From the NCBI RefSeq assembly GCF_030285365.1, contig NZ_JASVDS010000002.1, positions 310,001 through 374,000 of the forward strand: 64,000 bases of DNA. Reading direction: 5' to 3'. The stretch is from Roseateles subflavus (lineage in GTDB: Bacteria; Pseudomonadota; Gammaproteobacteria; Burkholderiales; Burkholderiaceae_C). The notes beneath the pieces are model-generated. The model did not search any database. It was not told the origin of the DNA and worked only from the letters and a program-made list of their open reading frames with translations. Shown here piece by piece: positions 1 to 64,000 of the stretch. Made by a program: the position numbers and the translations under genes. Position 1 is the first letter of the stretch, and every line of letters starts with the position of its first letter.

Positions 1-1424
1 CGGCTCTGCGCGGGCGGGCCCCAGCGTTGCAGCACGGGCTGGCGCACGGCGGCGGGCAGGGCGTCGAACCAGCGCTGGTAGTCCGCCACCGGCAGGGCGG
101 CGGCCTGGCCGCTGCGCAGCAGCGCGTCGAGGTCGGCGCCGGGGTAGTAGGCCGCCAGCAGGCCCTGCAGCCCCTGGAGCCACTGGGCCTCTTCCCGCGG
201 CTCGACGGCATAGCCGGCGGCCTGCAGGCCCTGGCTCAGCTGCGCCAGGCTGCGCGGCACGTTGAGGAAGCTGGCGCCGAAGTTGCTGGCCCCGGCGGGG
301 TAGTTGTAGACGAAGAGGCTCAGGCGCTTGTCCGCCGCGGGCTGGTCCTGCAGGGCGATCAGGCGGCGCGCCTTGGCCGCCACGGCCTCGCCCTGGCGGG
401 AAATGAGCTGCGGCTCGGCGCCGCCCGCGGGATGGGCCACGACCAGCACGGGGTCGATCAGTCCGGCGCTCTCCGGTTGCGCCAGGTAAAAGGGGATGTC
501 GCTTTGCGCGAGGCCCGTGCTGCCGCTCTCCCATTGCGCGATGTCGCCCTGGCGGAAGGGCAGCGTGGCGAGCACGGGCCTGCCCCAGCGCTCGAACAGG
601 GTCTGCAGCGAGCCGGCCTTGGGCATCAGCGTGTGCGTGACCAGCACATCGTGCAGGGGCTGACCTTCAGGCGCCAGCAGGGCCTGCAGCTGGGTCTCGT
701 CCAGAGGGCTGGCGAAGGCCGCGAGCGCCTGCAGGCCCTGGGCCTCGAACTGGCGCAGCCAGGCGTCCAGCCAGGCCGTCTGGCCCTGGACGAAGTGGTA
801 GCGGTGCAGCAGGATCACGACCCGCTTGCGCGCGCCGCCTTGTGCGTGCAGGTCGGCCCAGCGGCGGGCGGCGTCGGCATCCGGCAGCAGGGCCGGGGCG
901 TCGGGGTGGTAGAAGCCGCGCAGGGGCAGGCGCTGGGCCAGGGGCAGGTCGAGCTTGCGGCCCTCGGCCTGGGCCTTCAGGACCTGGAGGGCGGCCTGCG
1001 TGTTGGCGCCGCCGCCGGCCTGCAGCAGCGCGCGCAGGCTGCGCTCGGTGGCGGGGGGCTCGCCGCCCGGGATCCACAGCGGCTGGCGCGAATCCAGGCC
1101 GGGCATCTCGGCCAGCACGCCGCGCAGGCGCGTCTCGGCCACGGCATGGGGCGCGTCGATCCACACCCAGCGCGCGGCCTGCACCAGGGCCTGCAGCTGG
1201 CGCTGGCGGGCCTGGCGGTCCTTCTCGGCCAGGGCCTCGGCCTGCAGCGGCACCTGCCAGCGCTGCAGGGTGAGGCCAGCCGCCTGGGCCTCACGCGCGA
1301 CCAGCGCTTCGCGGGCGGCCGGCGTGACGTCGGTGGAGATCCACAGCAGCTGGGCCTGGGCCAGGCGGGCGATGCTCAGCAGGCCCAGCAGCAGTGCGTG
1401 CCGCAGCAGGCGGTCAACGCGCAT
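1..1424 (-). CDS. cobN: CobN-like cobaltochelatase large subunit, exported form, partial (C-terminus outside window)
   Basis: Reading from 1424 to the window edge gives about 474 residues of the N-terminal part of a CobN-type chelatase; the motif VYNYPAGASNFGASFLNVP matches the family's conserved YNYPPG…GASYLNV region. CobN is the large subunit of the ATP-dependent chelatase that inserts cobalt into hydrogenobyrinate diamide in the cytoplasm. Here the protein begins MRVDRLLRHALLLGLLSIAR followed by LAQAQ, which looks like a cleavable signal peptide (basic start, hydrophobic core, AQA cleavage site). That is odd for a cytoplasmic enzyme and suggests an exported paralogue. The start overlaps the end of the ExbD-like gene by 11 bases, and it is the last visible gene of the B12 operon. 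No cobS, cobT or chlI/chlD partner is visible here. Family assignment is firm; export and function are inference. Confidence 0.85.
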   Translation of the reverse strand, partial: MRVDRLLRHALLLGLLSIARLAQAQLLWISTDVTPAAREALVAREAQAAGLTLQRWQVPLQAEALAEKDRQARQRQLQALVQAARWVWIDAPHAVAETRLRGVLAEMPGLDSRQPLWIPGGEPPATERSLRALLQAGGGANTQAALQVLKAQAEGRKLDLPLAQRLPLRGFYHPDAPALLPDADAARRWADLHAQGGARKRVVILLHRYHFVQGQTAWLDAWLRQFEAQGLQALAAFASPLDETQLQALLAPEGQPLHDVLVTHTLMPKAGSLQTLFERWGRPVLATLPFRQGDIAQWESGSTGLAQSDIPFYLAQPESAGLIDPVLVVAHPAGGAEPQLISRQGEAVAAKARRLIALQDQPAADKRLSLFVYNYPAGASNFGASFLNVPRSLAQLSQGLQAAGYAVEPREEAQWLQGLQGLLAAYYPGADLDALLRSGQAAALPVADYQRWFDALPAAVRQPVLQRWGPPAQS

Positions 1425-1743
1425 CGGGCGCACCTTCCTCCGGGACGTAGATGACGCTGCCATCCTTGAGCTTGTAGGCCACCCCGGCCTTTACGCCCTG
1501 GCCTTCGCTGCTGCCGCCGTTGCCGCGGTACTTGATCTCCTGGCCGTTCTTGCGCACCACGATCTCCATGTCCGGCTCGCCGGCGCGGCGGATCACGGTC
1601 TCGTCGGCCTGCGACTGCTGCTGCAGCGCCACGGCCGTCAGCAGGGCGACGACCAGGACGAGGAACACGTCCACGAGGTTGACGGCCGAGAGCATGGGGT
1701 CGTCGTCGTCCTCGGTGAGGATGTGCAGGCGATCTCCGCTCAT
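1414..1743 (-). CDS. DUF2149 protein, ExbD-like single-pass membrane protein
   Basis: 109 residues. After a short acidic cytoplasmic start (HILTEDDDDPMLSAVNLVDV) there is one transmembrane helix containing an Asp (NLVDVFLVLVVALLTAVAL), then a soluble domain of about 60 residues ending KDGSVIYVPEEG. The layout of short cytoplasmic tail, a helix with an acidic residue and a small periplasmic domain is that of ExbD/TolR, where the helix Asp is the proton-carrying residue. DUF2149 genes are known neighbours of cobN-like genes. It overlaps the upstream MotA/TolQ-like gene by 4 bases (ATGA) and the cobN-like gene by 11. This suggests a translationally coupled motor pair serving cobalt/B12 handling; function is inferred. 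Confidence 0.8.
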   Translation of the reverse strand: MSGDRLHILTEDDDDPMLSAVNLVDVFLVLVVALLTAVALQQQSQADETVIRRAGEPDMEIVVRKNGQEIKYRGNGGSSEGQGVKAGVAYKLKDGSVIYVPEEGAPDAR

Positions 1744-2198
1744 GCCCAACCCCGTTCCTTCTTGATGTCCAGCAGCTCCGCCAGCAGCCAGCGGCGGCGC
1801 ACGGAATAGACGACCAGCGCAAGGGCGGCGGCGGTCATGGCCAGCACGACGCCGGAGAAGGCCGAGCCGAACACGGCGAGGGCCTGGTGGCCCTGGCCGG
1901 CGGCGACCTGCTGCAGCGCGGGGCCCAGGGGCACCATGGTCGCGATCAGGCCCAGCAGCGGGCCCACGCGGCCCAGCAGCCGCGCAGGCTCCAGCTGGCG
2001 CACGACCTGCAGCTCGAGCTGCTCCAGGCCGCAGTCGGGCGTGGCCCGCAGCAGGCGGCGTCCCCGGCGGCGCAGCAGGGCGTCCATCAGCGTGGCGCCG
2101 GCCGACCACAGGGCATAGACGAAGCCCAGGGCAACGAGGATCAGCACCGGCCACAGCAGGGCCTGGGTGATCTGGGCAAATCCGGATTCGATCAGCAT
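1740..2198 (-). CDS. MotA/TolQ/ExbB proton channel family protein
   Basis: 152 residues with three predicted membrane helices: residues about 10–32 (ALLWPVLILVALGFVYALWS), about 75–100 (LLGRVGPLLGLIATMVPLGP) and about 112–138 (GSAFSGVVLAMTAAALALVV). The glycine-rich GPLLGLIATMVPLGPAL stretch matches the TolQ/ExbB/MotA channel signature. These proteins form pentamers around an ExbD/TolR dimer and convert proton motive force to mechanical work at the inner membrane. The 4-base overlap with the following ExbD-like gene fits a paired complex. It is shorter than ordinary ExbB (about 230 residues). The chosen ATG is the first that keeps the hydrophobic N-terminal helix intact. No tonB gene is visible in the window. 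Confidence 0.82.
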   Translation of the reverse strand: MLIESGFAQITQALLWPVLILVALGFVYALWSAGATLMDALLRRRGRRLLRATPDCGLEQLELQVVRQLEPARLLGRVGPLLGLIATMVPLGPALQQVAAGQGHQALAVFGSAFSGVVLAMTAAALALVVYSVRRRWLLAELLDIKKERGWA

Positions 2199-2215
2199 GG
2201 GACTCTGGCGCGGGG

Positions 2216-3517
2216 TCAGCCGCGCAGGAAGCGCGCCACGGCCGGCGCGTTGGAGGGGAAGTAGTGGTGTAGGTAGCTGGCCCGCAGCGAACCCGCCTGG
2301 TAGAGCGACTCGCAGGCCTTGCCGCCGTTGGGATTGCTGGCCCGCGCCATCGGCTGGAGCGGCGTCTCCAGCGTCGAGTAATGGAAGGTGTGGCCGCGCA
2401 GCGCACCCTCGGGCCAGTCGATCGCCTGCAGGCCCAGGGCCGAGAGCCGCGTCTGCATGCGGGCCGTGCCCGGCAGCAGGCCGGCCAGGGGCCAGGTCTT
2501 GCCCTCGGCGTCGATCAGCTGCTCCATCAGCACCAGCAGGCCGCCGCACTCGGCCAGCAGCGGCTTGCCCGCCGCATGGTGGCGGCGCAGGTCGGCGAAG
2601 AAGCTGGGGTGGGCGGCCAGGGTCTCGGCATGCAGCTCCGGATAGCCGCCGGGCAGCCAGAGCGCATCGCATGCGGGCAGCGGCTCGCCGGCCAGAGGCG
2701 AGAACAGGCGCAGCTCGGCGCCCAGCGAACGCAGGCAGTCGAGGTTCGCGGGGTAGATGAAGCTGAAGCAGGCGTCGCGGGCGACGGCAATGCGGCGGCC
2801 CGCCAGCGGCTGCCCTTCATCGACCCTCGCGGGCGCGTGGAAGTCCACCGGCGCCAGCGCGGCCGCCAGGCCCTGACCCAGCGCGCAGCCGGCCTCCCAG
2901 GCGTCCGCCCAGGCCTGCAGCTGGGCCTCGAGCCCCGGCAGCTCCAGGGCCTGGACCAGGCCGAGGTGGCGCTCCGGCAGGCTCAGCTCGGGCTGGCGGC
3001 GCACGGCGGCGACGAGCGGGAGGTCCGGCGGCAGGCCCTCGGCCACCATGCGGGCGTGGGCATCGCTGCCCACGCGATTGGCCACCACGCCCACCACGCG
3101 CACGTCGCTGCGGTAGCGCGCCAGTCCGGTGGCCAGCGCCGCGAAGGTCTGTGCCATGGCGGAGGCATCCAGCACTGCCAGCACCGGCAGGCCGAAGGCG
3201 GCCGCCAGATCGGCGCTGCTGGGCTTGCCGTCGTAGAGGCCCATCACGCCCTCGACGAGGATCAGGTCCGCTTCCGAGGCGGCCTGCGCGAGCAGCGTCT
3301 GGCAGTGCGCGAGGCCGCCCATGAACAGGTCGAGCTGGTAGACCGGCGCACCGCTGGCGCGTTCCAGGACCATGGGATCGAGGTAGTCCGGGCCGGTCTT
3401 GAAGACGCGCACCCGCTGGCCCTGGCGGCGCGCCTGGGCCGCGATGGCGGCGGTGAGGCTGGTCTTGCCCTGGCCGGAGGCCGGGGCGCTGATCATGAGG
3501 GCGGGGCAGCGGGGCAT
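2216..3517 (-). CDS. cobB: cobyrinate a,c-diamide synthase (CobB/CbiA)
   Basis: 433 residues, normal family length. The N-terminal half is an ATP-binding dethiobiotin-synthetase-like domain with P-loop APASGQGKTS near residue 11 and the FKTGPDYLDP motif near residue 40. The C-terminal half is a class I glutamine amidotransferase domain with WLPGGYPELHAE and the nucleophile region LLAECGGLLVL. The enzyme amidates the a and c side chains of (hydrogeno)cobyrinate with glutamine and ATP in the cytoplasm. It lies between the transporter genes and the ExbB/ExbD-like pair in the riboswitch-controlled operon. ATG at 3517 starts directly before the P-loop strand. Whether it acts in the aerobic or anaerobic branch cannot be told. 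Confidence 0.95.
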   Translation of the reverse strand: MPRCPALMISAPASGQGKTSLTAAIAAQARRQGQRVRVFKTGPDYLDPMVLERASGAPVYQLDLFMGGLAHCQTLLAQAASEADLILVEGVMGLYDGKPSSADLAAAFGLPVLAVLDASAMAQTFAALATGLARYRSDVRVVGVVANRVGSDAHARMVAEGLPPDLPLVAAVRRQPELSLPERHLGLVQALELPGLEAQLQAWADAWEAGCALGQGLAAALAPVDFHAPARVDEGQPLAGRRIAVARDACFSFIYPANLDCLRSLGAELRLFSPLAGEPLPACDALWLPGGYPELHAETLAAHPSFFADLRRHHAAGKPLLAECGGLLVLMEQLIDAEGKTWPLAGLLPGTARMQTRLSALGLQAIDWPEGALRGHTFHYSTLETPLQPMARASNPNGGKACESLYQAGSLRASYLHHYFPSNAPAVARFLRG

Positions 3518-3577
3518 GGGGGGCGGGGCGCGGGACGGGCGTGGACGGTCGTGGATGGGCGGCGGGAGTCGGCGGCC

Positions 3578-4426
3578 TCAGGCGGGCCGGCGCAGCGGCA
3601 GCACCGGGGCGAGGTCGCCGGCGTGGGTCGGGGGCGACGGCCGGGCGCCGAAGGGCAGGGCGATCCACTGGCCCTGCACCTGCAGGATCTGCAGCCGGTC
3701 GTCGAAGACCGCCTGCAGGGCGCGATGCGTGGCGGGGTCGCCCGGCGCGCCCTGGTGGTGGACCTGGCCGTCGGCCATCACCACCAGCTCGTCGGCCTGC
3801 AGCGCGACATTGAGCTCATGCAGCACGCTGATCACGGTGCGGTCCTGGGCGACGAGCTCGCGCACGCAGTCCAGCCAGTCGGCCTGGTGCGGCGGGTCCA
3901 GGTGGGCGAGGGGCTCGTCCATCAGCAGCACCTCGGCACGCACGGCCAGCGCGCGGGCCAGCAGCACGCGCTGCCGCTCGCCGCCAGAGAGGCGCTGCAG
4001 GCGGCGCTCGCGCCAGTCCCAGCATTGCGTGCGGCGCATGGCCTGGGCGACGGCCTCGTGGTCCTCCGCGGTCGGCGGCGCGAGCCAGGCCTGGTGCGGC
4101 AGCCGGCCGAGCATCACGACCTCGTAGGCGCTGAGGTCGTCGCCGCCGCTCTCGTTCTGGCCCAGCCAGGACAGCGCACGGGCGCGGGCCTTGGGCATCC
4201 AGTCGCCCAGGGGCTTGTCCATGAAGTCGATGCGGCCCTGGGCGGGCAGCAGCGCCGCCATCGCCCGCAGCAGCGTGGACTTGCCCGCACCGTTCGGGCC
4301 GACGATGGCCGTCCAGCGCGCGCGGGGCAGGGCGGTGTAGAGCGCCTTGAGCACGGGCTGGCCTTGCAGGCTCAGGCCCAGGAGATCGACCTCGAAGGCG
4401 GTGGGCAGATGCAGTCCTCGGCTCAT
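3578..4426 (-). CDS. btuD: ABC transporter ATPase for cobalamin/corrinoid import (BtuD-type)
   Basis: 282 residues. Walker A IVGPNGAGKSTLLRA, Q-loop near WLGQNESG, signature LSGGERQRVLLARALAV, Walker B VLLMDEPLAHLD and the switch histidine in VISVLHELN are all intact, so this is an active FepC/BtuD-type ATPase that energises the inner-membrane importer. The gene overlaps btuC by 4 bases (ATGA), and with btuC and btuF makes a complete BtuCDF set. A Fe-siderophore role is structurally possible, but the riboswitch, btuB, cobU and cobB context favours B12. The C-terminal 30 residues are a proline-rich tail beyond the usual fold. Confidence 0.92.
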   Translation of the reverse strand: MSRGLHLPTAFEVDLLGLSLQGQPVLKALYTALPRARWTAIVGPNGAGKSTLLRAMAALLPAQGRIDFMDKPLGDWMPKARARALSWLGQNESGGDDLSAYEVVMLGRLPHQAWLAPPTAEDHEAVAQAMRRTQCWDWRERRLQRLSGGERQRVLLARALAVRAEVLLMDEPLAHLDPPHQADWLDCVRELVAQDRTVISVLHELNVALQADELVVMADGQVHHQGAPGDPATHRALQAVFDDRLQILQVQGQWIALPFGARPSPPTHAGDLAPVLPLRRPA

Positions 4427-5415
4427 GCGCGTTTCTCCGACAGCGGCCCGCGGTGCATCAGCACCAGCAGGTAGGCGCCGCCCAGCAGCGAAGTGACCAC
4501 GCCCACGGGCAGCTCCTGAGGGGCGATGACCCAGCGGGCGACGATGTCGGCCGACAGCAGCAGGCAGCCGCCGGTCAGGGCGGACAGCATCAGCAGCCAG
4601 CCATGGGTGCACAGCACGCGGCTGCGCACCAGGTGGGGCGCGACGAGGCCCACGAAGGCGATGAGCCCCGCCTGCGCGACGGCCGCGCCCGTGGCCAGCG
4701 CCAGCACGGCGATCAGGAAGAGGCGGACCAGGGACAGGCGCACGCCCAGCGAGCGCGCGGTGGCCTCGCCGAGGGTCAGGGCGTCCAGGGCGCGGCTGGC
4801 GCCGACGGCTCCCAGCAGGCACAGCAGCAGCGCCGGGGCCAGCACCCAGACGGAGGCCCAGCTCAGGAAGCCGCTGGTGCCCAGCATGAAGGCCTGCATG
4901 GGGCGCATGATGTCCGGGGTCATCAGCGTCAGCAGCGAGGTCAGGGCGAAGAGGACCACGCCCACGATCACGCCGGCCAGCAGCAGGCGGATGGACTGCT
5001 CCACGCCATGCGCCAGGAGCAGGGTCAGGCTCACGCCGGCCAGCGCGCCGATGAAGGCCGTGCCCGTCAGGCCGATGCGCAGCATCAGCGCCACCGCCGC
5101 CGGGCTCACGCCGATCGCCACCAGCAGCACGGCCACGCCCAGCGAGGCGCCGGCAGAGGCGCCCAGCAGGTAGGGATCGGCCAGCGGATTGCGGAACAGG
5201 CCTTGCGCGATGGCACCGCCCAGGCCCAGCAGCGCCCCTGCGAGCAGGGAGCCGACCGAGCGGGGGAAGCGGATCTGCCACAGGATCTGCTCCTGCATCG
5301 CGTCCTGGGCGGCCAGGATGTTGAAGGAGAAGCCGGTGCTGCCCACGGCCACGCCGGCCAGGCACAGGCCGGTGGCGATCAGGAGCAGCAAGAGCAGCAG
5401 GGTCCAGGGTTTCAT
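4423..5415 (-). CDS. btuC: cobalamin ABC transporter permease (BtuC/FecCD family)
   Basis: 330 residues, the family's usual size, with about ten hydrophobic helices starting with MKPWTLLLLLLLIATGLCLA. Typical FecCD motifs are visible: RFPRSVGSLLAGALLGLGGA, RNPLADPYLLGASAGASLG, and GLIAFVGLVAPHLVR near residue 245, the coupling region that contacts the ATPase. It forms the dimeric channel that carries corrinoid into the cytoplasm. Its end overlaps the start of the ATPase gene by 4 bases and btuF lies 29 bases upstream, so the three are co-transcribed. Confidence 0.94.
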   Translation of the reverse strand: MKPWTLLLLLLLIATGLCLAGVAVGSTGFSFNILAAQDAMQEQILWQIRFPRSVGSLLAGALLGLGGAIAQGLFRNPLADPYLLGASAGASLGVAVLLVAIGVSPAAVALMLRIGLTGTAFIGALAGVSLTLLLAHGVEQSIRLLLAGVIVGVVLFALTSLLTLMTPDIMRPMQAFMLGTSGFLSWASVWVLAPALLLCLLGAVGASRALDALTLGEATARSLGVRLSLVRLFLIAVLALATGAAVAQAGLIAFVGLVAPHLVRSRVLCTHGWLLMLSALTGGCLLLSADIVARWVIAPQELPVGVVTSLLGGAYLLVLMHRGPLSEKRA

Positions 5416-5444
5416 GAGGGGCTCATTCCGTGAGCGAGTGCGCT

Positions 5445-6389
5445 TCAGCGCATGCCGCCGGGCGGCGCGTTGAACGGTGTGGTGGGCAGCGGCACCGGGC
5501 CGGCGACGGCCTGGCGCAGGCAGCGGGCCATCAGCGCGGCGGCCTCGGCCATGCGGGGGCCGGGGCGCACCAGCACGTCGGACTCGTCTGGCGTCCAGAC
5601 GCAGATGCGCTGGTTGCGCACGGCCTGGATGCCGTTCCAGCCGGGCCGTTGCGGCAGGCCCGGGGCGCTGCGCTGGCCGACCATGATCACCTGGGGATTG
5701 GCGCGCACCACGTACTCGGGGTTCACCTTGGGGAAGGGGCCCAGCTCCGCCGGGATGATGTTCTTCGCGCCGAGCCGTGTGAGGGTCTCGCCGATGAAGG
5801 AGCTGGTGCCGGCGCCGTAGGGCGCGCTGTCCACCTCGTAGTAGACGTTCAGCTGCCGCGCCGCCGGGGGCAGACTCGCGGCGGCCTCGCGGATGGCCTC
5901 ATCGATGTGCTGCCAGACCTGGGTGCCGGCCTGCGGCTTGCCCAGCACCTGCGCCACCTTGCCCAGCACGCGCTGCACGTCCGCATGCGTCTTGGGTTCG
6001 AGGGCGATCACGCGGAGGCCCAGCGCTTCCAGGCGGTCGGTCAGGCGCGAGGAGATGGCCACCATCACCACGTCGGGCCGCAGGGCCACGATGCTTTCGA
6101 TGCTGGTGTCGTCCATGCCGCCCAGCTTGGGCAGCGACTGGATGGAGGCCGGGAAGTTGGAGTAGCGGTCCACGCCCACCAGCCGCGCGCACTCGCCGAG
6201 GGCGCAGATGGATTCCGTCAGCGAGGGCAGCAGGCTCACGATGCGCCGCGGCACGTCCGGCAGCGTCACGCTCTGGCCGCGGTCGTCCTTCAGCTGCACC
6301 GGTGCAGCGCCAGCCACCTGCCAGCAGAAGACCGCCAGCAGCGACAGCAGCCTGGCGAGGAATCGGGTCTTGCCCATCGACGTGCTCAT
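5445..6389 (-). CDS. btuF: periplasmic cobalamin-binding protein (BtuF-type)
   Basis: 314 residues from ATG 6389, chosen because AAGGA sits 7 bases ahead; the upstream in-frame ATG at 6395 has it only 1 base away. The protein starts with a signal peptide ending near VAGAAP, followed by a class III binding-protein fold: PRRIVSLLPSLTESICALG, LVGVDRYSNFP, SIESIVALRPDVVMV, then a long helix linker and the second lobe. It captures corrinoid in the periplasm and hands it to BtuC. It sits just upstream of btuC/btuD-like genes and 228 bases downstream of cobU, separated by a GC-rich hairpin region. Confidence 0.92.
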   Translation of the reverse strand: MSTSMGKTRFLARLLSLLAVFCWQVAGAAPVQLKDDRGQSVTLPDVPRRIVSLLPSLTESICALGECARLVGVDRYSNFPASIQSLPKLGGMDDTSIESIVALRPDVVMVAISSRLTDRLEALGLRVIALEPKTHADVQRVLGKVAQVLGKPQAGTQVWQHIDEAIREAAASLPPAARQLNVYYEVDSAPYGAGTSSFIGETLTRLGAKNIIPAELGPFPKVNPEYVVRANPQVIMVGQRSAPGLPQRPGWNGIQAVRNQRICVWTPDESDVLVRPGPRMAEAAALMARCLRQAVAGPVPLPTTPFNAPPGGMR

Positions 6390-6617
6390 CTCCATGTCCT
6401 TTTCTCTCACCCCACCCACGACACCCACCCCCCCACCACCCCCTGCTGCGGCTGGCGGCTCAAAGCCACCAGCCGCAGCCCCGAGTGGGGGGGCAAGGGG
6501 CGCCAGCCCCCAGGGGCCGGCGCCGGGCCGCCCCAAGCCGGCCCGTCTGGCATGGCCGGCGGCTCACGGCCGCAGGCCATGCCGTCCCCTCGGGGGACCG
6601 CCCGGGCCTGCCGGCGT
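6390..6617 (-). repeat. intergenic cluster of GC-rich inverted repeats between cobU and btuF
   Basis: The 228 bases contain at least two strong dyads. One is near 6449–6482, with arms GCTGCGGCTGG and CCAGCCGCAGC around a short CAAA-containing loop. The other is near 6550–6590, with arms GGCATGGCC and GGCCATGCC. The rest is G/C runs (GGGGGGGCAAGGGG, GCCCCCAGGGGCC). No T-run follows the hairpins in the reading direction of the operon and there is no B12-box. It may be an extragenic palindromic repeat element or an RNA-stability/attenuation element. No coding sequence is seen. Confidence 0.6.
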
Positions 6618-7190
6618 TCAGCCCGGCAGCCCCGGGCGAGGGGTCAAAACATCCTTTGTCCAGGCCTGCCCCGCCACCATCAAGGTCAGTTGCGCGCAGC
6701 GGCTCGCCACCGCCTGGTTCAGTCGGCCCAGTTCGTCGGCATATTCGCGCACCTCGCGGCCCAGGGGCATGACGCCCCAGCCCACCTCGTTGGACACGAA
6801 GACCACGGGCGAGGGCAGCGTGGGCAGCACGGCCATCAGCGCGTCGAAGGCGGCGTGCCAGGCCTCGCGCCGGGGCTGGCCGTCCATGGGCATCAGCCAG
6901 TTGGTGAGCCACAGGGTGAGGCAGTCCACGATCAGCAGGCGCCCCGGGGCCGCGGCCGCCTGCAGCGCCTCGGCGAGCTGCAGTGGCGCCTCCACGGTGA
7001 CGAAGCCCGCCGGGCGATCGGCCTGGTGACGGGCGATGCGCGCGCGCATCTCGTCGTCATGGGCCTCGGCCGTGGCGATGACACAGACGCCATGCCCCGG
7101 CTCGCGCGCCCAGTCGAGCGCCAGGCGCTCGGCATGGCGCGACTTGCCGCTGCGCTGGCCGCCGACGATCAGGTGGTGAGGGCTGCTCAT
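6618..7190 (-). CDS. cobU: adenosylcobinamide kinase / adenosylcobinamide-phosphate guanylyltransferase
   Basis: 190 residues, the usual CobU/CobP size. P-loop LIVGGQRSGKSRHAERLAL is at the N-terminus, the conserved IATAEAHDDEMRARIARHQ follows (containing the histidine that becomes guanylylated), then LLIVDCLTLWLTNWL and FVSNEVGWGVMP. The enzyme phosphorylates adenosylcobinamide and transfers GMP to it in nucleotide-loop assembly, which also lets the cell salvage imported cobinamide. It follows btuB by 37 bases in the same operon, consistent with an uptake-plus-salvage unit. Confidence 0.95.
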   Translation of the reverse strand: MSSPHHLIVGGQRSGKSRHAERLALDWAREPGHGVCVIATAEAHDDEMRARIARHQADRPAGFVTVEAPLQLAEALQAAAAPGRLLIVDCLTLWLTNWLMPMDGQPRREAWHAAFDALMAVLPTLPSPVVFVSNEVGWGVMPLGREVREYADELGRLNQAVASRCAQLTLMVAGQAWTKDVLTPRPGLPG

Positions 7191-7227
7191 GCCGCGTCTC
7201 CTGGGCGCTTGCGAAGCCGTGCGTGGC

Positions 7228-9186
7228 TTACAGCGTGGGCGTGAAGCGCAGGCCGATGAACAGCGTGCGCGGTGCCTGCGAGTAGCCCTTGGCGGTCTCG
7301 TAGTTCTTGTTGAAGGCGTTGTCGAGGTTGGCCTGCAGGCGCAGCTGCGGGTTGACGCGATAGCCCACGTCCAGGTTCACCAGGCTGTAGCCGCCCAGGG
7401 GCTTGGTGTTGGCGTTGTCGTCGAAGCGGCTGCCGTGGGCCTGCAGCTGGATGCCGCCGGACCACTGGTCCAGCGTCTTCTCGATGCGCAGGTTGCCGTG
7501 CTTCTTGGCGCGGCGGCCGAGCAGCTTGTCGGTGGCCAGATCGCGCGGATTCTGGAAGTCCACGCCGCCCTGCACGCGCAGGCGGAAGAGCTGCGTCTCG
7601 CCCTGCAGGCTCACGCCCTGCAGCCGCACCTTGGCGAGGTTGCCGTAGCAGCCGCCGTAGGTGGAGACGCAGTTGGCGGCGAAGCCGCTGTCCCAGGAGA
7701 TCAGGTCGCGGATGCGGTTGTTGTAGACGGTGAGGCTCAGCTCGCTGTCGCCCTGGCTCCAGTTCAGGCCCAGCTCGGCATTGCGGCCGCGCTCGGGGTT
7801 GAGCGCCGCCACGCCGGGCTTGGGGCCGTACTCGCTGAAGCTCTGGTAGAGCGTCGGTGCGCGGAAGGCGGTGCCGGCGCTGGCCCAGGCGCGCCAGCCG
7901 GGCAGGAAGCGCCAGCCCGCGGCCACGGTGCCGGTGTTGATGCCGCCGAAGGCGCTGTCCTGGTCATGCCGCAGGTGCAGCTGGGCGTCGACGGCAGCGT
8001 CGCTGTAGAGGTAGCTGGCGGCGATGGCGTTCTGGTGGCGCTTGGCCTGGCCGCCGGTCGAGGGCATCAGGCCGGAGTTCACCAGCTTGTCCTCGCGGCG
8101 CTCCAGCACGGCGTTGAGCTGCCCCACGGCCAGCTTCATCGTGCTGCCCAGGGTGTACTGGCGCACCTGCGTCTCGGTCAGGTAGGTCGAGGCCTGGTTG
8201 GTGAGCGTCTCGTAGCGCTCGCGCGAGTCCCCGATCGAGACCTCCGTCTGCCAGTCCGGCGTCCACTGTGCGCTCCACAGCCCGCGGGTGGCGCGGGTGT
8301 TGTGCAGGTTGCGGTCTTCGACGCCGGGCTTGGGCTTGGCCGCGGCATCGTAGGCGCTGTCCAGGGCGCTGTAGGTGTTGACCAGCTCCAGGCGCTGGCC
8401 CTTGTCGAGCTGGTAGCCCAGGCGTGCGTTGGCGCTGTGCATGCGCCAGCCGTCGATGTCCGGGTTGTAGGCGGGGTCGTTCAGGACCTTGCGGATGTTG
8501 AAGCCGTCGGCCACTTCCTCGGCCAGGCTCAGGGCGTAGTCCAGGTCACCGGCCGCGCCGCTGATGCTGAAGTCACCGCGGACCAGACCCAGGCTGCCGA
8601 CGCCCGCGCCGATCTCGATGGTCGGCGTGCGCTTGCCCTTGCGGGTGAAGACCTGGATCACGCCCGCCACGGCATCGGAGCCGTAGACGCTGCTGGCCGC
8701 ACCGCGGACGATCTCCACGCGCTCGATCTGCGCCAGGGGAATGGCCTCCCAGGCGGCACCGCCGGAGCCGGACTGGGTGTCCATGCGCACGCCGTCCACC
8801 AGCAGCAGGGTGTGCTGGGTGTTGGCGCCGCGCAGGAAGAGGCTGGTGTTGGTGCCGGGGTTGCCATTGCGCACGAGCTCGACACAGGACTGGCGGCCCA
8901 GCAGATCGACCAGGTTGCCGAAGCCCTGGCGCTCGATGTCGGCGCGGGTCAGCACGGTGACGTCGGCCAGCACCTGGCTGAGGTCGAGCTTGGAGCGGGT
9001 GGCGGTCACCTGGACCTGGCCCAGCTTGTTGGGGGCCTCCTGGGCCACGGCGGCGGTGGCCATCAGGCTCAGCGCGAGCGTGCTCAGGGCGAAGCGGGGG
9101 GTGACGGACGGGGCGAGGGACGCGAGCGTGGCAGACAGGCGCGCAGCCGAAGGCAGGCGTGCAGCACGCGAAATCGAAGCGGACAT
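7228..9186 (-). CDS. btuB: TonB-dependent vitamin B12 outer-membrane receptor
   Basis: 652 residues from ATG 9186. The first ~50 residues form a long signal peptide ending near TAAVAQE, then a plug domain (LDLSQVLADVTVLTRADIER; VEIVRGAASSVYGSDAVAGV) and a beta-barrel with an aromatic-containing C-terminal strand (TLFIGLRFTPTL). It binds cobalamin at the cell surface and is energised by TonB–ExbB–ExbD. An upstream in-frame GTG at 9270 would lie inside the riboswitch terminator hairpin, so the downstream ATG is preferred, although it lacks a clear Shine–Dalgarno. It is the first gene after the cobalamin riboswitch and the head of the operon. Confidence 0.93.
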   Translation of the reverse strand: MSASISRAARLPSAARLSATLASLAPSVTPRFALSTLALSLMATAAVAQEAPNKLGQVQVTATRSKLDLSQVLADVTVLTRADIERQGFGNLVDLLGRQSCVELVRNGNPGTNTSLFLRGANTQHTLLLVDGVRMDTQSGSGGAAWEAIPLAQIERVEIVRGAASSVYGSDAVAGVIQVFTRKGKRTPTIEIGAGVGSLGLVRGDFSISGAAGDLDYALSLAEEVADGFNIRKVLNDPAYNPDIDGWRMHSANARLGYQLDKGQRLELVNTYSALDSAYDAAAKPKPGVEDRNLHNTRATRGLWSAQWTPDWQTEVSIGDSRERYETLTNQASTYLTETQVRQYTLGSTMKLAVGQLNAVLERREDKLVNSGLMPSTGGQAKRHQNAIAASYLYSDAAVDAQLHLRHDQDSAFGGINTGTVAAGWRFLPGWRAWASAGTAFRAPTLYQSFSEYGPKPGVAALNPERGRNAELGLNWSQGDSELSLTVYNNRIRDLISWDSGFAANCVSTYGGCYGNLAKVRLQGVSLQGETQLFRLRVQGGVDFQNPRDLATDKLLGRRAKKHGNLRIEKTLDQWSGGIQLQAHGSRFDDNANTKPLGGYSLVNLDVGYRVNPQLRLQANLDNAFNKNYETAKGYSQAPRTLFIGLRFTPTL

Positions 9187-9243
9187 GAGAGAAGTAGGGA
9201 CAACGAGGCGTTCCAGGTGCCAGCTTCCCCGCAGGCTCCTGTG

Positions 9244-9273
9244 AAAACGAGGTGATGCTTGCGCGTTCACCTC
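9244..9273 (-). terminator. intrinsic terminator forming the riboswitch expression platform
   Basis: Minus-strand arms GAGGTGA (9267–9273) and TCACCTC (9249–9255) enclose an 11-base loop and are followed by a short T-run (TTTT, 9244–9247). It lies between the B12-box and the btuB start, the expected position of a transcriptional OFF switch. Confidence 0.8.
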
Positions 9274-9276
9274 ACC

Positions 9277-9458
9277 CGTTGGCCGGTATCCGGGCTGGCG
9301 GAACGCGCTCCTGCATCCTTCCCAGCGCCTTGGCGCGCCAGTGGATTCCTGTGCAGCAACTGAAGGCCTTTCGGCCTTGTCCGCTTACCGTTGCGGGGAC
9401 AGCTCAGGTTAGGTCGACTTCGTGGAAGCCTTCCCTCCTGATTCCCGTTTAACTGCCC
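9277..9458 (-). promoter_or_regulatory. cobalamin (B12) riboswitch upstream of btuB
   Basis: On the minus strand the conserved elements occur in order: GGGAATC near 9440–9450, the core GCTGTCCCCGCAACGGTAAG near 9385–9405, CCACTG, GGGAAGG, and the B12-box AGCCCGGATACCGGCC at 9281–9296. These are the hallmarks of the AdoCbl riboswitch family. It is followed at once by an intrinsic terminator, so B12 binding most likely stops transcription of the whole btuB–cobN operon. Confidence 0.95.
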
Positions 9459-9670
9459 TGACCGAAGGGTCCGGGCGAGCACCAACAGCGCGCATTCTAG
9501 TGCACCGCGCCCCGGGAGCCACCAATGCCCCTCGGGCCGACCGCTTGATGGACCTCAAGCGTCGCCCGCGAGGACGCCCGAGCGGCGTCAAGGTTCGGCC
9601 TCCTCGTGTGCCTTGCGCCGCTGAACGTCGGGGAGCGCCGCGCGTTTGCCAGCGTCGGCGGGGTGCGGGT

Positions 9671-9700
9671 GTGGCTGTGGCTGTGGCTGTGGCTGTGGCT
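9671..9700. repeat. hexanucleotide tandem repeat (GTGGCT)5
   Basis: Five perfect GTGGCT copies lie in the 297-base gap (9459–9755) between the DUF4124 gene end and the riboswitch. Such a tract can vary by slipped-strand mispairing. No gene is supported in this gap; nothing else of note is seen there. Confidence 0.85.
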
Positions 9701-9755
9701 GCACCGGTCGATGCGGCCTCCACGGCGAGGCAATTGGCGTCCGGGTGCCCCCTGC

Positions 9756-10448
9756 TCAAGCCCGCTTCAGGGCGGGGGCGCTTCGGGCGCTCTCGGCAAC
9801 GCGGGGGAGGGGGAGGTCCGACGGCGCCATCGCGCCCGGGCCGTCGGATCCGGCGGGCGGGGCGGGACGCCGCGGGGGGACTTCTGGCTGGGGCCCGGTG
9901 GAGGAGGGTGTCGAGTGCGATCGCGGCCTGCTCGCCCGGGTCGTCCGGGCATCGCCATCGCCCGGCGCCTGGCCTCGGGCATGTCTGCCAGGCTTTCGCG
10001 GCGACGAAGCCGCCGGGGCCCGGGCGGCTGTGGGTGGCGGTGTGGGGCTGAGGGAGGCGGCCTGCGGCGCCTGCCGCAGCGCTTCCTGTTCCTGGCGCTG
10101 GCGGGTTTCGCGCTCCTGGCGCTGTCGATCCAGCAGGCGAAGCTCCTGCCGGTTGCGATCGTGGGCGGCGCGGGCCGCGTCGGCGTCATCAGGCGCGAAG
10201 CGGACGCGCTCGCTGGCCGCCGTCTCCCGGGGGCAGGGCGTGTTGCGCAGCTCGCGACCGTCCGGGCCGCAGCGGTAGAGCGTGAAGCTGCCGGGCACGG
10301 CGGGCGGCGTGGCCGCTGGGGCCACCGCCGCGAGGACCGGCGCCTGGCCAGCAAGCGCCAGAGCAGCGAGCATCAAGCCAACGCTCACCCGGCGGGCGTG
10401 CCCCCAACAGGTGTTCTTCCCGCGGGGGCTCATCCACCGGCTGCTCAT
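9756..10448 (-). CDS. DUF4124-type secreted protein of unknown function
   Basis: About 230 residues from ATG 10448; an ATG 15 bases downstream is also possible, as neither has a strong ribosome site. A signal peptide (VSVGLMLAALALAGQAPVLA) is followed by the short DUF4124-like motif FTLYRCGPDGRELRNTPCPR, with two cysteines, common in small exported proteins of betaproteobacteria. Next comes a charged coiled-coil-like helix rich in Arg/Gln/Glu (residues about 95–135). The rest is low-complexity Pro/Ala/Arg. The N-terminal domain is supported; the tail may be little constrained. Function unknown. Confidence 0.65.
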   Translation of the reverse strand: MSSRWMSPRGKNTCWGHARRVSVGLMLAALALAGQAPVLAAVAPAATPPAVPGSFTLYRCGPDGRELRNTPCPRETAASERVRFAPDDADAARAAHDRNRQELRLLDRQRQERETRQRQEQEALRQAPQAASLSPTPPPTAARAPAASSPRKPGRHARGQAPGDGDARTTRASRPRSHSTPSSTGPQPEVPPRRPAPPAGSDGPGAMAPSDLPLPRVAESARSAPALKRA

Positions 10449-10626
10449 CCCGTTGATGCGCACCCACCCGGCGAGCCACCGGGTTTGTCCTGACCCGGCC
10501 TGGTGCCGTGGGCTGGCCCGAAGCGGTCTCCCTGAAGGGCCCTTCGTGCGGTCCGGGAGAGCGCATGGCACACGCAGGGCTGGCCAGGGGATCCGCTTCA
10601 TGACATCGACCGGAGGGTCCCAGGGG

Positions 10627-11448
10627 TCAGGTCTTGCCCTTGCCCAGGACCGACGCCAGCGCGGCGGCCAGGGCGGAGCTCGGAGGCGTGGCGGGGGCGG
10701 GCTTGAGGGCCGGTGCGGGGGCTTTGGCGTCGAGCGCCGGCGAGCTCGAGCCGGTGGGCGATCCGGTGGGCGATCCGGACGCCGGGGCCGCCAGGGCGCC
10801 AGACGGAGCGGCCGCGTCACCCGCGGCCACTGCCGGAGGCTTCGGCGGCTTCGGCCGCTGGGGCTTGGCATGGATCTGCGTCACGGCCTTGCTCATGTCA
10901 CCCTTGAGCATCAGCTCGACGGCATCGAGGCTCTTGCTGATGCTCTGCTCGACGGCGATGCGCTCGTCGAGTGGGGGCTTGCGCAGCACGTAGGCCGCCA
11001 CCTCGCCCTTGTGGCCGGGGTGACCGATGCCCAGGCGCAGGCGCCAGAAGTTGCCGGAGCCCAGCTGGGCCTGCATGTCCTTCAGGCCGTTGTGGCCGCC
11101 GGTGCCGCCCCCCTGCTTCATCTTCATCTCGCCGGGCGGGAGGTCCAGCTCGTCGTGGATGGCCAGGATCTCTTCGGGGGTGATCTTGAAGAAGCGTGCC
11201 AGCGCGGCCACCGACTTGCCCGAGAGGTTCATGAAGGTGAGCGGCTGCAGCAGCCAGATGGGGCCGTCGGCGCCCGGGGCGTTGTTGATGCGGGCCACCA
11301 TGCCGTAGTAGCTCTTGTCGAGCTGCAGGCTCCCACCCAGGCGCCGTGCCAGCTGGTCGATCCACCAGAAGCCGGCGTTGTGGCGGGTGTCCTCGTATTC
11401 AGGGCCGGGATTGCCCAGGCCAACAAAGAGTCGAATCATGGCGTGCAT
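10627..11448 (-). CDS. pth: peptidyl-tRNA hydrolase with long C-terminal tail
   Basis: 273 residues; ordinary Pth has about 195. Catalytic residues are present: Asn in [10 protein letters not shown], His in [10 protein letters not shown] and Asp in HDELDLPPG. The enzyme recycles peptidyl-tRNA released from stalled ribosomes. The last ~80 residues form a Pro/Ala/Ser-rich tail ([11 protein letters not shown], then [12 protein letters not shown]) with no recognised fold. It lies 139 bases downstream of rplY, the standard prs–rplY–pth order. ATG 11439 ([12 protein letters not shown]) would be an equally good start. Confidence 0.96.
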
Positions 11449-11539
11449 TATCCGGGGAGGCGATGGGGCCGTCGTCCGCAGGCGGGAGGGTGAGGCCGGG
11501 ACGACCTCCCGAGGTCTGTGGATGAGGATGCAAGGGACG

Positions 11540-11569
11540 AAAAAAAGCCCCGCCGGGGCGGGGCTTCTT
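11540..11569 (-). terminator. intrinsic terminator after rplY
   Basis: On the minus strand AGCCCCGCC and GGCGGGGCT arms form a strong GC stem followed by a run of seven T residues. It lies just after the rplY stop and before pth, so pth is probably partly uncoupled from rplY. Confidence 0.9.
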
Positions 11570-11587
11570 GCGCAAGGCGGCGAAGAA

Positions 11588-12211
11588 TTACTTCTTGCCC
11601 TTCTTGCCCTTCTTGTCGTCGGCGGCCGGAGCGGCAGCCACGACGATCTCTTCCACGACCGGGGCCACAGCGGTGGCGACCACGGGGTTCGGCTTGCCGT
11701 GGGTCACGATCTTGACGTGGGAAGCCACGACCAGGTCGTTCACGTGCACCGAGTGGCCCAGGGTCAGCTTGCTCAGGTCCACTTCGATGAACTCGGGCAG
11801 CTGTTCGGCCAGGCAGTTGATCTCCAGCTGGGTGATCACGTGGTTGACCGTGCACTTGTCGGTCTTGACGGCCGGGGATTCGGCTTCGCCCACGAAGTGC
11901 AGGGGCACCTTCTTGGAGATCTTGGTGGTGGCATCCACGCGCTGGAAGTCGATGTGCTGGACTTGCGGCTTGTAGGGGTGCATCTGGAAGTCACGCAGCA
12001 GGACCTTGGTCACGGTGCCGTTCAGTTCCATCTCGAGGATGGAGCTGTGGAAGGCTTCCTTCTTCAGGGCGTGATACAGGGCGTTGTGATCGACCTCGAT
12101 GGTGGCGGGTTCGCCAGCGCCGTAGACGATGCCAGGCACCTTGCCAGCGATACGCAGGCGGCGGCTCGCTCCGGTCCCCTGCAGCTTGCGCTCAAAAGCG
12201 ACGAATTTCAT
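11588..12211 (-). CDS. rplY: 50S ribosomal protein L25/CTC (5S rRNA-binding)
   Basis: 207 residues from ATG 12211, which has GGAG 7 bases ahead; an ATG 12 bases upstream lacks this. The protein has the L25 domain ([37 protein letters not shown]), then the CTC C-terminal domain ([32 protein letters not shown]) and a Lys-rich end [10 protein letters not shown]. The long form binds 5S rRNA in the ribosome's central protuberance. Classic position between prs and pth. Confidence 0.97.
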
Positions 12212-12279
12212 AGGTTTCTCCAAGAATGGATGGATGCCCGCGACCAGGCACCCGTGGATGCAGCCCGAAGGCCGCTGAC

Positions 12280-12303
12280 AAAAACCGGCCCGACGGGCCG
12301 GTC
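12280..12303 (-). terminator. intrinsic terminator after prs
   Basis: Minus-strand ACCGGCCC–GTC–GGGCCGGT stem followed by TTTTTG. A second GC hairpin (GGCGCTCC/GGGAGCGCC) lies just upstream near 12315–12338. Both are between the prs stop and rplY start. Confidence 0.9.
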
Positions 12304-12347
12304 ACAAACAAGCAGGCGCTCCCTTGCGAGGAGCGCCGGGCTCAGAC

Positions 12348-13310
12348 TCAGAAATTGTTGTTCTGCTCGGAGAACAGCGAGGTCACCGATTCACCGTCGG
12401 AGATGCGACGGATGGTCTCGGCGAACAGGAAGGCGACCGACAGCTGGCGGATCTTGCCGCAGGCCTTGGCCGCTTCCGACAGCGGGATCGTGTTGGTGAT
12501 GATGACTTCGTCCAGGGCCGACGTCGTGATGCGGTCGATGGCCGGGCCGGACAGGATCGGGTGGGTGCAGTAGGCAAACACGCGCTTGGCGCCGCGGTCC
12601 TTCAGCACTTCGGCCGCCTTCACCAGGGTGCCGGCGGTGTCGATCATGTCGTCCATGATCACGCAGTTGCGGCCGTCGATGTCACCGATGACGTGCATCA
12701 CTTCGGACACGTTGGCGGCGGGGCGGCGCTTGTCGATGATGGCCAGGTCGCAGCCCAGCTGCTTGGCCAGGGCGCGGGCGCGGACCACGCCGCCGACGTC
12801 GGGGCTCACCACCACTAGGTTGCTGTAGTTGCGGGCCTTGAGGTCCGACAGCAGCACCGGGCTGGCGTAGATGTTGTCGACGGGGATGTCGAAGAAGCCC
12901 TGGATCTGGTCGGCGTGCAGGTCCATGGTCAGCACGCGCTCGACGCCCACGGTCTCCAGCAGGTTGGCCACGACCTTGGCCGAGATGGGCACGCGGGTGG
13001 AGCGCGGACGGCGGTCCTGGCGGGCATAGCCGAAGTAGGGGATGACGGCCGTGATGCGGCGGGCGCTGGCGCGCTTGAGCGCGTCGACCATCACCAGCAG
13101 TTCCATCAGGTTGTCGTTCGTGGGGGCGCAGGTGGGCTGCACCACGAAGACGTCGCGAGCGCGGACGTTTTGCTGGATCTCGACCGCGACTTCGCCATCA
13201 GAGAACCGGCCGACCGAAGCCTTGCCGAGTTCCAGACCCAGATGGGTGGCGATTTCTTGGGAGAGCACCGGGTTTGCGTTGCCGGTGAAGAGGACGGTAT
13301 TCAGCAGCAC
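12348..13310 (-). CDS. prs: ribose-phosphate pyrophosphokinase
   Basis: 320 residues, normal length. Family motifs are complete: [46 protein letters not shown] and the PRPP-binding [19 protein letters not shown]. It makes PRPP from ribose 5-phosphate and ATP for nucleotide, His, Trp and NAD synthesis. It follows tRNA-Gln and ispE, and precedes rplY; a terminator separates it from rplY. Confidence 0.98.
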
Positions 13311-13376
13311 AGGCCATCCTTTGAGTCAATGGCCCCGCGGCCTACCCAGCGGGTCCGGGAGGTAAGCAATGAAATT

Positions 13377-13453
13377 TGGCAGGGGAGGAAGGACTCGAAC
13401 CCTCGCATGTCGGAATCAAAATCCGATGCCTTGACCAACTTGGCGACTCCCCT
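13377..13453 (-). tRNA. tRNA-Gln (anticodon TTG)
   Basis: 77 bases including encoded CCA. Acceptor AGGGGAG pairs with CTCCCCT, discriminator G, anticodon loop ATTTTGATT presenting TTG, T-arm GGGTTCGAGTCC. Position between ispE and prs is the usual one in this bacterial group. Confidence 0.97.
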
Positions 13454-13491
13454 ACACAGGACACTGCAGAGCTGCAGCACCCTTGTAACCT

Positions 13492-14493
13492 TCAGTCTTC
13501 AGCCCATCCGCGAAGCGGGTGCTGGACCAGACTGCGGCACACCTTGCCAACCCATCCCGGAGGCAGCTCCGGTAATGTCGCCATGGGCTGGCTCGACATG
13601 CCATTCTTTCCCTGAACAGTTGCGAACACCGCGCTGCCTGAACCGGTCATCCGGCTGTTGCCGAATCTCGATTCGAGCAGGGCGAGGGCCTGCGTCACTT
13701 GACTGCTGTACTGCTCAGCGGGTTTCTGCAAATCATTCCGCGAGGAATTTTTTTCGATTTCCAGAAAGCCTGCGATTCTAGCACAACTTTCAGCGTTCAG
13801 TTCCACTCGCGAGGCAGAATTTTTTGCATTTTGCGAAGCGGCGGCAACATTCTTGCTGTTGCCTTCACTTGGCTCGGTGCCTTTTTTGCTGCCGTGCTCA
13901 GGAAAGACCGCAACTATAGCCAGAGATTCTGAGCGCTGCAAGAGGGGGCTCGAAAAAATTTCCTTCGTCGGGATGCTGACGTCGGGCTTGACGATGGCGA
14001 AGGTCCGCTCGGGCAGCGCGATGGGGGTCAGGTCTTCACCGATGCCCTGCACGAAGGCATTGCGCCCGCCGAGGAAGAAGGGCACGTCGGCGCCCAGCTT
14101 CAGGCCCAGCGGGAGCAGGCGGGACAGCGGCCAGTGCAGGCCCCACAGGCGGTTCAGCGCGAGCAGGGTCGACGCGGCGTCCGAGGAGCCGCCGCCCATG
14201 CCGGCACCGCTGGGGAGCCGCTTCTCGATGTGGAGGTCCGCGCCCAGGCCGCAGCCACTCTCGCGCTGCAGCAGCCGGGCCGCCCGCAGGCAGAGGTCGT
14301 CCGGCGGAAGGGCATCGCCGCGGTCATGTCGCTGCAGCAGGCCGTCGTGGCGGCGTTCGAAGTGCAGCGTGTCCGCCCAGTCGACGAGCACGAAGACGGA
14401 CTCGAGCAGGTGATAGCCGTCCGGCCGCTTGCCCACCACATGGAGGAAGAGGTTCAGCTTGGCGGGGGCGGGGACGTCGTAGAGCGCTTGCAT
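13492..14493 (-). CDS. ispE: 4-diphosphocytidyl-2-C-methyl-D-erythritol kinase, with unusual insertion
   Basis: 333 residues against about 285 for the family. GHMP-kinase motifs are intact: PAPAKLNLFLHVVGKRPDGY near the start, LPSGAGMGGGSSDAA at residues about 93–107, and NSRMTGSGSAVF near residue 280. It phosphorylates CDP-ME in the non-mevalonate isoprenoid pathway. Residues about 188–248 are a Ser/Asn/Lys/Glu-rich insertion (FPEHGSKKGTEPSEGNSKN) encoded by DNA clearly more A/T-rich than its surroundings (13743–13932). It lies between the well conserved VKPDVSIPTKEIFSSP and SRNDLQ motifs, in a place where the family tolerates loops. It follows lolB on the same strand. Confidence 0.95.
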   Translation of the reverse strand: MQALYDVPAPAKLNLFLHVVGKRPDGYHLLESVFVLVDWADTLHFERRHDGLLQRHDRGDALPPDDLCLRAARLLQRESGCGLGADLHIEKRLPSGAGMGGGSSDAASTLLALNRLWGLHWPLSRLLPLGLKLGADVPFFLGGRNAFVQGIGEDLTPIALPERTFAIVKPDVSIPTKEIFSSPLLQRSESLAIVAVFPEHGSKKGTEPSEGNSKNVAAASQNAKNSASRVELNAESCARIAGFLEIEKNSSRNDLQKPAEQYSSQVTQALALLESRFGNSRMTGSGSAVFATVQGKNGMSSQPMATLPELPPGWVGKVCRSLVQHPLRGWAED

Positions 14494-14566
14494 GGTCGGA
14501 GATGGACGGGAGGTGCGCAGGAGGCGTGTGGGCAGGCGCCGCAGTATGCCGGCAATGCGTTCGACT

Positions 14567-15163
14567 TCACTCCTCACGCACCAGGCGCACGCGCAGCGTG
14601 GCCTGGCGGCCGGCCCGCTGGCTGGCGACGAGCACGCCCTCGGCGAGGCGGTCGGTCTCGACGCGCCATCCCAGCTGCTCGAAGCCGGCCAGCGGTGCGG
14701 CGAGGGTCGTCGCGCCCGCACCGCTCCAGGGGCGGCCGGCGAGCCAGTCGAACAGCGCCGCGACCGGCACCGACTCGCCGAGCAGGTCCAGCGTGAGCGC
14801 ATCGAGGCTGTCGAAGCTGCGCTGCTCGCGGGGCTGCTCGAGGCTGACGCTGGTGGGCGTCCAGACGACGCGCGCCAGCAGCGATCCCGTCGGCGTCGAC
14901 AGCGCCAGCTGACCCTCGGCGGCCGTGCCCGTCAGCTCGAAGCTGCCGCTGCCGCCCTGGGCCACGCGCTGGCCGGGCAGTGGCGGGACCTGCACGCTGA
15001 GCTTGCCGCTGAAGCTGGCCACCGAGGCCGGCCCGCCCGGCAGCGATGCCGGCGCCAGGCCTTCGGCGGATGGGCGCGGCAGCTGCGCGCAGGCGGCGGC
15101 CAGCACCGCGAGGGGCAGGACGGCACCCAGCCGCCACAAGCGCCACTTCAGGCCGGACGTCAA
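14567..15163 (-). CDS. lolB: outer-membrane lipoprotein insertion factor LolB
   Basis: 198 residues with a lipoprotein signal (LAVLAAACAQ, lipobox AAAC near residue 25) and the LolB beta-barrel fold signature SFSGKLSVQVPP, GSFELTGTAAEGQLALSTPTG, then LDLLGESVPVAALFDWLAGRP. It receives lipoproteins from LolA and places them in the inner leaflet of the outer membrane. It overlaps the preceding TPR gene by 4 bases and is followed by ispE, the standard order. Confidence 0.93.
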   Translation of the reverse strand: MTSGLKWRLWRLGAVLPLAVLAAACAQLPRPSAEGLAPASLPGGPASVASFSGKLSVQVPPLPGQRVAQGGSGSFELTGTAAEGQLALSTPTGSLLARVVWTPTSVSLEQPREQRSFDSLDALTLDLLGESVPVAALFDWLAGRPWSGAGATTLAAPLAGFEQLGWRVETDRLAEGVLVASQRAGRQATLRVRLVREE

Positions 15164-16977
15164 GGCGTCGCCTTCAAGCGCTGGCGGGCCTCTTCGATGG
15201 CCTCGTTGCCGGGCTCGCGCTTGAGGCCCTCGGCCCAGATCGCCCGGGCCCGGTCCTGCTGGCCGCGCTGCCAGAGCACCTCGCCCAGGTGTGCCGCGAC
15301 GTCGGCATCGGGGCGCGCCGCATAGGCCTGCGCGAGCCAGCGCTCGGCTTCGTCCAGGCGGCCCAGGCGGTACTCCACCCAGCCCATGCTGTCGACGATG
15401 GCCGGCTCCTTGGGCGCGAGGCTGAGGGCCTTGACGATCAGCTCGCGGGCCTCCTCGAGGCGCAGCTTGCGATCGGCCAGCGAGTAGCCCAGCGCGTTGT
15501 AGGCATGGTAGTGGCGCGGGCTGAGCTCGATGGTGCGGCGCAGCTGCTGCTCCATGGCATCGAGCAGGTCCAGCTTCTCGGCCATCATGGCCTGCTCGTA
15601 CAGCAGGTCGGCATCGGCGGGCAGGCGGGCGGTGGCGCGGCCGAGCAGCTCATACGCGGCCGACCACTGCTGGAGGTCGCGCAGCAGCTGCGACTCCGCC
15701 ATGAAGCGCACGCGGACCTCCTCGTCGGTGTCGCCGGGCAGGGCCTGGATCAGCTGCCTGGCCTGGTCCAGATGGCCCTGTCGTGCCAGGAGGAGGGCCT
15801 TGCGGTAGCTGAGATCGGTGCGCGGCGCGGCGTCCTCGATCTTGTCGAGCCAGGCCTGGGCCGCCTTCCAGTCCTTGCGCTGCTCGGCCACGCGGGCCAG
15901 CAGCAGCCAGGCCTGCTGACGGGCCTCGCGCCCGGCCTCGGTCAGATCACCACGGCCGGCGCTGTCCTCCAGGCGCTGAAGAAAGGTCTGCAGCGCGGCC
16001 TCGGCGCGGTCGGCGTGCCGCAGCTCCAGCTCGAGCGAGCCGAGGGCGTACCAGGGGGTCGGCTGGTCGGGCTGCTCCACGGTCAGGCGGCGGAACTGCT
16101 CGGCCGCCTCGACCAGACGCTGCGAGCGGGCGAGCGCACGGGCATAGCTCAGACGCAGGCCGTGATTGGCCGGCTGCGAGGCCAGCGCCTCGCGAACGGG
16201 CGCCTCGGCCGCCGGCTGGCGGTCCATCATGTCCAGCGCCAGGCCCAGGGCCTCGTCGCGCGTCGCGGCTTGATCGTCCGGCTGGGCGATCACCTGCTCG
16301 ACCCGCGCCCAGGCCGGCGCCACGTGGCCGGCGGCCAGCTGCAGACGGGCTTCGCACAGCTGGGCCGGGGCGGTGAGGCCCGGCATCTTGGCCGTCGCCT
16401 GCAGCACGGGCAGGAGGGCGTCCAGCACGCGCTGCGGTTCCGGCGAGCGGGCGAAGAGGCCGGGCAGCGAGCGCAGCAGCGCGCGCGACTGGTCCGTCGT
16501 GCCAAGCTTGATCAGGCTCTGCAGGGGCGCGGCGGTTTCCGCCGGCTTGTTCAGGACGGCCAGCAGTTGCAGGGCCGTCTGGTGGGCCTCGAGCGAGTCC
16601 GGCAGGCCGTCGCGCCAGGCGCGTGCGGCGATGAGGGCCTGCTCGCCCGCGCGGTTCTGCAGCGCGATCTGCACGACGCGGCGGTAGAGCGCCTCGTCCT
16701 GCGTGCGCCGGGCGGCATCGAGCAGCACCTGGTAGGCCACGCCGGGCTCGCCGGCGCGCAGCTCCATCTCGCCGACCAGCAGCTGATAGAACATGGGGGC
16801 GTCCATGCCGGAATTCCGGACGGGGTCGGGCGCCGTCGCCTTGTCTTGCGTGGCGGCTTCGGCAGTGGCCTCGGGGCCTTCATCGGCATGGGCCAGCGGG
16901 GCAAGGGCGCCCAGCGCCAGCGCGCAGGCCAGGGCCAGCCGGGTCGGGCGAAGCAGCGGGAACAGGGAACGGGGCAT
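15160..16977 (-). CDS. exported TPR-repeat protein
   Basis: 605 residues with a signal peptide (ALACALALGALAPLAHA). Nearly the whole mature protein consists of tetratricopeptide-type helix pairs; clear ones are RQHYHAYNALGYSLADRKLRL-like segments near residues 480–510, and VDSMGWVEYRLGRLDEAERWL and VAAHLGEVLWQRGQQDRARA near the end. TPR superhelices hold protein partners. It is translationally coupled to lolB, so a role in envelope assembly is likely but not shown. Divergent from mutM; the 154-base gap would contain both promoters. Confidence 0.9.
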   Translation of the reverse strand: MPRSLFPLLRPTRLALACALALGALAPLAHADEGPEATAEAATQDKATAPDPVRNSGMDAPMFYQLLVGEMELRAGEPGVAYQVLLDAARRTQDEALYRRVVQIALQNRAGEQALIAARAWRDGLPDSLEAHQTALQLLAVLNKPAETAAPLQSLIKLGTTDQSRALLRSLPGLFARSPEPQRVLDALLPVLQATAKMPGLTAPAQLCEARLQLAAGHVAPAWARVEQVIAQPDDQAATRDEALGLALDMMDRQPAAEAPVREALASQPANHGLRLSYARALARSQRLVEAAEQFRRLTVEQPDQPTPWYALGSLELELRHADRAEAALQTFLQRLEDSAGRGDLTEAGREARQQAWLLLARVAEQRKDWKAAQAWLDKIEDAAPRTDLSYRKALLLARQGHLDQARQLIQALPGDTDEEVRVRFMAESQLLRDLQQWSAAYELLGRATARLPADADLLYEQAMMAEKLDLLDAMEQQLRRTIELSPRHYHAYNALGYSLADRKLRLEEARELIVKALSLAPKEPAIVDSMGWVEYRLGRLDEAERWLAQAYAARPDADVAAHLGEVLWQRGQQDRARAIWAEGLKREPGNEAIEEARQRLKATP

Positions 16978-17131
16978 GGAATCTCCAGAAGGCGCAGGCC
17001 ACCCCGGGGTGGCTGCCGGACCATTCTAGGCACGCGCGGCCCCCCATCCCTTAGGGCACCCTGAGACGGGGTGCGGCGAGGGGATGTCCGGCGGCCGGCC
17101 AGGGCGTGGCGGTCTGCGTATCATGCCGCCC

Positions 17132-17950
17132 ATGCCCGAGTTGCCCGAAGTCGAAGTCACCCGTCGCAGTTTTGCCGAGGCCATCCAGGGCGCGACGGTG
17201 CAGGCCCTGCGCCTGGGCAAGCCCCTGCGCTGGCCGCTGGGCTGCGAGCCGCAGCGCCTCGTCGGCCAGCGGGCCGGCCTGGCCCAGCGCCGGGGCAAGT
17301 ACCTCTGGCTGCCGATCGGCGAGGAAGGGCTGCTGATGCACCTGGGCATGTCCGGGTCGCTGGCCTTCGGGCAGGACCTCGGGCCGGCCGGGCCGCACGA
17401 TCACTTCGAGCTCGAGACGGACCGCGGCCTGCTGCGCCTGCACGACCCGCGGCGCTTCGGCGCGGTGGTGTGGTCACGCGGCCTCGCGGTGCCGCCGGTG
17501 TCCCAGCTGCTGGCGGGCCTCGGCCTCGAGCCCTTCGACGAGCGCTTCACCGGCGCCTACCTGCACGAGCGCCTGCAGGGCCGGCGCGTCGCCATCAAGC
17601 AGGCGCTGCTGGCGGGGGACATCGTCGTCGGCGCGGGCAATATCTACGCCTGCGAGGCGCTGTTCCTGGCAGGCATCCATCCGGCGAGCCCCGCCGGACG
17701 CCTCAGCCGGCCCCGCGCCGAGCGTCTGGCTCAGAGCGTGCGCCAGGTGCTGGCGCAGGCGCTGGAGGCTGGCGGCACCACGCTGCGCGACTTCAAGGAC
17801 GCCCACGGCGTGGCCGGCAGCTTCCAGATGCAGGCGCAGGTCTACGGACGCGAAGGCCAGGATTGCCGGCGCTGCGGCACGCCGGTGCGGCGCATCGTCC
17901 AGGGGCAGCGCTCGACCTTCTTCTGCCCGCGATGCCAGACGCGTTCCTGA
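17132..17950 (+). CDS. mutM: formamidopyrimidine-DNA glycosylase (Fpg)
   Basis: 272 residues from ATG 17132. This start is required because the mature enzyme uses Pro right after Met as nucleophile (MPELPEVEV); the ATG at 17123 would bury it. RRGKYLWL carries the conserved lysine and the C-terminal zinc finger [10 protein letters not shown]…FFCPRCQ is complete. It removes 8-oxoguanine and other oxidised purines from DNA. Followed 17 bases on by mutY, so both arms of the GO repair system are together. Confidence 0.97.
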
Positions 17951-17967
17951 CCCCTGATCCTGTCCCG

Positions 17968-19050
17968 ATGCCTACCCTTTCCGCGCCGACGCCGACCGCC
18001 ACCACCGACGCCCTCGACACCACCGTGGCCGCTCTGGCGCCTGACTTCGCGCTGCGCCTGGTGGCCTGGCAGCGCCAGCATGGCCGCCACGCGCTGCCCT
18101 GGCAGCAGACCCGCGATCCCTACCGCGTGTGGCTCTCGGAGATCATGCTGCAGCAGACGCAGGTGACCACCGTGCTCGGCTACTACCAGCGCTTCCTGGC
18201 GCGCTTTCCCACCGTGCGGACGCTGGCGGATGCGCATCTCGACGAGGTCCTGGCGATGTGGCAGGGCCTCGGCTACTACAGCCGCGCCCGCAACCTGCAC
18301 CGCTGCGCTCAGGCCGTGCGGGACCAGCACGGCGGCGAGTTTCCGCGCACCGCCGCACAGCTGGCCGAGCTGTCGGGCATCGGGCGTTCGACCGCCGCGG
18401 CCATCGCCTCCTTCTGCTTCGACGAGCGCGTGGCGATCCTCGACGGCAATGTAAAGCGCGTGCTCGGTCGCCTCCTCGCCTTCGATGGAGACCTCGCCTC
18501 CAGCGCCCAGGAGAAGCGGCTGTGGCGTCATGCCGAGACGCTGCTGCCCGCGGCCGGCGCCGACATGCCCTCGTACACCCAGGGGCTCATGGACCTGGGC
18601 GCCAGCCTGTGCGCCACCCGCTCGCCGCAATGCCTGCTGTGCCCCGTCCAGGGGCTGTGCGAGGCGCAGCGGCGCGGCGTGGCGGAGCAGTTCCCCATCA
18701 AGACCCGCAAGCTCAAGCGCAGCCGGCGCGAGCAGTGGTGGCTGTGGCTGGAGCACGAAGGCCGGATCTGGCTGGAGCAACGGCCGGCGACGGGCGTGTG
18801 GGCCGGCCTGTGGAGCCTGCCGCTCTTCGATGACGAGGCGCAGCTGCTCGCGCAGGCGCAGGCCCTGGCGGCCACGGCGCCCGAGCCGCTGCCGCGCGTC
18901 GATCACGCGCTGACGCATTTCGACTGGGTGCTGCACCCGCGCCGCCTGGTGCTGGAGCGTCGTGCCGAGCCAGGCCCCGGCGCCTGGGTGGCCCGGGACG
19001 ACCTGGCCCGTTATGCGCTGCCCGCGCCGCTGAAGAAGCTGCTGGGGTGA
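17968..19050 (+). CDS. mutY: A/G-specific adenine glycosylase
   Basis: 360 residues from ATG 17968; an in-frame ATG at 17932 would overlap mutM and gives a longer N-terminus. Helix-hairpin-helix ELSGIGRSTAAAIASF, catalytic Asp in AILDGNVKRVLGRL, and the [4Fe-4S] cluster cysteines in C-X6-C-X2-C-X5-C (CATRSPQCLLCPVQGLC) are present, followed by a NUDIX-like 8-oxoG recognition domain (WWLWLEHEGRIWLEQRP, GVWAGLWSLPLF). It excises adenine misincorporated opposite 8-oxoG. Confidence 0.96.
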   Translation: MPTLSAPTPTATTDALDTTVAALAPDFALRLVAWQRQHGRHALPWQQTRDPYRVWLSEIMLQQTQVTTVLGYYQRFLARFPTVRTLADAHLDEVLAMWQGLGYYSRARNLHRCAQAVRDQHGGEFPRTAAQLAELSGIGRSTAAAIASFCFDERVAILDGNVKRVLGRLLAFDGDLASSAQEKRLWRHAETLLPAAGADMPSYTQGLMDLGASLCATRSPQCLLCPVQGLCEAQRRGVAEQFPIKTRKLKRSRREQWWLWLEHEGRIWLEQRPATGVWAGLWSLPLFDDEAQLLAQAQALAATAPEPLPRVDHALTHFDWVLHPRRLVLERRAEPGPGAWVARDDLARYALPAPLKKLLG

Positions 19051-19159
19051 TCGGGAGTTTCCCGGGGCGCCTGGCGCGCCGGACGCGTGGTCAGGGTGAG
19101 GGATTGCGCGTATGCTTGCGCCCCGCCCGTCGCCCCCCTCGAATCGCCCGAGCACTGCC

Positions 19160-19528
19160 ATGAACGCAACGACCCCGAGCGCCACGACCCCGAGCACCGT
19201 CGCCCAGAACGCCCAGATCAGGAACGCCCTCGAGTCGGCCCTGCTGGCGGCGCTGGTCGTCGCGGTGAGCCTGTGGCTGGTGCTGACGGGCGATGAGTCG
19301 GGCGGCGTCCTGCGCGCCACCTTCGGCGGCTTGGGCATGGGCGTCGGCACGATTGCGCACCTGGCCTATGTGGGCGTGGCGCTGCAGCGGGCCGGCCGTG
19401 CCGTGTGGCCCTGGGTCATCGCGATGGTGCTGGTCCCGGGGGTCTCGATCGTCGCGATGGTCCTGATGAGCAGCGCCCTGGCCGACGCGCCCGCGGCGGC
19501 TGGCGAGCAGGCCCCGCGCGCGGAATGA
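19160..19528 (+). CDS. small integral membrane protein of unknown function
   Basis: 122 residues from ATG 19160, after a Thr/Ser-rich cytoplasmic start (MNATTPSATTPSTVAQ). Three hydrophobic segments are visible: about 25–47 (ALLAALVVAVSLWLVLTG), 55–78 (GGLGMGVGTIAHLAYVGVAL) and 87–110 (WVIAMVLVPGVSIVAMVLMS). No recognised family motif. It follows mutY on the same strand by 109 bases. Confidence 0.65.
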   Translation: MNATTPSATTPSTVAQNAQIRNALESALLAALVVAVSLWLVLTGDESGGVLRATFGGLGMGVGTIAHLAYVGVALQRAGRAVWPWVIAMVLVPGVSIVAMVLMSSALADAPAAAGEQAPRAE

Positions 19529-19591
19529 GCGTGAACTGAGCGTGAACTGAGCGCGGATCACGCGCGAAGGGCGCGCCCGCGGCCTGCCGCC

Positions 19592-19957
19592 TCAGTCCAG
19601 CAGCACGATGCCGAAAGGCCGCACGGCCCATGCGGTCAGCACGAAGCACAGCACCGTGAGCACCGCCGCGCCCCCGAGCGCGCCCCAGAAGCCCCAGCGC
19701 GCGAGCATCCACGGGAAGGCCAGGAACAGGGGCAGCGTGGGCAGCACGTACCAGAAGGTGTACCAGGCATGGTTGGCGATGCGCTCGGCCGGCTGGCGCT
19801 CGACGTAGAGCCAGATCAGCGTCAGCAGCGTGACCAGCGGCAGCGCCGCCACGAGCCCGCCGAGCCGTTCGCTGCGCTTGGCGATCTCGGAGATGCCGAC
19901 CACCAGCCCCGCGGTGATCAGGTACTTGGTGACGAGCCAGGTCAAGCCGCCCATCAC
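19592..19957 (-). CDS. DUF3147-type integral membrane protein
   Basis: 121 residues with four predicted helices; the pattern YLITAGLVVGISEIAKRSERLGGLVAALP followed by TLIWLYVERQ, AWYTFWYVLPTLPLFLAFPW and a C-terminal helix is that of the small DUF3147 family. Function unknown. It lies 10 bases downstream of rapZ and is probably co-transcribed with it. Confidence 0.8.
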   Translation of the reverse strand: MMGGLTWLVTKYLITAGLVVGISEIAKRSERLGGLVAALPLVTLLTLIWLYVERQPAERIANHAWYTFWYVLPTLPLFLAFPWMLARWGFWGALGGAAVLTVLCFVLTAWAVRPFGIVLLD

Positions 19958-19967
19958 GCTGCCCCGC

Positions 19968-20885
19968 TCACTTGGCGTCCAGTTCGCGGTGCCGCTTCAG
20001 CACCTGGCCGTGGTAGGCGAACTGCTTGCACAGGGTCTCGACCAGATAGACCGAGCGGTGCTGGCCGCCCGTGCAGCCGATGGCCACGGTGAGGTAGCTG
20101 CGCTGGTCCGAGGCGAAGTTCGGGAGCCACTGCGCGATGAAGGCGCTGATCTGGCTGAGCATCAACCGCACCTCGGGCTGGGCCTCGAGGAACTTGGCGA
20201 CGGGCTCGTCGCGGCCGGTCTGCGGGCGCAGCTCGCGGTCGTAGTAGGGGTTGGGCAGCACGCGGACATCGAAGACGAAGTCGGCATCGCTCGGCACGCC
20301 GTGCTTGAAGGCGAAGGATTCGAAGACCAGGGTCAGCGAGTCGCCGGACACCACGACGAGGTCGCGCACCCAGGCGCGCAGCTGGGCGGGGCGCAGCTGG
20401 CTGGTGTCGATCACGGTGGACTCGACGCGCAGCGCCGCCAGCAGCTCGCGCTCCAGGTGGATGGCGTCCAGCAGCGCGCGGTGCTCGTCCTCGCCCTTGT
20501 CGCTGGCGGCGCCGGGCACGGCCGGATGCTGGCGCAGCGGGTGGGGGCGGCGCGTCTCGGAGAAGCGCCGCATCAGGGTCTCGGTGTTGGCGTCCAGGAA
20601 GATGGACCGCATCGCCACGCCCTCGCTGCGCAGCTGCTTGATCAGCGGCAGCAGGTGGGGCAGGGAGCCCGCGCTGCGCACATCCACCGCGATGGCCACA
20701 CGGCGCTTGCCACGCTGGCGCTCCAGCCGCAGGAATTCCAGCAGCAGCTCGGGGGGGAGGTTGTCCACGCAGAAGAAGCCGGCGTCCTCGAGCGCGTGCA
20801 TGGCGATGGACTTGCCGCCGCCGGACACGCCGGTGACCAGCACCACATCGCTCTGCTCGCGGGCTTCAGGCTTGGCTTGCTTCAT
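19968..20885 (-). CDS. rapZ: RNase adapter protein / nucleotide-binding protein RapZ
   Basis: 305 residues, somewhat longer than the usual 285. Walker [20 protein letters not shown] near residue 18, [20 protein letters not shown] near residue 255 and [20 protein letters not shown] are typical. In enterobacteria RapZ senses glucosamine-6-phosphate and guides RNase E to GlmZ; in betaproteobacteria it usually lies near hprK. Here it overlaps recN by 4 bases instead. A short loop (residues about 110–130, including [10 protein letters not shown]) enlarges the N-terminal domain. Confidence 0.95.
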
Positions 20886-22582
20886 GGCTTGGCCTTTCGG
20901 GGGCGGGCGGCGCCCGCAGCGGACGGGGCCTGTGCGGACAGGTCGAGCATCTCCTGCGCGTGGGCGAGGCTGGTCGAGGACAGGCGCTCGCCGCCGAGCA
21001 TGCGGGCGATCTCGGCCACGCGCTGCTCGCCCGTCACGGGGCGGACGTCGGAGCAGGTGCTGCCGTCCTTCAGGGCCTTGGAGACGACGTAATGCTGGTC
21101 CGCGCAGGCGGCCACCTGCGGCAGGTGGGTGACGGCGAGCACTTGGCGGTCGCGCCCCAGCTGCTTCATCAGCCGGCCCACGGTCTCGGCCACGGCCCCG
21201 CCCACGCCGGCGTCGATCTCATCGAAGATCAGCGTGCCCGCGCCGCCGCTGTGCTGGCAGGTGGTGACGGCAATGGCCAGGGCGATGCGCGAGAGCTCGC
21301 CGCCCGAGGCCACCTTGGCCAGCGGGCGCGGCGTGCTGCCGGCATGGCCGGCCACGAGGAACTCGGCGGACTCGAGGCCGAAGCTCTGCGGCTCGGCCTG
21401 CGGCAGCAGTGCGATCTCGAAGGCGCCGCCGGCCATGCCCAGCTGCTGCATCGCCTGCGTGACGGCCGCGGCCAGCCGGGGCGCGGCCACCTGGCGGGCC
21501 TTGCCGAGGAGGCGGGCCTGGGTGTCGTAGTCCTTGCGCGCGGCGGCGAGCTGGCGCTCCAGGGCGTCCAGGTCGGTGGCGGCGTCGAGGCGGGCCAGCT
21601 CGGCTTTCCATTCCTGATGCAGCGCGGGCAGCTCGGCAGGCTGGCGGCGGTAGCGCCGCGCGAGCTGCATCCAGGCTGAGAGCCGCTCGTCGAGCTGCTG
21701 CAGCCGCTCGGGCTCCAGCTCGGCGCCGTGCAGATAGGTGCCCAGCGTGTGCGCGGCGTCCTGCAGCTGGGCCTGCGCGCCCTGCAGCGCTTCCACCGCG
21801 GGCGCCAGGCTCGCGTCATAGGCCAGCACGTCCTGCAGACCGTCCAGCGCCTGCTGCGTCAGCGATTCGGCATTGAGCTCCGCCTCGCTCAGCGCGTCCA
21901 GCGCCTGGCGGGCGGCGTCCATCAGGGACTGCGCGTGCGACAGACGCTGGTGCTCGTTGTTGAGGTCGTCCCACTCGTCCTCGCCCGGGGCCAGGCGCTC
22001 GATCTCGCCGAGCTGCCACCTCAGGCGCTCGTGCTCGCTGGCCAGCGTGGCCTGCTGCCTGCGGGCCTGCGCCAGCGCCTCGTGTGCCTGGCGCCAGGCG
22101 CTGAAGGCCTGGGCCACGGCGCGCGTGTCCGTCTGGGCGTAGCCGTCGAGCAGCTCGCGCACCGACGCCGCGCGCGTCAGGCCCTGCCAGGCGTGCTGGC
22201 CGTGGATGTCCAGCAGGTGGTCGGCCAGCTCGCGCAGCTGCGACACGGTGGCGCTGCTGCCGTTGATCCAGGCGCGGCTCTTGCCCTGGGCGTCGATCAC
22301 GCGGCGCAGCAGCAGGGTGTCGTCGTCCGGGTCGAAGCCGCCTTCCTCCAGCCAGGCCAGCAGCGTCGCCGGGCGGTCGAACTCGGCGCTGATCTCCGCC
22401 CGCGCGGCGCCTTCGCGCACCACGCCGGCGTCGGCGCGCTGGCCCAGCGCCAGCTGCAGGGCGTCGATCAGGATGGACTTGCCAGCACCGGTCTCCCCGG
22501 TGAGCGCTGCAAAGCCGGCGCCGAAGTCCAGCTCCAGCGCGGGCACGATGACGAAATCTCGGAGGCTCAGGCGGCGCAGCAT
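20882..22582 (-). CDS. recN: DNA repair ATPase RecN
   Basis: 566 residues, normal size. SMC-like layout: N-terminal Walker [20 protein letters not shown] near residue 30, central coiled-coil region (about 160–360), signature [13 protein letters not shown] and Walker [18 protein letters not shown] near the C-terminus. It tethers or processes broken DNA ends in double-strand break repair. It follows nadK by 40 bases, the conserved nadK–recN arrangement. Confidence 0.97.
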
Positions 22583-22622
22583 CGGGCGAATGAGGTCGTT
22601 GGAGGTCAGGGGAGGGCGTCGC

Positions 22623-23498
22623 TCAACTCACGCCTTCGTACCAGCGCAGCTTGCGGCGCAGGGTGGCGTAGTAGCTCCAGCCCTTGGGATGGAGGAAGGA
22701 CACCTTGTGCGCCGAGCGCCGCACGGTGATGCGATCCCCGTGCAGCAGGCTGGCCAGGCTCTGCATGTCGAAGTTCACGCTGGCGTCGCGGCCGGCCACG
22801 ATCTCGAGGCTCACCTCGCCGAGGTCAGGCAGCACGATCGGCCGGTTGGAGAGGGTGTGCGAGGCGATCGGCACCAGCACCCAGCCCGCGATGCTCGGAT
22901 GCAGGATGGGCCCGCCGGCCGAGAGCGAGTAGGCCGTCGATCCCGTGGGCGAGGCCACGATCACGCCGTCGGCCCGCATATTGGCCACGAACTCGTCGCC
23001 CACGTCCACGCGCAGCTCCACCATCGAGGCCGTGGCGCCGCGGCTCACCACCACGTCGTTCAGCGCCACGCCCTCGAAGATGATGGCGTTGTCCCGCCAG
23101 ACCTCGCCCTCGAGCATGGCGCGCTGCTCGGCGTCGTAGTCGCCGGCCAGGATCGGGGAGAGTGCCTCGCGGAAGTGCTCGATCGAGATGTCCGTGATGA
23201 AGCCCAGCCGGCCCTGGTTGATGCCCACCAGCGGCGTGCCGTGGCGGGCCATCTCCCGGGCAAACCCGAGCATGGTGCCGTCGCCCCCGACCACGATCGC
23301 GAGGTCGCAGCGCTGGCCGAGCTCGGCGTTGTCCAGGGCGTCATAGGCGGTGATCCCCGTGTTGAGCGCCGTGTCGCGCTCCAGGGAAACCTCCAGGCCT
23401 TGACTGGCCACAAATTGGGCAATCTCCTCCAGGACCGGCCGGATGCCGCGCGCCTGGTGCTTGCCCACAATCGCCACATGTTGGAATCGTTTGGCCAT
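22623..23498 (-). CDS. nadK: NAD kinase
   Basis: 291 residues from ATG 23498 ([18 protein letters not shown]). Catalytic GGDGT is in [15 protein letters not shown] near residue 70, NDVVVSRG near 155 and the glycine-rich [20 protein letters not shown] near 185. It makes NADP from NAD and ATP. Divergent from hrcA with only 59 bases between; recN follows downstream. Confidence 0.97.
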
Positions 23499-23557
23499 GC
23501 GCAGAATTACACCACAGCGTTCCTGGCCCGAATGACGGCATCGCCCATGTCCGTACA

Positions 23558-24583
23558 ATGAAAACCATGCTCGACGAGCGATCCAAATCTCTGCTGAAAA
23601 CCCTGGTCGAACGCTACATCGCGGACGGCCAGCCCGTGGGCTCCCGCACGCTGTCCAAAGCGTCCGGCCTGGAGCTGTCGCCGGCCACCATCCGCAATGT
23701 GATGGCGGACCTGGAGGAGCTCGGCCTCATCGCCAGCCCGCACACCAGTGCCGGACGCATTCCCACGGCGCGCGGGTACCGGCTGTTCGTGGACACCATG
23801 CTGACGGCCAACCCTGGCCTGCTGGGCGCCGAGCCCATCGCCCTGGACGCCCACCTGCAGCCCGACCAGCCGCAGCGCGTGATCACCAGCGCGGCCCAGC
23901 TGCTGTCCAATCTGTCCAGCTTCGTCGGCGTCGTCACGGCGCCGCGCAAGCCGAGCGTCTTTCACCACATCGAGTTCCTGCGCCTGGGCGAGCGCCGCGT
24001 GCTGGTCATCATGGTCTCCCCGGACGGCGACGTGCAGAACCGCGTCATCTTCACCGCCCAGGACCACACCCAGGGCGAGCTGGCCGAGGCCAGCAACCGC
24101 CTCAACGCCCAGTACGCCGGCCTGAGCCTGGAGGCGGTGCGCGAGAAGATCAAGCATGAGGTCGATGCCTTGCGCGGCGAAATTGCCTTGCTGATGAGTG
24201 CCGCCGTGCAGGTCGGCACCGAGGCCATCGAGCGGGAGGAGCAGGTCATCATCAGTGGCGAGCGCAACCTCCTCACCGTGCAGGACTTCAGCCAGGACAT
24301 GAACAGCCTGCGCCGCCTCTTCGACCTCTTCGAGCAGAAGACCCAGCTCATGCGCCTCCTGGACGGCTCCAGCCGCGCCGAGGGCGTGCGCATCTTCATC
24401 GGTGGCGAGAGCCAGGTCGTGCCCTTCGAGGAGCTGTCCATCGTGTCCGCCCCGTACGAGGTGGACGGCCAGGTCGTCGGCACCTTGGGCGTCATCGGCC
24501 CGACCCGCATGGCCTATGACCGCATGATCCAGATCGTCGACATCACCTCCCGGATGGTGTCCAACGCGCTCTCCCAGAAGTAG
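23558..24583 (+). CDS. hrcA: heat-inducible transcription repressor HrcA
   Basis: 341 residues. Winged-helix N-terminus ([55 protein letters not shown]) and the GAF-like dimer domain that follows are complete. It represses groESL/dnaK-type operons by binding CIRCE; no CIRCE element is visible nearby. ATG 23558 overlaps a TACAAT hexamer at 23554–23559 that could be a -10 box. If so, translation would begin at ATG 23567 ([10 protein letters not shown]) on a nearly leaderless message. Confidence 0.95.
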
Positions 24584-24672
24584 GGCGGGGGCCTCACGGC
24601 AGGCCCGTACAATCCGCGCTCCCGGCTCCCCGCCGGGTCGTCTAGGGTGCCTCTCCGGCGCCGGAAACACGG

Positions 24673-24749
24673 GGGCCGTTAGCTCAGTTGGTTAGAGCAG
24701 AGGACTCATAATCCTTTGGTCACAGGTTCAAGTCCTGTACGGCCTACCA
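24673..24749 (+). tRNA. tRNA-Met (anticodon CAT, elongator type)
   Basis: 77 bases including CCA. D-arm AGCTCAGTTGGTTAGAGC, anticodon arm AGGACTCATAATCCT, T-arm ACAGGTTCAAGTCCTGT, ending ACCA. The acceptor stem has G1·U72 at its first pair. An Ile2 identity (lysidine-modified CAT) cannot be wholly excluded, but the anticodon stem matches elongator Met. The 143 bases that follow, to 24892, hold nothing recognisable. Confidence 0.93.
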
Positions 24750-24892
24750 AAACTTCATCAATCGGGACAGCGGCTGACCTGCCCCCTCCCGCCAAACCAC
24801 CCCGGCGGACGTCCGAATTGAAGGTCACGAGAGAACTCACCTTCCAACGGGCAAGAGGCATCGCGTCAAGGCAGCGCCGTACTCACCGCGAC

Positions 24893-26281
24893 TCAGGGTC
24901 CGAGCTCCATGGGCCGGGTCACCTGCATGGGGGCACCCATGACCAGGCCGCTCGGGGCCTCGCCGTGTTGCCAGAGTCGCAGAATGACCTGAAGTCCGGG
25001 CCAGCCAGGTTCGCCGGCGGCAAGATCGAGATCGCCGCCGTGGGCCTGCGCGACGAGCGCTGCGAGAGACAGCCCCAGTCCCAGCGCCTGCGCCGGGGCG
25101 TCCGCGGCCGTGCTGCCGCTGCCGCTGCGGAGCTGGGCGAGCAGCTGGGCGCGGCGCTCTGGCGACACGCCGGGGCCGTCGTCGCACAGCCGCAGGATCT
25201 GCCGCTCACCGTCGCTCTCGGCACTCAATCGCAGGCGCCTGGCGCCATGGCGCAAGGCGTTGTCCATCAGATTGGCAACGGCCGCTGACATGAGGTTGGG
25301 GTCGCAGTAGAGACTGCCCTCGCCCTCCAGTTCGATCTGCAGCCCCTCCACCGGCAGCTGCGCCACGAGATCGGCCAGGGCAACGGTCTGCAGCGCCATC
25401 TCGGCCTGTGGCCTGAAGAACGCGAGCAGCGACTGCACGACACGCTTGAGCCGCTCGACGGCAGCGCGCGTGCGGGCCAATCGCGGCATGGCGTCTGCCC
25501 CTGCCTCGCGCTCGGCCAGGGCGAGCTGGGCATCCATGCCGGCCAGCGGCGTGCGCAGGGCGTGGGCAGCATGGGCGGCGAAGGCTTGCTCGTTCTCGAT
25601 GCGGCGAGCCAGTCGCTGGCCCAGCTCCGTCACCGCACCACGGATGGCGGCAATCTCGGCGCGATCCGCGGGCGGCAGGCTGGTCGCGGGGCGCATCGGG
25701 TCGTAATGGGGGATCTGGCGCGCCATCTCTTCCAGTGGGCGCAGCGTGACGGCGACGCGCCGCCGCAGGACGATGGCCCAGAAGAGACTCACCACCACGG
25801 CGCTCAGCACGACGAACCCGGCCGCCTCATGGCCGGACCGGAGGCGCTCGGCGCCTCGCTGGGCCACGTAGAGCCAGGTGGGCTGGCCAGGCAGATGAAC
25901 GCCGTAGACGCGCCACTGCGTGGGCCCGTCCGAGAGACCCCCACGGCCCTCGGTGAAGAAGGGAATGCTCGGGGCGCGATGGGATCGCTTGAGCAGGCGG
26001 CCGTCCTGATGAACGATCTGCCACACGATGTGTTCCTCGTGCGGTGGCGCGGGAAGGATGTCGCTGCCGGCATCGCCCGGCAGGGGGGCGTTCAGCGCCA
26101 CCATGCCGTAGATCAGCTCGGCGGCTTCGCGTAGGGCATCGTCCAGGAGGTCGTCGACCTCATGCTTGACGCCCCAGGCCAGCACTATCACGAGTGCCAT
26201 CAGCCAGCCGGCGCTCAGCAACGTCAGGCGCCGGCTCAGCTCGCGCTGCAGTGAGGGAAGGGCGCGCGCAGAGGTGTTCAC
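24893..26281 (-). CDS. sensor histidine kinase of the electron-transfer island
   Basis: 462 residues from GTG 26281, which overlaps the response-regulator stop (GTGA). First helix about residues 18–38 (LLSAGWLMALVIVLAWGV), a periplasmic 2CSK_N-like sensor domain of about 130 residues (VDDLLDDALREAAELIYGM at its start), second helix AAGFVVLSAVVVSLFWAIVL, linker, phosphoacceptor His in AAHAAHALRTPLAGMD, N-box NLMDNALRHG, G1 LCDDGPGVS and G2 LGLGLSLAALVAQAHGG. This is the QseC/PmrB/TctE class. The signal is unknown. Its island position suggests control of the cytochrome genes. Confidence 0.93.
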   Translation of the reverse strand: MNTSARALPSLQRELSRRLTLLSAGWLMALVIVLAWGVKHEVDDLLDDALREAAELIYGMVALNAPLPGDAGSDILPAPPHEEHIVWQIVHQDGRLLKRSHRAPSIPFFTEGRGGLSDGPTQWRVYGVHLPGQPTWLYVAQRGAERLRSGHEAAGFVVLSAVVVSLFWAIVLRRRVAVTLRPLEEMARQIPHYDPMRPATSLPPADRAEIAAIRGAVTELGQRLARRIENEQAFAAHAAHALRTPLAGMDAQLALAEREAGADAMPRLARTRAAVERLKRVVQSLLAFFRPQAEMALQTVALADLVAQLPVEGLQIELEGEGSLYCDPNLMSAAVANLMDNALRHGARRLRLSAESDGERQILRLCDDGPGVSPERRAQLLAQLRSGSGSTAADAPAQALGLGLSLAALVAQAHGGDLDLAAGEPGWPGLQVILRLWQHGEAPSGLVMGAPMQVTRPMELGP

Positions 26282-26934
26282 TTCGGCACCCGGTAGCCGA
26301 GGCCCCGCACGGTCTCGATCGCCTGGCGCCCGATCTTGCGCCGCAGATTGAAGACGTGAACCTCCAGCGCGTTGCTCGCGACATCGTTGTCGAAGCCCTT
26401 GCACAAGGCTTCCAGGTCGCTCTTCGACACCACGCGGCCCTGGCGCGCCACCAGGGCCTCCAGCAGCCGCCACTCGCGGGCGGTGAGCGTCACCTGCGCA
26501 CCGCCGCGCAGGAGGACATGGCCGCGCAGGTCAAACTCCAGATCGCCTCTCAGCCGGATGCGAGCCTGCCCATGGCCCAGCGTCCGCCGCTGGAGGGCGC
26601 GAAGGCGGGCGGCCAGTTCCTCCGGGCGGAAGGGCTTGACGAGGTAGTCATCGGCACCGCTGTCCAGACCCTGGATGCGATCCTGCAGACGGTCGCGAGC
26701 GGTCAGGACGATGATGGGCAGGCTCTCGCCGCGATCCCGCAGGCGCCGCACCCACTCCACGCCGGATCCATCCGGCAGCTGCCAGTCCACCAGGAGGGCG
26801 TCATAGGGCTCGCTGGCAACGGTCTGCGCATCGAGCAGCGTGCGGAACCAGTCGACGAGGTGCCCTTCCAGGCGCAGGAAGCCACTCAGCCCTTCGCCCA
26901 GCGTCTCATCGTCCTCGATCAGCAGCAGCCGCAT
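26278..26934 (-). CDS. OmpR-family response regulator
   Basis: 218 residues. Receiver domain with acidic pocket IEDDE, phospho-Asp in ALLVDWQLPDGSG, conserved Thr in IIVLTARD and Lys in YLVKPFRPEEL; then the winged-helix DNA-binding domain (LTAREWRLLEALVARQGRV, SNALEVHVFNLRRKIG, IETVRGLGYRVPK). Closest in style to QseB/PmrA/TctD. It is transcribed with the kinase and divergent from the Fe-S/FAD oxidoreductase gene, with a CTTCA-N6-CTTCA direct repeat between them that it may bind. Confidence 0.95.
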   Translation of the reverse strand: MRLLLIEDDETLGEGLSGFLRLEGHLVDWFRTLLDAQTVASEPYDALLVDWQLPDGSGVEWVRRLRDRGESLPIIVLTARDRLQDRIQGLDSGADDYLVKPFRPEELAARLRALQRRTLGHGQARIRLRGDLEFDLRGHVLLRGGAQVTLTAREWRLLEALVARQGRVVSKSDLEALCKGFDNDVASNALEVHVFNLRRKIGRQAIETVRGLGYRVPK

Positions 26935-27021
26935 GCCCGTCCCATGGTGAACCAGCTTTCATCATCGGCCACTCTGCATCGGGTGTCTGACATGGAAATT
27001 GCTGACGTGCGTCGGCATCAA

Positions 27022-27037
27022 CTTCATCTGGGCTTCA
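27022..27037 (+). promoter_or_regulatory. candidate response-regulator operator, direct repeat CTTCA-N6-CTTCA
   Basis: Two CTTCA half-sites spaced 11 bases apart (one helical turn), as expected for a head-to-tail OmpR-family dimer. The surrounding 27 bases match the site at 44650–44665 in about 22 positions. It lies about 65 bases ahead of the oxidoreductase ATG. PmrA/QseB boxes have the same geometry (CTTAA-N6-CTTAA). Confidence 0.6.
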
Positions 27038-27101
27038 GGCAGAGGCCTCAGGGTGGGGGCATGCACCGCCTCCTTGCTTGCGCCGATCCGGCCCCTGTGG
27101 C

Positions 27102-28397
27102 ATGAGCAGCTCTTACCTGGCTCTCTATCTCGGTGGTGCCCTCGCGGCCGTCGGTGTGCACTTGTACATGCGACGGCGACGCGAACGAGGGAACGCCAAC
27201 GCTCAGCGGGCTGCCGCCGCCGCCGGGCTCAACGAGCCGGCATCGCTGCACCCGGTGGTCAGTGCGAGCCGTTGCATCGGGTCGGGCGGCTGCGTCACCG
27301 CCTGCCCGGAAGGGGCGCTGGGCATCGTGGACGGCATGGCCACCCTGATCAACGCCGCTGCCTGCATCGGGCATGGCGCCTGTGCCGATGCCTGTCCGGT
27401 CACGGCGATCACGCTGGTCTTCGGCACCGAGCGCCGGGGCGTGGACATCCCCAAGGTGTCGCCCCAGTTCGAGAGCAACGTCCCCGGGCTCTTCATCGCG
27501 GGCGAGCTGGGGGGCATGGGCCTGATCCGCAAGGCGGCCACCCAGGGGGTGCAGGCCATCGAGTTCCTTCGCAGGCGAAAGTCCGGCCCGGACGAGCTGG
27601 ACGTGCTCATCGTGGGCGCCGGTCCGGCGGGCATCGCGGCCGGTCTGGCGGCCCATGAGCAGCGGCTGCGCTATCGGCTGATCGAGCAGGAGGACTCCCT
27701 GGGCGGTGCGGTCTACCACTACCCGCGGGCCAAGATCGCGATGACGGCGCCGGTGCACCTGCCCCTGGTCGGCAAAGTGCAGATGACCGAGGTCTCGAAG
27801 GAGAAGCTGCTGGAGTTCTGGCAGGGCGTGGTGCATCGAACCGGCCTGCAACTGCACTTCCGGGAGCGCATGGAAAAGATCGAGCGCGTCAGCGACAGCT
27901 TCGTCGTGCATACGAGTGCCGGCCCGCATCGCGCGCGCTCGGTGCTGCTGGCCATCGGCCGGCGCGGCAGCCCCCGCAAGCTGGGCGTGCCGGGCGAGGC
28001 GCTTCCCAAGGTCGTCTACCGGCTGGTGGACGCTGAGCAGTACCGCGGCCAGCACGTGATGGTGGTCGGCGGCGGAGATAGCGCGCTGGAAGCAGCCTTG
28101 CAGCTGGCGCAGGAGCCGGGCACCACCGTGCAGCTGTCCTACCGCGGCGCGGCCTTCAACCGGGTCAAGCCCAAGAACCGGCAGGCCCTGGAGGCGACGT
28201 ACAAGACCGGGCGCCTGGAGCTGCTGCTGGAGACGGAGATCCAGGCCATCTACGACGCCGAGGTCGAGCTCAAGGGGCCGGCAGGCCTGACGAGCCGGCG
28301 CAACGATGCCGTGATCGTCTGCGCGGGCGGTGTCCTGCCCATCCCGCTGCTGCAGCAGATGGGCATCGAGTTCGAGACCAAGCACGGGCAGGCCTGA
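27102..28397 (+). CDS. membrane-anchored 2x[4Fe-4S] / FAD pyridine-nucleotide oxidoreductase, permuted
   Basis: 431 residues from ATG 27102 (MSSSYLALYL). Order of parts: one N-terminal membrane helix (LALYLGGALAAVGVHLYMRR); ferredoxin domain with CIGSGGCVTACPEG and CIGHGACADACPVT; a segment VPGLFIAGELGGMGLIRKAA near residue 135 that normally forms the C-terminal end of a thioredoxin-reductase-like FAD domain; then the N-terminal FAD motif DVLIVGAGPAGIAAGLAA near residue 168 and the NAD motif VMVVGGGDSALEAALQLA near 325; the protein ends soon after VIVCAGGVLP. So the flavoprotein fold looks circularly permuted. It probably passes electrons between NAD(P)H and the membrane/cytochrome chain. Divergent from the two-component pair and convergent with the ccm operon end. 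Confidence 0.85.
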   Translation: MSSSYLALYLGGALAAVGVHLYMRRRRERGNANAQRAAAAAGLNEPASLHPVVSASRCIGSGGCVTACPEGALGIVDGMATLINAAACIGHGACADACPVTAITLVFGTERRGVDIPKVSPQFESNVPGLFIAGELGGMGLIRKAATQGVQAIEFLRRRKSGPDELDVLIVGAGPAGIAAGLAAHEQRLRYRLIEQEDSLGGAVYHYPRAKIAMTAPVHLPLVGKVQMTEVSKEKLLEFWQGVVHRTGLQLHFRERMEKIERVSDSFVVHTSAGPHRARSVLLAIGRRGSPRKLGVPGEALPKVVYRLVDAEQYRGQHVMVVGGGDSALEAALQLAQEPGTTVQLSYRGAAFNRVKPKNRQALEATYKTGRLELLLETEIQAIYDAEVELKGPAGLTSRRNDAVIVCAGGVLPIPLLQQMGIEFETKHGQA

Positions 28398-28418
28398 GGC
28401 GGGGCGCCCCGGCCGACC

Positions 28419-29621
28419 TCAGCGCACGGTCTGGCTGATCTGCAGCGTGACGCCGGTGCTGCCCAGCGCCAGGGGGGGCGAGGCCTGGGCCTCCAGGTCT
28501 CCGGGCTGAGGCTGGGCCAGGCCGCTGCGGCTGATGCGGGCGCTGACCACCACTTGCGACGCACCAGAAAGGCGAGCCTGCGGGCTCATGGCCAGCGAGT
28601 CATCCAGCACGAAGTCGAAGGGCAGCTCGGAGGCCTTGCGCTTGAGCACCGCCAGGGGCATGCGCGCACCTTGGGCGGGGCGCGCGAAGACGAAGACTGT
28701 GTCGTCCGGCTTCACCTGCGCGGCCAGGGCCGGCGCCAGCGTCAACCGCCCCTGGATGCGCGCGCCAGCGGCGGCCTGAGGCGCCGGTGTCGCGCCAGCC
28801 GGCAGGCCACCGGCCTGCCGCGCGTCCTCGAGGCCGTTGCGGGCTTGATCCACGAGGCTGCTGCCGGGCGCTGCGCTGCGCAGCGCGCGCTCGAAGAGGC
28901 TGGCAGCCTCCGCGTATGCCTTGCGGTCGTAGGCCTCGGTGCCGGCCAGGAGCAGCGCCTTGGGCTGCTGCGGGTCGGCCGCCAGCGCCTTGCGCACCCA
29001 ATCCATGGGCACCCCGGCGAGGGTACGACCCTGCTGCAGCGCCAAAGCATCCGCGTAGTCGGCCATCAGCGCTGCATCGCCAGGACTCAACGCGACGGCC
29101 TTGGCGTAGGCGGGCAGGGCGTCCGCCTGCCGTCCGAGCGTGGCGTAGGAGCGGGCCAGCATGGCCCAGCCCTCTGGGTCCTGGGGCCGGGATTCGAGCC
29201 GCTTGGCCAGGGTCTGGATCATGTCCAGCATTTGCTCATTGCCCAGTGCGTGCGGAGCGGTCTGTGGACCCGCGGCGGGGGCACCTGAGGCGGTCTCGGG
29301 GCTGGCTGATGCCGCGGATGTGGCCGCAGACCCAGCGCCCGGCGATCCCTTCCAGGCATAGCCGGCACCTCCGACGAGGAGGACGAACGCTGCCACGCTC
29401 ACCGCTGTCATGCGGCCGATGGGGGACGTGCGACGTGCAGGCGTGGGAGAGGGGGTCTCGAAGCGTTCGGGCGCGGGCGTGCCGGACTGCAGGACGGCGG
29501 CCACCAGGGCCTGCTCCAGCTGCAGGCGCGAGCTGCGGTGCAGCTCATCAGACAGGACGCCGTCCCGGTGCAGCTGGTCGAGCTGCTCGATCTGTGCACG
29601 CAATGGCTGCACGTGGCTCAT
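28419..29621 (-). CDS. ccmI: cytochrome c maturation protein CcmI (CycH-type TPR protein)
   Basis: 400 residues from ATG 29621, preceded by AAGGAG. It has a cytoplasmic helix-rich start (LRAQIEQLDQLHRDGVLSDEL), a membrane helix (MTAVSVAAFVLLVGGAGYAW, residues about 70–90), TPR repeats (PEGWAMLARSYATLGRQADA, PKALLLAGTEAYDRKAYAEA) and a C-terminal beta domain with VFVFARPAQGARMPLAVLKR and SGASQVVVSARISRSGLA. It delivers apocytochrome to the heme ligation complex. Last gene of the large cytochrome operon. Confidence 0.92.
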   Translation of the reverse strand: MSHVQPLRAQIEQLDQLHRDGVLSDELHRSSRLQLEQALVAAVLQSGTPAPERFETPSPTPARRTSPIGRMTAVSVAAFVLLVGGAGYAWKGSPGAGSAATSAASASPETASGAPAAGPQTAPHALGNEQMLDMIQTLAKRLESRPQDPEGWAMLARSYATLGRQADALPAYAKAVALSPGDAALMADYADALALQQGRTLAGVPMDWVRKALAADPQQPKALLLAGTEAYDRKAYAEAASLFERALRSAAPGSSLVDQARNGLEDARQAGGLPAGATPAPQAAAGARIQGRLTLAPALAAQVKPDDTVFVFARPAQGARMPLAVLKRKASELPFDFVLDDSLAMSPQARLSGASQVVVSARISRSGLAQPQPGDLEAQASPPLALGSTGVTLQISQTVR

Positions 29622-29625
29622 GGGG

Positions 29626-30144
29626 TCACTCCTTGCTGGCGCGTCGCGGGGGCGTCGCGGGGTTGTCGATCGCCGGGGCTCTCGGGAGCTCGTCCGGGTC
29701 GGCCTCGAAATCCGTGTCCGGCCGGCGTGAGCGCCCCCGCAGGTGCCACCACAGGCCGCCGGCCGCGGTGCCGAGCAAGGCCGTCGGGCCGAACCACAGC
29801 AGCCAGGTGCGGGCATCCACGGGCGGGCGATAGAGCACAAAGTCGCCGTAGCGATCGGTCATGAACGTCAGCACTTCGGCCTCGCTGCGGCCGGCAGCGA
29901 GCTGCTCGCGGATCTCGCGGCGCAGGTCAACCGCCAGACCGGCGTGGGAGTCGGCGATGGTCTGGTTCTGGCATACCAGGCAGCGCAGCGCCGAGGCGAC
30001 GTGCATCATGCGTGCCTCGAGGGCGGGGTCGTCCGCCGCATCGCGGGCCTCGAGGGCGCCGGCGTCGATGACGACCGCCATGACCAGCAGGACGAGGGCG
30101 GCGAGGTGCGCCACGGGCCCGGTTCTCCGAGAGATCAGCTTCAT
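29626..30144 (-). CDS. ccmH: cytochrome c maturation thioredoxin-like reductant CcmH
   Basis: 172 residues: signal/first helix LAALVLLVMAVVIDAGALEA, the redox motif LRCLVCQNQTIADSHAGLA (CXXC reducing apocytochrome heme-binding cysteines), DLRREIREQLAAGRSEAEV, FMTDRYGDFVLYRPP, and a C-terminal helix TWLLWFGPTALLGTAAGGLWW. Full-length single-domain CcmH with CcmI as a separate gene. Overlaps ccmG by 4 bases. Confidence 0.96.
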   Translation of the reverse strand: MKLISRRTGPVAHLAALVLLVMAVVIDAGALEARDAADDPALEARMMHVASALRCLVCQNQTIADSHAGLAVDLRREIREQLAAGRSEAEVLTFMTDRYGDFVLYRPPVDARTWLLWFGPTALLGTAAGGLWWHLRGRSRRPDTDFEADPDELPRAPAIDNPATPPRRASKE

Positions 30145-30710
30145 CGGGCCTGCTCCAGGTTCTTGAGCAGCGGCTCGATGCGCTCGGCGATGACGGCCTC
30201 GGTCAGGGGCCCGACATGCTTGTATCGCACCAGACCCTGCGCGTCGATCACGAAGGTCTCCGGGACGCCGTAGACACCCCAGTCGATGCCGGCTCGGCCC
30301 TGGGCATCAAAGGCGGACGCCACATAGGGGTTGCCAAACTGGCGCAGCCAGGCCTGGCCCTCCGCGGGGCTGTCCTTGTAGTCAAGTCCGTAGATCGGGA
30401 CACGTCCACGACGGGCATAGTTCATCAACGTGGGGTGCTCTTCCCGGCAGGCCGTGCACCAGCTGGCCCAGACGTTGAGCAGCCAGACGCGCCCGCGCAG
30501 GGCGGTGGCCTGCACCCGTTGGCCGGGGTCGTCCAGGCGCGGCAGGTCCAGCGTCGGCGCCGGCTTGCCGACGAGCGGGCTGGGCACTTCTCGCGGATCC
30601 CTTGACAGACCTCGGGCGAGGAAGACCAGCAGGATGGCAAAGAGCGCGAGCGGGAGCACGACGCGCCAGCTCACGGCACCGGCCTGGGGGATTCGGGCGC
30701 GGGCGCTCAT
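30141..30710 (-). CDS. ccmG: periplasmic thiol:disulfide oxidoreductase CcmG/DsbE
   Basis: 189 residues with one N-terminal membrane anchor (VVLPLALFAILLVFLARGL) and a thioredoxin fold with active site WASWCTACREEHPTL and cis-Pro in WGVYGVPETFVID. It keeps the CXXCH cysteines of apocytochromes reduced. Overlaps ccmF and ccmH by 4 bases on each side. Confidence 0.96.
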   Translation of the reverse strand: MSARARIPQAGAVSWRVVLPLALFAILLVFLARGLSRDPREVPSPLVGKPAPTLDLPRLDDPGQRVQATALRGRVWLLNVWASWCTACREEHPTLMNYARRGRVPIYGLDYKDSPAEGQAWLRQFGNPYVASAFDAQGRAGIDWGVYGVPETFVIDAQGLVRYKHVGPLTEAVIAERIEPLLKNLEQAR

Positions 30711-32677
30711 GCCTGCGCTCCCTGGAGGGTGAGCGATGGCGACGTCGAGGCGGCGGCCTGAGGCGCCTTGCGGCGGTAGCGGGCGTCACTGGCAGCGAGC
30801 AGGCCGCCCAGCGCCATGAGCGCACAGCCTCCCCAGATCCAGTCGACAAACGGCTTGAAGTAGACGCGCAGCGTCCAGCTGCCGTCGTCCAGCTCCTCGC
30901 CGAGCGCCACGTACAGGTCACCCAGCAGGCCGGGTGCGATCGCCGCTTCCGTCATGGGATTGCGCTGGACGCGGTAGACACGCTTTTCCGGGTGCAGAAC
31001 GGTCAAGACCTGACCCTCGCGAAGGACCGCCACCTCGGCCTGCGCGGCGACGTAGTTGGGCCCCTGGACGTCCCGGACGCCGACGAAGCGGAACTGGTGC
31101 TGGCGCAGGGTGATGAGGTCGCCACTGCGGGCGCGGACGTCGCGCTCCTCTTCGTAGGTCTTCACCATGACGACGCCGATGATGAACACGGCGAGCCCTG
31201 CATGGGCCAGGCTCATGCCCCATTGCGCACGGCTGCGCTGGCGTAGGCTGCGCCACGCGCCCCCTGCGGGCCGGAGCTCCACCAGGGTGCCCAGCAGGAT
31301 CCAGAAGGCCAGGGCCAGTCCCAGGGCGGCTTGCCAGTGCATCTCTCCCGACCGCCAGCTGGCCAGGAGGCCGGCCACCACCGCAACGGCGAGGGCCCAG
31401 CGCAGGCGATGGGTCAGCTGCGGCAGCTCTGTCTTCTTCCATTGCGCGACCGGGCCGACGCTGACGAGGAACAGCAGCGGCGCCATCAGCGGCACGAAGA
31501 CGGTCTCGAAGTAGGGGACGCCGACCGAGATCTTGCCCAGGCCGAGGGCGTCCAGCACCAGGGGATACAGCGTGCCCAGCATCACGGCGGCGGTCGCGAC
31601 GAGCAGCATGACGTTGTTGAGCAGCAGCAGTGTCTCGCGAGACAGCAGCGCGAAGCGACCACCCAGGCCGACCTTGGGTGCGCGCCATGCATACAGCGCC
31701 AGGGCGCCACCGACGGTCACGCCGAGGAACATGAGAATGAAGAGCCCGCGGCGCGGATCGGAGGCGAAGGCGTGCACGGAACTCAGCACCCCGGAGCGAA
31801 CGAGGAAGGTGCCCAGCAGGGAGAGCGAGAAGCCGAGGATGGCCAGCAGCACCGTCCAGGACTTGAAGGCGCCGCGCTTCTCGGTGACGGCCAGGGAGTG
31901 GATCAGCGCCGTGCCCACGAGCCAGGGCATGAAGGAGGCGTTCTCGACCGGGTCCCAGAACCACCAGCCGCCCCAGCCGAGCTCGTAGTACGCCCACCCG
32001 CTGCCCAGGGCAATGCCGAGCGTCAGGAAGGCCCAGGCGACGGTCGTCCAGGGCCGGGTCCAGCGTGCCCAGCGCGCATCGAGCTCGCCACTCAGCAAGG
32101 CGGCGATCGCGAAGGCGAAGGCGACGGAGAAGCCCACGTAGCCCATGTAGAGCATGGGCGGGTGAATCACCATGCCGGGGTCCTGCAGCAGCGGGTTCAA
32201 GTCATTGCCATCTGGTGGCACGGGCCAGAGTCGCTCGAAGGGATTCGAGGTGAGCAGCATGAACAGCAGGAAGCCCGTCCCCACCCAGGAGAGCACGACC
32301 AGCAGGCGCAGCACCAAGGCTGGCGGCAGGTGGGCACTGAAACGGGCGACCGCAACCGTCCAGACCTGCAGCATCAGCAGCCACAGCAGCAGCGATCCCT
32401 CGTGCCCGCCCCACACGCCGGCGATCTTGTAGGCCAGCGGCAGCGCGGTGTTGGCATGCTCGGCCACGTACAGCACGGAGAAGTCATCCCTCACAAAGCA
32501 GGCGGTCAGCGCCAGAAAGGCCAGGCCGACCAGCGTCGCGATGCCGTGGGCCAGGGGCCTCACCAGCGCCTGCCAGTCGTCGCGGTCGCGGGCGAGGCCC
32601 AGCAGGGGCAGGCTGCCCTGCACGAGACTGGCAGCGAGCGCCAGCCACAACGCGAGATGTCCCAGTTCTGCCGTCAC
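30707..32677 (-). CDS. ccmF: heme lyase subunit CcmF
   Basis: 656 residues, the usual size, with about 15 membrane helices. The periplasmic WWD-type heme-handling motif is visible in GWGGWWFWDPVENASFMPWL near residue 240. The start AELGHLALWLALAASLVQG and the region KIAGVWGGHEGSLLLWLL are typical. It joins heme from holo-CcmE to apocytochrome with CcmH and CcmI. Overlaps ccmE and ccmG by 4 bases. Confidence 0.97.
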   Translation of the reverse strand: MTAELGHLALWLALAASLVQGSLPLLGLARDRDDWQALVRPLAHGIATLVGLAFLALTACFVRDDFSVLYVAEHANTALPLAYKIAGVWGGHEGSLLLWLLMLQVWTVAVARFSAHLPPALVLRLLVVLSWVGTGFLLFMLLTSNPFERLWPVPPDGNDLNPLLQDPGMVIHPPMLYMGYVGFSVAFAFAIAALLSGELDARWARWTRPWTTVAWAFLTLGIALGSGWAYYELGWGGWWFWDPVENASFMPWLVGTALIHSLAVTEKRGAFKSWTVLLAILGFSLSLLGTFLVRSGVLSSVHAFASDPRRGLFILMFLGVTVGGALALYAWRAPKVGLGGRFALLSRETLLLLNNVMLLVATAAVMLGTLYPLVLDALGLGKISVGVPYFETVFVPLMAPLLFLVSVGPVAQWKKTELPQLTHRLRWALAVAVVAGLLASWRSGEMHWQAALGLALAFWILLGTLVELRPAGGAWRSLRQRSRAQWGMSLAHAGLAVFIIGVVMVKTYEEERDVRARSGDLITLRQHQFRFVGVRDVQGPNYVAAQAEVAVLREGQVLTVLHPEKRVYRVQRNPMTEAAIAPGLLGDLYVALGEELDDGSWTLRVYFKPFVDWIWGGCALMALGGLLAASDARYRRKAPQAAASTSPSLTLQGAQA

Positions 32678-33120
32678 TCGCGGCCTCCCGTCTTGAGCGT
32701 GCCGCCGCGCTGTGCCCTGGCGAGCGCTTCGGCGGCTTCAGGTGGCATGTAGTTCTCGTCGTGCTTGGCCAGCACCTCCTGGGCGCGGAACACGCCCGCC
32801 TGGATGCGGCCTTGCGCGACGACGCCCTTGCCCTCCTTGAAGAGATCGGGCAGCAGGCCGTCGTACTCCACGGGCAGGCCATGGCGGGTGTCGCTCACCT
32901 TGAAGCGGACCTTCACGCCGTCGCGCTGCACGCTGCCGACCTCCACGAGGCCCCCGACTCGGAACACGCGGCCTTGTGGGGCCTCGCCCGTCTGGACCTG
33001 CGTCGGCGTGTAGAAAAAGACCAGATTGCTGCGAAAGGCGTTCATCACCAGGGCCACGGCCACCGCCAGACCCGTGAGCACGCCGCCGGCGATGAGCAGT
33101 CGTCGATCCCGTGCCTTCAT
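32674..33120 (-). CDS. ccmE: heme chaperone CcmE
   Basis: 148 residues from ATG 33120. N-terminal anchor (RRLLIAGGVLTGLAVAVALV), OB-fold domain (FRVGGLVEVGSVQRDGVKV) and the heme-attachment motif AKHDENYMPPEAAEAL, whose His binds heme covalently. The HXXXY form of the motif is the classical one. Overlaps ccmD and ccmF by 4 bases. Confidence 0.96.
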   Translation of the reverse strand: MKARDRRLLIAGGVLTGLAVAVALVMNAFRSNLVFFYTPTQVQTGEAPQGRVFRVGGLVEVGSVQRDGVKVRFKVSDTRHGLPVEYDGLLPDLFKEGKGVVAQGRIQAGVFRAQEVLAKHDENYMPPEAAEALARAQRGGTLKTGGRE

Positions 33121-33296
33121 GCGAGCTCCTGCTGCGTGGGCTCGGTGTCGCCCAGCGGGCTCAGCGCACGGCTCAGCCGGCGGCGGACCCGCGCCATTTC
33201 GACGGCGATCGCCAGCAGGCTCAGGCCGTAGGCAGGCCAGACGTAGAGCCCGTAGCCCTTCAGCGACAGCCATTGCATCAGTGCATGCATGTCCAT
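33117..33296 (-). CDS. ccmD: heme exporter protein CcmD
   Basis: 59 residues from ATG 33296. One membrane helix with the typical GYGLYVWPAYGLSLLAIAVE pattern and a basic cytoplasmic tail (MARVRRRLSRAL). It stabilises the CcmABCDE heme-loading complex. Two bases after ccmC, 4-base overlap with ccmE. Confidence 0.9.
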   Translation of the reverse strand: MDMHALMQWLSLKGYGLYVWPAYGLSLLAIAVEMARVRRRLSRALSPLGDTEPTQQELA

Positions 33297-33298
33297 TC

Positions 33299-34087
33299 TC
33301 AATACTCCTGGCGGCGCAGCTGGGCCACCCACTCATGGTCGTTTTCGCGCTCCAGCGCGAGGGCCCGGGCCCTGGCGAAGACGATGGCGAAGGCATAGGC
33401 CCAGGCCGCCAGCGTCATCAGCAGCAGGGCGGCCAGCATGGTGCTGGCCATGGAGGGGGCGGCATCGGCCCGGATGCTGGCGCCCTGGTGGAGCGTGTTC
33501 CACCAGCGGACCGAGAAGTAGATGATGGGCACGTTGATCGCGCCGACCAGCGCGAGCAGCGCGCCGGCCTGGTCCGAGCGGCGGGGATCTTCGATCGCCT
33601 CGGTCAGGGCGAGGTAGCCGAGGTAGAGGAAGAGCAGGATCAGCTCGCTCGTCAGCCGCGCGTCCCAGACCCACCAGGTGCCCCAGGTCGGCTTGCCCCA
33701 GCAGGCGCCGGTCCACAGCGCCAGGGCGGTCATCAAGGCGCCAGTCGGGGCGATGGCCCGCGCCAGCATGGAGGCCATGCGCACGCGCCAGGCCCATCCG
33801 ATGACGGCCCAGAAGGCCATCGCGACATACATCACCATGGAGAGCCAGGCGGTCGGCACATGGATGAACAGAATGCGGTAGGCCTCGCTCTGCACCGCAT
33901 CGGTGGGCGCGACGACGAATCCCATCCACAGGCCGAGCAGGGCCAGGACCAGGGCGCTGGCCCACAGCCAGGGCGAGCAGGCGCGGGTGAAGCGGTAGAA
34001 CCGGGCCGGTGCGGCCAGGGTGAAGAGGCGGCGTCGCGGCGCCGGGGGCGGGGCGGTGTTGCGGGCCAGGGAATGGACGTGGGACAT
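33299..34087 (-). CDS. ccmC: heme exporter/handling protein CcmC
   Basis: 262 residues from ATG 34087 with AGGAG ahead. Six membrane helices and the WWD signature GKPTWGTWWVWDARLTSELI near residue 130. It loads heme onto CcmE. The N-terminal ~30 residues (NTAPPPAPRRRLFTLA) are a cytoplasmic extension. Located between ccmB and ccmD. Confidence 0.95.
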   Translation of the reverse strand: MSHVHSLARNTAPPPAPRRRLFTLAAPARFYRFTRACSPWLWASALVLALLGLWMGFVVAPTDAVQSEAYRILFIHVPTAWLSMVMYVAMAFWAVIGWAWRVRMASMLARAIAPTGALMTALALWTGACWGKPTWGTWWVWDARLTSELILLFLYLGYLALTEAIEDPRRSDQAGALLALVGAINVPIIYFSVRWWNTLHQGASIRADAAPSMASTMLAALLLMTLAAWAYAFAIVFARARALALERENDHEWVAQLRRQEY

Positions 34088-34107
34088 GGGAACAACTCCT
34101 GCGGCGT

Positions 34108-34833
34108 TCAATCCTGGGCGATCAGCAGGGCGCGACCGATCAGCCAGGGCAGGCCCATCGCGCTGACGATGAGGTCCGCGCCCAGCAGCGAGAGATGGGG
34201 GGAGGCCGACTGCCCCGCCTGCAGGGCCTGCACGGCCGTTGTGCCGAAGACCAGGACGGGCACCATCAGCGGCAGGACGATCAGCAGGATCAGCGTGCCC
34301 GCCGAGCGCAGGCCGAGCGTGAGGGCCGCGGCCAGCCCGCCGACGAGGCTGAGGACGGGCGTCCCCAGCAGCAGCCCGGCTGACAGCATCAGCAGTTCGT
34401 CGGCCGGCAGGCCATAGAGGGCTCCGAGCACCGGGGCGATGAGCACCAGCGGTGCGCCGCTGGCAAGCCAGTGGAAGCACACCCGTGCCAGGGCGTAGTG
34501 CCACAGGGGCAGCCGCGAGAGCAGGACCTGCTCCAGCGTGCCGTCGGCCTGATCCCCGGCGAACAGCGTGGGCAGCGGCAACAGGGCGGACAGGAGGGCG
34601 GCCACCCACAGGACACCTGGAGCAATCTGCTTCAGCAGGGTCGGGTCCGGGCTCAGACCGAGGGGCTGCAGCGCAGCGGCCAGTGCGAAGAAGCCCAGGG
34701 CCAGCGCGGCATCGGCGGGCCGACGCCACAGCAGGCGGGCATCGCGCCGCAGGATCAGGTGCAGCGGGGATAACCGCGGTACGGGGCGGTGGGGTGCCGC
34801 CGCTGCCGGCAGGAGCGTGGTTGTGCGCTTCAC
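34108..34833 (-). CDS. ccmB: heme exporter membrane protein CcmB
   Basis: 241 residues, six predicted helices. Family motifs include RRDARLLWRRPADAALALGF, APGVLWVAALLSALLPL and FAGDQADGTLEQVLLS. It is the membrane subunit that works with CcmA to release holo-CcmE from CcmC. The first 20 residues are an Ala/Pro-rich extension. Overlaps ccmA by 4 bases. Confidence 0.93.
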   Translation of the reverse strand: MKRTTTLLPAAAAPHRPVPRLSPLHLILRRDARLLWRRPADAALALGFFALAAALQPLGLSPDPTLLKQIAPGVLWVAALLSALLPLPTLFAGDQADGTLEQVLLSRLPLWHYALARVCFHWLASGAPLVLIAPVLGALYGLPADELLMLSAGLLLGTPVLSLVGGLAAALTLGLRSAGTLILLIVLPLMVPVLVFGTTAVQALQAGQSASPHLSLLGADLIVSAMGLPWLIGRALLIAQD

Positions 34834-35456
34834 GCCTGTGCCCCCGGGGGATGCAGCCAGTGCTGATCGGGTTCGGCTGCCCCCGAAGGCCAGCTCAGAT
34901 GACTGCTCAGCACCGTCGCTCCGCCGCGCACATGATGCGCATACAGCTGAGCGACCAGCACGGCCACGCCGTCGTCGTCCAAGGCATCAAACGGCTCGTC
35001 CAGCACCCACAGGGCCCGCTGGTCTGCCAGGCTCAGCCGCGCCAGGCTCAGCCGTCGACGCAAGCCCTGGGACAGCATCCGGGCAGGCCGATGCCGCGAA
35101 GCCCACAGACCCCAGTGACGCAGCGCCGCCTGCACGTCGGCGTCGGCAGCGTGCAGCTGACCGAGCTGCGCCAGGAACTGCAGGTTCTCGAACAGGCTCA
35201 GGTCGTCCTTTACCGCGTTCTGGTGGCCTGCGTAGAGGATGCCGGTGTGGGGGGCGCGCCAGAGGTCGCCGCCGGCGGGTGCCGCCAGTCCGGCCAGCAC
35301 GCGCAGGAGGCTGGTCTTGCCGCTCCCATTGCGTCCGCGCAGCCACAGCGCCTGGCCTGCACGCACGCTGAAGCTCTGCGGTGCACAGACGGCGCGCCCG
35401 CCACGCTCGCAGCGCAGTTCGCGGGCGCGCGCCAGGAGGCCTGGCTCAGAGGTCAT
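34830..35456 (-). CDS. ccmA: heme exporter ATPase CcmA
   Basis: 208 residues from ATG 35456. Walker A LRGRNGSGKTSLLRVLAGL and Walker B LWVLDEPFDALDDDG are clear. The signature region reads LSQGLRRRLSLARL, the usual CcmA variant of LSGGQ. It begins within the last codons of the outer-membrane protein gene (11-base overlap), tying cytochrome maturation translationally to the porin–cytochrome genes. Confidence 0.93.
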   Translation of the reverse strand: MTSEPGLLARARELRCERGGRAVCAPQSFSVRAGQALWLRGRNGSGKTSLLRVLAGLAAPAGGDLWRAPHTGILYAGHQNAVKDDLSLFENLQFLAQLGQLHAADADVQAALRHWGLWASRHRPARMLSQGLRRRLSLARLSLADQRALWVLDEPFDALDDDGVAVLVAQLYAHHVRGGATVLSSHLSWPSGAAEPDQHWLHPPGAQA

Positions 35457-37917
35457 AGCGCAGACCCAGGTAGTAGAAGCTGCGGTTCGAGGACTCGTGG
35501 CGGCTCGGGCCGTCCGACTTGCTGAACTCCATGCTGAGCTCCCCCTCGACCACGAGCTTGCCCGTGGCGCGCTTGCTGGCCCGCAGCCCGGGCGCCCAGC
35601 GCTGCGTGCGATTGCCGCCATCATCCTGCTGTGCATAGAAGCGAATGGACGGCTCCAGCAGCCAGCTCTCGCCGATGGCCGACGAGTTGTTGTAGGACAG
35701 CAGCTGGCCGCTGTAGGTCGGCCCCTTGAGCAGCGTCAGCAGCAGCACGTGGGTGTCGCGGGCCGAGTAGAGATTGGTGCCGATCAGCTGGCTGCCGAGG
35801 CTCCAGACGTTGCCCGTGCCGGGCTGGCCGTTGGGCAGGATGTCCGCCACCGGCGGCAGGGCGCCGACGTTGGTCAGGCGGATGTCGGCACCCAGCTGCC
35901 AGTTGGCATTCAAGGGGTGCGTCACGCTGAGCATGCCCTGCGTGCTGAAGGCCGTCGTATCCCGTACCTGCTGACGCAGCAGGTCCAGGGACTGCGTCTG
36001 CATCAGCTCGTACAGCGTCCGGGCCTGGACCTGGAGCACCGGATTCTGGAAGAACAGGCTGTTGCCCAGCATCAGCATGGGGGTGGCGCGGCGGTCGTAC
36101 AGCGCATTCACGACCGTGTTGTCCGCCCCCTGCCAGGTGGCCTGCACCGAGGCGATGTTGAGTCTTCGATAGGTGGGGTCGTAGTCCAGCGTGCTCATCG
36201 CGGTGACCGGGCCGGCGAGCACTCGCAGTTCAGTGCCCAGGCCGCGGCGGTCCAGCTGCCCGTCAACGCGTTGCTCGATCGCGTAGACACTGCCGCCCAC
36301 TCCCTTGCCCAGATCGTCCGCCTCGATGGAGCCGCCCCAGAAGGAGCGCTTGGCATCCAGCAGTGGGTCCGTTGGCCGGCCTGCGACGGCATTGACACGC
36401 CACTTGGGGGCCAGGCGATAGCCGACCTGCAAGCCGTCGAATCGACCCATGACGCCACCACCGCTTGGTGACTGACGGCCGACCTTGAACTGCAGGCCTT
36501 GCGACAGCAGCTTGTAGTCGGCATACAGCGCGGAAAGCTTGTTCTTGCTGCGGTCGCTGCGCAGTTGATCCGAGGTGTAGGTGTCGCGCAGCACGATGCG
36601 CAAGTCGCTGTCCGCATCCCGGCGGCGCCAGATGATGTCAACGCTGCTGATGATCTGTCGCTGGTCCGTGCCTGACAGCGTCGCGTCGTTGACCAGCTCG
36701 GGCAGGCCGCTGAGGGGCGAATCCTGGAAGTCCTGCGTGCGGATCTTGGACTGACCGCCGTAGTAGAAGGTCGAGAGTGAGCCACTGAGCGTGGTCGTGA
36801 CGCCCTTGTCCGAGGTGGCCGAGGCCTGGACGGCCTCCATGGGCGGCGGCGCAAGCGTCAGCAGGGCCTCACGGGCGCGCAGGGCGCCGGGGCCTTGGGG
36901 GTAGAGCTTGAGGTAGAGCTCGAACTCGGCACGTGCGCGCTCGGGGTCGCCCTGACGCCACCGCGCCTGGGCAATCAGTTCCTGGGCTTCGGCCGTCTGG
37001 GCGTGCGGCGGCAGGGCGAGGAGGTCTTCCAGCTTCGCGATGGCCTGCGTGTGCTCCCCCTGTTCCATCAGCTGCCGGGCCTGACTCAGCGTGGCGACGG
37101 AGGCCGGCAGAGACTCGCCGGCGGCAGCGGCGGGCAGCGCGGTGGGCTCACGGGTCGATCGTGCGGCGGACGCGGCGGGTGTGGCCGGCGGCATGCTCAC
37201 GTTGCCGGCGCCATGCAAGACCTGCCCCGGGTCGACGCGCGCGCCCGGGAAGCGGGCAAGCACGGCCTGCCGCAGGGCTTCACCTTCCGCCACGTCCCGC
37301 AGCCCCGTCACCACGACTTCGCGTTCCGTGCGCCCCGGCATCGGCCGAATCTGCACGTTGTAGTTCTGCAGCGCTGCAGGAATGGGGCGCGCTTCTTCAT
37401 TTGGCGCCAGGGTCTGCAGCACCAGCGACGGGCCGGTCGGTGCGATTGTGCGTTCGGGGGCGGTGGCCATGCCGGGAACGAGCAGCCGTGAGCCCTGGTC
37501 CTTCAGCACCAGCTCGAGACTGCGCGCATTGGCGCCAGGCCGGACGAGGTAAGCGACACCCTGATTGAATCGCAGCACCAGCTTACGGCTGCGCTCCAGC
37601 GTGCCTGCGGCCTCGTCGGTCACGATGACCAGCGGCGCCCCTTGGCGATCGAGCAGGCGGCGCTCCGCGACGATGAGGTTCAACGTGTCCCGGGTGGGGA
37701 GGATGTCGTAGTAGACCTGACCCAGGTCACCGCTGCGACCGGCCACGTTTCGGATGAACTGCACAGGCGTGACGAAGCGCAGAACAAGTACAGCATCGTT
37801 GCCGCTGGGGCGCAGCTCGGCCTCATCCAGAACCTGGGCATGCAGCGCACCCGAAACGAGGCTGAGGCAGGCCGCCGTGAGTGGGGCGAGAAAAGAGCTG
37901 GGGGCAGTCTGGGTCAC
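35446..37917 (-). CDS. outer-membrane beta-barrel protein with N-terminal TPR region, putative porin of a cytochrome conduit
   Basis: About 823 residues from GTG 37917, which has AAGG 8 bases ahead and starts 11 bases after the giant cytochrome stop; an ATG at 37938 is the alternative. A signal peptide ends at ALHAQ. Residues about 30–250 form a beta-rich domain (ILPTRDTLNLIVAERRL). Residues about 275–370 are TPR-like (QARQLMEQGEHTQAIAKLED, AQARWRQGDPERARAEFELY). The last ~430 residues alternate in short amphipathic strands with Tyr/Arg-rich turns and end SFYYLGLRYDL, a C-terminal barrel strand. Such a barrel could carry a multiheme cytochrome through the outer membrane as MtrB/PioB do, but it has no clear MtrB homology by eye. 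Confidence 0.75.
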   Translation of the reverse strand: MTQTAPSSFLAPLTAACLSLVSGALHAQVLDEAELRPSGNDAVLVLRFVTPVQFIRNVAGRSGDLGQVYYDILPTRDTLNLIVAERRLLDRQGAPLVIVTDEAAGTLERSRKLVLRFNQGVAYLVRPGANARSLELVLKDQGSRLLVPGMATAPERTIAPTGPSLVLQTLAPNEEARPIPAALQNYNVQIRPMPGRTEREVVVTGLRDVAEGEALRQAVLARFPGARVDPGQVLHGAGNVSMPPATPAASAARSTREPTALPAAAAGESLPASVATLSQARQLMEQGEHTQAIAKLEDLLALPPHAQTAEAQELIAQARWRQGDPERARAEFELYLKLYPQGPGALRAREALLTLAPPPMEAVQASATSDKGVTTTLSGSLSTFYYGGQSKIRTQDFQDSPLSGLPELVNDATLSGTDQRQIISSVDIIWRRRDADSDLRIVLRDTYTSDQLRSDRSKNKLSALYADYKLLSQGLQFKVGRQSPSGGGVMGRFDGLQVGYRLAPKWRVNAVAGRPTDPLLDAKRSFWGGSIEADDLGKGVGGSVYAIEQRVDGQLDRRGLGTELRVLAGPVTAMSTLDYDPTYRRLNIASVQATWQGADNTVVNALYDRRATPMLMLGNSLFFQNPVLQVQARTLYELMQTQSLDLLRQQVRDTTAFSTQGMLSVTHPLNANWQLGADIRLTNVGALPPVADILPNGQPGTGNVWSLGSQLIGTNLYSARDTHVLLLTLLKGPTYSGQLLSYNNSSAIGESWLLEPSIRFYAQQDDGGNRTQRWAPGLRASKRATGKLVVEGELSMEFSKSDGPSRHESSNRSFYYLGLRYDL

Positions 37918-37928
37918 GTCGTCAGCCT

Positions 37929-40900
37929 TCAATCCCATTTGGTGTAGGTGGCGCCCTTGTTGCCCAGAGGGCGGTGGCAGCCGGATTCGGAGCAGTCGGT
38001 GGGCACGGGCGTCTTGGTTCGGTGCGTCAGGGACTTGCGCTCCAGGCTGCCCAGGTAGTTGGTGCCGCTGGCATGGCAGGCCTTGCACCAGCCCGCGCCG
38101 CTGCCCTGGCTGCCGTTGTGGTTCATCTTCTGGGCCCAGCTGGTGGTGCTGGTATGGCAGGCACTGCACTCCATGGCGCTGCCGTTGAGCAGCTGCGACT
38201 CGGGAATGTGGTTGCTCGGCTTGGCCGTGGCGCCTTGCGAGGTGTAGGCACCCGAGTGGCAGGTCTTGCACTGGCCGCTGACGCTGACATTGGCATGGAA
38301 GCGGCCATTGGCCCAGCTGGCATAGCCGCCCTTGTGGCAGCTGTCGCAGTTGCTGATGGCGACGCCGGCGAGCAGCTGGTAGGGGATGTGGCCGGCCGGC
38401 TTGCTGTCAGCCGGCGGGAAGGCGCCGCTGTGGCAGCTGCTGCACTGGTTCACCACGGTCACCTGGGTGTGGTTCCACTTCGTCGGCCGCCAGCCGCTCG
38501 TGTTGTGGCAGGCGATGCAGTTGGTGGCGCCGACGGGGATGTGGGCCGCGGGCTTGCCGGTGGCAGCGCTGCCGTTGTGGCAGCTGCTGCAGTTGGTGGC
38601 GACCGTGAAGCCGCTGTGGTCGACCTTGGCTCCGGTCCAGGTGATGGTGCTCCGGTGGCAGTTCTCGCAGACGGTCTGGCCGCTGTGCACGGGGGTGACG
38701 GGGCGGATCGAGAGGTGGCAGGTCGAGCACTGGCTGGTCACGGTCGCGCTGGCATGCAGGCGGGCCGGTGTCCAGCTGGCAAAGCCGGCCTTGTGGCAGT
38801 TGTCGCAATTGAGCGCAGCCAGCGTGCCGACCAGCTGGTAGGGCGTGTGGGTCGCCGGCTTGCCGTCCGCGGGCGGGAAGGCCCCGCTGTGACAGCTGCT
38901 GCACTGGTTGGTCACCGTGACCTGGGTGTGGTTCCACTTGGTCGGCTTCCAGCTGCTGGTGGTGTGGCAGCTGATGCAGTTGGTGGCCCCGACGGGGATG
39001 TGGGCCGAAGGCTTGCCGGTGGCGGCGCTGCCGTTGTGGCAGCTGCTGCAGTTGGTGGCGACCGTGAAGCCGCTGTGGTCCACCTTCGCGCCCGTCCAAC
39101 TGCTGGTGCTCTTGTGGCAGTTCTCGCAGACGGTTTGGCCGGTGTGCACGGGGGTGACGGGGCGGATCGAGAGGTGGCAGGTCGAGCACTGGCTGGTCAC
39201 GGTCGCGCTGGCATGCAGGCGGGCCGGTGTCCAGCTGGCAAAGCCGGCCTTGTGGCAGCTGTCGCAATTGAGCGCAGCCAGCGTGCCGACGAGCTGGTAG
39301 GGCGTGTGGGTCGCCGGCTTGCCGTCCGCGGGCGGGAAGGCCCCGCTGTGACAGCTGCTGCACTGGTTGGTCACCGTGACCTGGGTGTGGTTCCACTTGG
39401 TCGGCTTCCAGCTGCTGGTGGTGTGGCAGCTGATGCAGTTGGTGGCCCCGACGGGGATGTGGGCCGCGGGCTTGCCGGTGGCAGCGCTGCCGTTGTGGCA
39501 GCTGCTGCAGTTGGTGGCGACCGTGAAGCCGCTGTGGTCCACCTTCGCGCCCGTCCAACTGCTGGTGCTCTTGTGGCAGTTCTCGCAGACGGTTTGGCCG
39601 GTGTGCACGGGGGTGGCCGGGCGGATCGAGAGGTGACAGGTCGAGCACTGGCTGGTCACGGTCGCGCTGGCATGCAGGCGGGCTGGCGTCCAGCTGGCAA
39701 AGCCGGCCTTGTGGCAGCTGTCGCAATTGAGCGCAGCCAGCGTGCCAACGAGCTGGTAGGGCGTGTGGGTCGCCGGCTTGCCGTCCGCGGGCGGGAAGGC
39801 GCCGCTGTGGCAGCTGCTGCACTGGTTGGTCACCGTGACCTGGGTGTGGTTCCACTTGCTCGGCTTCCAGCCGGTGGTGCTGTGGCAGCTGATGCAGTTG
39901 GTGGCCCCGACGGGGATGTGGGCCGAAGGCTTGCCGGTGGCGGCGCTGCCGTTGTGGCAGCTGGCGCAGTTGGTGGCCGCGTTGAAGGTGCTGTGGTCAA
40001 CCTTGCCGGCGCTCCAACTGCTCGTGCTCTTGTGGCAGTTCTCGCAGGTGGTCTGCCCGCTGTGGAGGGTGGTACTGGGGCGAATGGGCAAATGGCAGGT
40101 CGCACATTGGCTGCTCACGCTGACGCTGGCATGAAGCTTCGCGGGCGCCCACGCTGCAAAGCCGGCCTTGTGGCAGCTGTCGCAATTGAGCGCAGCCAGC
40201 GTGCCGACGAGCTGGTAGGGCGTGTGCGTCGCCGGCTTGCCGTCCGCGGGCGGGAAGGCCCCGCTGTGGCAGCTGCTGCACTGGTTGGCAACCGTGAGCT
40301 GCGTGTGGCTCCACTTGCTGGGCTTCCAGCCGGCGGTGCTGTGGCAGCTGAAGCAGTTGGTAGCCCCGACGGGGATGTGGGCCGAGGGCTTGCCGGTGGC
40401 GGCGCTGCCGTTGTGGCAGCTGGCGCAATGGGTGGCCGCGTTGAAGGTGCTGTGGTCAACCTTGCCGGCGCTCCAGCTGCTGGTACTCGTGTGGCAACTC
40501 TCGCAAACGGTCTGCCCGCTGTGGATTGCTGTGCTTGGGCGCACGGCAAGGTGGCACGTTGCGCACTGGCTCGTCACGCTCACGTTGGCATGCAACTTGG
40601 CCGGCGCCCAGGCGACAAAGCCGGCCTTGTGACAGCTGTCGCAGTTGAGCGAGGCGAGGCTGCCGACCAGCTGGTAGGGCGTGTGGGTCGCAGGCTTGCC
40701 GTCCGCAGGAGGGAAGGCCCCACTGTGGCAGCTGCTGCACTGATTGGTGACGGTGACTTGGGTGTGATTCCACTTCGTCGGCTTCCAGCTGCTGGTGCTG
40801 TGGCAGCTGATGCAGTTGGTCGCCCCGGCGGGGATGTGGGCCGAAGGCTTGCCGGTCGCGGCGCTGCCGTTGTGACAGCTGGCGCAGTCCGTCGAGGCGT

Positions 40901-41708
40901 TGAAGCCCGCGTGGTCGACCTTGCCTGAGTTCCAGCTGCTGGTGCTCTTGTGGCAGCTTTCGCAGACCGTCTGCCCGCTATGCAGTGCGTTGGAGGGCCG
41001 CATGCTGAGGTGGCAGGCCGAGCACTGGGACGTGATGCTGGCATTGGCGTGCACCTTGGCCGGCGTCCACGACGTGAAGCCGGCCTTGTGGCAGCTGTCA
41101 CACGCCAAATTGGCCGTGGCGGCCACGGCGGTGTAGGGCACATGGGTGGCCGGCTTGCCTGTGGCCTTCTGGCCGTTGTGGCACGAGGCGCAGCTGCCGG
41201 CCGCCACACCCGCGTGATTGAAGCCGGACGCGGGCTTCCAAGCACTGGTCCGGTGGCAGCTGTCGCAGGAGGCTGTCGTGCTCAGGTGGTCTGCCGGCTT
41301 GCCTGCGGCCAGTGCGCCGTTGTGGCAGCTGGCACAAGCGCCGCCCGTGACGCCCTTGTGATCCATCTTGGCGCCGCTGAAGCTGCGCGTGTTGTGGCAG
41401 GTGTCGCACGATTGCGATGTCGGGATGTGGGTCGCCGGCTTGACCGTGTTGGTCTTGGCAAAGCGCGCGCCGCTCGTATGGCAGGCGTCGCACTCTTTGG
41501 GCGTGCCCTTGAACACGCCGCCGATGTGGCAGCTTTCGCAGCGCTGGTTCTGGTGGGTGCCCGTCAGTGCGAAGCCTGTCCGCAGGTGGTCAAACTCGCG
41601 GGGGGCGCCACTGGCGCTGAGCGCCCAGAAGGCCAGCCCTGCAAGCAGGATCAGCATCAGCAGGCGCATTCGCCGCATCAGCCCGACGACAGGGTGAGAC
41701 TGACTCAT
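37929..41708 (-). CDS. giant multiheme c-type cytochrome (46 CXXCH plus one CX4CH), six tandem hexaheme units
   Basis: 1259 residues from ATG 41708, overlapping the 24-heme gene by 4 bases. A signal peptide (LLMLILLAGLAFWALSASGA) is followed by 46 CXXCH heme-binding motifs; a 47th possible site, CSESGCH, near the C-terminus has CX4CH spacing. Hemes 1–6 form an irregular head. Hemes 7–42 fall in six units of 153 residues and six hemes each, with landmarks CDSCHKAGF, CHLSIRP, CENCHKSTSSW, CHNGSAATGKP, CISCH and CSSCHSGAFPPADGKP. Hemes 43–46 and the CX4CH form a tail. No lipobox is seen. The size and repeat form suggest a long heme wire, periplasmic or extracellular. It lies between the 24-heme cytochrome and the outer-membrane barrel. 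Substrate and direction unknown. Confidence 0.95.
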   Translation of the reverse strand: MSQSHPVVGLMRRMRLLMLILLAGLAFWALSASGAPREFDHLRTGFALTGTHQNQRCESCHIGGVFKGTPKECDACHTSGARFAKTNTVKPATHIPTSQSCDTCHNTRSFSGAKMDHKGVTGGACASCHNGALAAGKPADHLSTTASCDSCHRTSAWKPASGFNHAGVAAGSCASCHNGQKATGKPATHVPYTAVAATANLACDSCHKAGFTSWTPAKVHANASITSQCSACHLSMRPSNALHSGQTVCESCHKSTSSWNSGKVDHAGFNASTDCASCHNGSAATGKPSAHIPAGATNCISCHSTSSWKPTKWNHTQVTVTNQCSSCHSGAFPPADGKPATHTPYQLVGSLASLNCDSCHKAGFVAWAPAKLHANVSVTSQCATCHLAVRPSTAIHSGQTVCESCHTSTSSWSAGKVDHSTFNAATHCASCHNGSAATGKPSAHIPVGATNCFSCHSTAGWKPSKWSHTQLTVANQCSSCHSGAFPPADGKPATHTPYQLVGTLAALNCDSCHKAGFAAWAPAKLHASVSVSSQCATCHLPIRPSTTLHSGQTTCENCHKSTSSWSAGKVDHSTFNAATNCASCHNGSAATGKPSAHIPVGATNCISCHSTTGWKPSKWNHTQVTVTNQCSSCHSGAFPPADGKPATHTPYQLVGTLAALNCDSCHKAGFASWTPARLHASATVTSQCSTCHLSIRPATPVHTGQTVCENCHKSTSSWTGAKVDHSGFTVATNCSSCHNGSAATGKPAAHIPVGATNCISCHTTSSWKPTKWNHTQVTVTNQCSSCHSGAFPPADGKPATHTPYQLVGTLAALNCDSCHKAGFASWTPARLHASATVTSQCSTCHLSIRPVTPVHTGQTVCENCHKSTSSWTGAKVDHSGFTVATNCSSCHNGSAATGKPSAHIPVGATNCISCHTTSSWKPTKWNHTQVTVTNQCSSCHSGAFPPADGKPATHTPYQLVGTLAALNCDNCHKAGFASWTPARLHASATVTSQCSTCHLSIRPVTPVHSGQTVCENCHRSTITWTGAKVDHSGFTVATNCSSCHNGSAATGKPAAHIPVGATNCIACHNTSGWRPTKWNHTQVTVVNQCSSCHSGAFPPADSKPAGHIPYQLLAGVAISNCDSCHKGGYASWANGRFHANVSVSGQCKTCHSGAYTSQGATAKPSNHIPESQLLNGSAMECSACHTSTTSWAQKMNHNGSQGSGAGWCKACHASGTNYLGSLERKSLTHRTKTPVPTDCSESGCHRPLGNKGATYTKWD
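38349..41102 (-). repeat. six tandem 459-bp units encoding hexaheme modules
   Basis: The unit border codons for CDSCH/CDNCH recur exactly every 459 bases (ends at 38807 and at 41102, with the next copy at 38348), giving 6 x 459 = 2754 bases. The ATGCAGTTGGT landmark likewise recurs at 38512, 38971, 39430, 39889, 40348 and 40807. The units nearest the 3' end of the gene (38.3–39.7 kb) are nearly identical, the 5' ones more diverged, which suggests recent expansion by duplication. Confidence 0.95.
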
Positions 41709-43513
41709 GGGCGCGCTCCGGCAGTTCCTGGACTCACGACGGACCAACGGCTGGGCTGATGGCACTGCTCGCACCGCGGTCCGAAGCCCCGTTCGTGGAC
41801 GTCGTCCTTGAGATGGCAGCTCACGCAGGCGCGGGCCAATGCCGCCACCTTGCGTCCTGGGGGCGCCGGGTCCTTGTGGCAGGTCGAGCAAGGTAGCTTG
41901 GCGTGTGCGGCGCCCAGGGGGTAGTCCGTCTGCCGATCGTGGTCAAAGCGCCAGAGGCGCCAGGCGCGCACGTTGTGGCAACTCTCGCAAGCCGCGCCCA
42001 GGCTGGCCTTGTGGCGGTCGTCCTTGCGATGGCAGCTCAGGCAGTCGCGCGAGGCGTCACGGAAGCGCAGGCTCTGGTGGCATGCCTTGCATTCGACGGA
42101 GCCATGGGCGCCCGCCAGGCTGAAGCGGGCCTTGTTGTGATCAAAGCGTGCCGGCTTCCAGCGCGTCTCGTCATGACAACTGTCGCAGCGCTCACCCAAC
42201 TGGGTCTCGTGCTTGTCGTCCTTGCGGTGGCAAGCCACGCAGTCGCTGGGGGTCTTGCGGTAGCTGCGAACGTCGGCATGGCAGCTCTTGCAGGCGAGGC
42301 TGGCGGCCGCATGCGCACCGCGCAGGGAGAAACGGGCCCGGTTGTGATCAAAGCGCGGAGCCTGCCAGTTGCTCTCGGTGTGGCAGTCGGCACAGCGCTC
42401 GCCCAGCGTGGCCTCATGCCTGTCGTCCTTGCGATGGCAGCCCACGCAGGTCGAGGTGACCTCGCGGTAGACGAGGCTCTGGTGGCAGTCCTTGCAGCCG
42501 GCCTGCCCATGCTTGCCGAGCAGCGGGAAAGCCGTGCGGTCGTGGTCGAAGCGCTGCACGCTGCGCCAGCCTTTCTCGGCGTGGCATTGCGCGCAGTCGG
42601 TGCCCAGCGTGGCCTTGTGCTTGTCATCCTTGCGGTGGCAATCCACGCAGCCCGTGCCCGGCTTGTCCTTGTACAGATGACCGGTGTGGCAGCTGCCGCA
42701 GCGCAGCTCGCGGTGCTTCTCCCGCAGCGGGTAGCGGGTGTCGGCATCGTGCTTGAAGGTGATGTCGCGCCAGCGCTGTTCCGTGTGGCAGGTCTCGCAC
42801 TTGTCGCCGAACTGGGCCTTGTGCTTGTCGTCCTTGCGATGACAGGCCACACAGGCACTCGGTGTGTCCTTGTACTCGCGGGTCTTGTGGCAGGACTCGC
42901 ACCGCGCCGGCCCGTGGGCGCCCTTGAGTGGAAAGCGGGTCACGCTGTGGTCGAAGCGCGTCTCCTTCCAGCTCTTCTCCTCGTGGCAGTTCTGGCACTT
43001 CACGCCCAGGCCACCCTTGTGCACATCGTCCTTGCGGTGGCAGGACTGGCAGTCCTGAGGGGCGGCGCTGTACTTGCGGCCAACGGCATGGCACTTGACG
43101 CAGTCGACGGATCGATGCCCCCCGCGCAGGACATAGTCGGTTCGTGCATGGTCAAACTTGGCCTGGTCCAGCGGCGCGATGTTCATCTCACGCCCCTTGT
43201 GCTCGGTGTGGCAGCTGCGGCACGGCTGGGGCTTCTGCCGGCCATGCAGCCCGGCGTGATCGCCCAGGTCCCGGCCGACGTCCTTGTGGCAGTCGACGCA
43301 GAGCTTCTCCTGCGCCTTGCGATCGAAGGGCGTGTGGCAGCTGCGGCAGCTGTCGTCCCATTTGGCATGGGCTTGGCTGAGTACGCCGGGAGACAGCACC
43401 GACTCCATGCTTTGGGCACCCGCCGACGAAGTCAGCAACGGGCCCAGTACCAGCCCCAGTACCAGCCCCAGTACCCGGCGCATCGCTCGATCCAGCCGGG
43501 GATCGATGCTCAT
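41705..43513 (-). CDS. 24-heme c-type cytochrome
   Basis: 602 residues. Signal peptide MRRVLGLVLGLVLGPLLTSS…AGAQ, then 24 CXXCH motifs. Most follow a three-heme module of about 65 residues: CHRKDD(K/R)H…G…C, CH(T/D/A)E..W…RFDH, then a heme in the GAHG…C..CH context. The CHRKDDxH form occurs six times, and CHLKDDVH once near the end; the trailing His is a likely distal axial ligand. This resembles cytochrome c3/decaheme-type chains without homology to MtrA being provable here. It is probably the periplasmic electron carrier between the b-type membrane protein and the giant cytochrome or barrel. Starts 57 bases after the b-type gene. Confidence 0.94.
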   Translation of the reverse strand: MSIDPRLDRAMRRVLGLVLGLVLGPLLTSSAGAQSMESVLSPGVLSQAHAKWDDSCRSCHTPFDRKAQEKLCVDCHKDVGRDLGDHAGLHGRQKPQPCRSCHTEHKGREMNIAPLDQAKFDHARTDYVLRGGHRSVDCVKCHAVGRKYSAAPQDCQSCHRKDDVHKGGLGVKCQNCHEEKSWKETRFDHSVTRFPLKGAHGPARCESCHKTREYKDTPSACVACHRKDDKHKAQFGDKCETCHTEQRWRDITFKHDADTRYPLREKHRELRCGSCHTGHLYKDKPGTGCVDCHRKDDKHKATLGTDCAQCHAEKGWRSVQRFDHDRTAFPLLGKHGQAGCKDCHQSLVYREVTSTCVGCHRKDDRHEATLGERCADCHTESNWQAPRFDHNRARFSLRGAHAAASLACKSCHADVRSYRKTPSDCVACHRKDDKHETQLGERCDSCHDETRWKPARFDHNKARFSLAGAHGSVECKACHQSLRFRDASRDCLSCHRKDDRHKASLGAACESCHNVRAWRLWRFDHDRQTDYPLGAAHAKLPCSTCHKDPAPPGRKVAALARACVSCHLKDDVHERGFGPRCEQCHQPSRWSVVSPGTAGARP

Positions 43514-43570
43514 GCCAACCCCCGCGCTGGGCTGGATGGAAGCGTGTGCTGTGCTTCATGCGCCATACCG

Positions 43571-44464
43571 TCAGTACACGTGGACGGCGACGATGTGCAC
43601 GATCGCGCACAGCACCATCACGTAAACGAAGGGCACATGCAGCACGTGCCAGAGCGCGAAAAGACGCACGGCGCGCTCGTACTGGGCGACGCGCAGGCCC
43701 GTGCGGAACAGCGCCTGCACGGTGCCGCGCAGCGTCAGCCATTCCTGGTGACGGCGGCCGGGGCCCCAGTCGCGTTCGCGCGACCGAAGCCGCAGGGCCG
43801 TGTGCAGGGCGTGCAGGCACTGTGTCTCCGTACGCCATCGCACCCAGGGGAGGACGACGAAGGCCTGGAGCCAGCCGGCACGCTCCAATGCCGCGGGGCT
43901 GACGCGAGCCTCGAAGCGGCTGATCATGGCTTCAGCCACCGGGGCGAAGGCAAGGGCACGGTGTGCCTCGTCCCGGTTCAACCCCAGTTCGTCTCGCACC
44001 GATTGCAGACCCTGAAGACCGCCGCTGAGTCCGCGGTGGGTGCGCAGGTACAGGAATCGACCCACCACGCCGCTGCCGGCCACGATCAACATGCTGTAAA
44101 GCGCCACGCCGGCGTTCAGGGAACCAATGGTGAAGGCGCAGTGCAGCAGGATCAGCACGGGCCCGGCGATGCCCAGCACCATGTGGACGGCGAACCAGTC
44201 GCGCGCAGCCCCCCAGCGCTGCAGCCGCCGCCAGCGCTTTCGCAAGGGATAGGCGAACAGCAGCAGCATGGCCACGCCGCCCGAGACGCCGAGCCAGTAG
44301 CCCAGGGTGGACGCTGCCGTCAGCTGCCAGTGGCGCACGGTCGCCCACGCACCGCCGACGAGCAGCGCCAGCGCCAGGTAGAGCCAGCGATCTCGGCCCA
44401 CCGGCGTGGCGATGCTGTCCCTGAATCTGGGGGGCTGACGGGAAAGGACCTCGGGCGTGTTCAT
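43571..44464 (-). CDS. integral membrane b-type cytochrome-like protein, probable quinone-linked electron entry/exit
   Basis: 297 residues from ATG 44464; upstream in-frame ATGs exist and no start has a strong ribosome site. Hydrophobic helices at about residues 25–45 (WLYLALALLVGGAWATV), 52–75 (LGYWLGVSGGVAMLLLFAYP), 90–112 (HMVLGIAGPVLILLHCAF), 118–140 and 265–297. Paired histidines 13 apart in HMVLGIAGPVLILLH, and several in HVLHVPFVYVMVLCAIVHIV, fit b-heme ligation across two helices. A large cytoplasmic loop lies between (residues about 150–260). It opens the cytochrome operon, so it likely links the quinone pool to the periplasmic hemes. Confidence 0.75.
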   Translation of the reverse strand: MNTPEVLSRQPPRFRDSIATPVGRDRWLYLALALLVGGAWATVRHWQLTAASTLGYWLGVSGGVAMLLLFAYPLRKRWRRLQRWGAARDWFAVHMVLGIAGPVLILLHCAFTIGSLNAGVALYSMLIVAGSGVVGRFLYLRTHRGLSGGLQGLQSVRDELGLNRDEAHRALAFAPVAEAMISRFEARVSPAALERAGWLQAFVVLPWVRWRTETQCLHALHTALRLRSRERDWGPGRRHQEWLTLRGTVQALFRTGLRVAQYERAVRLFALWHVLHVPFVYVMVLCAIVHIVAVHVY

Positions 44465-44610
44465 GCGGCGCAGTGTGTGCAAGGCCCCGCTACGGCGCAT
44501 TAAGCGCGTGAACATTTGTAACGGGCCTGGACTGCTGCCCGGTGCCGGCCCGGCGTTTCGTGCGCGCCGCACCAGCCTTGCGGCAGATCGAGCAGCCTGA
44601 GGGGACTTCC

Positions 44611-44626
44611 TGAAGTTCAGATGAAG
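44611..44626 (-). promoter_or_regulatory. second candidate operator, TGAAG-N6-TGAAG (opposite orientation)
   Basis: TGAAG at 44611 and 44622, again 11 bases apart. On the minus strand this reads CTTCA-N6-CTTCA, so the two sites face each other across about 24 bases. The minus-strand orientation would suit control of the cytochrome operon. Confidence 0.55.
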
Positions 44627-44649
44627 GGTGCGGCAATGGTTGGCAACAA

Positions 44650-44665
44650 CTTCATCCGGTCTTAA
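44650..44665 (+). promoter_or_regulatory. candidate operator CTTCA-N6-CTTAA upstream of regulator and cytochrome operon
   Basis: Half-sites CTTCA (44650) and CTTAA (44661), 11 bases apart. The context GGCAACAACTTCATCCGG closely matches the site at 27022. It lies in the 225-base divergent gap between the b-type cytochrome gene and the orphan regulator. Confidence 0.6.
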
Positions 44666-44689
44666 GCCCAGCCGCGGAGGCTGCGGCTC

Positions 44690-45358
44690 GTGAATGCAGC
44701 AGTACCCCTCACTCAAGTGCTCGTGCACGCACGGGATCCCGCCATCGTGCAGGTCTGCCGCCAGGTCTGCGACCAGCTGCGGTGGCATGTCCGAACCGGC
44801 GGCATCGAGCCGCCCGCGCTGCTCGGGGGCGACGCCATGCTGCATGTGGTGGAGGACCATGCCGCTCGGGCCTTGCCCCGGAGCCTGGGGCCGCCCACGG
44901 CCCTGCTGGTCTGTGACGCAGGCGCCCTGCAGCGCCTGGTCGGTGGTGGCACGCACGCCTTTGGTGCCTATCAGCTCCGACCGATGCGCGCCGAGCGCTT
45001 GCAGGAGCAGCTCTGTCGCCTGCGACTGGGACAGGCGGGCAATCTCGCTCAATGCGTGCGCGTCGGGCCCTTGGTCCTGGACGCCATGGACCGCCGCGTC
45101 GTGTGGCAGGACCAGGTGCTGAGCCTGACGTGGCGGGAGTACGAGTTGTTGCACGTGCTCGTGCGCCACAGGGGCGCCGTGGTGGCGCGCGACCGGATCG
45201 AGGCGGCGATGTACCGCTGGGGACAGGAGCTCGGCAGCAACACGATCGAGGTCTTCGTCCACGCCTTGCGCAGCAAGACCCATCCCGCCCTGATCACCAC
45301 GGTGCGAGGGGAGGGCTACCAGTTGAACGACCTTGAACTGGCCGGGCTTCGCCACTGA
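44690..45358 (+). CDS. orphan winged-helix regulator with degenerate receiver domain
   Basis: 222 residues from GTG 44690, preceded by GGAGG at 9 bases. The C-terminal half is a complete OmpR-type DNA-binding domain (VLSLTWREYELLHVLVRHRG, LGSNTIEVFVHALRSKT, ITTVRGEGYQLND). The N-terminal ~115 residues have the length and rough pattern of a receiver (VLVHARDPAIVQVCRQVC…AYQLRPMRAERLQEQL) but lack the acidic pair after strand 1 and a convincing phospho-Asp, so it is likely phosphorylation-independent. No kinase is adjacent. Divergent from the cytochrome operon, with the operator repeats between. Confidence 0.85.
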   Translation: MNAAVPLTQVLVHARDPAIVQVCRQVCDQLRWHVRTGGIEPPALLGGDAMLHVVEDHAARALPRSLGPPTALLVCDAGALQRLVGGGTHAFGAYQLRPMRAERLQEQLCRLRLGQAGNLAQCVRVGPLVLDAMDRRVVWQDQVLSLTWREYELLHVLVRHRGAVVARDRIEAAMYRWGQELGSNTIEVFVHALRSKTHPALITTVRGEGYQLNDLELAGLRH

Positions 45359-45978
45359 TCCTGCGCTGGCCCCGGTCTGCCCGCGGACGACCTCGCGGGC
45401 GAGATGACGTCCAGAAGCCGTGGCCAGGCCCCGGCCGTCGTCGTGCTTCATCCGGCCTGATGCGCCGCGTTCGAGACGGCTGCTCGTGACGGCCCTGGGA
45501 CGTCCCCTGGCAGAGGGAGACCGGATCTGCGACCGGGAATGCGTCGGTGTTTCCTCCAGTGCGGTGAGGCCTGTCCGCTACGTTCGTCCCGGGCGCGGCG
45601 CTGGGGTGCTCGCCTGTCGGGGGCACGGCAGCGCCGGCAGCCGAGTCTCTTCGCGCTCAGCGGATGTGCACTTGCCTCAGGCTTTGGTCTGTTGCCGCGG
45701 CCAGTTGCCGCCGCTTGCACGCCGGCCGTCGCTTCCAATGGGCAGAGGTTTCGTGAATCCAGGAAATTTCCAGTTTTGACCGATCCGGTGTACATTTGCC
45801 GGATACCGGACAGCGCCGCGCCCCTCAGCGGCGAGCGATTCCTCCAGTCCGGTTCGTGCGACGCCAGTCGCCCCTTTGGCCGCAGAGCTTCGGTCAACTG
45901 AGCCAAGCAGCTCACTCAGGCCGTCAACAAGGCCTGCGTCTCTCCAACGGATTGATCCCCATTTCAACAGCCATTCCC
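45359..45978. other. gene-poor stretch before the cold-shock cluster
   Basis: Only low-quality open frames with Arg/Pro-rich composition occur on either strand. A dyad ATCCGG–N10–CCGGAT sits near 45783–45804, overlapped by a possible promoter (TTGACC at about 45776). It may hold the promoter and a leader for the small protein at 45979. Nothing else is recognised. Confidence 0.5.
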
Positions 45979-46188
45979 ATGGGCCAGTACGTCGTCTTGC
46001 CCTCGACACCATCAACCGACTGCGGCCGCTTCAGAGCCGCTGTTGCGGTACGGCGGATTCAAGGTGGCGACGGCTCACCCAGAACGCTCGCCCTCGACAA
46101 GACTTTCTCTTCCCGAGAAGCCGCCAAAATCATCGCGGTCACCCAAGGGTGGTTTCAAACGCCAATGCCCACCGCTGCGGCATTCTGA
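45979..46188 (+). CDS. small conserved-looking protein upstream of the RRM gene
   Basis: 69 residues starting MGQYVVLPSTPSTDCGRFRA and ending EAAKIIAVTQGWFQTPMPTA plus three residues. The alternating basic/hydrophobic beta pattern (YVVLP, GRFRAAVAVRRI, TLALDKTFSSREAA) reads like a real compact protein and is unlike the Arg/Pro-rich noise frames nearby. I believe similar small proteins accompany cold-shock genes in Burkholderiales, but could not check this. The upstream frame is open further (to 45796), so a longer form is possible. It lies 103 bases before the RRM gene on the same strand. Confidence 0.55.
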   Translation: MGQYVVLPSTPSTDCGRFRAAVAVRRIQGGDGSPRTLALDKTFSSREAAKIIAVTQGWFQTPMPTAAAF

Positions 46189-46291
46189 TGCGCGATCACA
46201 AATCATTGCGATTTGTCAGGTCGGTCAGCAGATTCAAACTCTGCTCGCACACATCGAGATGATGTGACTCAACCATCCAAAAGGTATTCAA

Positions 46292-46642
46292 ATGACCAGC
46301 AAAATTTACGTCGGAAATCTCCCTTACTCCGTCACGGACGAGACGCTCAAGAGCAACTTCGGCGAGTATGGTGAGGTTGCCTCTGCCAAAGTGTTGATGG
46401 ACCCGGAAACCGGTCAATCCAAAGGCTTCGGCTTTGTTCAAATGGCAACGGCCCAGTGTGCGCAAGCGGCCATCGCAGGTCTGAACGGCCTTTCCGTGGG
46501 GGGGCGTTCCATCGTGGTGAACCTGGCTCGCCCGCGTGAGGATCGCGGCGCAGGCAAGTCGGCCGGCCCGTCTGAATTCCGCGCCAGCAAACGCCAAGAC
46601 GTGGGCTATGGAAACGGCGGCTTCGGCGGCGGTCGGTACTGA
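46292..46642 (+). CDS. RRM-domain RNA-binding protein, glycine-rich tail
   Basis: 116 residues. One RNA recognition motif with RNP-2 KIYVGNLPYSV and RNP-1 KGFGFVQM, then a short Arg/Gly-rich tail ending GNGGFGGGRY. These small single-RRM proteins resemble plant glycine-rich RNA-binding proteins and are often cold-induced in bacteria. A stem-loop with arms CCCTCACGA/TCGTGAGGG follows at 46812. cspA lies downstream on the same strand. Confidence 0.93.
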   Translation: MTSKIYVGNLPYSVTDETLKSNFGEYGEVASAKVLMDPETGQSKGFGFVQMATAQCAQAAIAGLNGLSVGGRSIVVNLARPREDRGAGKSAGPSEFRASKRQDVGYGNGGFGGGRY

Positions 46643-46811
46643 CCTTAAGCCAGAAGCCCCAGGTTTCAATTCTCCATTGCGCATGGCCGTGACTCGGCGC
46701 TGAGTGCCGGTGCGGGCCGCCTGGTGGCCGTGGGCATTCGCCTCGGCAAGGCACTGGCGAGCCATGCCCAAAATGACAGGGACACTGCCCTTCCATGCGG
46801 CAGATGGCCTG

Positions 46812-46841
46812 CCCTCACGAAATCGCAAGTTATCGTGAGGG
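46812..46841 (+). other. stem-loop in the RRM–cspA intergenic region
   Basis: Perfect 9-base arms CCCTCACGA and TCGTGAGGG around a 12-base loop, followed at once by GCCCC-ATT-GGGGGC (46843–46856). There is no T-run, so it may be an RNA-processing or attenuation structure rather than a standard terminator. Confidence 0.6.
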
Positions 46842-46913
46842 TGCCCCATTGGGGGCTTGAAACTGCAGCTGAATCCCCCTTTGCAGGTGGTTCATGGGGC
46901 TGAAAAAATGAAC

Positions 46914-46943
46914 TTGCACAGCCCGCGCTTTTAGGGCTACTAT
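46914..46943 (+). promoter_or_regulatory. putative sigma-70 promoter of cspA
   Basis: TTGCAC (46914–46919), 18-base spacer, TACTAT (46938–46943). Transcription starting near 46950 would leave a leader of about 145 bases before cspA, typical of cold-shock genes whose leader RNA is temperature-sensitive. Confidence 0.6.
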
Positions 46944-47095
46944 GGCTTCGCTGATATGCACAAGACCGTCCGCTCTTAGGACTTTCCACTTGGTCCGGCT
47001 TTTTGCCAGGGCCCCAGTTGAATCCCCATGAAGATTTTCTTGGCGTCTCTTCGCTGAGTGCAATTTCGTGCTTTGCAATTTAAAAGGAAATCAAA

Positions 47096-47308
47096 ATGAC
47101 GACTCAAACTGGAACTGTGAAGTGGTTCAATGAAGGCAAGGGTTTTGGCTTCATCACGCCGGATGATGGTGGCAAGGACCTCTTTGCTCACTTCAAGGAA
47201 ATTCAGGGGGGCGGCTTCAAGACGCTCAACGAGAACCAGCGCGTGGAGTTCGAGGTGACGCAGGGCCAGAAGGGTCCGCAGGCCTCACGCATTCGCTGCG
47301 TGAGCTGA
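47096..47308 (+). CDS. cspA: cold-shock protein (CspA family)
   Basis: 70 residues with both nucleic acid-binding motifs, KGFGFITPD and DLFAHFKEI. The latter has Phe-Ala-His in place of the common Phe-Val-His. AAAAGGAAAT precedes the ATG. It acts as a single-strand RNA/DNA chaperone. Strong terminator directly after. Confidence 0.95.
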
Positions 47309-47355
47309 CCATCGCTCACCCCAGGATGCGGCCAGGCCCTCTGGCTGCATCGACG

Positions 47356-47383
47356 AAAGCGCGGCTCGGCCGCGTTTTTTTTT
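47356..47383 (+). terminator. intrinsic terminator after cspA
   Basis: CGCGGC–TC–GGCCGCG stem followed by nine T residues. Confidence 0.92.
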
Positions 47384-47401
47384 GCCTGTCTGGAGCGTGC
47401 T

Positions 47402-48412
47402 TTGAAAAACCTTCAAGAAGCCACCGAGCGGATCTGCGAACTGAAGGGCGGCATGGTGGCATTGGATGCCTTGCTGCCTGCCGTCATGGACTCCCTCTCG
47501 GCAGCCGGGCTGCTGAGGCTGTCCGCTTCATTCGATGCCCACGCGGAAACCGCACGGACGCTCATGCTGCATTCGGAGATGTCAGACATCGTCCTGGCCG
47601 CATTCGAGCGCGAGGTCGCCCGGCACCATGCGGTTCTGCAGCGAGGTCTGCGGATGACGCCCGCGACGCCCGATGTTGCCTCCATCGATCCCATGTGGCT
47701 TGCCGTGACGCCGCTGGAGGCATTCCGGGGCCCACAGCGCCTCTGCAGAAACAGTGCCTTCTTTTATCGGAAGGGCGACGCGCTGTTCCTCGTCAGCACG
47801 CAATCGGCGTTTGCGGGGAGTCGCGGGGCGCCCGTGGCAGATCGCGTCGATATCGAGGTGGCCATGAATGCGCACGATGCCCATCTGCGGGCGCGCTGTT
47901 CACTACCGCTCCTGTCGGAGGGGCGGCCGCTGTGGCATGCGGTTCATGATCAGGCCGGGCCGACGCCTGTGGCAGCGTTGCCGATTGCGAGCAGGGATTT
48001 GCCAGCAGCTGCCGTCATCCTCGCATTCGATGAGACGCACATGGCAGATTTTGGCGAGGACATTGCCATCGGCGATGTGATCTCGATGGTGGGGTTTCCG
48101 GAGAGCCTGTCGCACGCGCCTCACGCCGTGCCGATTGCAAGATCGGGTGCCATTGCCTCGCCCTACGCCTGGTCCTTTCAGGGGCGTGCCTGCTTCTTGA
48201 CGGACCTGGTCTCCAGTGCCGGCTGTGGCGGCGCCGCCATCCTGCGGCGGCGGGCGATCAGTCGTTCGGCGTCGGCGCCCCTCGCTTGGCAGCTGCTCGC
48301 CATTCATGCTTGCGAGCCGTTGGAGGGGGCGCCGGCGGGGGCCTCGGGGGCTGAAGCCGGGCTGTTTCGCGCGTGGTCCGCACAGTCTTTGCGCGAGCTC
48401 CAGTGGCCGTGA
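47402..48412 (+). CDS. trypsin-like protein, apparently catalytically dead
   Basis: 336 residues from TTG 47402, which has GGAG 6 bases ahead. The N-terminal ~90 residues are helical (ATERICELKGGMVALDALLP). The rest follows the pattern of secreted-type trypsin-like peptidases: SAFFYRKGDALFLVSTQSAF where active members have a T(N)xHV histidine; VISMVGFPESLSHAPHAVPI and RSGAIASPYAWSFQGRACFL as in relatives; then SSAGCGGAAIL where the GxSGxP serine is expected. His and Ser of the triad both look replaced, so this is probably a non-enzymatic binding protein. It starts 94 bases after cspA and behind its terminator. Confidence 0.6.
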   Translation: MKNLQEATERICELKGGMVALDALLPAVMDSLSAAGLLRLSASFDAHAETARTLMLHSEMSDIVLAAFEREVARHHAVLQRGLRMTPATPDVASIDPMWLAVTPLEAFRGPQRLCRNSAFFYRKGDALFLVSTQSAFAGSRGAPVADRVDIEVAMNAHDAHLRARCSLPLLSEGRPLWHAVHDQAGPTPVAALPIASRDLPAAAVILAFDETHMADFGEDIAIGDVISMVGFPESLSHAPHAVPIARSGAIASPYAWSFQGRACFLTDLVSSAGCGGAAILRRRAISRSASAPLAWQLLAIHACEPLEGAPAGASGAEAGLFRAWSAQSLRELQWP

Positions 48413-48604
48413 CGCCAGAGGAGTGAACGACTCGCCTGGTGGCGGGTTCACGCACGCCGCCACCGAGGGGGATGACCGCCGTCGCCCGCGCCGTCACGCT
48501 GCGTCTTTACGCCGTCTTGATACCGTCCGACCGACCTTCTACACCGCCTTGACGCCCCCCCACCTACGCTCCTGACATCACACAACCCCCTGTTGAGAGT
48601 GTCT

Positions 48605-48697
48605 ATGGATGGAGTGTTTTTGGGCCTGAGCCTGGCGCTGTTCGCGCTGGCCGCCGGCCTCGCCCTGGCCAGTCATCGGCTGGAGACGAAGCCATGA
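48605..48697 (+). CDS. tiny membrane peptide overlapping kdpF
   Basis: 30 residues: MDGVFLGLSLALFALAAGLA followed by LASHRLETKP. One hydrophobic helix and a charged end. Its stop overlaps the kdpF ATG by 4 bases (ATGA), the kind of coupling seen in genuine operons. It has only a weak ribosome site (GAGAGTG). It could be a second KdpF-like peptide or a translation-coupling leader. Confidence 0.5.
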   Translation: MDGVFLGLSLALFALAAGLALASHRLETKP

Positions 48698-48783
48698 GCG
48701 CGCTGTACTGGATCAGCGGCCTGCTGGCCGCGGCGCTGTTTGTCTACCTGGTCTATGCGCTGCTGCGCGCAGAGGAGTTCTGA
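48694..48783 (+). CDS. kdpF: K+-transporting ATPase small subunit KdpF
   Basis: 29 residues, MSALYWISGLLAAALFVYLV then YALLRAEEF, the typical KdpF length and ending. It is a lipid-like stabiliser of the KdpFABC complex. kdpA begins at the base after its stop. Confidence 0.93.
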   Translation: MSALYWISGLLAAALFVYLVYALLRAEEF

Positions 48784-50580
48784 ATGAGCCCCTCTGCCTG
48801 GACCCAACTGGCGCTCTACCTGGGCGTCCTCCTGGCGGCGGCCTGGCCGCTGTCGCGCTGGCTCTCGGCCCTGGCCGAGGGACGGCTGCCGCGCTGGATG
48901 CTGCGCATCGAAGGCGGCCTGCTGCGCCTGGCTGGCGTGAAGCCCGATGAAAGCATGCATTGGCGGCACTACGCCATCGGGCTGCTGGTCTTCAGCCTGC
49001 TGGGCGTGCTGGCGGTCTACGGCCTGCAGCGCCTGCAGCACCTGCTGCCGCTGAACCCGCAGGGCATGGGCGCCATCAGCCCGGACTCCGCGTTCAACAC
49101 CGCCATCAGCTTCGTCACCAACACCAACTGGCAGGGCTACGGCGGCGAGTCCACCATGAGCTACCTGACCCAGATGCTGGCGCTGACGGTGCAGAACTTC
49201 CTGTCGGCCGCCAGCGGCATCGCCGTGGTCTTCGCGCTGATCCGCGGCTTCACGCGCAAGCTCAGCGGTGATGTGGGCAACGTCTGGCAAGACCTGACCC
49301 GCATCACGCTGTGGCTGCTGCTGCCGCTGTCCTTCGTCTTCGCGCTCTTCTTCGTGAGCCAGGGCGTGATCCAGAACCTGGACGCCTACCAGGACGCCCA
49401 CACGCTGGAGGTCAATCACTACGACGCCCCGCGCCTGGGCGCTGACGGCCAGCCCCTCAAGAACGAGAAGGGCGAGCCGCTGACCGAGACCGCCGAGTCC
49501 TCGACCCAGCAACTGGCCATGGGGCCGGTGGCCTCTCAGCTGGCCATCAAGATGCTGGGCACCAACGGTGGGGGCTTCTTCAACGCCAACTCGGCCCATC
49601 CCTTCGAGAACCCCACGCCGCTGAGCAACTTCGCGCAGATGCTGGCCATCTTCCTGATCCCCGCCGCGCTGTGCTTCAGCTTCGGCCAGCTGGTCGGGGA
49701 CTGGCGCCAGGGCCTGGCGATCCTGGCCGCGATGAGTGTGCTGTTCGTCGCCGGCGTGGCCGTCGAAACCGCCGCTGAGCAGGCCGGCAATCCGCGCCTG
49801 CAGGCCCTGCAGGTGGACCAGCGGCTCACGATGGAGCAGTCGGGCGGCAACATGGAAGGCAAGGAGACGCGCTTCGGCATCAACGCCAGCAGCCTCTTCG
49901 CCGTGGTCACGACGGCCGCCTCCTGCGGCGCCGTGAACACCATGCACGACTCGCTGACGCCCATCGGCGGCATGGTCCCCCTGGTGATGATGCAGCTGGG
50001 CGAGGTGGTCTTCGGCGGCGTCGGCACGGGGCTGTACGGCATGCTGGTCTTCGCCCTCCTGGCGGTCTTCATCGCCGGGTTGATGATCGGCCGCACGCCT
50101 GAGTACCTCGGCAAGAAGATCGAGAGCCACGAGATGAAGATGGTGTCCATCGCCATCCTCGTCACGCCCCTGGTCGTGCTCATGGGCACGGCGCTGGCGG
50201 TGCTCGCGGCGGACGGCAAGGCCGGCATCGCCAACCCGGGCGCCCACGGCTTCTCCGAGGTCCTCTATGCGCTGACCTCGGCCGGCAACAACAACGGCTC
50301 CGCCTTCGCCGGCCTCTCGGCCAACACGCCCTTCTACAACACCCTGCTGGGCCTCGCGATGTGGCTGGGCCGCTTCGGCGTCATCGTGCCGGTGCTGGCC
50401 CTCGCGGGCAGCCTGGCGGCCAAGAAGCGCATCCCCACCGGCAGCGGCACCCTGCCCACGCACGGCCCGCTCTTCGTGTCCCTGCTGATCGGCGTCGTGC
50501 TGCTGGTCGGCCTCCTCAACTACGTGCCTGCCCTGGCCTTGGGCCCCATCGTCGAGCAGCTGATGCTCTGGACCGCCTGA
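48784..50580 (+). CDS. kdpA: K+-transporting ATPase potassium-binding subunit KdpA
   Basis: 598 residues. Four pore-type repeats; selectivity-filter regions include [60 protein letters not shown] and [20 protein letters not shown]. It is the K+-selective channel-like subunit. A hydrophilic stretch near residue 200–240 ([20 protein letters not shown]) is common to the family. Confidence 0.97.
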
Positions 50581-50589
50581 GGAATCATC

Positions 50590-52707
50590 ATGAGCCATTC
50601 GACTACTGCAACAACTGCATCCACGAGCAGCGCTTCCCTGCTGCACCCGGCCCTGGTGAAGCAGGCGCTGGCCCAGTCCATCGCCAAGCTGGACCCCCGC
50701 ATCCAGTGGCGCAACCCGGTGATGTTCGTGGTCTACGTGGGCAGCCTGCTGACCACCGGGCTGTGGCTCGCCAGCCTGGGCGATCCGGCCGTGGCCGGCG
50801 GCGAAGGGTCGGGCTTCATGCTCGCCATCGCCCTGTGGCTGTGGTTCACCGTGCTCTTTGCCAACTTCGCCGAGGCCATGGCCGAGGGCCGCTCCAAGGC
50901 CCAGGCCGCTTCGCTGCGCGGGCTCAAGACCAAGGCCTGGGCCAAGAAGCTGGAGAAGCCGCAGCACGGCTCCTCCTGGCACCCCGTCCAGTCCGATGAG
51001 CTGCGCAAGGGCCATGTGGTGCTGGTGGAGGCGGGCGACCTGATCCCGCTGGACGGCGAGGTGATCGAGGGCGTGGCCTCGGTGGACGAGAGCGCCATCA
51101 CGGGCGAGTCGGCGCCGGTGATCCGCGAATCCGGCGGCGACTTCGCCTCGGTGACCGGCGGCACCCGCGTGCTCTCCGATTGGCTGGTGCTGCGCATCGC
51201 GGTCAACCCGGGCGAGTCCTTCCTGGACCGCATGATCGCCATGGTGGAAGGCGCCAAGCGCCAGAAGACGCCCAACGAGATCGCGCTGACCATCCTGCTG
51301 GTGGCGCTGACCCTGGTCTTCCTGGTCGTGACCGTGACCCTGCTGCCGTTCTCCCTCTTCAGCGTCGAAGCCGCGGGCAGCGGCACGGTGGTGTCGATCA
51401 CCGCGCTGGTGGCCCTGCTGGTGTGCCTGATCCCGACGACCATCGGCGCGCTGCTCTCGGCCATCGGCGTGGCGGGCATGAGCCGCATGATGCAGGCCAA
51501 TGTCATCGCCACCTCGGGCCGCGCCGTCGAGGCCGCGGGCGATGTGGATGTGCTGATGCTGGACAAGACCGGCACCATCACCCTGGGCAACCGTCAGGCC
51601 AGCCGCTTCCTGCCGGCGCCTGGCGTGACCGAGATGCAACTGGCTGACGCCGCCCAACTGGCCTCGCTGGCGGACGAGACGCCGGAAGGGCGCAGCATCG
51701 TCGTGCTGGCCAAGCAGCGCTACGGTCTGCGCGAGCGCGCGCTCGCCAGCCTGGGCGCCCACTTCGTGCCCTTCACGGCCCAGACCCGCATGAGCGGCAT
51801 CGACCTGCAGACCGCCAGCTCCCCCTTGCGCAGCATCCGCAAGGGGGCGGCCGATGCCATCCGCCGCCATGTCGAGGCGCAGGGCGCGCGCTATCCCGCC
51901 GAGGTGCAGCAGGCGGTGGACGACGTGGCCCGTCTCGGCAGCACGCCCCTGATCGTGAGTGATGGCTCCCGCGTGCTGGGCGTCGTCGAGCTCAAGGACA
52001 TCGTCAAGGGCGGCATCAAGGAGCGCTTCGCCGAGCTGCGCCGCATGGGCATCAGGACGGTGATGATCACCGGCGACAACAAGCTCACCGCCGCGGCCAT
52101 CGCTGCCGAGGCCGGCGTGGACGACTTCCTCGCCGAGGCCACCCCCGAGGCCAAGCTGAAGATGATCCGCGACTACCAGAGCGAAGGCCGGCTCGTGGCC
52201 ATGACCGGCGACGGCACCAACGACGCGCCCGCACTCGCGCAGGCCGACGTGGCCGTGGCCATGAACAGCGGCACGCAGGCGGCCAAGGAGGCCGGCAATA
52301 TGGTGGACCTGGACTCGAATCCCACCAAGCTGCTGGAGATCGTGGAGACGGGCAAGCAACTGCTGATGACACGTGGCTCGCTGACGACCTTCTCCATCGC
52401 GAATGACGTCGCCAAGTACTTCGCCATCATCCCGGCCATGTTCGTGGGCGTGTACCCGCAGCTGCAGGCGCTCAACGTGATGCAGCTGCACAGCCCGGCC
52501 TCGGCCATCCTCTCGGCGGTGATCTTCAATGCGCTGATCATCATCGCCCTCATTCCCCTGGCCCTGAAGGGCGTCCGCTACCGCGCCATCGGTGCCGCGG
52601 CCCTGCTGCGCCGCAACCTTGCCATCTACGGCCTGGGCGGCCTCGTCGTGCCCTTCATCGGCATCAAGGCCATCGACCTGATCCTGGTCGGCCTGCACCT
52701 GGTCTGA
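50590..52707 (+). CDS. kdpB: K+-transporting P-type ATPase subunit KdpB
   Basis: 705 residues. Phosphorylation site [14 protein letters not shown], dephosphorylation loop [12 protein letters not shown], hinge [20 protein letters not shown], nucleotide-binding [13 protein letters not shown]. It hydrolyses ATP to drive K+ through KdpA. GAGG-type ribosome site (TGAGGAATCATC) ahead of the ATG; 9 bases after kdpA. Confidence 0.98.
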
Positions 52708-52718
52708 GGAGATCCATC

Positions 52719-53297
52719 ATGAAACAACATCTGCGTCCTGCCCTGGTGAGCCTGCTGCTGCTGTCGGCCGTGACCGGGCTGCTCTACCCCCTGGCCGTGA
52801 CGGGCATCGCCCAGGTGACGATGCCCAAGGAAGCCAACGGCTCGCTCATCGAGGAGAAGGGGCAGCTGATCGGCTCCGAGCTGATCGGCCAGTCCTTCAC
52901 CAGCCCCCAGTACTTCTGGGGCCGGCCCTCGGCGACCGGGCCGATGAGCCACAACGCGGCCAACTCGGCCGGCGCCAACCAGGGGCCGCTGAACCCGGCG
53001 CTGGAGGCGGCCGTCCAGGCGCGCATCGAGGCGCTGCGGGCCGCGGACCCGGGCAACACCGCGCAAGTGCCGGTGGACCTCGTCACCGCTTCGGCCAGCG
53101 GCCTGGACCCGCACATCAGCCTGGCCGCGGCCCGCTACCAGGCGCCGCGCGTGGCCCGTGAGCGCGGCCTGTCCGTCAAGGACGTGCAGCGCCTGATCGA
53201 GGCCCATACCGTGCCTACGGACCTGCGCGTGCTGGGCGAACCTCGCGTCAACGTGCTGAAGCTCAACCTGGCCCTGGACCGTGCCAGGGCAGGCTGA
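52719..53297 (+). CDS. kdpC: K+-transporting ATPase subunit KdpC
   Basis: 192 residues with one N-terminal membrane helix (ALVSLLLLSAVTGLLYPLAV) and a periplasmic domain with family motifs GSLIEEKGQLIGSELIGQSF, YFWGRPSATG, SASGLDPHISLAAARYQAPR and RVNVLKLNLALD. Assembly and K+-affinity subunit. 11 bases after kdpB. Confidence 0.97.
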   Translation: MKQHLRPALVSLLLLSAVTGLLYPLAVTGIAQVTMPKEANGSLIEEKGQLIGSELIGQSFTSPQYFWGRPSATGPMSHNAANSAGANQGPLNPALEAAVQARIEALRAADPGNTAQVPVDLVTASASGLDPHISLAAARYQAPRVARERGLSVKDVQRLIEAHTVPTDLRVLGEPRVNVLKLNLALDRARAG

Positions 53298-53401
53298 CTC
53301 AGCCCCCACACCCGCGTCCTTCGTCGAACCCACTTCTTCTGAACCCCTTGCGGTGCCAGCGGCCTTGCGTCGCTGGCCGCCGCGCTGACGCCTGACCTGA
53401 C

Positions 53402-54226
53402 ATGAACCAGCTTTCCCCTCTGACCTTCGCACTTCTGCTCTCCACCTCTCTCACCTGCCTGGCGCAGGGCCCCGACGCCGTTGCGACGCCCGAGCACAGC
53501 CTCACCGGCAACCTGAGCCTGGTCAACGACTACCGCTTCCGCGGCCTCAGCCAGACCTGGGCGCTCCCCGCCGTGCAGGGCGGCTTTGACTATGCCCACA
53601 AGAGCGGCTGGTACGCCGGCACCTGGGCGTCCAACGTCTCCGGCAACAGCTACAACAACGGCGCGGGCCTGGAGCTGGACCTCTACGGCGGCGTGAAGCT
53701 GCCGGTGATGGGCGAGGGCACGCTGGACCTGGGCGCGCTGGCCTACGTCTACCCCGGCGCGCGCCTCAACAGCGCCCCGGGCGTCGCCACGGACAAGCGC
53801 TACGACAACCTGGAGCTCTACGCCGGCCTGAGCCTGGGCGCCTTCAGCGGCAAGCTGTCCTACGCCCTCACCGACTACTTCGGCCTGAACGGAGACACCG
53901 CCGGCTACGCCTACTTCAGCGCCCTGGACGCGAACGGGTCGTCCAAGGGCACGCTGTACCTGGACCTGAACTACACGCTGGACCTGGGGCAAGGCCTGAC
54001 CCTCGGCGCCCATGTGGGCCGCACCGAGGTGCGCCACTACGGCGATCTGTCCTACACCGACCTCAAGCTCTCGCTGGCCAAGGAGATGCTGGGGCTGAAC
54101 TGGACCGCGGCCCTCATCGCCACCGACGCCAAGAAGGCGCTGTACCAGGTGGGCAACGCTGCAGGCCAGGACGCAAGGCGCGTCGGCAAGGCGGGGCTGG
54201 TGCTCAGCGTGGGCAAGACCTTCTGA
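53402..54226 (+). CDS. TorF-family putative outer-membrane porin
   Basis: 274 residues with a signal peptide ending TCLAQ and the family's opening strand SLTGNLSLVNDYRFRGLSQT, followed by repeated amphipathic strands (GGFDYAHKSGWYAGTWASNV) and a final strand GLVLSVGKTF ending in Phe, a barrel-assembly signal. Its substrate is unknown. It stands 105 bases after kdpC and before corA and kdpDE, so it may share kdp regulation. Confidence 0.85.
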   Translation: MNQLSPLTFALLLSTSLTCLAQGPDAVATPEHSLTGNLSLVNDYRFRGLSQTWALPAVQGGFDYAHKSGWYAGTWASNVSGNSYNNGAGLELDLYGGVKLPVMGEGTLDLGALAYVYPGARLNSAPGVATDKRYDNLELYAGLSLGAFSGKLSYALTDYFGLNGDTAGYAYFSALDANGSSKGTLYLDLNYTLDLGQGLTLGAHVGRTEVRHYGDLSYTDLKLSLAKEMLGLNWTAALIATDAKKALYQVGNAAGQDARRVGKAGLVLSVGKTF

Positions 54227-54294
54227 CGCCGGGCGCGGGATGAAGGACGCCCCATCGATGCGCCGGACGGCCCTCACAGCCTGACAATGCAGCC

Positions 54295-55269
54295 ATGCTG
54301 ATCAACTGCGCCGCCTACCGCTCAGGGGTGAAGGTCGAGGACTTCTCGCCCTACGACGAAGCCACGCTGGGCCGGCATCTGTCGGACCCCGACACCTTTG
54401 TCTGGATCGCCTTGCGCGATACCACGGCCGAAGAGCTGCAGCCCTTTCAGCGCCTGTTCCATCTGCACGAGCTGGCCGTCGAGGACGCGACGCATGGGCA
54501 TCAGCGACCCAAGGTCGAGGAGTACGGCGATCTGGTCTTCGCGGTGATGCACCTCGTGGACTGGGTCGATGCGGACCTCAGCATCGGCGAGGTGGCGGTG
54601 TTCTGCGGGCCGAACTTCGTGATCTCGGTGCGCAGCGGCAGCCGCCTGCACTTCCTGGGCGTGCGCGAGCGCTGCGAGCGCGAGCCGCACCTGTTGATGC
54701 AGGGCCCGAGCTTCGTGCTCTATGCCCTGATGGATGCCGTGGTGGACCGCTACTTCCCCATCGTGGACCAGCTGGAGTCCGAGCTGGAGGAGATCGAGCA
54801 GAGCATCTTCACGCCCGGCGCGCAGCTGGACAACATCAAGCGCCTCTACGAGCTCAAGCGCCGGCTGATGCGCCTGCGTCGTGCGGTGGCCCCGATGCTG
54901 GAAATGCTGTCCAAGCTGCACGGCGGGCGCGTGCCCCTGCTGTGCAGCCGCACGACCGAGTACTTCCGCGACGTGGCGGACCACCTGGCGCGCATTCACG
55001 CCGCCATCGAGTCCGTACGCGACACCCTGGCCACGGCCATCCAGGCCAACCTCTCCATGGTCGCCATCGACGACAGCGCCGTCACCAAACGCCTGGCGGC
55101 CTGGGCCGGCATCTTTGCCGTGGCCACGGCCTTCGCGGGCATCTGGGGCATGAACTTCGAGCAGATGCCGGAGCTCAAGTGGGCCTGGGGCTACCCGGCG
55201 GCGCTGGGGCTGATCGTCAGCGTCTGCGGCCTGCTGTGGTGGCGCTTCCGGCGCGCAGGGTGGCTCTGA
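54295..55269 (+). CDS. corA: magnesium/cobalt transporter CorA
   Basis: 324 residues, normal size. Long cytoplasmic funnel domain, then two C-terminal helices with the pore motif GMN in IWGMNFEQMPELKWAWGYP. It is a pentameric divalent-cation channel of the inner membrane. Its stop overlaps the kdpD start by one base (TGATG), implying translational coupling with the K+ sensor. Confidence 0.95.
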   Translation: MLINCAAYRSGVKVEDFSPYDEATLGRHLSDPDTFVWIALRDTTAEELQPFQRLFHLHELAVEDATHGHQRPKVEEYGDLVFAVMHLVDWVDADLSIGEVAVFCGPNFVISVRSGSRLHFLGVRERCEREPHLLMQGPSFVLYALMDAVVDRYFPIVDQLESELEEIEQSIFTPGAQLDNIKRLYELKRRLMRLRRAVAPMLEMLSKLHGGRVPLLCSRTTEYFRDVADHLARIHAAIESVRDTLATAIQANLSMVAIDDSAVTKRLAAWAGIFAVATAFAGIWGMNFEQMPELKWAWGYPAALGLIVSVCGLLWWRFRRAGWL

Positions 55270-57989
55270 TGAGCGAGCAACGCCCCGACCCCGACGCGCT
55301 GCTCGCGCAGATCGACCAACAGGACCGTGAGGCCCGGCGTGGCCGGCTGCGCGTCTACTTCGGCTCCTCGGCTGGCGTGGGCAAGACCTACGCCATGCTG
55401 GCCGCCGCGCGCAAGCTGCAGGCAGACGGCGTGGACGTGCTGGCGGGCATCGTCGTCACCCATGGCCGGGCCGAAACGCAGGCCCTGCTGGAGGGGCTGC
55501 CGCAGCTGCCCCTCAAGGCCGTCGAGTACCGCGGCAGGACGCTGCCGGAGTTCGACCTGGACGCCGCCCTCGCGCGCAAGCCCGCCCTGGTGCTGGTGGA
55601 CGAGCTGGCCCACTCCAACGTGCCGGGCTCGCGCCACCCCAAGCGCTGGCAGGACGTGGAGGAGCTGCTGGCCAACGGCATCAGCGTCTACTCCACGCTC
55701 AACGTCCAGCATCTGGAAAGCCTCAACGACATCGTCGGCGGCATCACCGGCGTGCGCGTGCAGGAGACGCTGCCGGATACCTTCTTCGACGCGGCCCACG
55801 AGGTCGTGATGGTGGACACGCCGGCCGACGAGCTGCTGGCGCGGCTCGCCGCCGGCAAGGTCTACATGGGGGCGCAGGCCGAGCGGGCCGCCCAGCACTT
55901 CTTCCGCAAGGGCAATCTGATGGCCCTGCGCGAGCTGGCGCTGCGGCGCACGGCGGACCGGGTCGAGGACGATGTGCAGGCCTGGCGCAGCAACCAGCGC
56001 GTCAGCGAGGTCTGGAAGACGGAGGCGGCGCTGCTGTGCGCCATTGGCCCGGACCCCTCGGATGATGGCGTCGTGCGCGAGGCGGCCCGCCTGGCGCAGC
56101 AGCTCAACGTCAGCTGGCATGCCGTCTATGTGGAGACGCCGCCACTGAGCCGCCTGCCGGACGCGCAGCGCGAGCGCATTCTGCGCACCGTGCGCCTGGC
56201 CCACGAGCTGGGGGCCGAGACCTCGGTGCTGAGCGCCCAGTCCATCGCCCAGGCCTTGCAGGACCATGCGCGCCGGCACAACCTGTCCACGCTGGTGCTG
56301 GGGCGCGCCCAGCCCCAGCAAGCCTGGCAGCGTGGGCTGGGCCGTCAAACGCTGGCCCGCGCCCTGGAAGCCATGAGCCCGGACCTGGACGTGCTGACGG
56401 TTGCGCGACGCACGCCGGCACGCGCTGAACCGCCGGTCGCCTCCGTCGCGCAGGCGGAGCCCGCCCTGCAGCGCTGGCGCCGCTACGGCCTCACCGCCGC
56501 CGCCTGCATCGGGGCGGCCGTGCTCTGCTGGCCGCTGCAGTGGGCCTTCGCGCAGACCAATATCGTGATGGTCTTCCTGCTGGCCGTGCTGTGGGTCGGT
56601 TGGAAGCAGGGCCGAGGGCCTGCGGTCCTGGCCAGCTTCCTGAGCGTGGGCCTGTTCGACTTCTTCTTCGTCGAGCCCAAGCTGAGCTTCGCGGTCTCGG
56701 ACGTGCAGTACCTGCTGACCTTCGCCGTGATGCTGGCCGTCGGCCTGCTGACCGGCCAGCTCACGGCCGGCCTGCGCTACCAGGCCCTGGTGGCCTCGGA
56801 GCGAGAGCGCCGCGCGCGCCTGCTCTTCGAGCTGACCAGCGACCTGGCCGGCGCCCTGCAGACCGAGCAGGTGCTGGAGGTGGCCGAGCGCACGCTGGCA
56901 CGCGAGGTGCAGGGTCAGGTCTTGATCTACCCCCTGGACCTCCACGAGCAGCTGCAACCCTCGCCCCGCGAGGCGGCCTTGAGCGAAGCGGACCGGCCCG
57001 ATGCCGGCACGGCCCGCTGGGCCCTGGACCACCGCCAGGCCGCCGGCCTTTCGACCGACACCCTGCCGGGCAGCCCCTGGCACTACCTGCCGCTGGAAGC
57101 CCCCATGCGCCTGCGCGGCGTGATGGCGCTGCGGCCCCGCGCCCTGGGCACCGTGCTGCAGCCCGAGCTGAGCGCCCAGCTGGCCACCTGCGGTCGCATC
57201 ATCGGCCAGGCCCTGGAGCGCGTGCATTACGTGGAGGTGGCCCAGCAGGCCCTGGTGCAGATCGAGTCCGAGCGCCTGCGCAATTCGCTGCTCTCGGCGC
57301 TCTCGCATGACCTGCGCACGCCGCTGGCGGTGCTCTACGGTCTCTCCCAGACCCTGGAGACGCTGCCCGGCCTTCCAGCCCAGGCGCGCGAGCTGAGCCT
57401 GACCCTGCAGCAGCAGTCCCGCCGGGTGGGCGCCATGGTCAACAACCTGCTGGACATGGCGCGGCTTGAAAGCGGCAGCCTGCGCCTCAACCGGCAATGG
57501 CAGCCGCTGGAAGAGGTCGTCGGCACCTCGCTGCAGATCCTGGGCGACAGCCTCGCCCAGCACCGCCTGCAGATGCGCCTGCCACCCGGTCTGCCCCTGC
57601 TGCACCTGGACGCCGCGCTGATGGAGCGCGTGCTCTGCAACCTGCTGGAGAACGCCGTGAAGTACACGCCGCCGGGTTCGCAGATCCTGCTGGGGGCCGT
57701 GCCCGAGCCGGACGAGGTCGTGCTGAGCGTGGAGGACGACGGCCCCGGCCTGCCCGCGGGCCGCGAGGAGCCCCTGTTCAACAAGTTCAGCCGCGGCGAG
57801 AAGGAGTCCAGCACGCCCGGCGTGGGCCTGGGCCTGGCCATCTGCCGCGCCATCGTCGAGGCCCATGGCGGCCGCATCTGGGCCGAGCGCAGTGCCCTGG
57901 GCGGCGCCGCCTTCAAAATAGCCCTGCCCCGTGGCACGCCGCCTTCGCTGGAGGCCATGGAAGCCGACCTGCCTGAGAACCATGAGTGA
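55269..57989 (+). CDS. kdpD: osmosensitive K+ channel histidine kinase KdpD
   Basis: 906 residues from ATG 55269. N-terminal KdpD domain with Walker A FGSSAGVGKTYAML and VLVDELAHSNVPGSRH, a USP-like domain, four short membrane helices near residues 400–500, a GAF-like region, phospho-His in ALSHDLRTPLAVLYG, N-box NLLENAVKYTPP, G1 VEDDGPGLP and G2 GVGLGLAICRAIVEAHGG. It senses K+ limitation and osmotic stress and acts on KdpE; overlaps kdpE by 8 bases. Confidence 0.97.
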   Translation: MSEQRPDPDALLAQIDQQDREARRGRLRVYFGSSAGVGKTYAMLAAARKLQADGVDVLAGIVVTHGRAETQALLEGLPQLPLKAVEYRGRTLPEFDLDAALARKPALVLVDELAHSNVPGSRHPKRWQDVEELLANGISVYSTLNVQHLESLNDIVGGITGVRVQETLPDTFFDAAHEVVMVDTPADELLARLAAGKVYMGAQAERAAQHFFRKGNLMALRELALRRTADRVEDDVQAWRSNQRVSEVWKTEAALLCAIGPDPSDDGVVREAARLAQQLNVSWHAVYVETPPLSRLPDAQRERILRTVRLAHELGAETSVLSAQSIAQALQDHARRHNLSTLVLGRAQPQQAWQRGLGRQTLARALEAMSPDLDVLTVARRTPARAEPPVASVAQAEPALQRWRRYGLTAAACIGAAVLCWPLQWAFAQTNIVMVFLLAVLWVGWKQGRGPAVLASFLSVGLFDFFFVEPKLSFAVSDVQYLLTFAVMLAVGLLTGQLTAGLRYQALVASERERRARLLFELTSDLAGALQTEQVLEVAERTLAREVQGQVLIYPLDLHEQLQPSPREAALSEADRPDAGTARWALDHRQAAGLSTDTLPGSPWHYLPLEAPMRLRGVMALRPRALGTVLQPELSAQLATCGRIIGQALERVHYVEVAQQALVQIESERLRNSLLSALSHDLRTPLAVLYGLSQTLETLPGLPAQARELSLTLQQQSRRVGAMVNNLLDMARLESGSLRLNRQWQPLEEVVGTSLQILGDSLAQHRLQMRLPPGLPLLHLDAALMERVLCNLLENAVKYTPPGSQILLGAVPEPDEVVLSVEDDGPGLPAGREEPLFNKFSRGEKESSTPGVGLGLAICRAIVEAHGGRIWAERSALGGAAFKIALPRGTPPSLEAMEADLPENHE

Positions 57990-58683
57990 ACCGCATCCCG
58001 TTGCCCTGATCGTCGAGGACGAGCCCAGCATCCGCCGCTTCGTGCGCCTGGCCCTGGAGACCGAGGGCTGGGCCGTCCATGAGGCCGAGACCCTGCGCCA
58101 GGGGCTGATCGACGCCGGCACGCGGCATCCGGATCTCGTGATCCTGGACCTCGGCCTGCCGGACGGTGATGGCGTGAACTACCTGCGCGACCTGCGCGGC
58201 TGGTCCCACGTCACGGTCATCGTGCTTTCGGCGCGCAGCAACGAGGCCGACAAGATCGCGGCCCTCGATGCAGGCGCCGACGACTACCTCAGCAAGCCTT
58301 TCGGCATCGGCGAGCTGATGGCGCGGGTGCGGGTCTGCCAGCGCCGACTGGCCACGACCACACGCGCCCAGGACGCCGCGCTGACTGTCTTCCGCTTCGG
58401 CGAAGTGGAGGTGGACCTGCTGCACCGCCGCGTGCAGCGCGCCGGCCAGCCCGTGCACCTCACGCCGACCGAGTACCGACTGCTGACGCACCTGGTGGCC
58501 AACGCGGGCAAGGTCCTGACGCATGGTCAGCTGCTCAAGGCCGTCTGGGGCCCCAGCCACACCGACAGCAGCCACTACCTGCGCGTCTACATGGGCAACC
58601 TGCGGCAGAAGCTGGAGGCGCAGCCGGCGAGCCCGAAGCACCTCCTGACCGAGACGGCAGTGGGGTATCGGCTGATGCCCTGA
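57982..58683 (+). CDS. kdpE: response regulator KdpE
   Basis: 233 residues from ATG 57982. Receiver with VEDEPSIRR, phospho-Asp in VILDLGLPDGDG, VIVLSARS and YLSKPFGIGELMARV; winged-helix domain LTPTEYRLLTHLVANAGKV and SSHYLRVYMGNLRQKLE. It activates the kdpFABC promoter. Confidence 0.97.
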   Translation: MSEPHPVALIVEDEPSIRRFVRLALETEGWAVHEAETLRQGLIDAGTRHPDLVILDLGLPDGDGVNYLRDLRGWSHVTVIVLSARSNEADKIAALDAGADDYLSKPFGIGELMARVRVCQRRLATTTRAQDAALTVFRFGEVEVDLLHRRVQRAGQPVHLTPTEYRLLTHLVANAGKVLTHGQLLKAVWGPSHTDSSHYLRVYMGNLRQKLEAQPASPKHLLTETAVGYRLMP

Positions 58684-58768
58684 TCGGACCGGGCAGGGGC
58701 GGTCGAGGGCGCCTCGTCGCACCCCGGCCCGCGCCAGGCCCAGGCCCGAGTCTCACCACGCTGCCGGC

Positions 58769-58984
58769 TTGGGCGAGGCCGCGGCCCTGGTGCAGCAGGC
58801 GCTGCAGGCCGATCCGGATCATCTGCAGGCGCTGGCCCTGGCGGGCGGCATCGCGCTGGAGAGCGGTCGGCCACAGGAGGCCCGGCGGCTGTGGCAGCGC
58901 GTGCTGGACCAGGTGCCCCCCGGCACCGACCTGGCGCGCAACATCCAGGCGAGCATGGACAAGGCCTCGGCGGCACGGCCTTGA
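58769..58984 (+). pseudogene. remnant of a TPR/CcmI-like gene
   Basis: A 71-residue frame (TTG start, no good ribosome site) reads ALVQQALQADPDHLQALALA, then GIALESGRPQEARRLWQRVL and PPGTDLARNIQASMDKA. This matches the last TPR pair and end of CcmI/CycH-type proteins (LALAGxxAxExGxxxxAxxxWxxxLxxxPPGS…). The 85 bases upstream back to kdpE do not extend the homology, so it looks like a 3' gene fragment left by a deletion. A short genuine TPR protein is less likely. Confidence 0.55.
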
Positions 58985-59167
58985 AGGGGGGGGAGGCCTT
59001 GTGCAGCGGGCACATATCGATGCGCGACACGCGTCGTTCCACCCATCGCAAAGGCGCTCGATCATGACGCTGGTGCTCCTGGACCAGCGAAGTCCGAACT
59101 TCATGGGGTAGGAGGCCCATGCCACCGGCTCTGTCGGGCCGGCGTCGATGTGCGCTTCCTTTGAGAT

Positions 59168-59192
59168 GCCGGCCCTGTGCCGGCTTTTTTTT
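59168..59192 (+). terminator. intrinsic terminator of an unassigned transcript
   Basis: GCCGGC–CCTGT–GCCGGC stem followed by eight T residues. The preceding 180 bases have no supported gene but contain a CATGGG/CCCATG dyad (59094–59113 region), so it may end the TPR remnant's transcript or a small RNA. The rest of the 58985–59308 gap shows nothing else. Confidence 0.85.
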
Positions 59193-59308
59193 GCCTGGCG
59201 CGAACCGGCGCTGCCCGCATATGGGGCAACACATTTGGACGTTGGCACGGGCGCCCATCGCCCGTAAGGTGCGTGCCTTGCCATCCCCACCTTCGGAAAG
59301 CCAATGCC

Positions 59309-60487
59309 ATGGAGCGAGTCCTGACCCTGCCACAAAGCCCGTCGGCCCCGCTGTCCATCCGTGCCAAGGCCCTGGTGTTCCATGATCCGGCCTCGCTGCA
59401 GCTGCTCGCCCAGGTCGAGCGCGTGGCCTGCAGCGATGCCACGGCGCTGATCATCGGCGAGACCGGCACGGGCAAGGAGCTGGTCGCCCGCCACCTGCAC
59501 CATTGCAGCGGGCGCCATGGGCCGTTCGTGGCCGTGAACTGCGGGGCCTTCAGCGAGTCCCTCATCGACGCCGAGCTCTTCGGCCATGAGAGCGGGGCCT
59601 ACACGGGGGCCACCGGCGCCCGGGCAGGCTGGTTCGAGGCGGCCAATGGCGGCACGCTCTTCCTGGACGAGATCGGCGACCTGCCGCTCGCGCTGCAGGT
59701 CAAGCTGCTGCGGGTGCTGCAGGAGCGGCAGGTGGTGCGCCTCGGGTCCCGCAAGGCCATCCCGCTGGACGTGCGCCTGGTGGCGGCCACCAACATCGAC
59801 CTCGCGCGCGCGGTGGAGGCCCAGCACTTCCGCGCGGACCTCTACTACCGCCTGAGCGTGGCCACGCTCGTGCTGCCGGCGCTGCGCCAGCGCCCCGGGG
59901 ACATCCTGCCGCTGGCGCAGCACTTCATCCACCAGTACTGCCAGCGCCAGGGCCGGCCCGACGTCCCCCTGAGCCCGGCGGCCGCCACCGCGCTGGTGCA
60001 CTACAGCTGGCCGGGCAACATCCGCGAACTGGAGAATGTCATCCACTACGCGCTGATCGTGGCGCGCGGCGCGCAGGTCGAGCTGGACGATCTGCGCATG
60101 AGTCCGCTGGGGCAGGGTGCCGGCGCGGTGGGCAGCGGGTGGATCGCCGCCGATGCGGGCCCGCACGACGCGCGCGCCGGCGGCGCAGACCTGGCGACGG
60201 CGTCGACCGCGGCAGATGCCCTGCAGCGCCTGGCCGATGCCTTCCGCGACCTGCTGGACGACGGCCGGCCGGCGCTCTACGAAGCGGTGGAGGCCGCCCT
60301 GATCCGCACGGCCTTCGCGCATGCGCAGTCCAACCAGGTCCAGACCGCCCGCGAGCTGGGCGTCACCCGCAACACCGTGAGAACCCTGCTGAAGCGACAC
60401 GGGCTCATCCCCCAGAATGGCGCGGGCGTCGTCAGCGGCTGGCCGGACACGGGACGGCATGAAGACAGGGCGGCGGGCTGGCGATGA
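59309..60487 (+). CDS. sigma-54-dependent transcriptional activator (SfnR-like)
   Basis: 392 residues from ATG 59309. No separate sensory domain: after ~35 residues ([20 protein letters not shown]) comes the AAA+ domain with Walker [19 protein letters not shown], the sigma-54 loop GAYTGATG (Tyr in place of the usual Phe of GAFTGA), Walker [15 protein letters not shown] and [16 protein letters not shown]. The C-terminus has a Fis-type helix-turn-helix ([20 protein letters not shown]). The layout matches SfnR, the activator of dimethyl sulfone utilisation in Pseudomonas. Its target here is unknown. Confidence 0.88.
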
Positions 60488-60547
60488 GCGGCGGGCCGCG
60501 CGGCCGGTGACGCGCGCCCTGCACCTGCCTCTCTCGAAAGGACTCCC

Positions 60548-61435
60548 TTGCATCCTCTGTTCTGTGCCTGGCGGCGTGGCCTGCGCCCGGGCGATCGCTT
60601 CACGCTCGAGGAAGATTTCACGAGCCTGTCCCGCGAGAAGGAGCCGGACCGGCTGATGACTCCCGCCGGTTTCTCGTGGGAGTCCTACCAGCGGGATCCC
60701 GCCCTCGGCTCCGGCGAGGACACCCGGCTTCACCTCAGCCTGATCCCCGAGCCCTACGTCGGGAACCTGATGCAGGCGCGGGTCGTCATCCTGCTGCTGA
60801 ACCCGGGCCTGACGCCCTCGGACTACCACGCGCAGGGCATTCCGGCGTACCGCGACGCGCTGCTGGAGCAGCTCAAGGGCGAGGGCAATGCCGGGGACTA
60901 CCCCTTCCTGCACCTCGATCCCGCCTACGCCTGGCAGGATGGCTTCACCTGGTGGAGCGGCAAGCTGCGCGCCGTCATCAAGAAGGCTGCGGTCGACTGG
61001 TTCGGCAAGGATGTGATCGCGGCCCGGCGGGCCGTGGCTCGCCAGGTGGCGGCCCTCGAGCTCGTGCCCTACCACTCCGAGTGCTTCGGCCTGAGCGATG
61101 ACCTGGTGGGCAGGCTGCGGTCGTCCACCCTGGCACGCGACTTCGTCAGACAGGTCCTCGTGCCCAAGGCGGCCGCCGGCGGCTGCGAGATCGTGGTCAC
61201 GCGACGCGTCAGGGACTGGGGCCTGCTGGCCGAGACCGGGGACCTGCCGGGCGTCATCAACTACAGCAGTCCCGGCCATGCCCGGAGCGCCAGCCTCTCG
61301 CCGGGGTCCCGCGGCGGCCAGGCCATCCTGCGGGCGGTGAAGGCGTATGTGGAGACGGGGGACCCGCCCGCAGCGCCAGCGCCCGCGCCGTGGTCGGCGC
61401 CCCTGACGCCGCTGACCGCGGCCCTCAGCGACTGA
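60548..61435 (+). CDS. uncharacterised cytoplasmic protein
   Basis: 295 residues from TTG 60548, with AAAGGA 5 bases ahead. Soluble, no signal peptide. The strand ARVVILLLNPGLTPSDYHAQ resembles the NPG-type loop of uracil-DNA-glycosylase-fold proteins, and LELVPYHSECFGL follows at the distance where that fold has its second motif, but the catalytic histidine motif cannot be placed. The last 30 residues are Ala/Pro-rich. Function not assigned. Confidence 0.7.
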   Translation: MHPLFCAWRRGLRPGDRFTLEEDFTSLSREKEPDRLMTPAGFSWESYQRDPALGSGEDTRLHLSLIPEPYVGNLMQARVVILLLNPGLTPSDYHAQGIPAYRDALLEQLKGEGNAGDYPFLHLDPAYAWQDGFTWWSGKLRAVIKKAAVDWFGKDVIAARRAVARQVAALELVPYHSECFGLSDDLVGRLRSSTLARDFVRQVLVPKAAAGGCEIVVTRRVRDWGLLAETGDLPGVINYSSPGHARSASLSPGSRGGQAILRAVKAYVETGDPPAAPAPAPWSAPLTPLTAALSD

Positions 61436-61486
61436 CGGCACCCGGCGACATCGCGCCGGAGCCTCACGCGCAGGGGCGGCCGGGCG

Positions 61487-62512
61487 TCACCCCTTGGCGC
61501 GCCGATACCCGCCGGCCGCCATCCCCGTCCAGCCCTTGAACGCCCGCTGGAACGCCGCGGTGTCCGAGAAGCCGAGCTCCGCCGCGAGCTTGCTCAGGGG
61601 CACGTCGCTCGTGTGCAGGCGGTAGATGGCGACCTCACGCCGCAGCTGGTCCTTGAGCGCCTGAAAGCTGCTGCCCTCGGCGGCCAGGCGGCGCTGCAGG
61701 GTGCTGACGGAGACATGCAGGGCCGCGGCGGTCCGGTCGAGGTCGGGCCACAGGGGCTGGGTGCGCTGCAGGTGCGAGCGCACACGGCCGCTGGTGCCGG
61801 CATCGCGGCGCGGCAGGATGACCTGCACGGGGACGTCGGCCATGAAGCGGCGCAGGGCGGCCTCGTCGCGGCACACGGGCAGCTGCAGGCGCTCGCCCTC
61901 GAACCACATCGCGCTGTGCGGCATGTCGAAGCGCCAGGGCGCCGGGAAGATGGGGCCGTAGCCGTCGGAGTAGGGCGGGCGGCCGTAGGCGAAGTCGAAG
62001 CGCACGACCGGCAGCTGCCCGCCGACGAGCCAGGCAAACAGGCGCCAGTAGACGCGCAGCACCAGCTCGTGCAGATGCGGATTGGCGGCCACCTCGGCGT
62101 TGTGGAACTGCAGCCGGACGCCCTTCAGCCCCGCGTCCTGGATGAGCTCGAGGCTCAGGTCGTCGTGCAGCAGCCCGAACACGTGGGCGATGCGGCGGAT
62201 GGCCTGCGCCAGCGTGGACGCTCCGATGCCGGCGCGGACCTGCAGCGCGAAGGAGCCGCGCTTGGAGGGACGGGACAGCATGCCCAGCACCTCGTCGTCG
62301 TGGCGCTCGATCAGCGTGCGCAGCAGCGTGGCGAGCTGGAGCGTGGCGATGCGCGCGCCCGGCTGGTGCAGGGCCTCCGGGGCGATGCCGGCCTCGAGGA
62401 GCAGCTCGCTGCCGTCGATGCCCCGCCGCCGCAGGCCCGAGAGCAGGTTCAGCGCGAACTCGATGCCCACGGTCAGCGCCGGGGCTGGCGGGGGGGCAGG
62501 GCGGGCATTCAC
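61487..62512 (-). CDS. AraC-family transcriptional regulator
   Basis: 341 residues from GTG 62512 (NARPAPPPAPALTVGIEFAL). An N-terminal arabinose-binding-like domain of the OruR/ArgR-type AraC subgroup, then a C-terminal double helix-turn-helix: TAAALHVSVSTLQRRLAAEG and PLSKLAAELGFSDTAAFQRA followed by FKGWTGMAAGGYRRAKG. It is divergent from the thiolase gene with 167 bases between, so it probably controls that fatty acid/alcohol degradation unit. Confidence 0.92.
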   Translation of the reverse strand: MNARPAPPPAPALTVGIEFALNLLSGLRRRGIDGSELLLEAGIAPEALHQPGARIATLQLATLLRTLIERHDDEVLGMLSRPSKRGSFALQVRAGIGASTLAQAIRRIAHVFGLLHDDLSLELIQDAGLKGVRLQFHNAEVAANPHLHELVLRVYWRLFAWLVGGQLPVVRFDFAYGRPPYSDGYGPIFPAPWRFDMPHSAMWFEGERLQLPVCRDEAALRRFMADVPVQVILPRRDAGTSGRVRSHLQRTQPLWPDLDRTAAALHVSVSTLQRRLAAEGSSFQALKDQLRREVAIYRLHTSDVPLSKLAAELGFSDTAAFQRAFKGWTGMAAGGYRRAKG

Positions 62513-62679
62513 AGCGGCGTACTGTAGCGCCGGGCCCGGCCCCCCTCGCCGCGCGGGGCGAGGTGAAATGACATCGCCGCGCCGCCTTTTGCCATTGGGT
62601 CCGGGCGCGCCGCTGTCTAGCATGGCGATGCGGCCGGCCCGTGGGGCGCCGGCCCGCCATCGCCCGAGGAGTCGCGTCC

Positions 62680-63879
62680 ATGAATCGCAAGGTACTTGTC
62701 GCCGGGGTCGGCATGATCCCCTTCACCAAGCCCGGTGCCAGCGCACCCTATCCGCAGATGGCGGCCGAGGCCACGCGCCTCGCGTTGCAGGACGCCGGCC
62801 TCGACTTTGCGCAGGTGCAGCAGGCCTATGTGGGCTATGTCTATGCCGACAGCACGGCCGGGCAGCGTGCGCTGTACGAGGTCGGGATGAGCGGCATTCC
62901 CGTCATCAACGTGAACAACAACTGCTCCACCGGCTCCACGGCGCTGTTCCTGGCCCGCCAGGCGGTGGAGAGCGGAGCGGCCGAGTGCGTGCTCGCGCTG
63001 GGCTTCGAGCAGATGAGTCCCGGGGCGCTGGGCGCGGTGTTCAAGGACCGCCCCAGCCCCTTCGACCGCTTCGACCAGACCACGGACGAGCTCGTCGGTC
63101 ACGCCGAGATCCCGCTGGCGCTGCGCTACTTCGGCGGCGCGGGCCTGGCGCACATGCAGCAGTTCGGCACGCAGCTGAGCACCTTCGCCAAGATCCGCGC
63201 CAAGGCGAGCCGGCACGCCGCCAACAACCCGCTGGCGCTCTTCCGGACGGTGGTCAGCGAGGAGGACGTGCTGAACGCCCCCGTGATGTGGCCCGGCGTG
63301 ATGACCCGCCTGATGGCCTGCCCGCCGACCTGCGGGGCCGCCGCGGCGCTGCTCTGCTCCGAGGCCTTCGCCGCACGGCAGGGCCTCCGCGGCGCGGTGC
63401 GGATCCGCGCCCAGGCCATGACCACGGACGGCCCCGAGACCTTCGAGTCCCGGGACATGCGCGAGCTGGTCGGCTTCAGCATGGCCCGCCGCGCCGCCAG
63501 CCGGGTCTACGAAGCCGCGGGCATCGGGCCGGCGGACGTGGACGTCGTCGAGCTGCACGACTGCTTCGCGCACAACGAGCTCATCACCTACGAGGCCCTG
63601 GGCCTGTGCCCCGTGGGCGGTGCGGAGGCCTTTGTTGTTGATGGCGACAACACCTACGGCGGCCGTGTGGTCACCAACCCGTCCGGCGGGCTGCTCAGCA
63701 AGGGCCATCCGCTCGGCGCCACCGGGCTGGCGCAGTGCACGGAGCTCGTCCAGCAGCTGCGGGGCCGGGCGGGGGCGCGGCAGGTCGAGGGGGCGCGGCT
63801 GGCGCTGCAGCACAACCTCGGGCTCGGCGGCGCCTGCGTGGTCACGCTGTACGAAGCGCCGGACCGCTCGGCCGCCTGA
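62680..63879 (+). CDS. thiolase-family protein, SCP-x/lipid-transfer type
   Basis: 399 residues from ATG 62680, preceded by GAGGAG. Active-site Cys in NVNNNCSTGSTALFLARQ near residue 88, His in VELHDCFAHNELITYEAL and the C-terminal NPSGGLLSKGHPLGATGLAQ. These features mark the non-condensing thiolase / sterol carrier protein-x-like group, which cleaves or activates branched or steroid acyl chains. The following gene looks like an acyl-CoA dehydrogenase, which suggests a beta-oxidation operon. Confidence 0.92.
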   Translation: MNRKVLVAGVGMIPFTKPGASAPYPQMAAEATRLALQDAGLDFAQVQQAYVGYVYADSTAGQRALYEVGMSGIPVINVNNNCSTGSTALFLARQAVESGAAECVLALGFEQMSPGALGAVFKDRPSPFDRFDQTTDELVGHAEIPLALRYFGGAGLAHMQQFGTQLSTFAKIRAKASRHAANNPLALFRTVVSEEDVLNAPVMWPGVMTRLMACPPTCGAAAALLCSEAFAARQGLRGAVRIRAQAMTTDGPETFESRDMRELVGFSMARRAASRVYEAAGIGPADVDVVELHDCFAHNELITYEALGLCPVGGAEAFVVDGDNTYGGRVVTNPSGGLLSKGHPLGATGLAQCTELVQQLRGRAGARQVEGARLALQHNLGLGGACVVTLYEAPDRSAA

Positions 63880-63924
63880 GTGCGCGCACTCGCCAGACAC
63901 CCCTGAGCTCACCGGACGCCCGCC

Positions 63925-64000
63925 ATGAACACTTCCTTGCTGCCCCGCCTGCATCGCCACCCCTGGATGGACGAGCAGATCGACGCCTTTCGCGAACAGG
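63925..64000 (+). CDS. probable acyl-CoA dehydrogenase, partial (5' end only)
   Basis: Only 25 codons fall in the window: MNTSLLPRLHRHPWMDEQID then AFREQ. The WM-x-E-x-x-x-FR pattern is like the first helix of acyl-CoA dehydrogenases, and the position 45 bases after a thiolase fits. Too short for a firm call. Confidence 0.45.
   Translation, partial: MNTSLLPRLHRHPWMDEQIDAFREQ

Follow-up and report, generated by a model that had tools for sequence, protein, structure and literature searches.

Analysis of the window, that is, the whole stretch of 64,000 nucleotides, revealed a 13-gene run on the minus strand (44464–28419) encoding an inner-membrane protein (IMP), two multiheme cytochromes, an outer-membrane barrel and nine ccm genes (Table 1). 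Between adjoining genes there is an overlap of 4–11 bases or a spacing of a few bases, with the widest gaps of 57 bases between the IMP and 24-heme cytochrome genes and 20 bases between ccmB and ccmC. The sequence-only reading had described one minus-strand operon consisting of a b-type membrane protein, two cytochromes, a TPR/barrel protein and nine ccm genes, and every part of it was found, as were the regulators and the Fe-S flavoprotein (hereafter the FAD/Fe-S protein) at the flanks. The start of the FAD/Fe-S protein (27102) was chosen in the analysis.

Table 1. Genes of the island and its flanks, with the evidence behind each assignment
Feature	Coordinates	Strand	Evidence
PCC3 inner-membrane protein (IMP), 297 aa, predicted diheme b-type	43571..44464	-	motifs, alignment, AlphaFold
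Periplasmic multiheme cytochrome, 602 aa, 24 CXXCH	41705..43513	-	CXXCH count; signal peptide by eye
Presumed extracellular multiheme cytochrome, 1259 aa, 46 CXXCH + 1 CX4CH	37929..41708	-	CXXCH count, repeats
Outer-membrane porin, 830 aa	35446..37938	-	AlphaFold, Foldseek, Pfam TPR
ccmA (ABC ATPase)	34830..35456	-	generic ABC_tran family and position
ccmB	34108..34833	-	PF03379, 178 bits
ccmC	33299..34087	-	PF01578 Cytochrom_C_asm and position
ccmD, 59 aa	33117..33296	-	translated frame; position and one hydrophobic segment
ccmE	32674..33120	-	PF03100
ccmF	30707..32677	-	TIGR00353, 755 bits; tree
ccmG (DsbE-type thioredoxin)	30141..30710	-	TIGR00385
ccmH (NrfF-like)	29626..30144	-	TIGR03147, 97.5 bits, below cut-off; position
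ccmI (CycH/NrfG-like TPR protein)	28419..29621	-	NF007692, 44 bits, below cut-off; aligned relatives
Membrane-anchored 2x(Fe-S) ferredoxin + YpdA/thioredoxin-reductase-like FAD/NAD(P) protein	27102..28397	+	family searches, linkage
Divergent OmpR-type DNA-binding regulator	44690..45358	+	Trans_reg_C alone; no receiver domain recognised
OmpR-family response regulator	26278..26934	-	translation, by eye; island link by position only
Sensor histidine kinase	24893..26473	-	NCBIfam kinase matches, all 25 listed below cut-off; island link by position only

PCC3, as described in the available text of He et al. 2017 (PMC5566968; this and the other papers cited were available in part), is a cluster of a porin, an extracellular and a periplasmic multiheme cytochrome and an IMP, known in Leptothrix, Sideroxydans and Gallionellaceae. 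Its IMP has about 300 aa, two WX3HX13H motifs, SGXXG and five transmembrane helices, with HX13H on helices 3 and 5 (PMC5566968). The island IMP carries WX3HX13H twice (at 94 and 276) and SGXXG as SGVVG at 131. Alignment of 68 IMP rows revealed that W90, H94, H108, S131, G132, G135, W272, H276 and H290 are invariant (68/68), with H94/H276 and H108/H290 predicted as heme ligands in the cytoplasmic and periplasmic halves, respectively. The AlphaFold model (pLDDT 87.1) contains helices 22–46, 53–68, 87–109, 116–146 and 235–296, which fit the PCC3 five-helix scheme; a simple hydropathy scan gave four peaks. The IMP matched nothing in Pfam or NCBIfam at E≤0.001, its sequence gave no credible match to solved structures, and the ferric-reductase family was absent among the Pfam matches of the 68 IMPs. 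Because Foldseek found no solved fold for the model at E≤0.001 (the best was cytochrome b561, E 1.1), heme binding by the IMP is proposed from its motifs. The 68-row IMP alignment, the 49-row porin alignment and the heme counts retain duplicate loci (L085 belongs to the same genome as L045, L109 as L047 and L129 as L052).

The 24-heme cytochrome is composed mostly of modules of about 67 aa with three hemes each, and shares 43–55% identity with its counterparts at 16 other loci. The 46-heme cytochrome is built on a six-heme repeat of 153 aa, its gene contains a 459-bp DNA repeat (6.1 copies, 88% matches), and its composition is 12.8% S, 12.5% A, 11.3% T and 7.7% G. Upon shuffling the residues 1000 times, at most 3 and 4 CXXCH motifs arose in the 24- and 46-heme proteins, versus 24 and 46 observed. 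Comparison with relatives revealed 21, 24 or 27 hemes in 57 of the 64 scored periplasmic cytochromes, four further rows being left out as incomplete; the other seven have 9, 10, 12, 14, 16, 18 and 20 hemes, of which the rows with 14, 16, 18 and 20 run into the end of a contig or locus, and the 9-, 10- and 12-heme rows are internal. The heme number of the extracellular cytochrome varies widely. A sequence search of solved structures gave no match for the 24-heme protein, which scored 19 bits with the decaheme MtrA/DmsE model TIGR03508, far below the cut-off of 192. The 46-heme protein passes both the Pfam MtrC/MtrF II–IV model PF22113 (145 bits, cut-off 30) and TIGR03508 (212.7 bits, cut-off 192.2), each via several repeated stretches, and does not pass the OmcA/MtrC decaheme model TIGR03507 (54.9 bits, cut-off 209.3).

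The porin comprises periplasmic beta-rich and alpha/beta domains, a TPR region (276–361, Pfam) and a beta-barrel (381–829) with about 22 strands in the AlphaFold model (49-row alignment, pLDDT 83.3). The model matched 339 chains in Foldseek at E≤0.001, and all of the 50 matches listed are outer-membrane barrels; by sequence, solved structures matched the TPR part only. The protein is thus predicted to be an outer-membrane beta-barrel with a periplasmic TPR extension. A SPOR domain was found in 10 of the 49 porins, and none of the 49 matches the Pfam MtrB_PioB family at E≤0.05. The sequence-only reading had called the parts MtrCAB/PioAB-like in principle and seen no obvious MtrA, MtrB or MtrC homology: the porin and the 24-heme cytochrome bear out the latter, while the 46-heme protein departs from it by passing the MtrC/MtrF and MtrA/DmsE models. 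An outer-membrane protein unrelated to any barrel and unrelated neighbours in other genomes, which would have spoken against that reading, were not what was seen, as the porin model is a barrel and locus comparison showed the same neighbour genes recurring across genomes.

Family searches and sequence searches of solved structures placed the FAD domain of the FAD/Fe-S protein nearest to YpdA/thioredoxin reductase. Of 93 rows, 92 carry the NAD(P)-type motif VGGGD[SA]AxEAA, and all 93 have His instead of Cys in the second Fe-S motif. An N-terminal hydrophobic segment is followed by RRRRER, so the FAD/Fe-S domain would be cytoplasmic. In a sample of the order (300 genomes, own included), the FAD/Fe-S protein and a strong IMP match occur in one and the same set of 17 genomes, spanning eight families (FAD/Fe-S threshold 1e-60, all 17 better than 1e-213; strong IMP E≤2e-36, the next being 3.7e-13). 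The protein is also present at all 16 PCC3 loci read outside the window. Among the nearest 80 of 569 confirmed FAD/Fe-S loci, on which the linkage counts are based, 69 show an IMP, a porin or a cytochrome with at least 8 hemes, rising to 32 of 33 where more than 9 kb is covered on both sides; ten of the 11 loci lacking conduit genes are without full flanks, leaving L059 as the sole exception with full flanks. A sample of the phylum (398 genomes) gave seven matches, six of them full-length and all six at PCC3 genes (three of these genomes, G000, G264 and G024, are also in the order sample). A sister IMP–decaheme system has its own YpdA-like FAD and 2xFe-S protein in eight of nine genomes read; this protein scores 1e-54 to 1e-59, just under the 1e-60 threshold, so the exact 17/17 match holds for the PCC3-type protein and not for the wider family. 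Described earlier as a flank, the FAD/Fe-S protein does sit beside the run, but from its linkage it appears to behave as a core PCC3 part, although linkage does not imply an electron path to the IMP.

The System I set ccmABCDEFGHI is complete, with ccmA and ccmC assigned by general families and position, ccmD by position, and ccmH and ccmI below NCBIfam cut-offs. A genome search showed that the island CcmB is the only CcmB of the genome, which also carries System II (ResB) outside the island; the maturation system proposed as self-contained therefore has all its genes, but is not the only one of the host. In the CcmF tree, the island CcmF falls in a 15-row clade (support 98/100), 14 members of which lie at PCC3-type loci; the tree left out L095 (no match), L168 (23% cover), the repeats L154, L158 and L163 (of L048, L045 and the own locus), a further CcmF of G264, and those linked loci for which the sequence covered does not reach ccmF. 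Among the same nearest 80 loci, 16 carry at least three of ccmA–H and six more carry one or two, three of these six being a lone CcmA match that may represent a different ABC protein. At many PCC3 loci ccm is not linked, and ccm genes accompany related IMP systems too. A unique self-contained ccm set was rejected on the occurrence of ccm at these other FAD/Fe-S loci and related systems. Full-length ResB was found in 5 of 20 relatives tested, some of them incomplete assemblies (5/17 with ccm at the locus, 0/3 without), and Rhodoferax lacus has a single CcmF, at the position of the linked one, and no ResB; on these grounds, the view that the ccm set is always dedicated was also rejected. In the culturable hosts Rhodoferax lacus and Sphaerotilus mobilis, a single locus carries the porin, ccm and FAD/Fe-S genes, with the IMP and cytochrome genes lying beyond the sequence covered. 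Strong CcmB and CcmF matches occur in 16 of the 17 PCC3 genomes. Since those of the remaining one (G216) are weak (CcmB 8.8e-27, CcmF 3.2e-8) and the CcmB background in the order sample is already 187/300, we do not claim that PCC3 needs System I.

Taken as a whole, the island is best read, with a probability of roughly 0.5, as a PCC3 conduit that has FAD/Fe-S and ccm modules and couples to NAD(P)H or ferredoxin. The sequences supply its parts, their order, the motifs, the linkage and the ccm clade; we infer the electron-transfer steps, topology, direction and substrate as follows. On the cytoplasmic side, the FAD/Fe-S protein would exchange electrons with the IMP and with NAD(P)H or ferredoxin. 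Two b-hemes of the IMP, one per leaflet, would carry them across the inner membrane to the periplasm in the manner of NADPH oxidase or ferric reductase, where the 24-heme cytochrome would act as a wire toward the porin, perhaps held in place by the TPR extension. At the outer face, electrons would pass via the porin and the 46-heme cytochrome to an extracellular partner. The ccm operon would serve as an additional System I route, loading about 70 hemes onto each conduit if each cytochrome is present in one copy, and the other c-type cytochromes of the host could be served by System II. Extended tentatively to PCC3 in general, this reading would make the system an oxidoreductase that links NAD(P)H (or ferredoxin) to the outside across the membrane, in place of an iron oxidase linked to quinone, and a bacterial counterpart of NADPH oxidase with a ~70-heme wire. 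The FAD/Fe-S protein, whose second Fe-S motif has the invariant His, would be the missing input subunit; the same coupling would have arisen in the sister IMP–decaheme system through a FAD/ferredoxin protein of different build, and System I would have been drawn in repeatedly to load the wire.

For the island conduit, electron export seems likelier than import, because moving electrons straight from Fe(II) to NAD(P)+ would mean working against the membrane potential, a strongly uphill step. It is nevertheless possible, though we lean against it, that PCC3 is an uptake conduit in which electrons taken from Fe(II), Mn(II) or another donor reach the quinone pool via the IMP, with the FAD/Fe-S protein as an accessory. 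Such is the model in the available text of He et al. 2017 (PMC5566968), PCC3 occurs in several iron oxidisers (PMC10734462, PMC13386937), and in Sideroxydans CL21 the copy 2 IMP rises significantly as cells gain iron-oxidising ability (PMC12442390), which favours uptake. Against it, that model leaves no room for the linked NAD(P)-type flavoprotein, both PCC3 clusters of ES-1 go down on Fe(II) (PMC8788666), and copy 1 of CL21 falls (PMC12442390).

The load of about 70 hemes per complex, the DNA repeat and widely varying heme number of the outer cytochrome, and the capacitor idea raised in PMC10734462 (available in part) would also suit a wire acting mainly as an electron store or sink, disposing of excess reductant onto metals, oxyanions or humics with no contribution to growth; this is unlikely, as it leaves both the constrained heme number of the periplasmic cytochrome and the paired cytoplasmic protein unexplained. 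A role of the FAD/Fe-S protein in cytochrome maturation, by thiol or heme-iron reduction, in place of conduit electron flow is very improbable: its FAD domain does resemble YpdA/thioredoxin reductase and its gene adjoins ccmI in some loci, as in the window, but it tracks the IMP and not ccm (17/300 genomes versus 187/300 with CcmB), is kept where ccm is unlinked and has two Fe-S motifs.

Iron-cycling as well as other Proteobacteria carry PCC3, and the linked FAD/Fe-S gene provides a specific, testable candidate subunit as well as a simple annotation marker. The repeated association with a distinct System I clade points to a possible need of wires with a heavy heme load for maturation capacity of their own, which bears on attempts to express such cytochromes in another host.

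Comparison with MtrCAB, MtoAB and PioAB revealed a shared combination of a barrel with multiheme cytochromes across the outer membrane, together with the Pfam MtrC/MtrF match of the 46-heme protein. However, the island is without an MtrB/PioB-family porin and a decaheme MtrA, its barrel has the periplasmic TPR extension, its inner-membrane partner is b-type and not CymA-like, and its extracellular candidate has 46 hemes whereas MtrC is decaheme; MtrAB/PioAB membership was rejected on the porin (0/49) and on MtrA (19 bits versus 192). The transmembrane domain of NADPH oxidase and ferric reductase has two HX13H pairs and two b-hemes. This domain was also compared in He et al. (PMC5566968). The island IMP likewise has two such pairs and a proposed cytoplasmic flavin partner, but here the flavin domain belongs to a separate protein, YpdA-like and with Fe-S motifs, and the IMPs yielded neither the ferric-reductase Pfam family nor a fold match. 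With Ccm System I and its NrfEFG-type heme lyases, the island shares the complete gene set, which here lies within an extracellular electron transfer operon, the host genome carrying System II as well. In PCC4, the IMP carries the same motif set, but the 4-, 5- and 10-heme periplasmic cytochromes and the lack of an extracellular multiheme cytochrome (available text of PMC5566968) do not match the island. PCC3, termed functionally unverified or untested in the available literature, has median heme numbers of 21 periplasmic and 34 extracellular and an extracellular cytochrome with Ser/Thr/Ala/Gly-rich repeats (PMC5566968). The PCC3 type earlier offered as a possibility agrees with the four-gene core in the features that can be tested, the five-helix count of the IMP aside (order, heme loads of 24 and 46, predicted barrel and IMP motifs at 297 aa), and cluster content is also shared. 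The available text of the PCC3 literature, figures and supplements aside, does not mention the FAD/Fe-S protein as a PCC3 part, the island CcmF clade, the porin TPR extension or a ccmI-like gene; relative to the PCC3 described there, the island adds the complete set of nine ccm genes within the run and the FAD/Fe-S protein, joined in relatives by the ccmI-like gene.

Translation and family searches resolved a run of thirteen minus-strand genes, with adjacent genes mostly overlapping by 4-11 bases and the widest gaps being 57 bases (between the genes of the predicted diheme-b inner-membrane protein, IMP, and the 24-heme cytochrome) and 20 bases (between ccmB and ccmC). The island of a b-type protein, two cytochromes, a porin and nine ccm genes proposed in the sequence-only reading was thereby borne out with Pfam and NCBIfam. 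The two cytochromes match cytochrome c7/c3-type repeats (Pfam, NCBIfam), and their 46 and 24 CXXCH motifs are far above chance (maxima of 4 and 3 in 1000 residue shuffles). CcmB and CcmE were identified through specific families (Pfam/NCBIfam), CcmF and CcmG by NCBIfam scores exceeding the cut-offs, CcmH and CcmI by scores under them, CcmA and CcmC by the general ABC and Cytochrom_C_asm families together with position, and CcmD by position. The divergent OmpR-type regulator, in which Pfam recognised no receiver domain, may control the operon; the potassium transporter genes near the island, noted by eye, are apparently unrelated.

Positions of the features in the window, with the single ResB of the same genome
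Feature	Position	Strand	Content
FAD/Fe-S protein gene	27102-28397	+	
Thirteen-gene run	44464-28419	-	IMP, 24-heme cytochrome, 46-heme cytochrome, porin, ccmA, B, C, D, E, F, G, H, I
Tandem repeat	38313-41099		459-bp unit, 6.1 copies, 88% matches; within the outer cytochrome gene
OmpR-type regulator	44690-45358		
kdpABC-like genes	48784-53297		
ResB	C12:251102-253111		

Analysis of the core proteins indicated, with a probability of about 0.93, that the cluster belongs to PCC3, the porin-cytochrome conduit type of He et al. 2017. The IMP has the full motif set (two WX3HX13H and SGXXG) given in the accessible part of that paper (PMC5566968), and these motifs do not vary across the 68 aligned rows. 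In an AlphaFold model, the C-terminal part of the porin forms an outer-membrane barrel of about 22 strands (pLDDT 83.3); the model gave 339 Foldseek matches at E<=0.001, and the 50 that were listed are outer-membrane barrels. The first ~360 residues contain TPRs and are presumably periplasmic, and 10 of 49 porins carry a SPOR domain. The four-gene core was seen at 13 of the 16 other loci of the order, counting one with the porin split across several frames (L043) and one with the outer cytochrome likewise split (L047); the porin is missing at L044 and L046 because the contigs end, and none was found at L057. Motif set, predicted barrel and recurring core neighbours together support what the sequence alone had raised as possible, namely a PCC3-type cluster. 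Of 64 scored rows of the periplasmic cytochrome, 57 carry 21, 24 or 27 hemes (the other 7 comprise 4 at a contig or locus edge and 3 internal), a pattern consistent with complete three-heme modules and with a span under constraint; the same three numbers appear for Gallionellaceae in the text available of PMC10734462. The heme number of the outer cytochrome varies widely among relatives, and in the window each copy of its tandem repeat holds six heme motifs, as if this protein grows by DNA duplication.

The FAD/Fe-S protein, encoded beyond ccmI, carries RRRRER directly after a hydrophobic N-terminal segment and combines two Fe-S motifs with an FAD/NAD(P) domain resembling YpdA/thioredoxin reductase (Pfam, NCBIfam and a solved-structure match). 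Its distribution suggests that it behaves as a core part of PCC3. In the order sample of 300 genomes, the window's own included, separate searches with the IMP and the FAD/Fe-S protein (threshold 1e-60) picked the identical 17 genomes from 8 families; another 22 gave weak IMP matches only (E 3.7e-13 to 2.2e-4), without any FAD/Fe-S match at 1e-60. The gene stands at all 16 PCC3 loci of the order outside the window. Among the best 80 of 569 loci from a scan of named genomes with this protein, 69 carry at least one of IMP, porin and a cytochrome of 8+ hemes, and such a gene occurs at 32 of the 33 whose two flanks each exceed 9 kb. Across 96 loci, the FAD/Fe-S and IMP genes, where both are present, lie on opposite strands in 60 and the same strand in 9; the window's gene sits instead at the ccmI end. 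In the phylum sample, 7 of 398 genomes match at 1e-60, and the 6 full-length matches, 3 of them in genomes that also belong to the order sample, all stand at PCC3 genes. The seventh match, in G326, is partial and falls within a different, 780-residue protein (L199 7908-10250); the 20 kb read there showed neither an IMP nor a multiheme gene. At another locus (L059 9869-12449), the FAD/Fe-S gene is followed by ccmI, with no conduit genes within about 10 kb on either side; this is possibly a remnant or rearranged locus. Alignment of 93 FAD/Fe-S rows (identical rows dropped) revealed that the second Fe-S motif has His in place of Cys at its second position in all 93, while the same position of the first motif is Ser in 73, Ala in 10, Cys in 9 and Gly in 1. 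Fe-S clusters with a His ligand are known in other systems. PCC3 is described as four genes in the parts available of PMC5566968, PMC8788666 and PMC12442390, and the word 'flavoprotein' does not occur in the main text available of these or of PMC13386937, figures and supplements aside. A literature search linking PCC3 with a flavoprotein or NADPH matched only He et al. 2017; publication in supplements or figures is possible.

The island's CcmB is the only one in its genome. In the own-family sample of nine genomes, ResB occurs in 9 (weak and partial in G264) and CcmB in 3. In a CcmF tree of 42 rows, the window falls within a 15-member clade (support 98/100), 14 members of which sit at FAD/Fe-S or PCC3 loci of Rhodoferax, Aquabacterium, Rubrivivax, Sphaerotilus and others; the fifteenth is an unlinked CcmF of G264, which belongs to the same family and itself carries PCC3. 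Linked CcmF outside the clade occurs at L045 and L048. This clade, and the order porin-ccmABCEFGHI followed by the FAD/Fe-S gene in G658 of the same family, indicate that ccm and PCC3 genes recur together, stably so in one lineage. The ccm genes are not always dedicated: full-length ResB was found in only 5 of the 17 relatives that carry ccm genes at the locus, and Rhodoferax lacus, whose single CcmF stands at the place of the linked copy, showed no ResB. In the PCC3 genome G216 (L057), CcmB, CcmF and ResB matches are all weak. At 12 of the best 80 of 569 named loci, the DNA read includes a ccmI-like gene and no other ccm gene; no conduit gene was seen at 4 of these 12. Among the literature matches listed, including the accessible parts of PMC10734462 and PMC13386937, no report of ccm linkage of PCC3 or porin-cytochrome genes was apparent; the former lists CcmH/NrfF and CcmH/NrfG among genes distinct to iron oxidisers.

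Because K/R outnumber D/E by 7 to 1 in IMP residues 72-94 and 22 to 12 in residues 135-273, H94 and H276 would lie on the cytoplasm side and H108 and H290 on the periplasm side, with one b-heme per leaflet. The FAD/Fe-S protein would sit on the cytoplasmic side, and the simplest path would run from NAD(P)H or ferredoxin through this protein, the IMP, the 24 hemes, the porin and the 46 hemes to the outside. Energetics speak for outward flow, since the opposite transfer, in which Fe(II) would reduce NAD(P)+ against the membrane potential, is strongly uphill; so does the fall of both Sideroxydans ES-1 PCC3 clusters on Fe(II) (PMC8788666, in part). A counterpoint comes from CL21, where PCC3 copy 2 shows a rise of its IMP as iron oxidation ability develops, though copy 1 falls (PMC12442390, in part); the copy 2 rise counts against outward flow. 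Taken as a whole, coupling and direction form an evenly balanced hypothesis.

The weak IMP matches belong to a sister cluster (L200-L208, L212-L218, L220), in which both IMP motifs are present in 13 of 14 proteins read. The cluster encodes a decaheme protein (with an FHA domain in L208, the one checked), an HbpS-like protein (seen in L201 and L208), in most loci a decaheme protein of ~1300 aa (LVIVD repeats in L208, again the locus checked), a tetraheme cytochrome, and a protein of 800 aa. In L208, the one locus where its domains were assigned with Pfam, the 800-aa protein combines an FAD domain of YpdA type with cNMP-binding domains and two ferredoxin motifs. It is present in 8 of 9 genomes read that far (the exception is G003) and scores 1e-54 to 1e-59 against the PCC3 flavoprotein profile, thus falling under the 1e-60 threshold. 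In G189, an 8-heme protein adjoins the IMP, and the 20 kb read there contain no 800-aa protein. At 9 of 13 sister loci the IMP gene has several ccm genes as neighbours, and at one further locus, on a short contig, ccmI alone. Together with the PCC3 pairing, the 800-aa protein suggests that both IMP-type systems provide the IMP with an FAD/ferredoxin partner, of different build in each, which points the same way as the coupling proposed for PCC3. The available text of He et al. 2017 (PMC5566968) refers to 'other redox-active proteins' and to redox genes next to the PCC4 tetraheme cytochrome; these may correspond to this sister gene.

Identity with MtrAB/PioAB was rejected, as neither the MtrB/PioB family among the 49 porins searched nor the MtrA family for the 24-heme cytochrome was found. 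The earlier statement that no MtrA/MtrB/MtrC homology is obvious held for these families and needs some qualification for the 46-heme protein, which exceeds the cut-offs of the Pfam MtrC/MtrF domain model (145 bits against 30) and of the MtrA/DmsE model (212.7 against 192.2). This protein scores highest with Cytochrome_C7 (244.5 bits) and lies under the cut-off of the NCBIfam OmcA/MtrC decaheme model, and we read its MtrC/MtrF and MtrA/DmsE matches as a presumed effect of repeated heme motifs. PCC3 itself is already known; the flavoprotein, the ccm clade and the porin extension are the new, checkable points.
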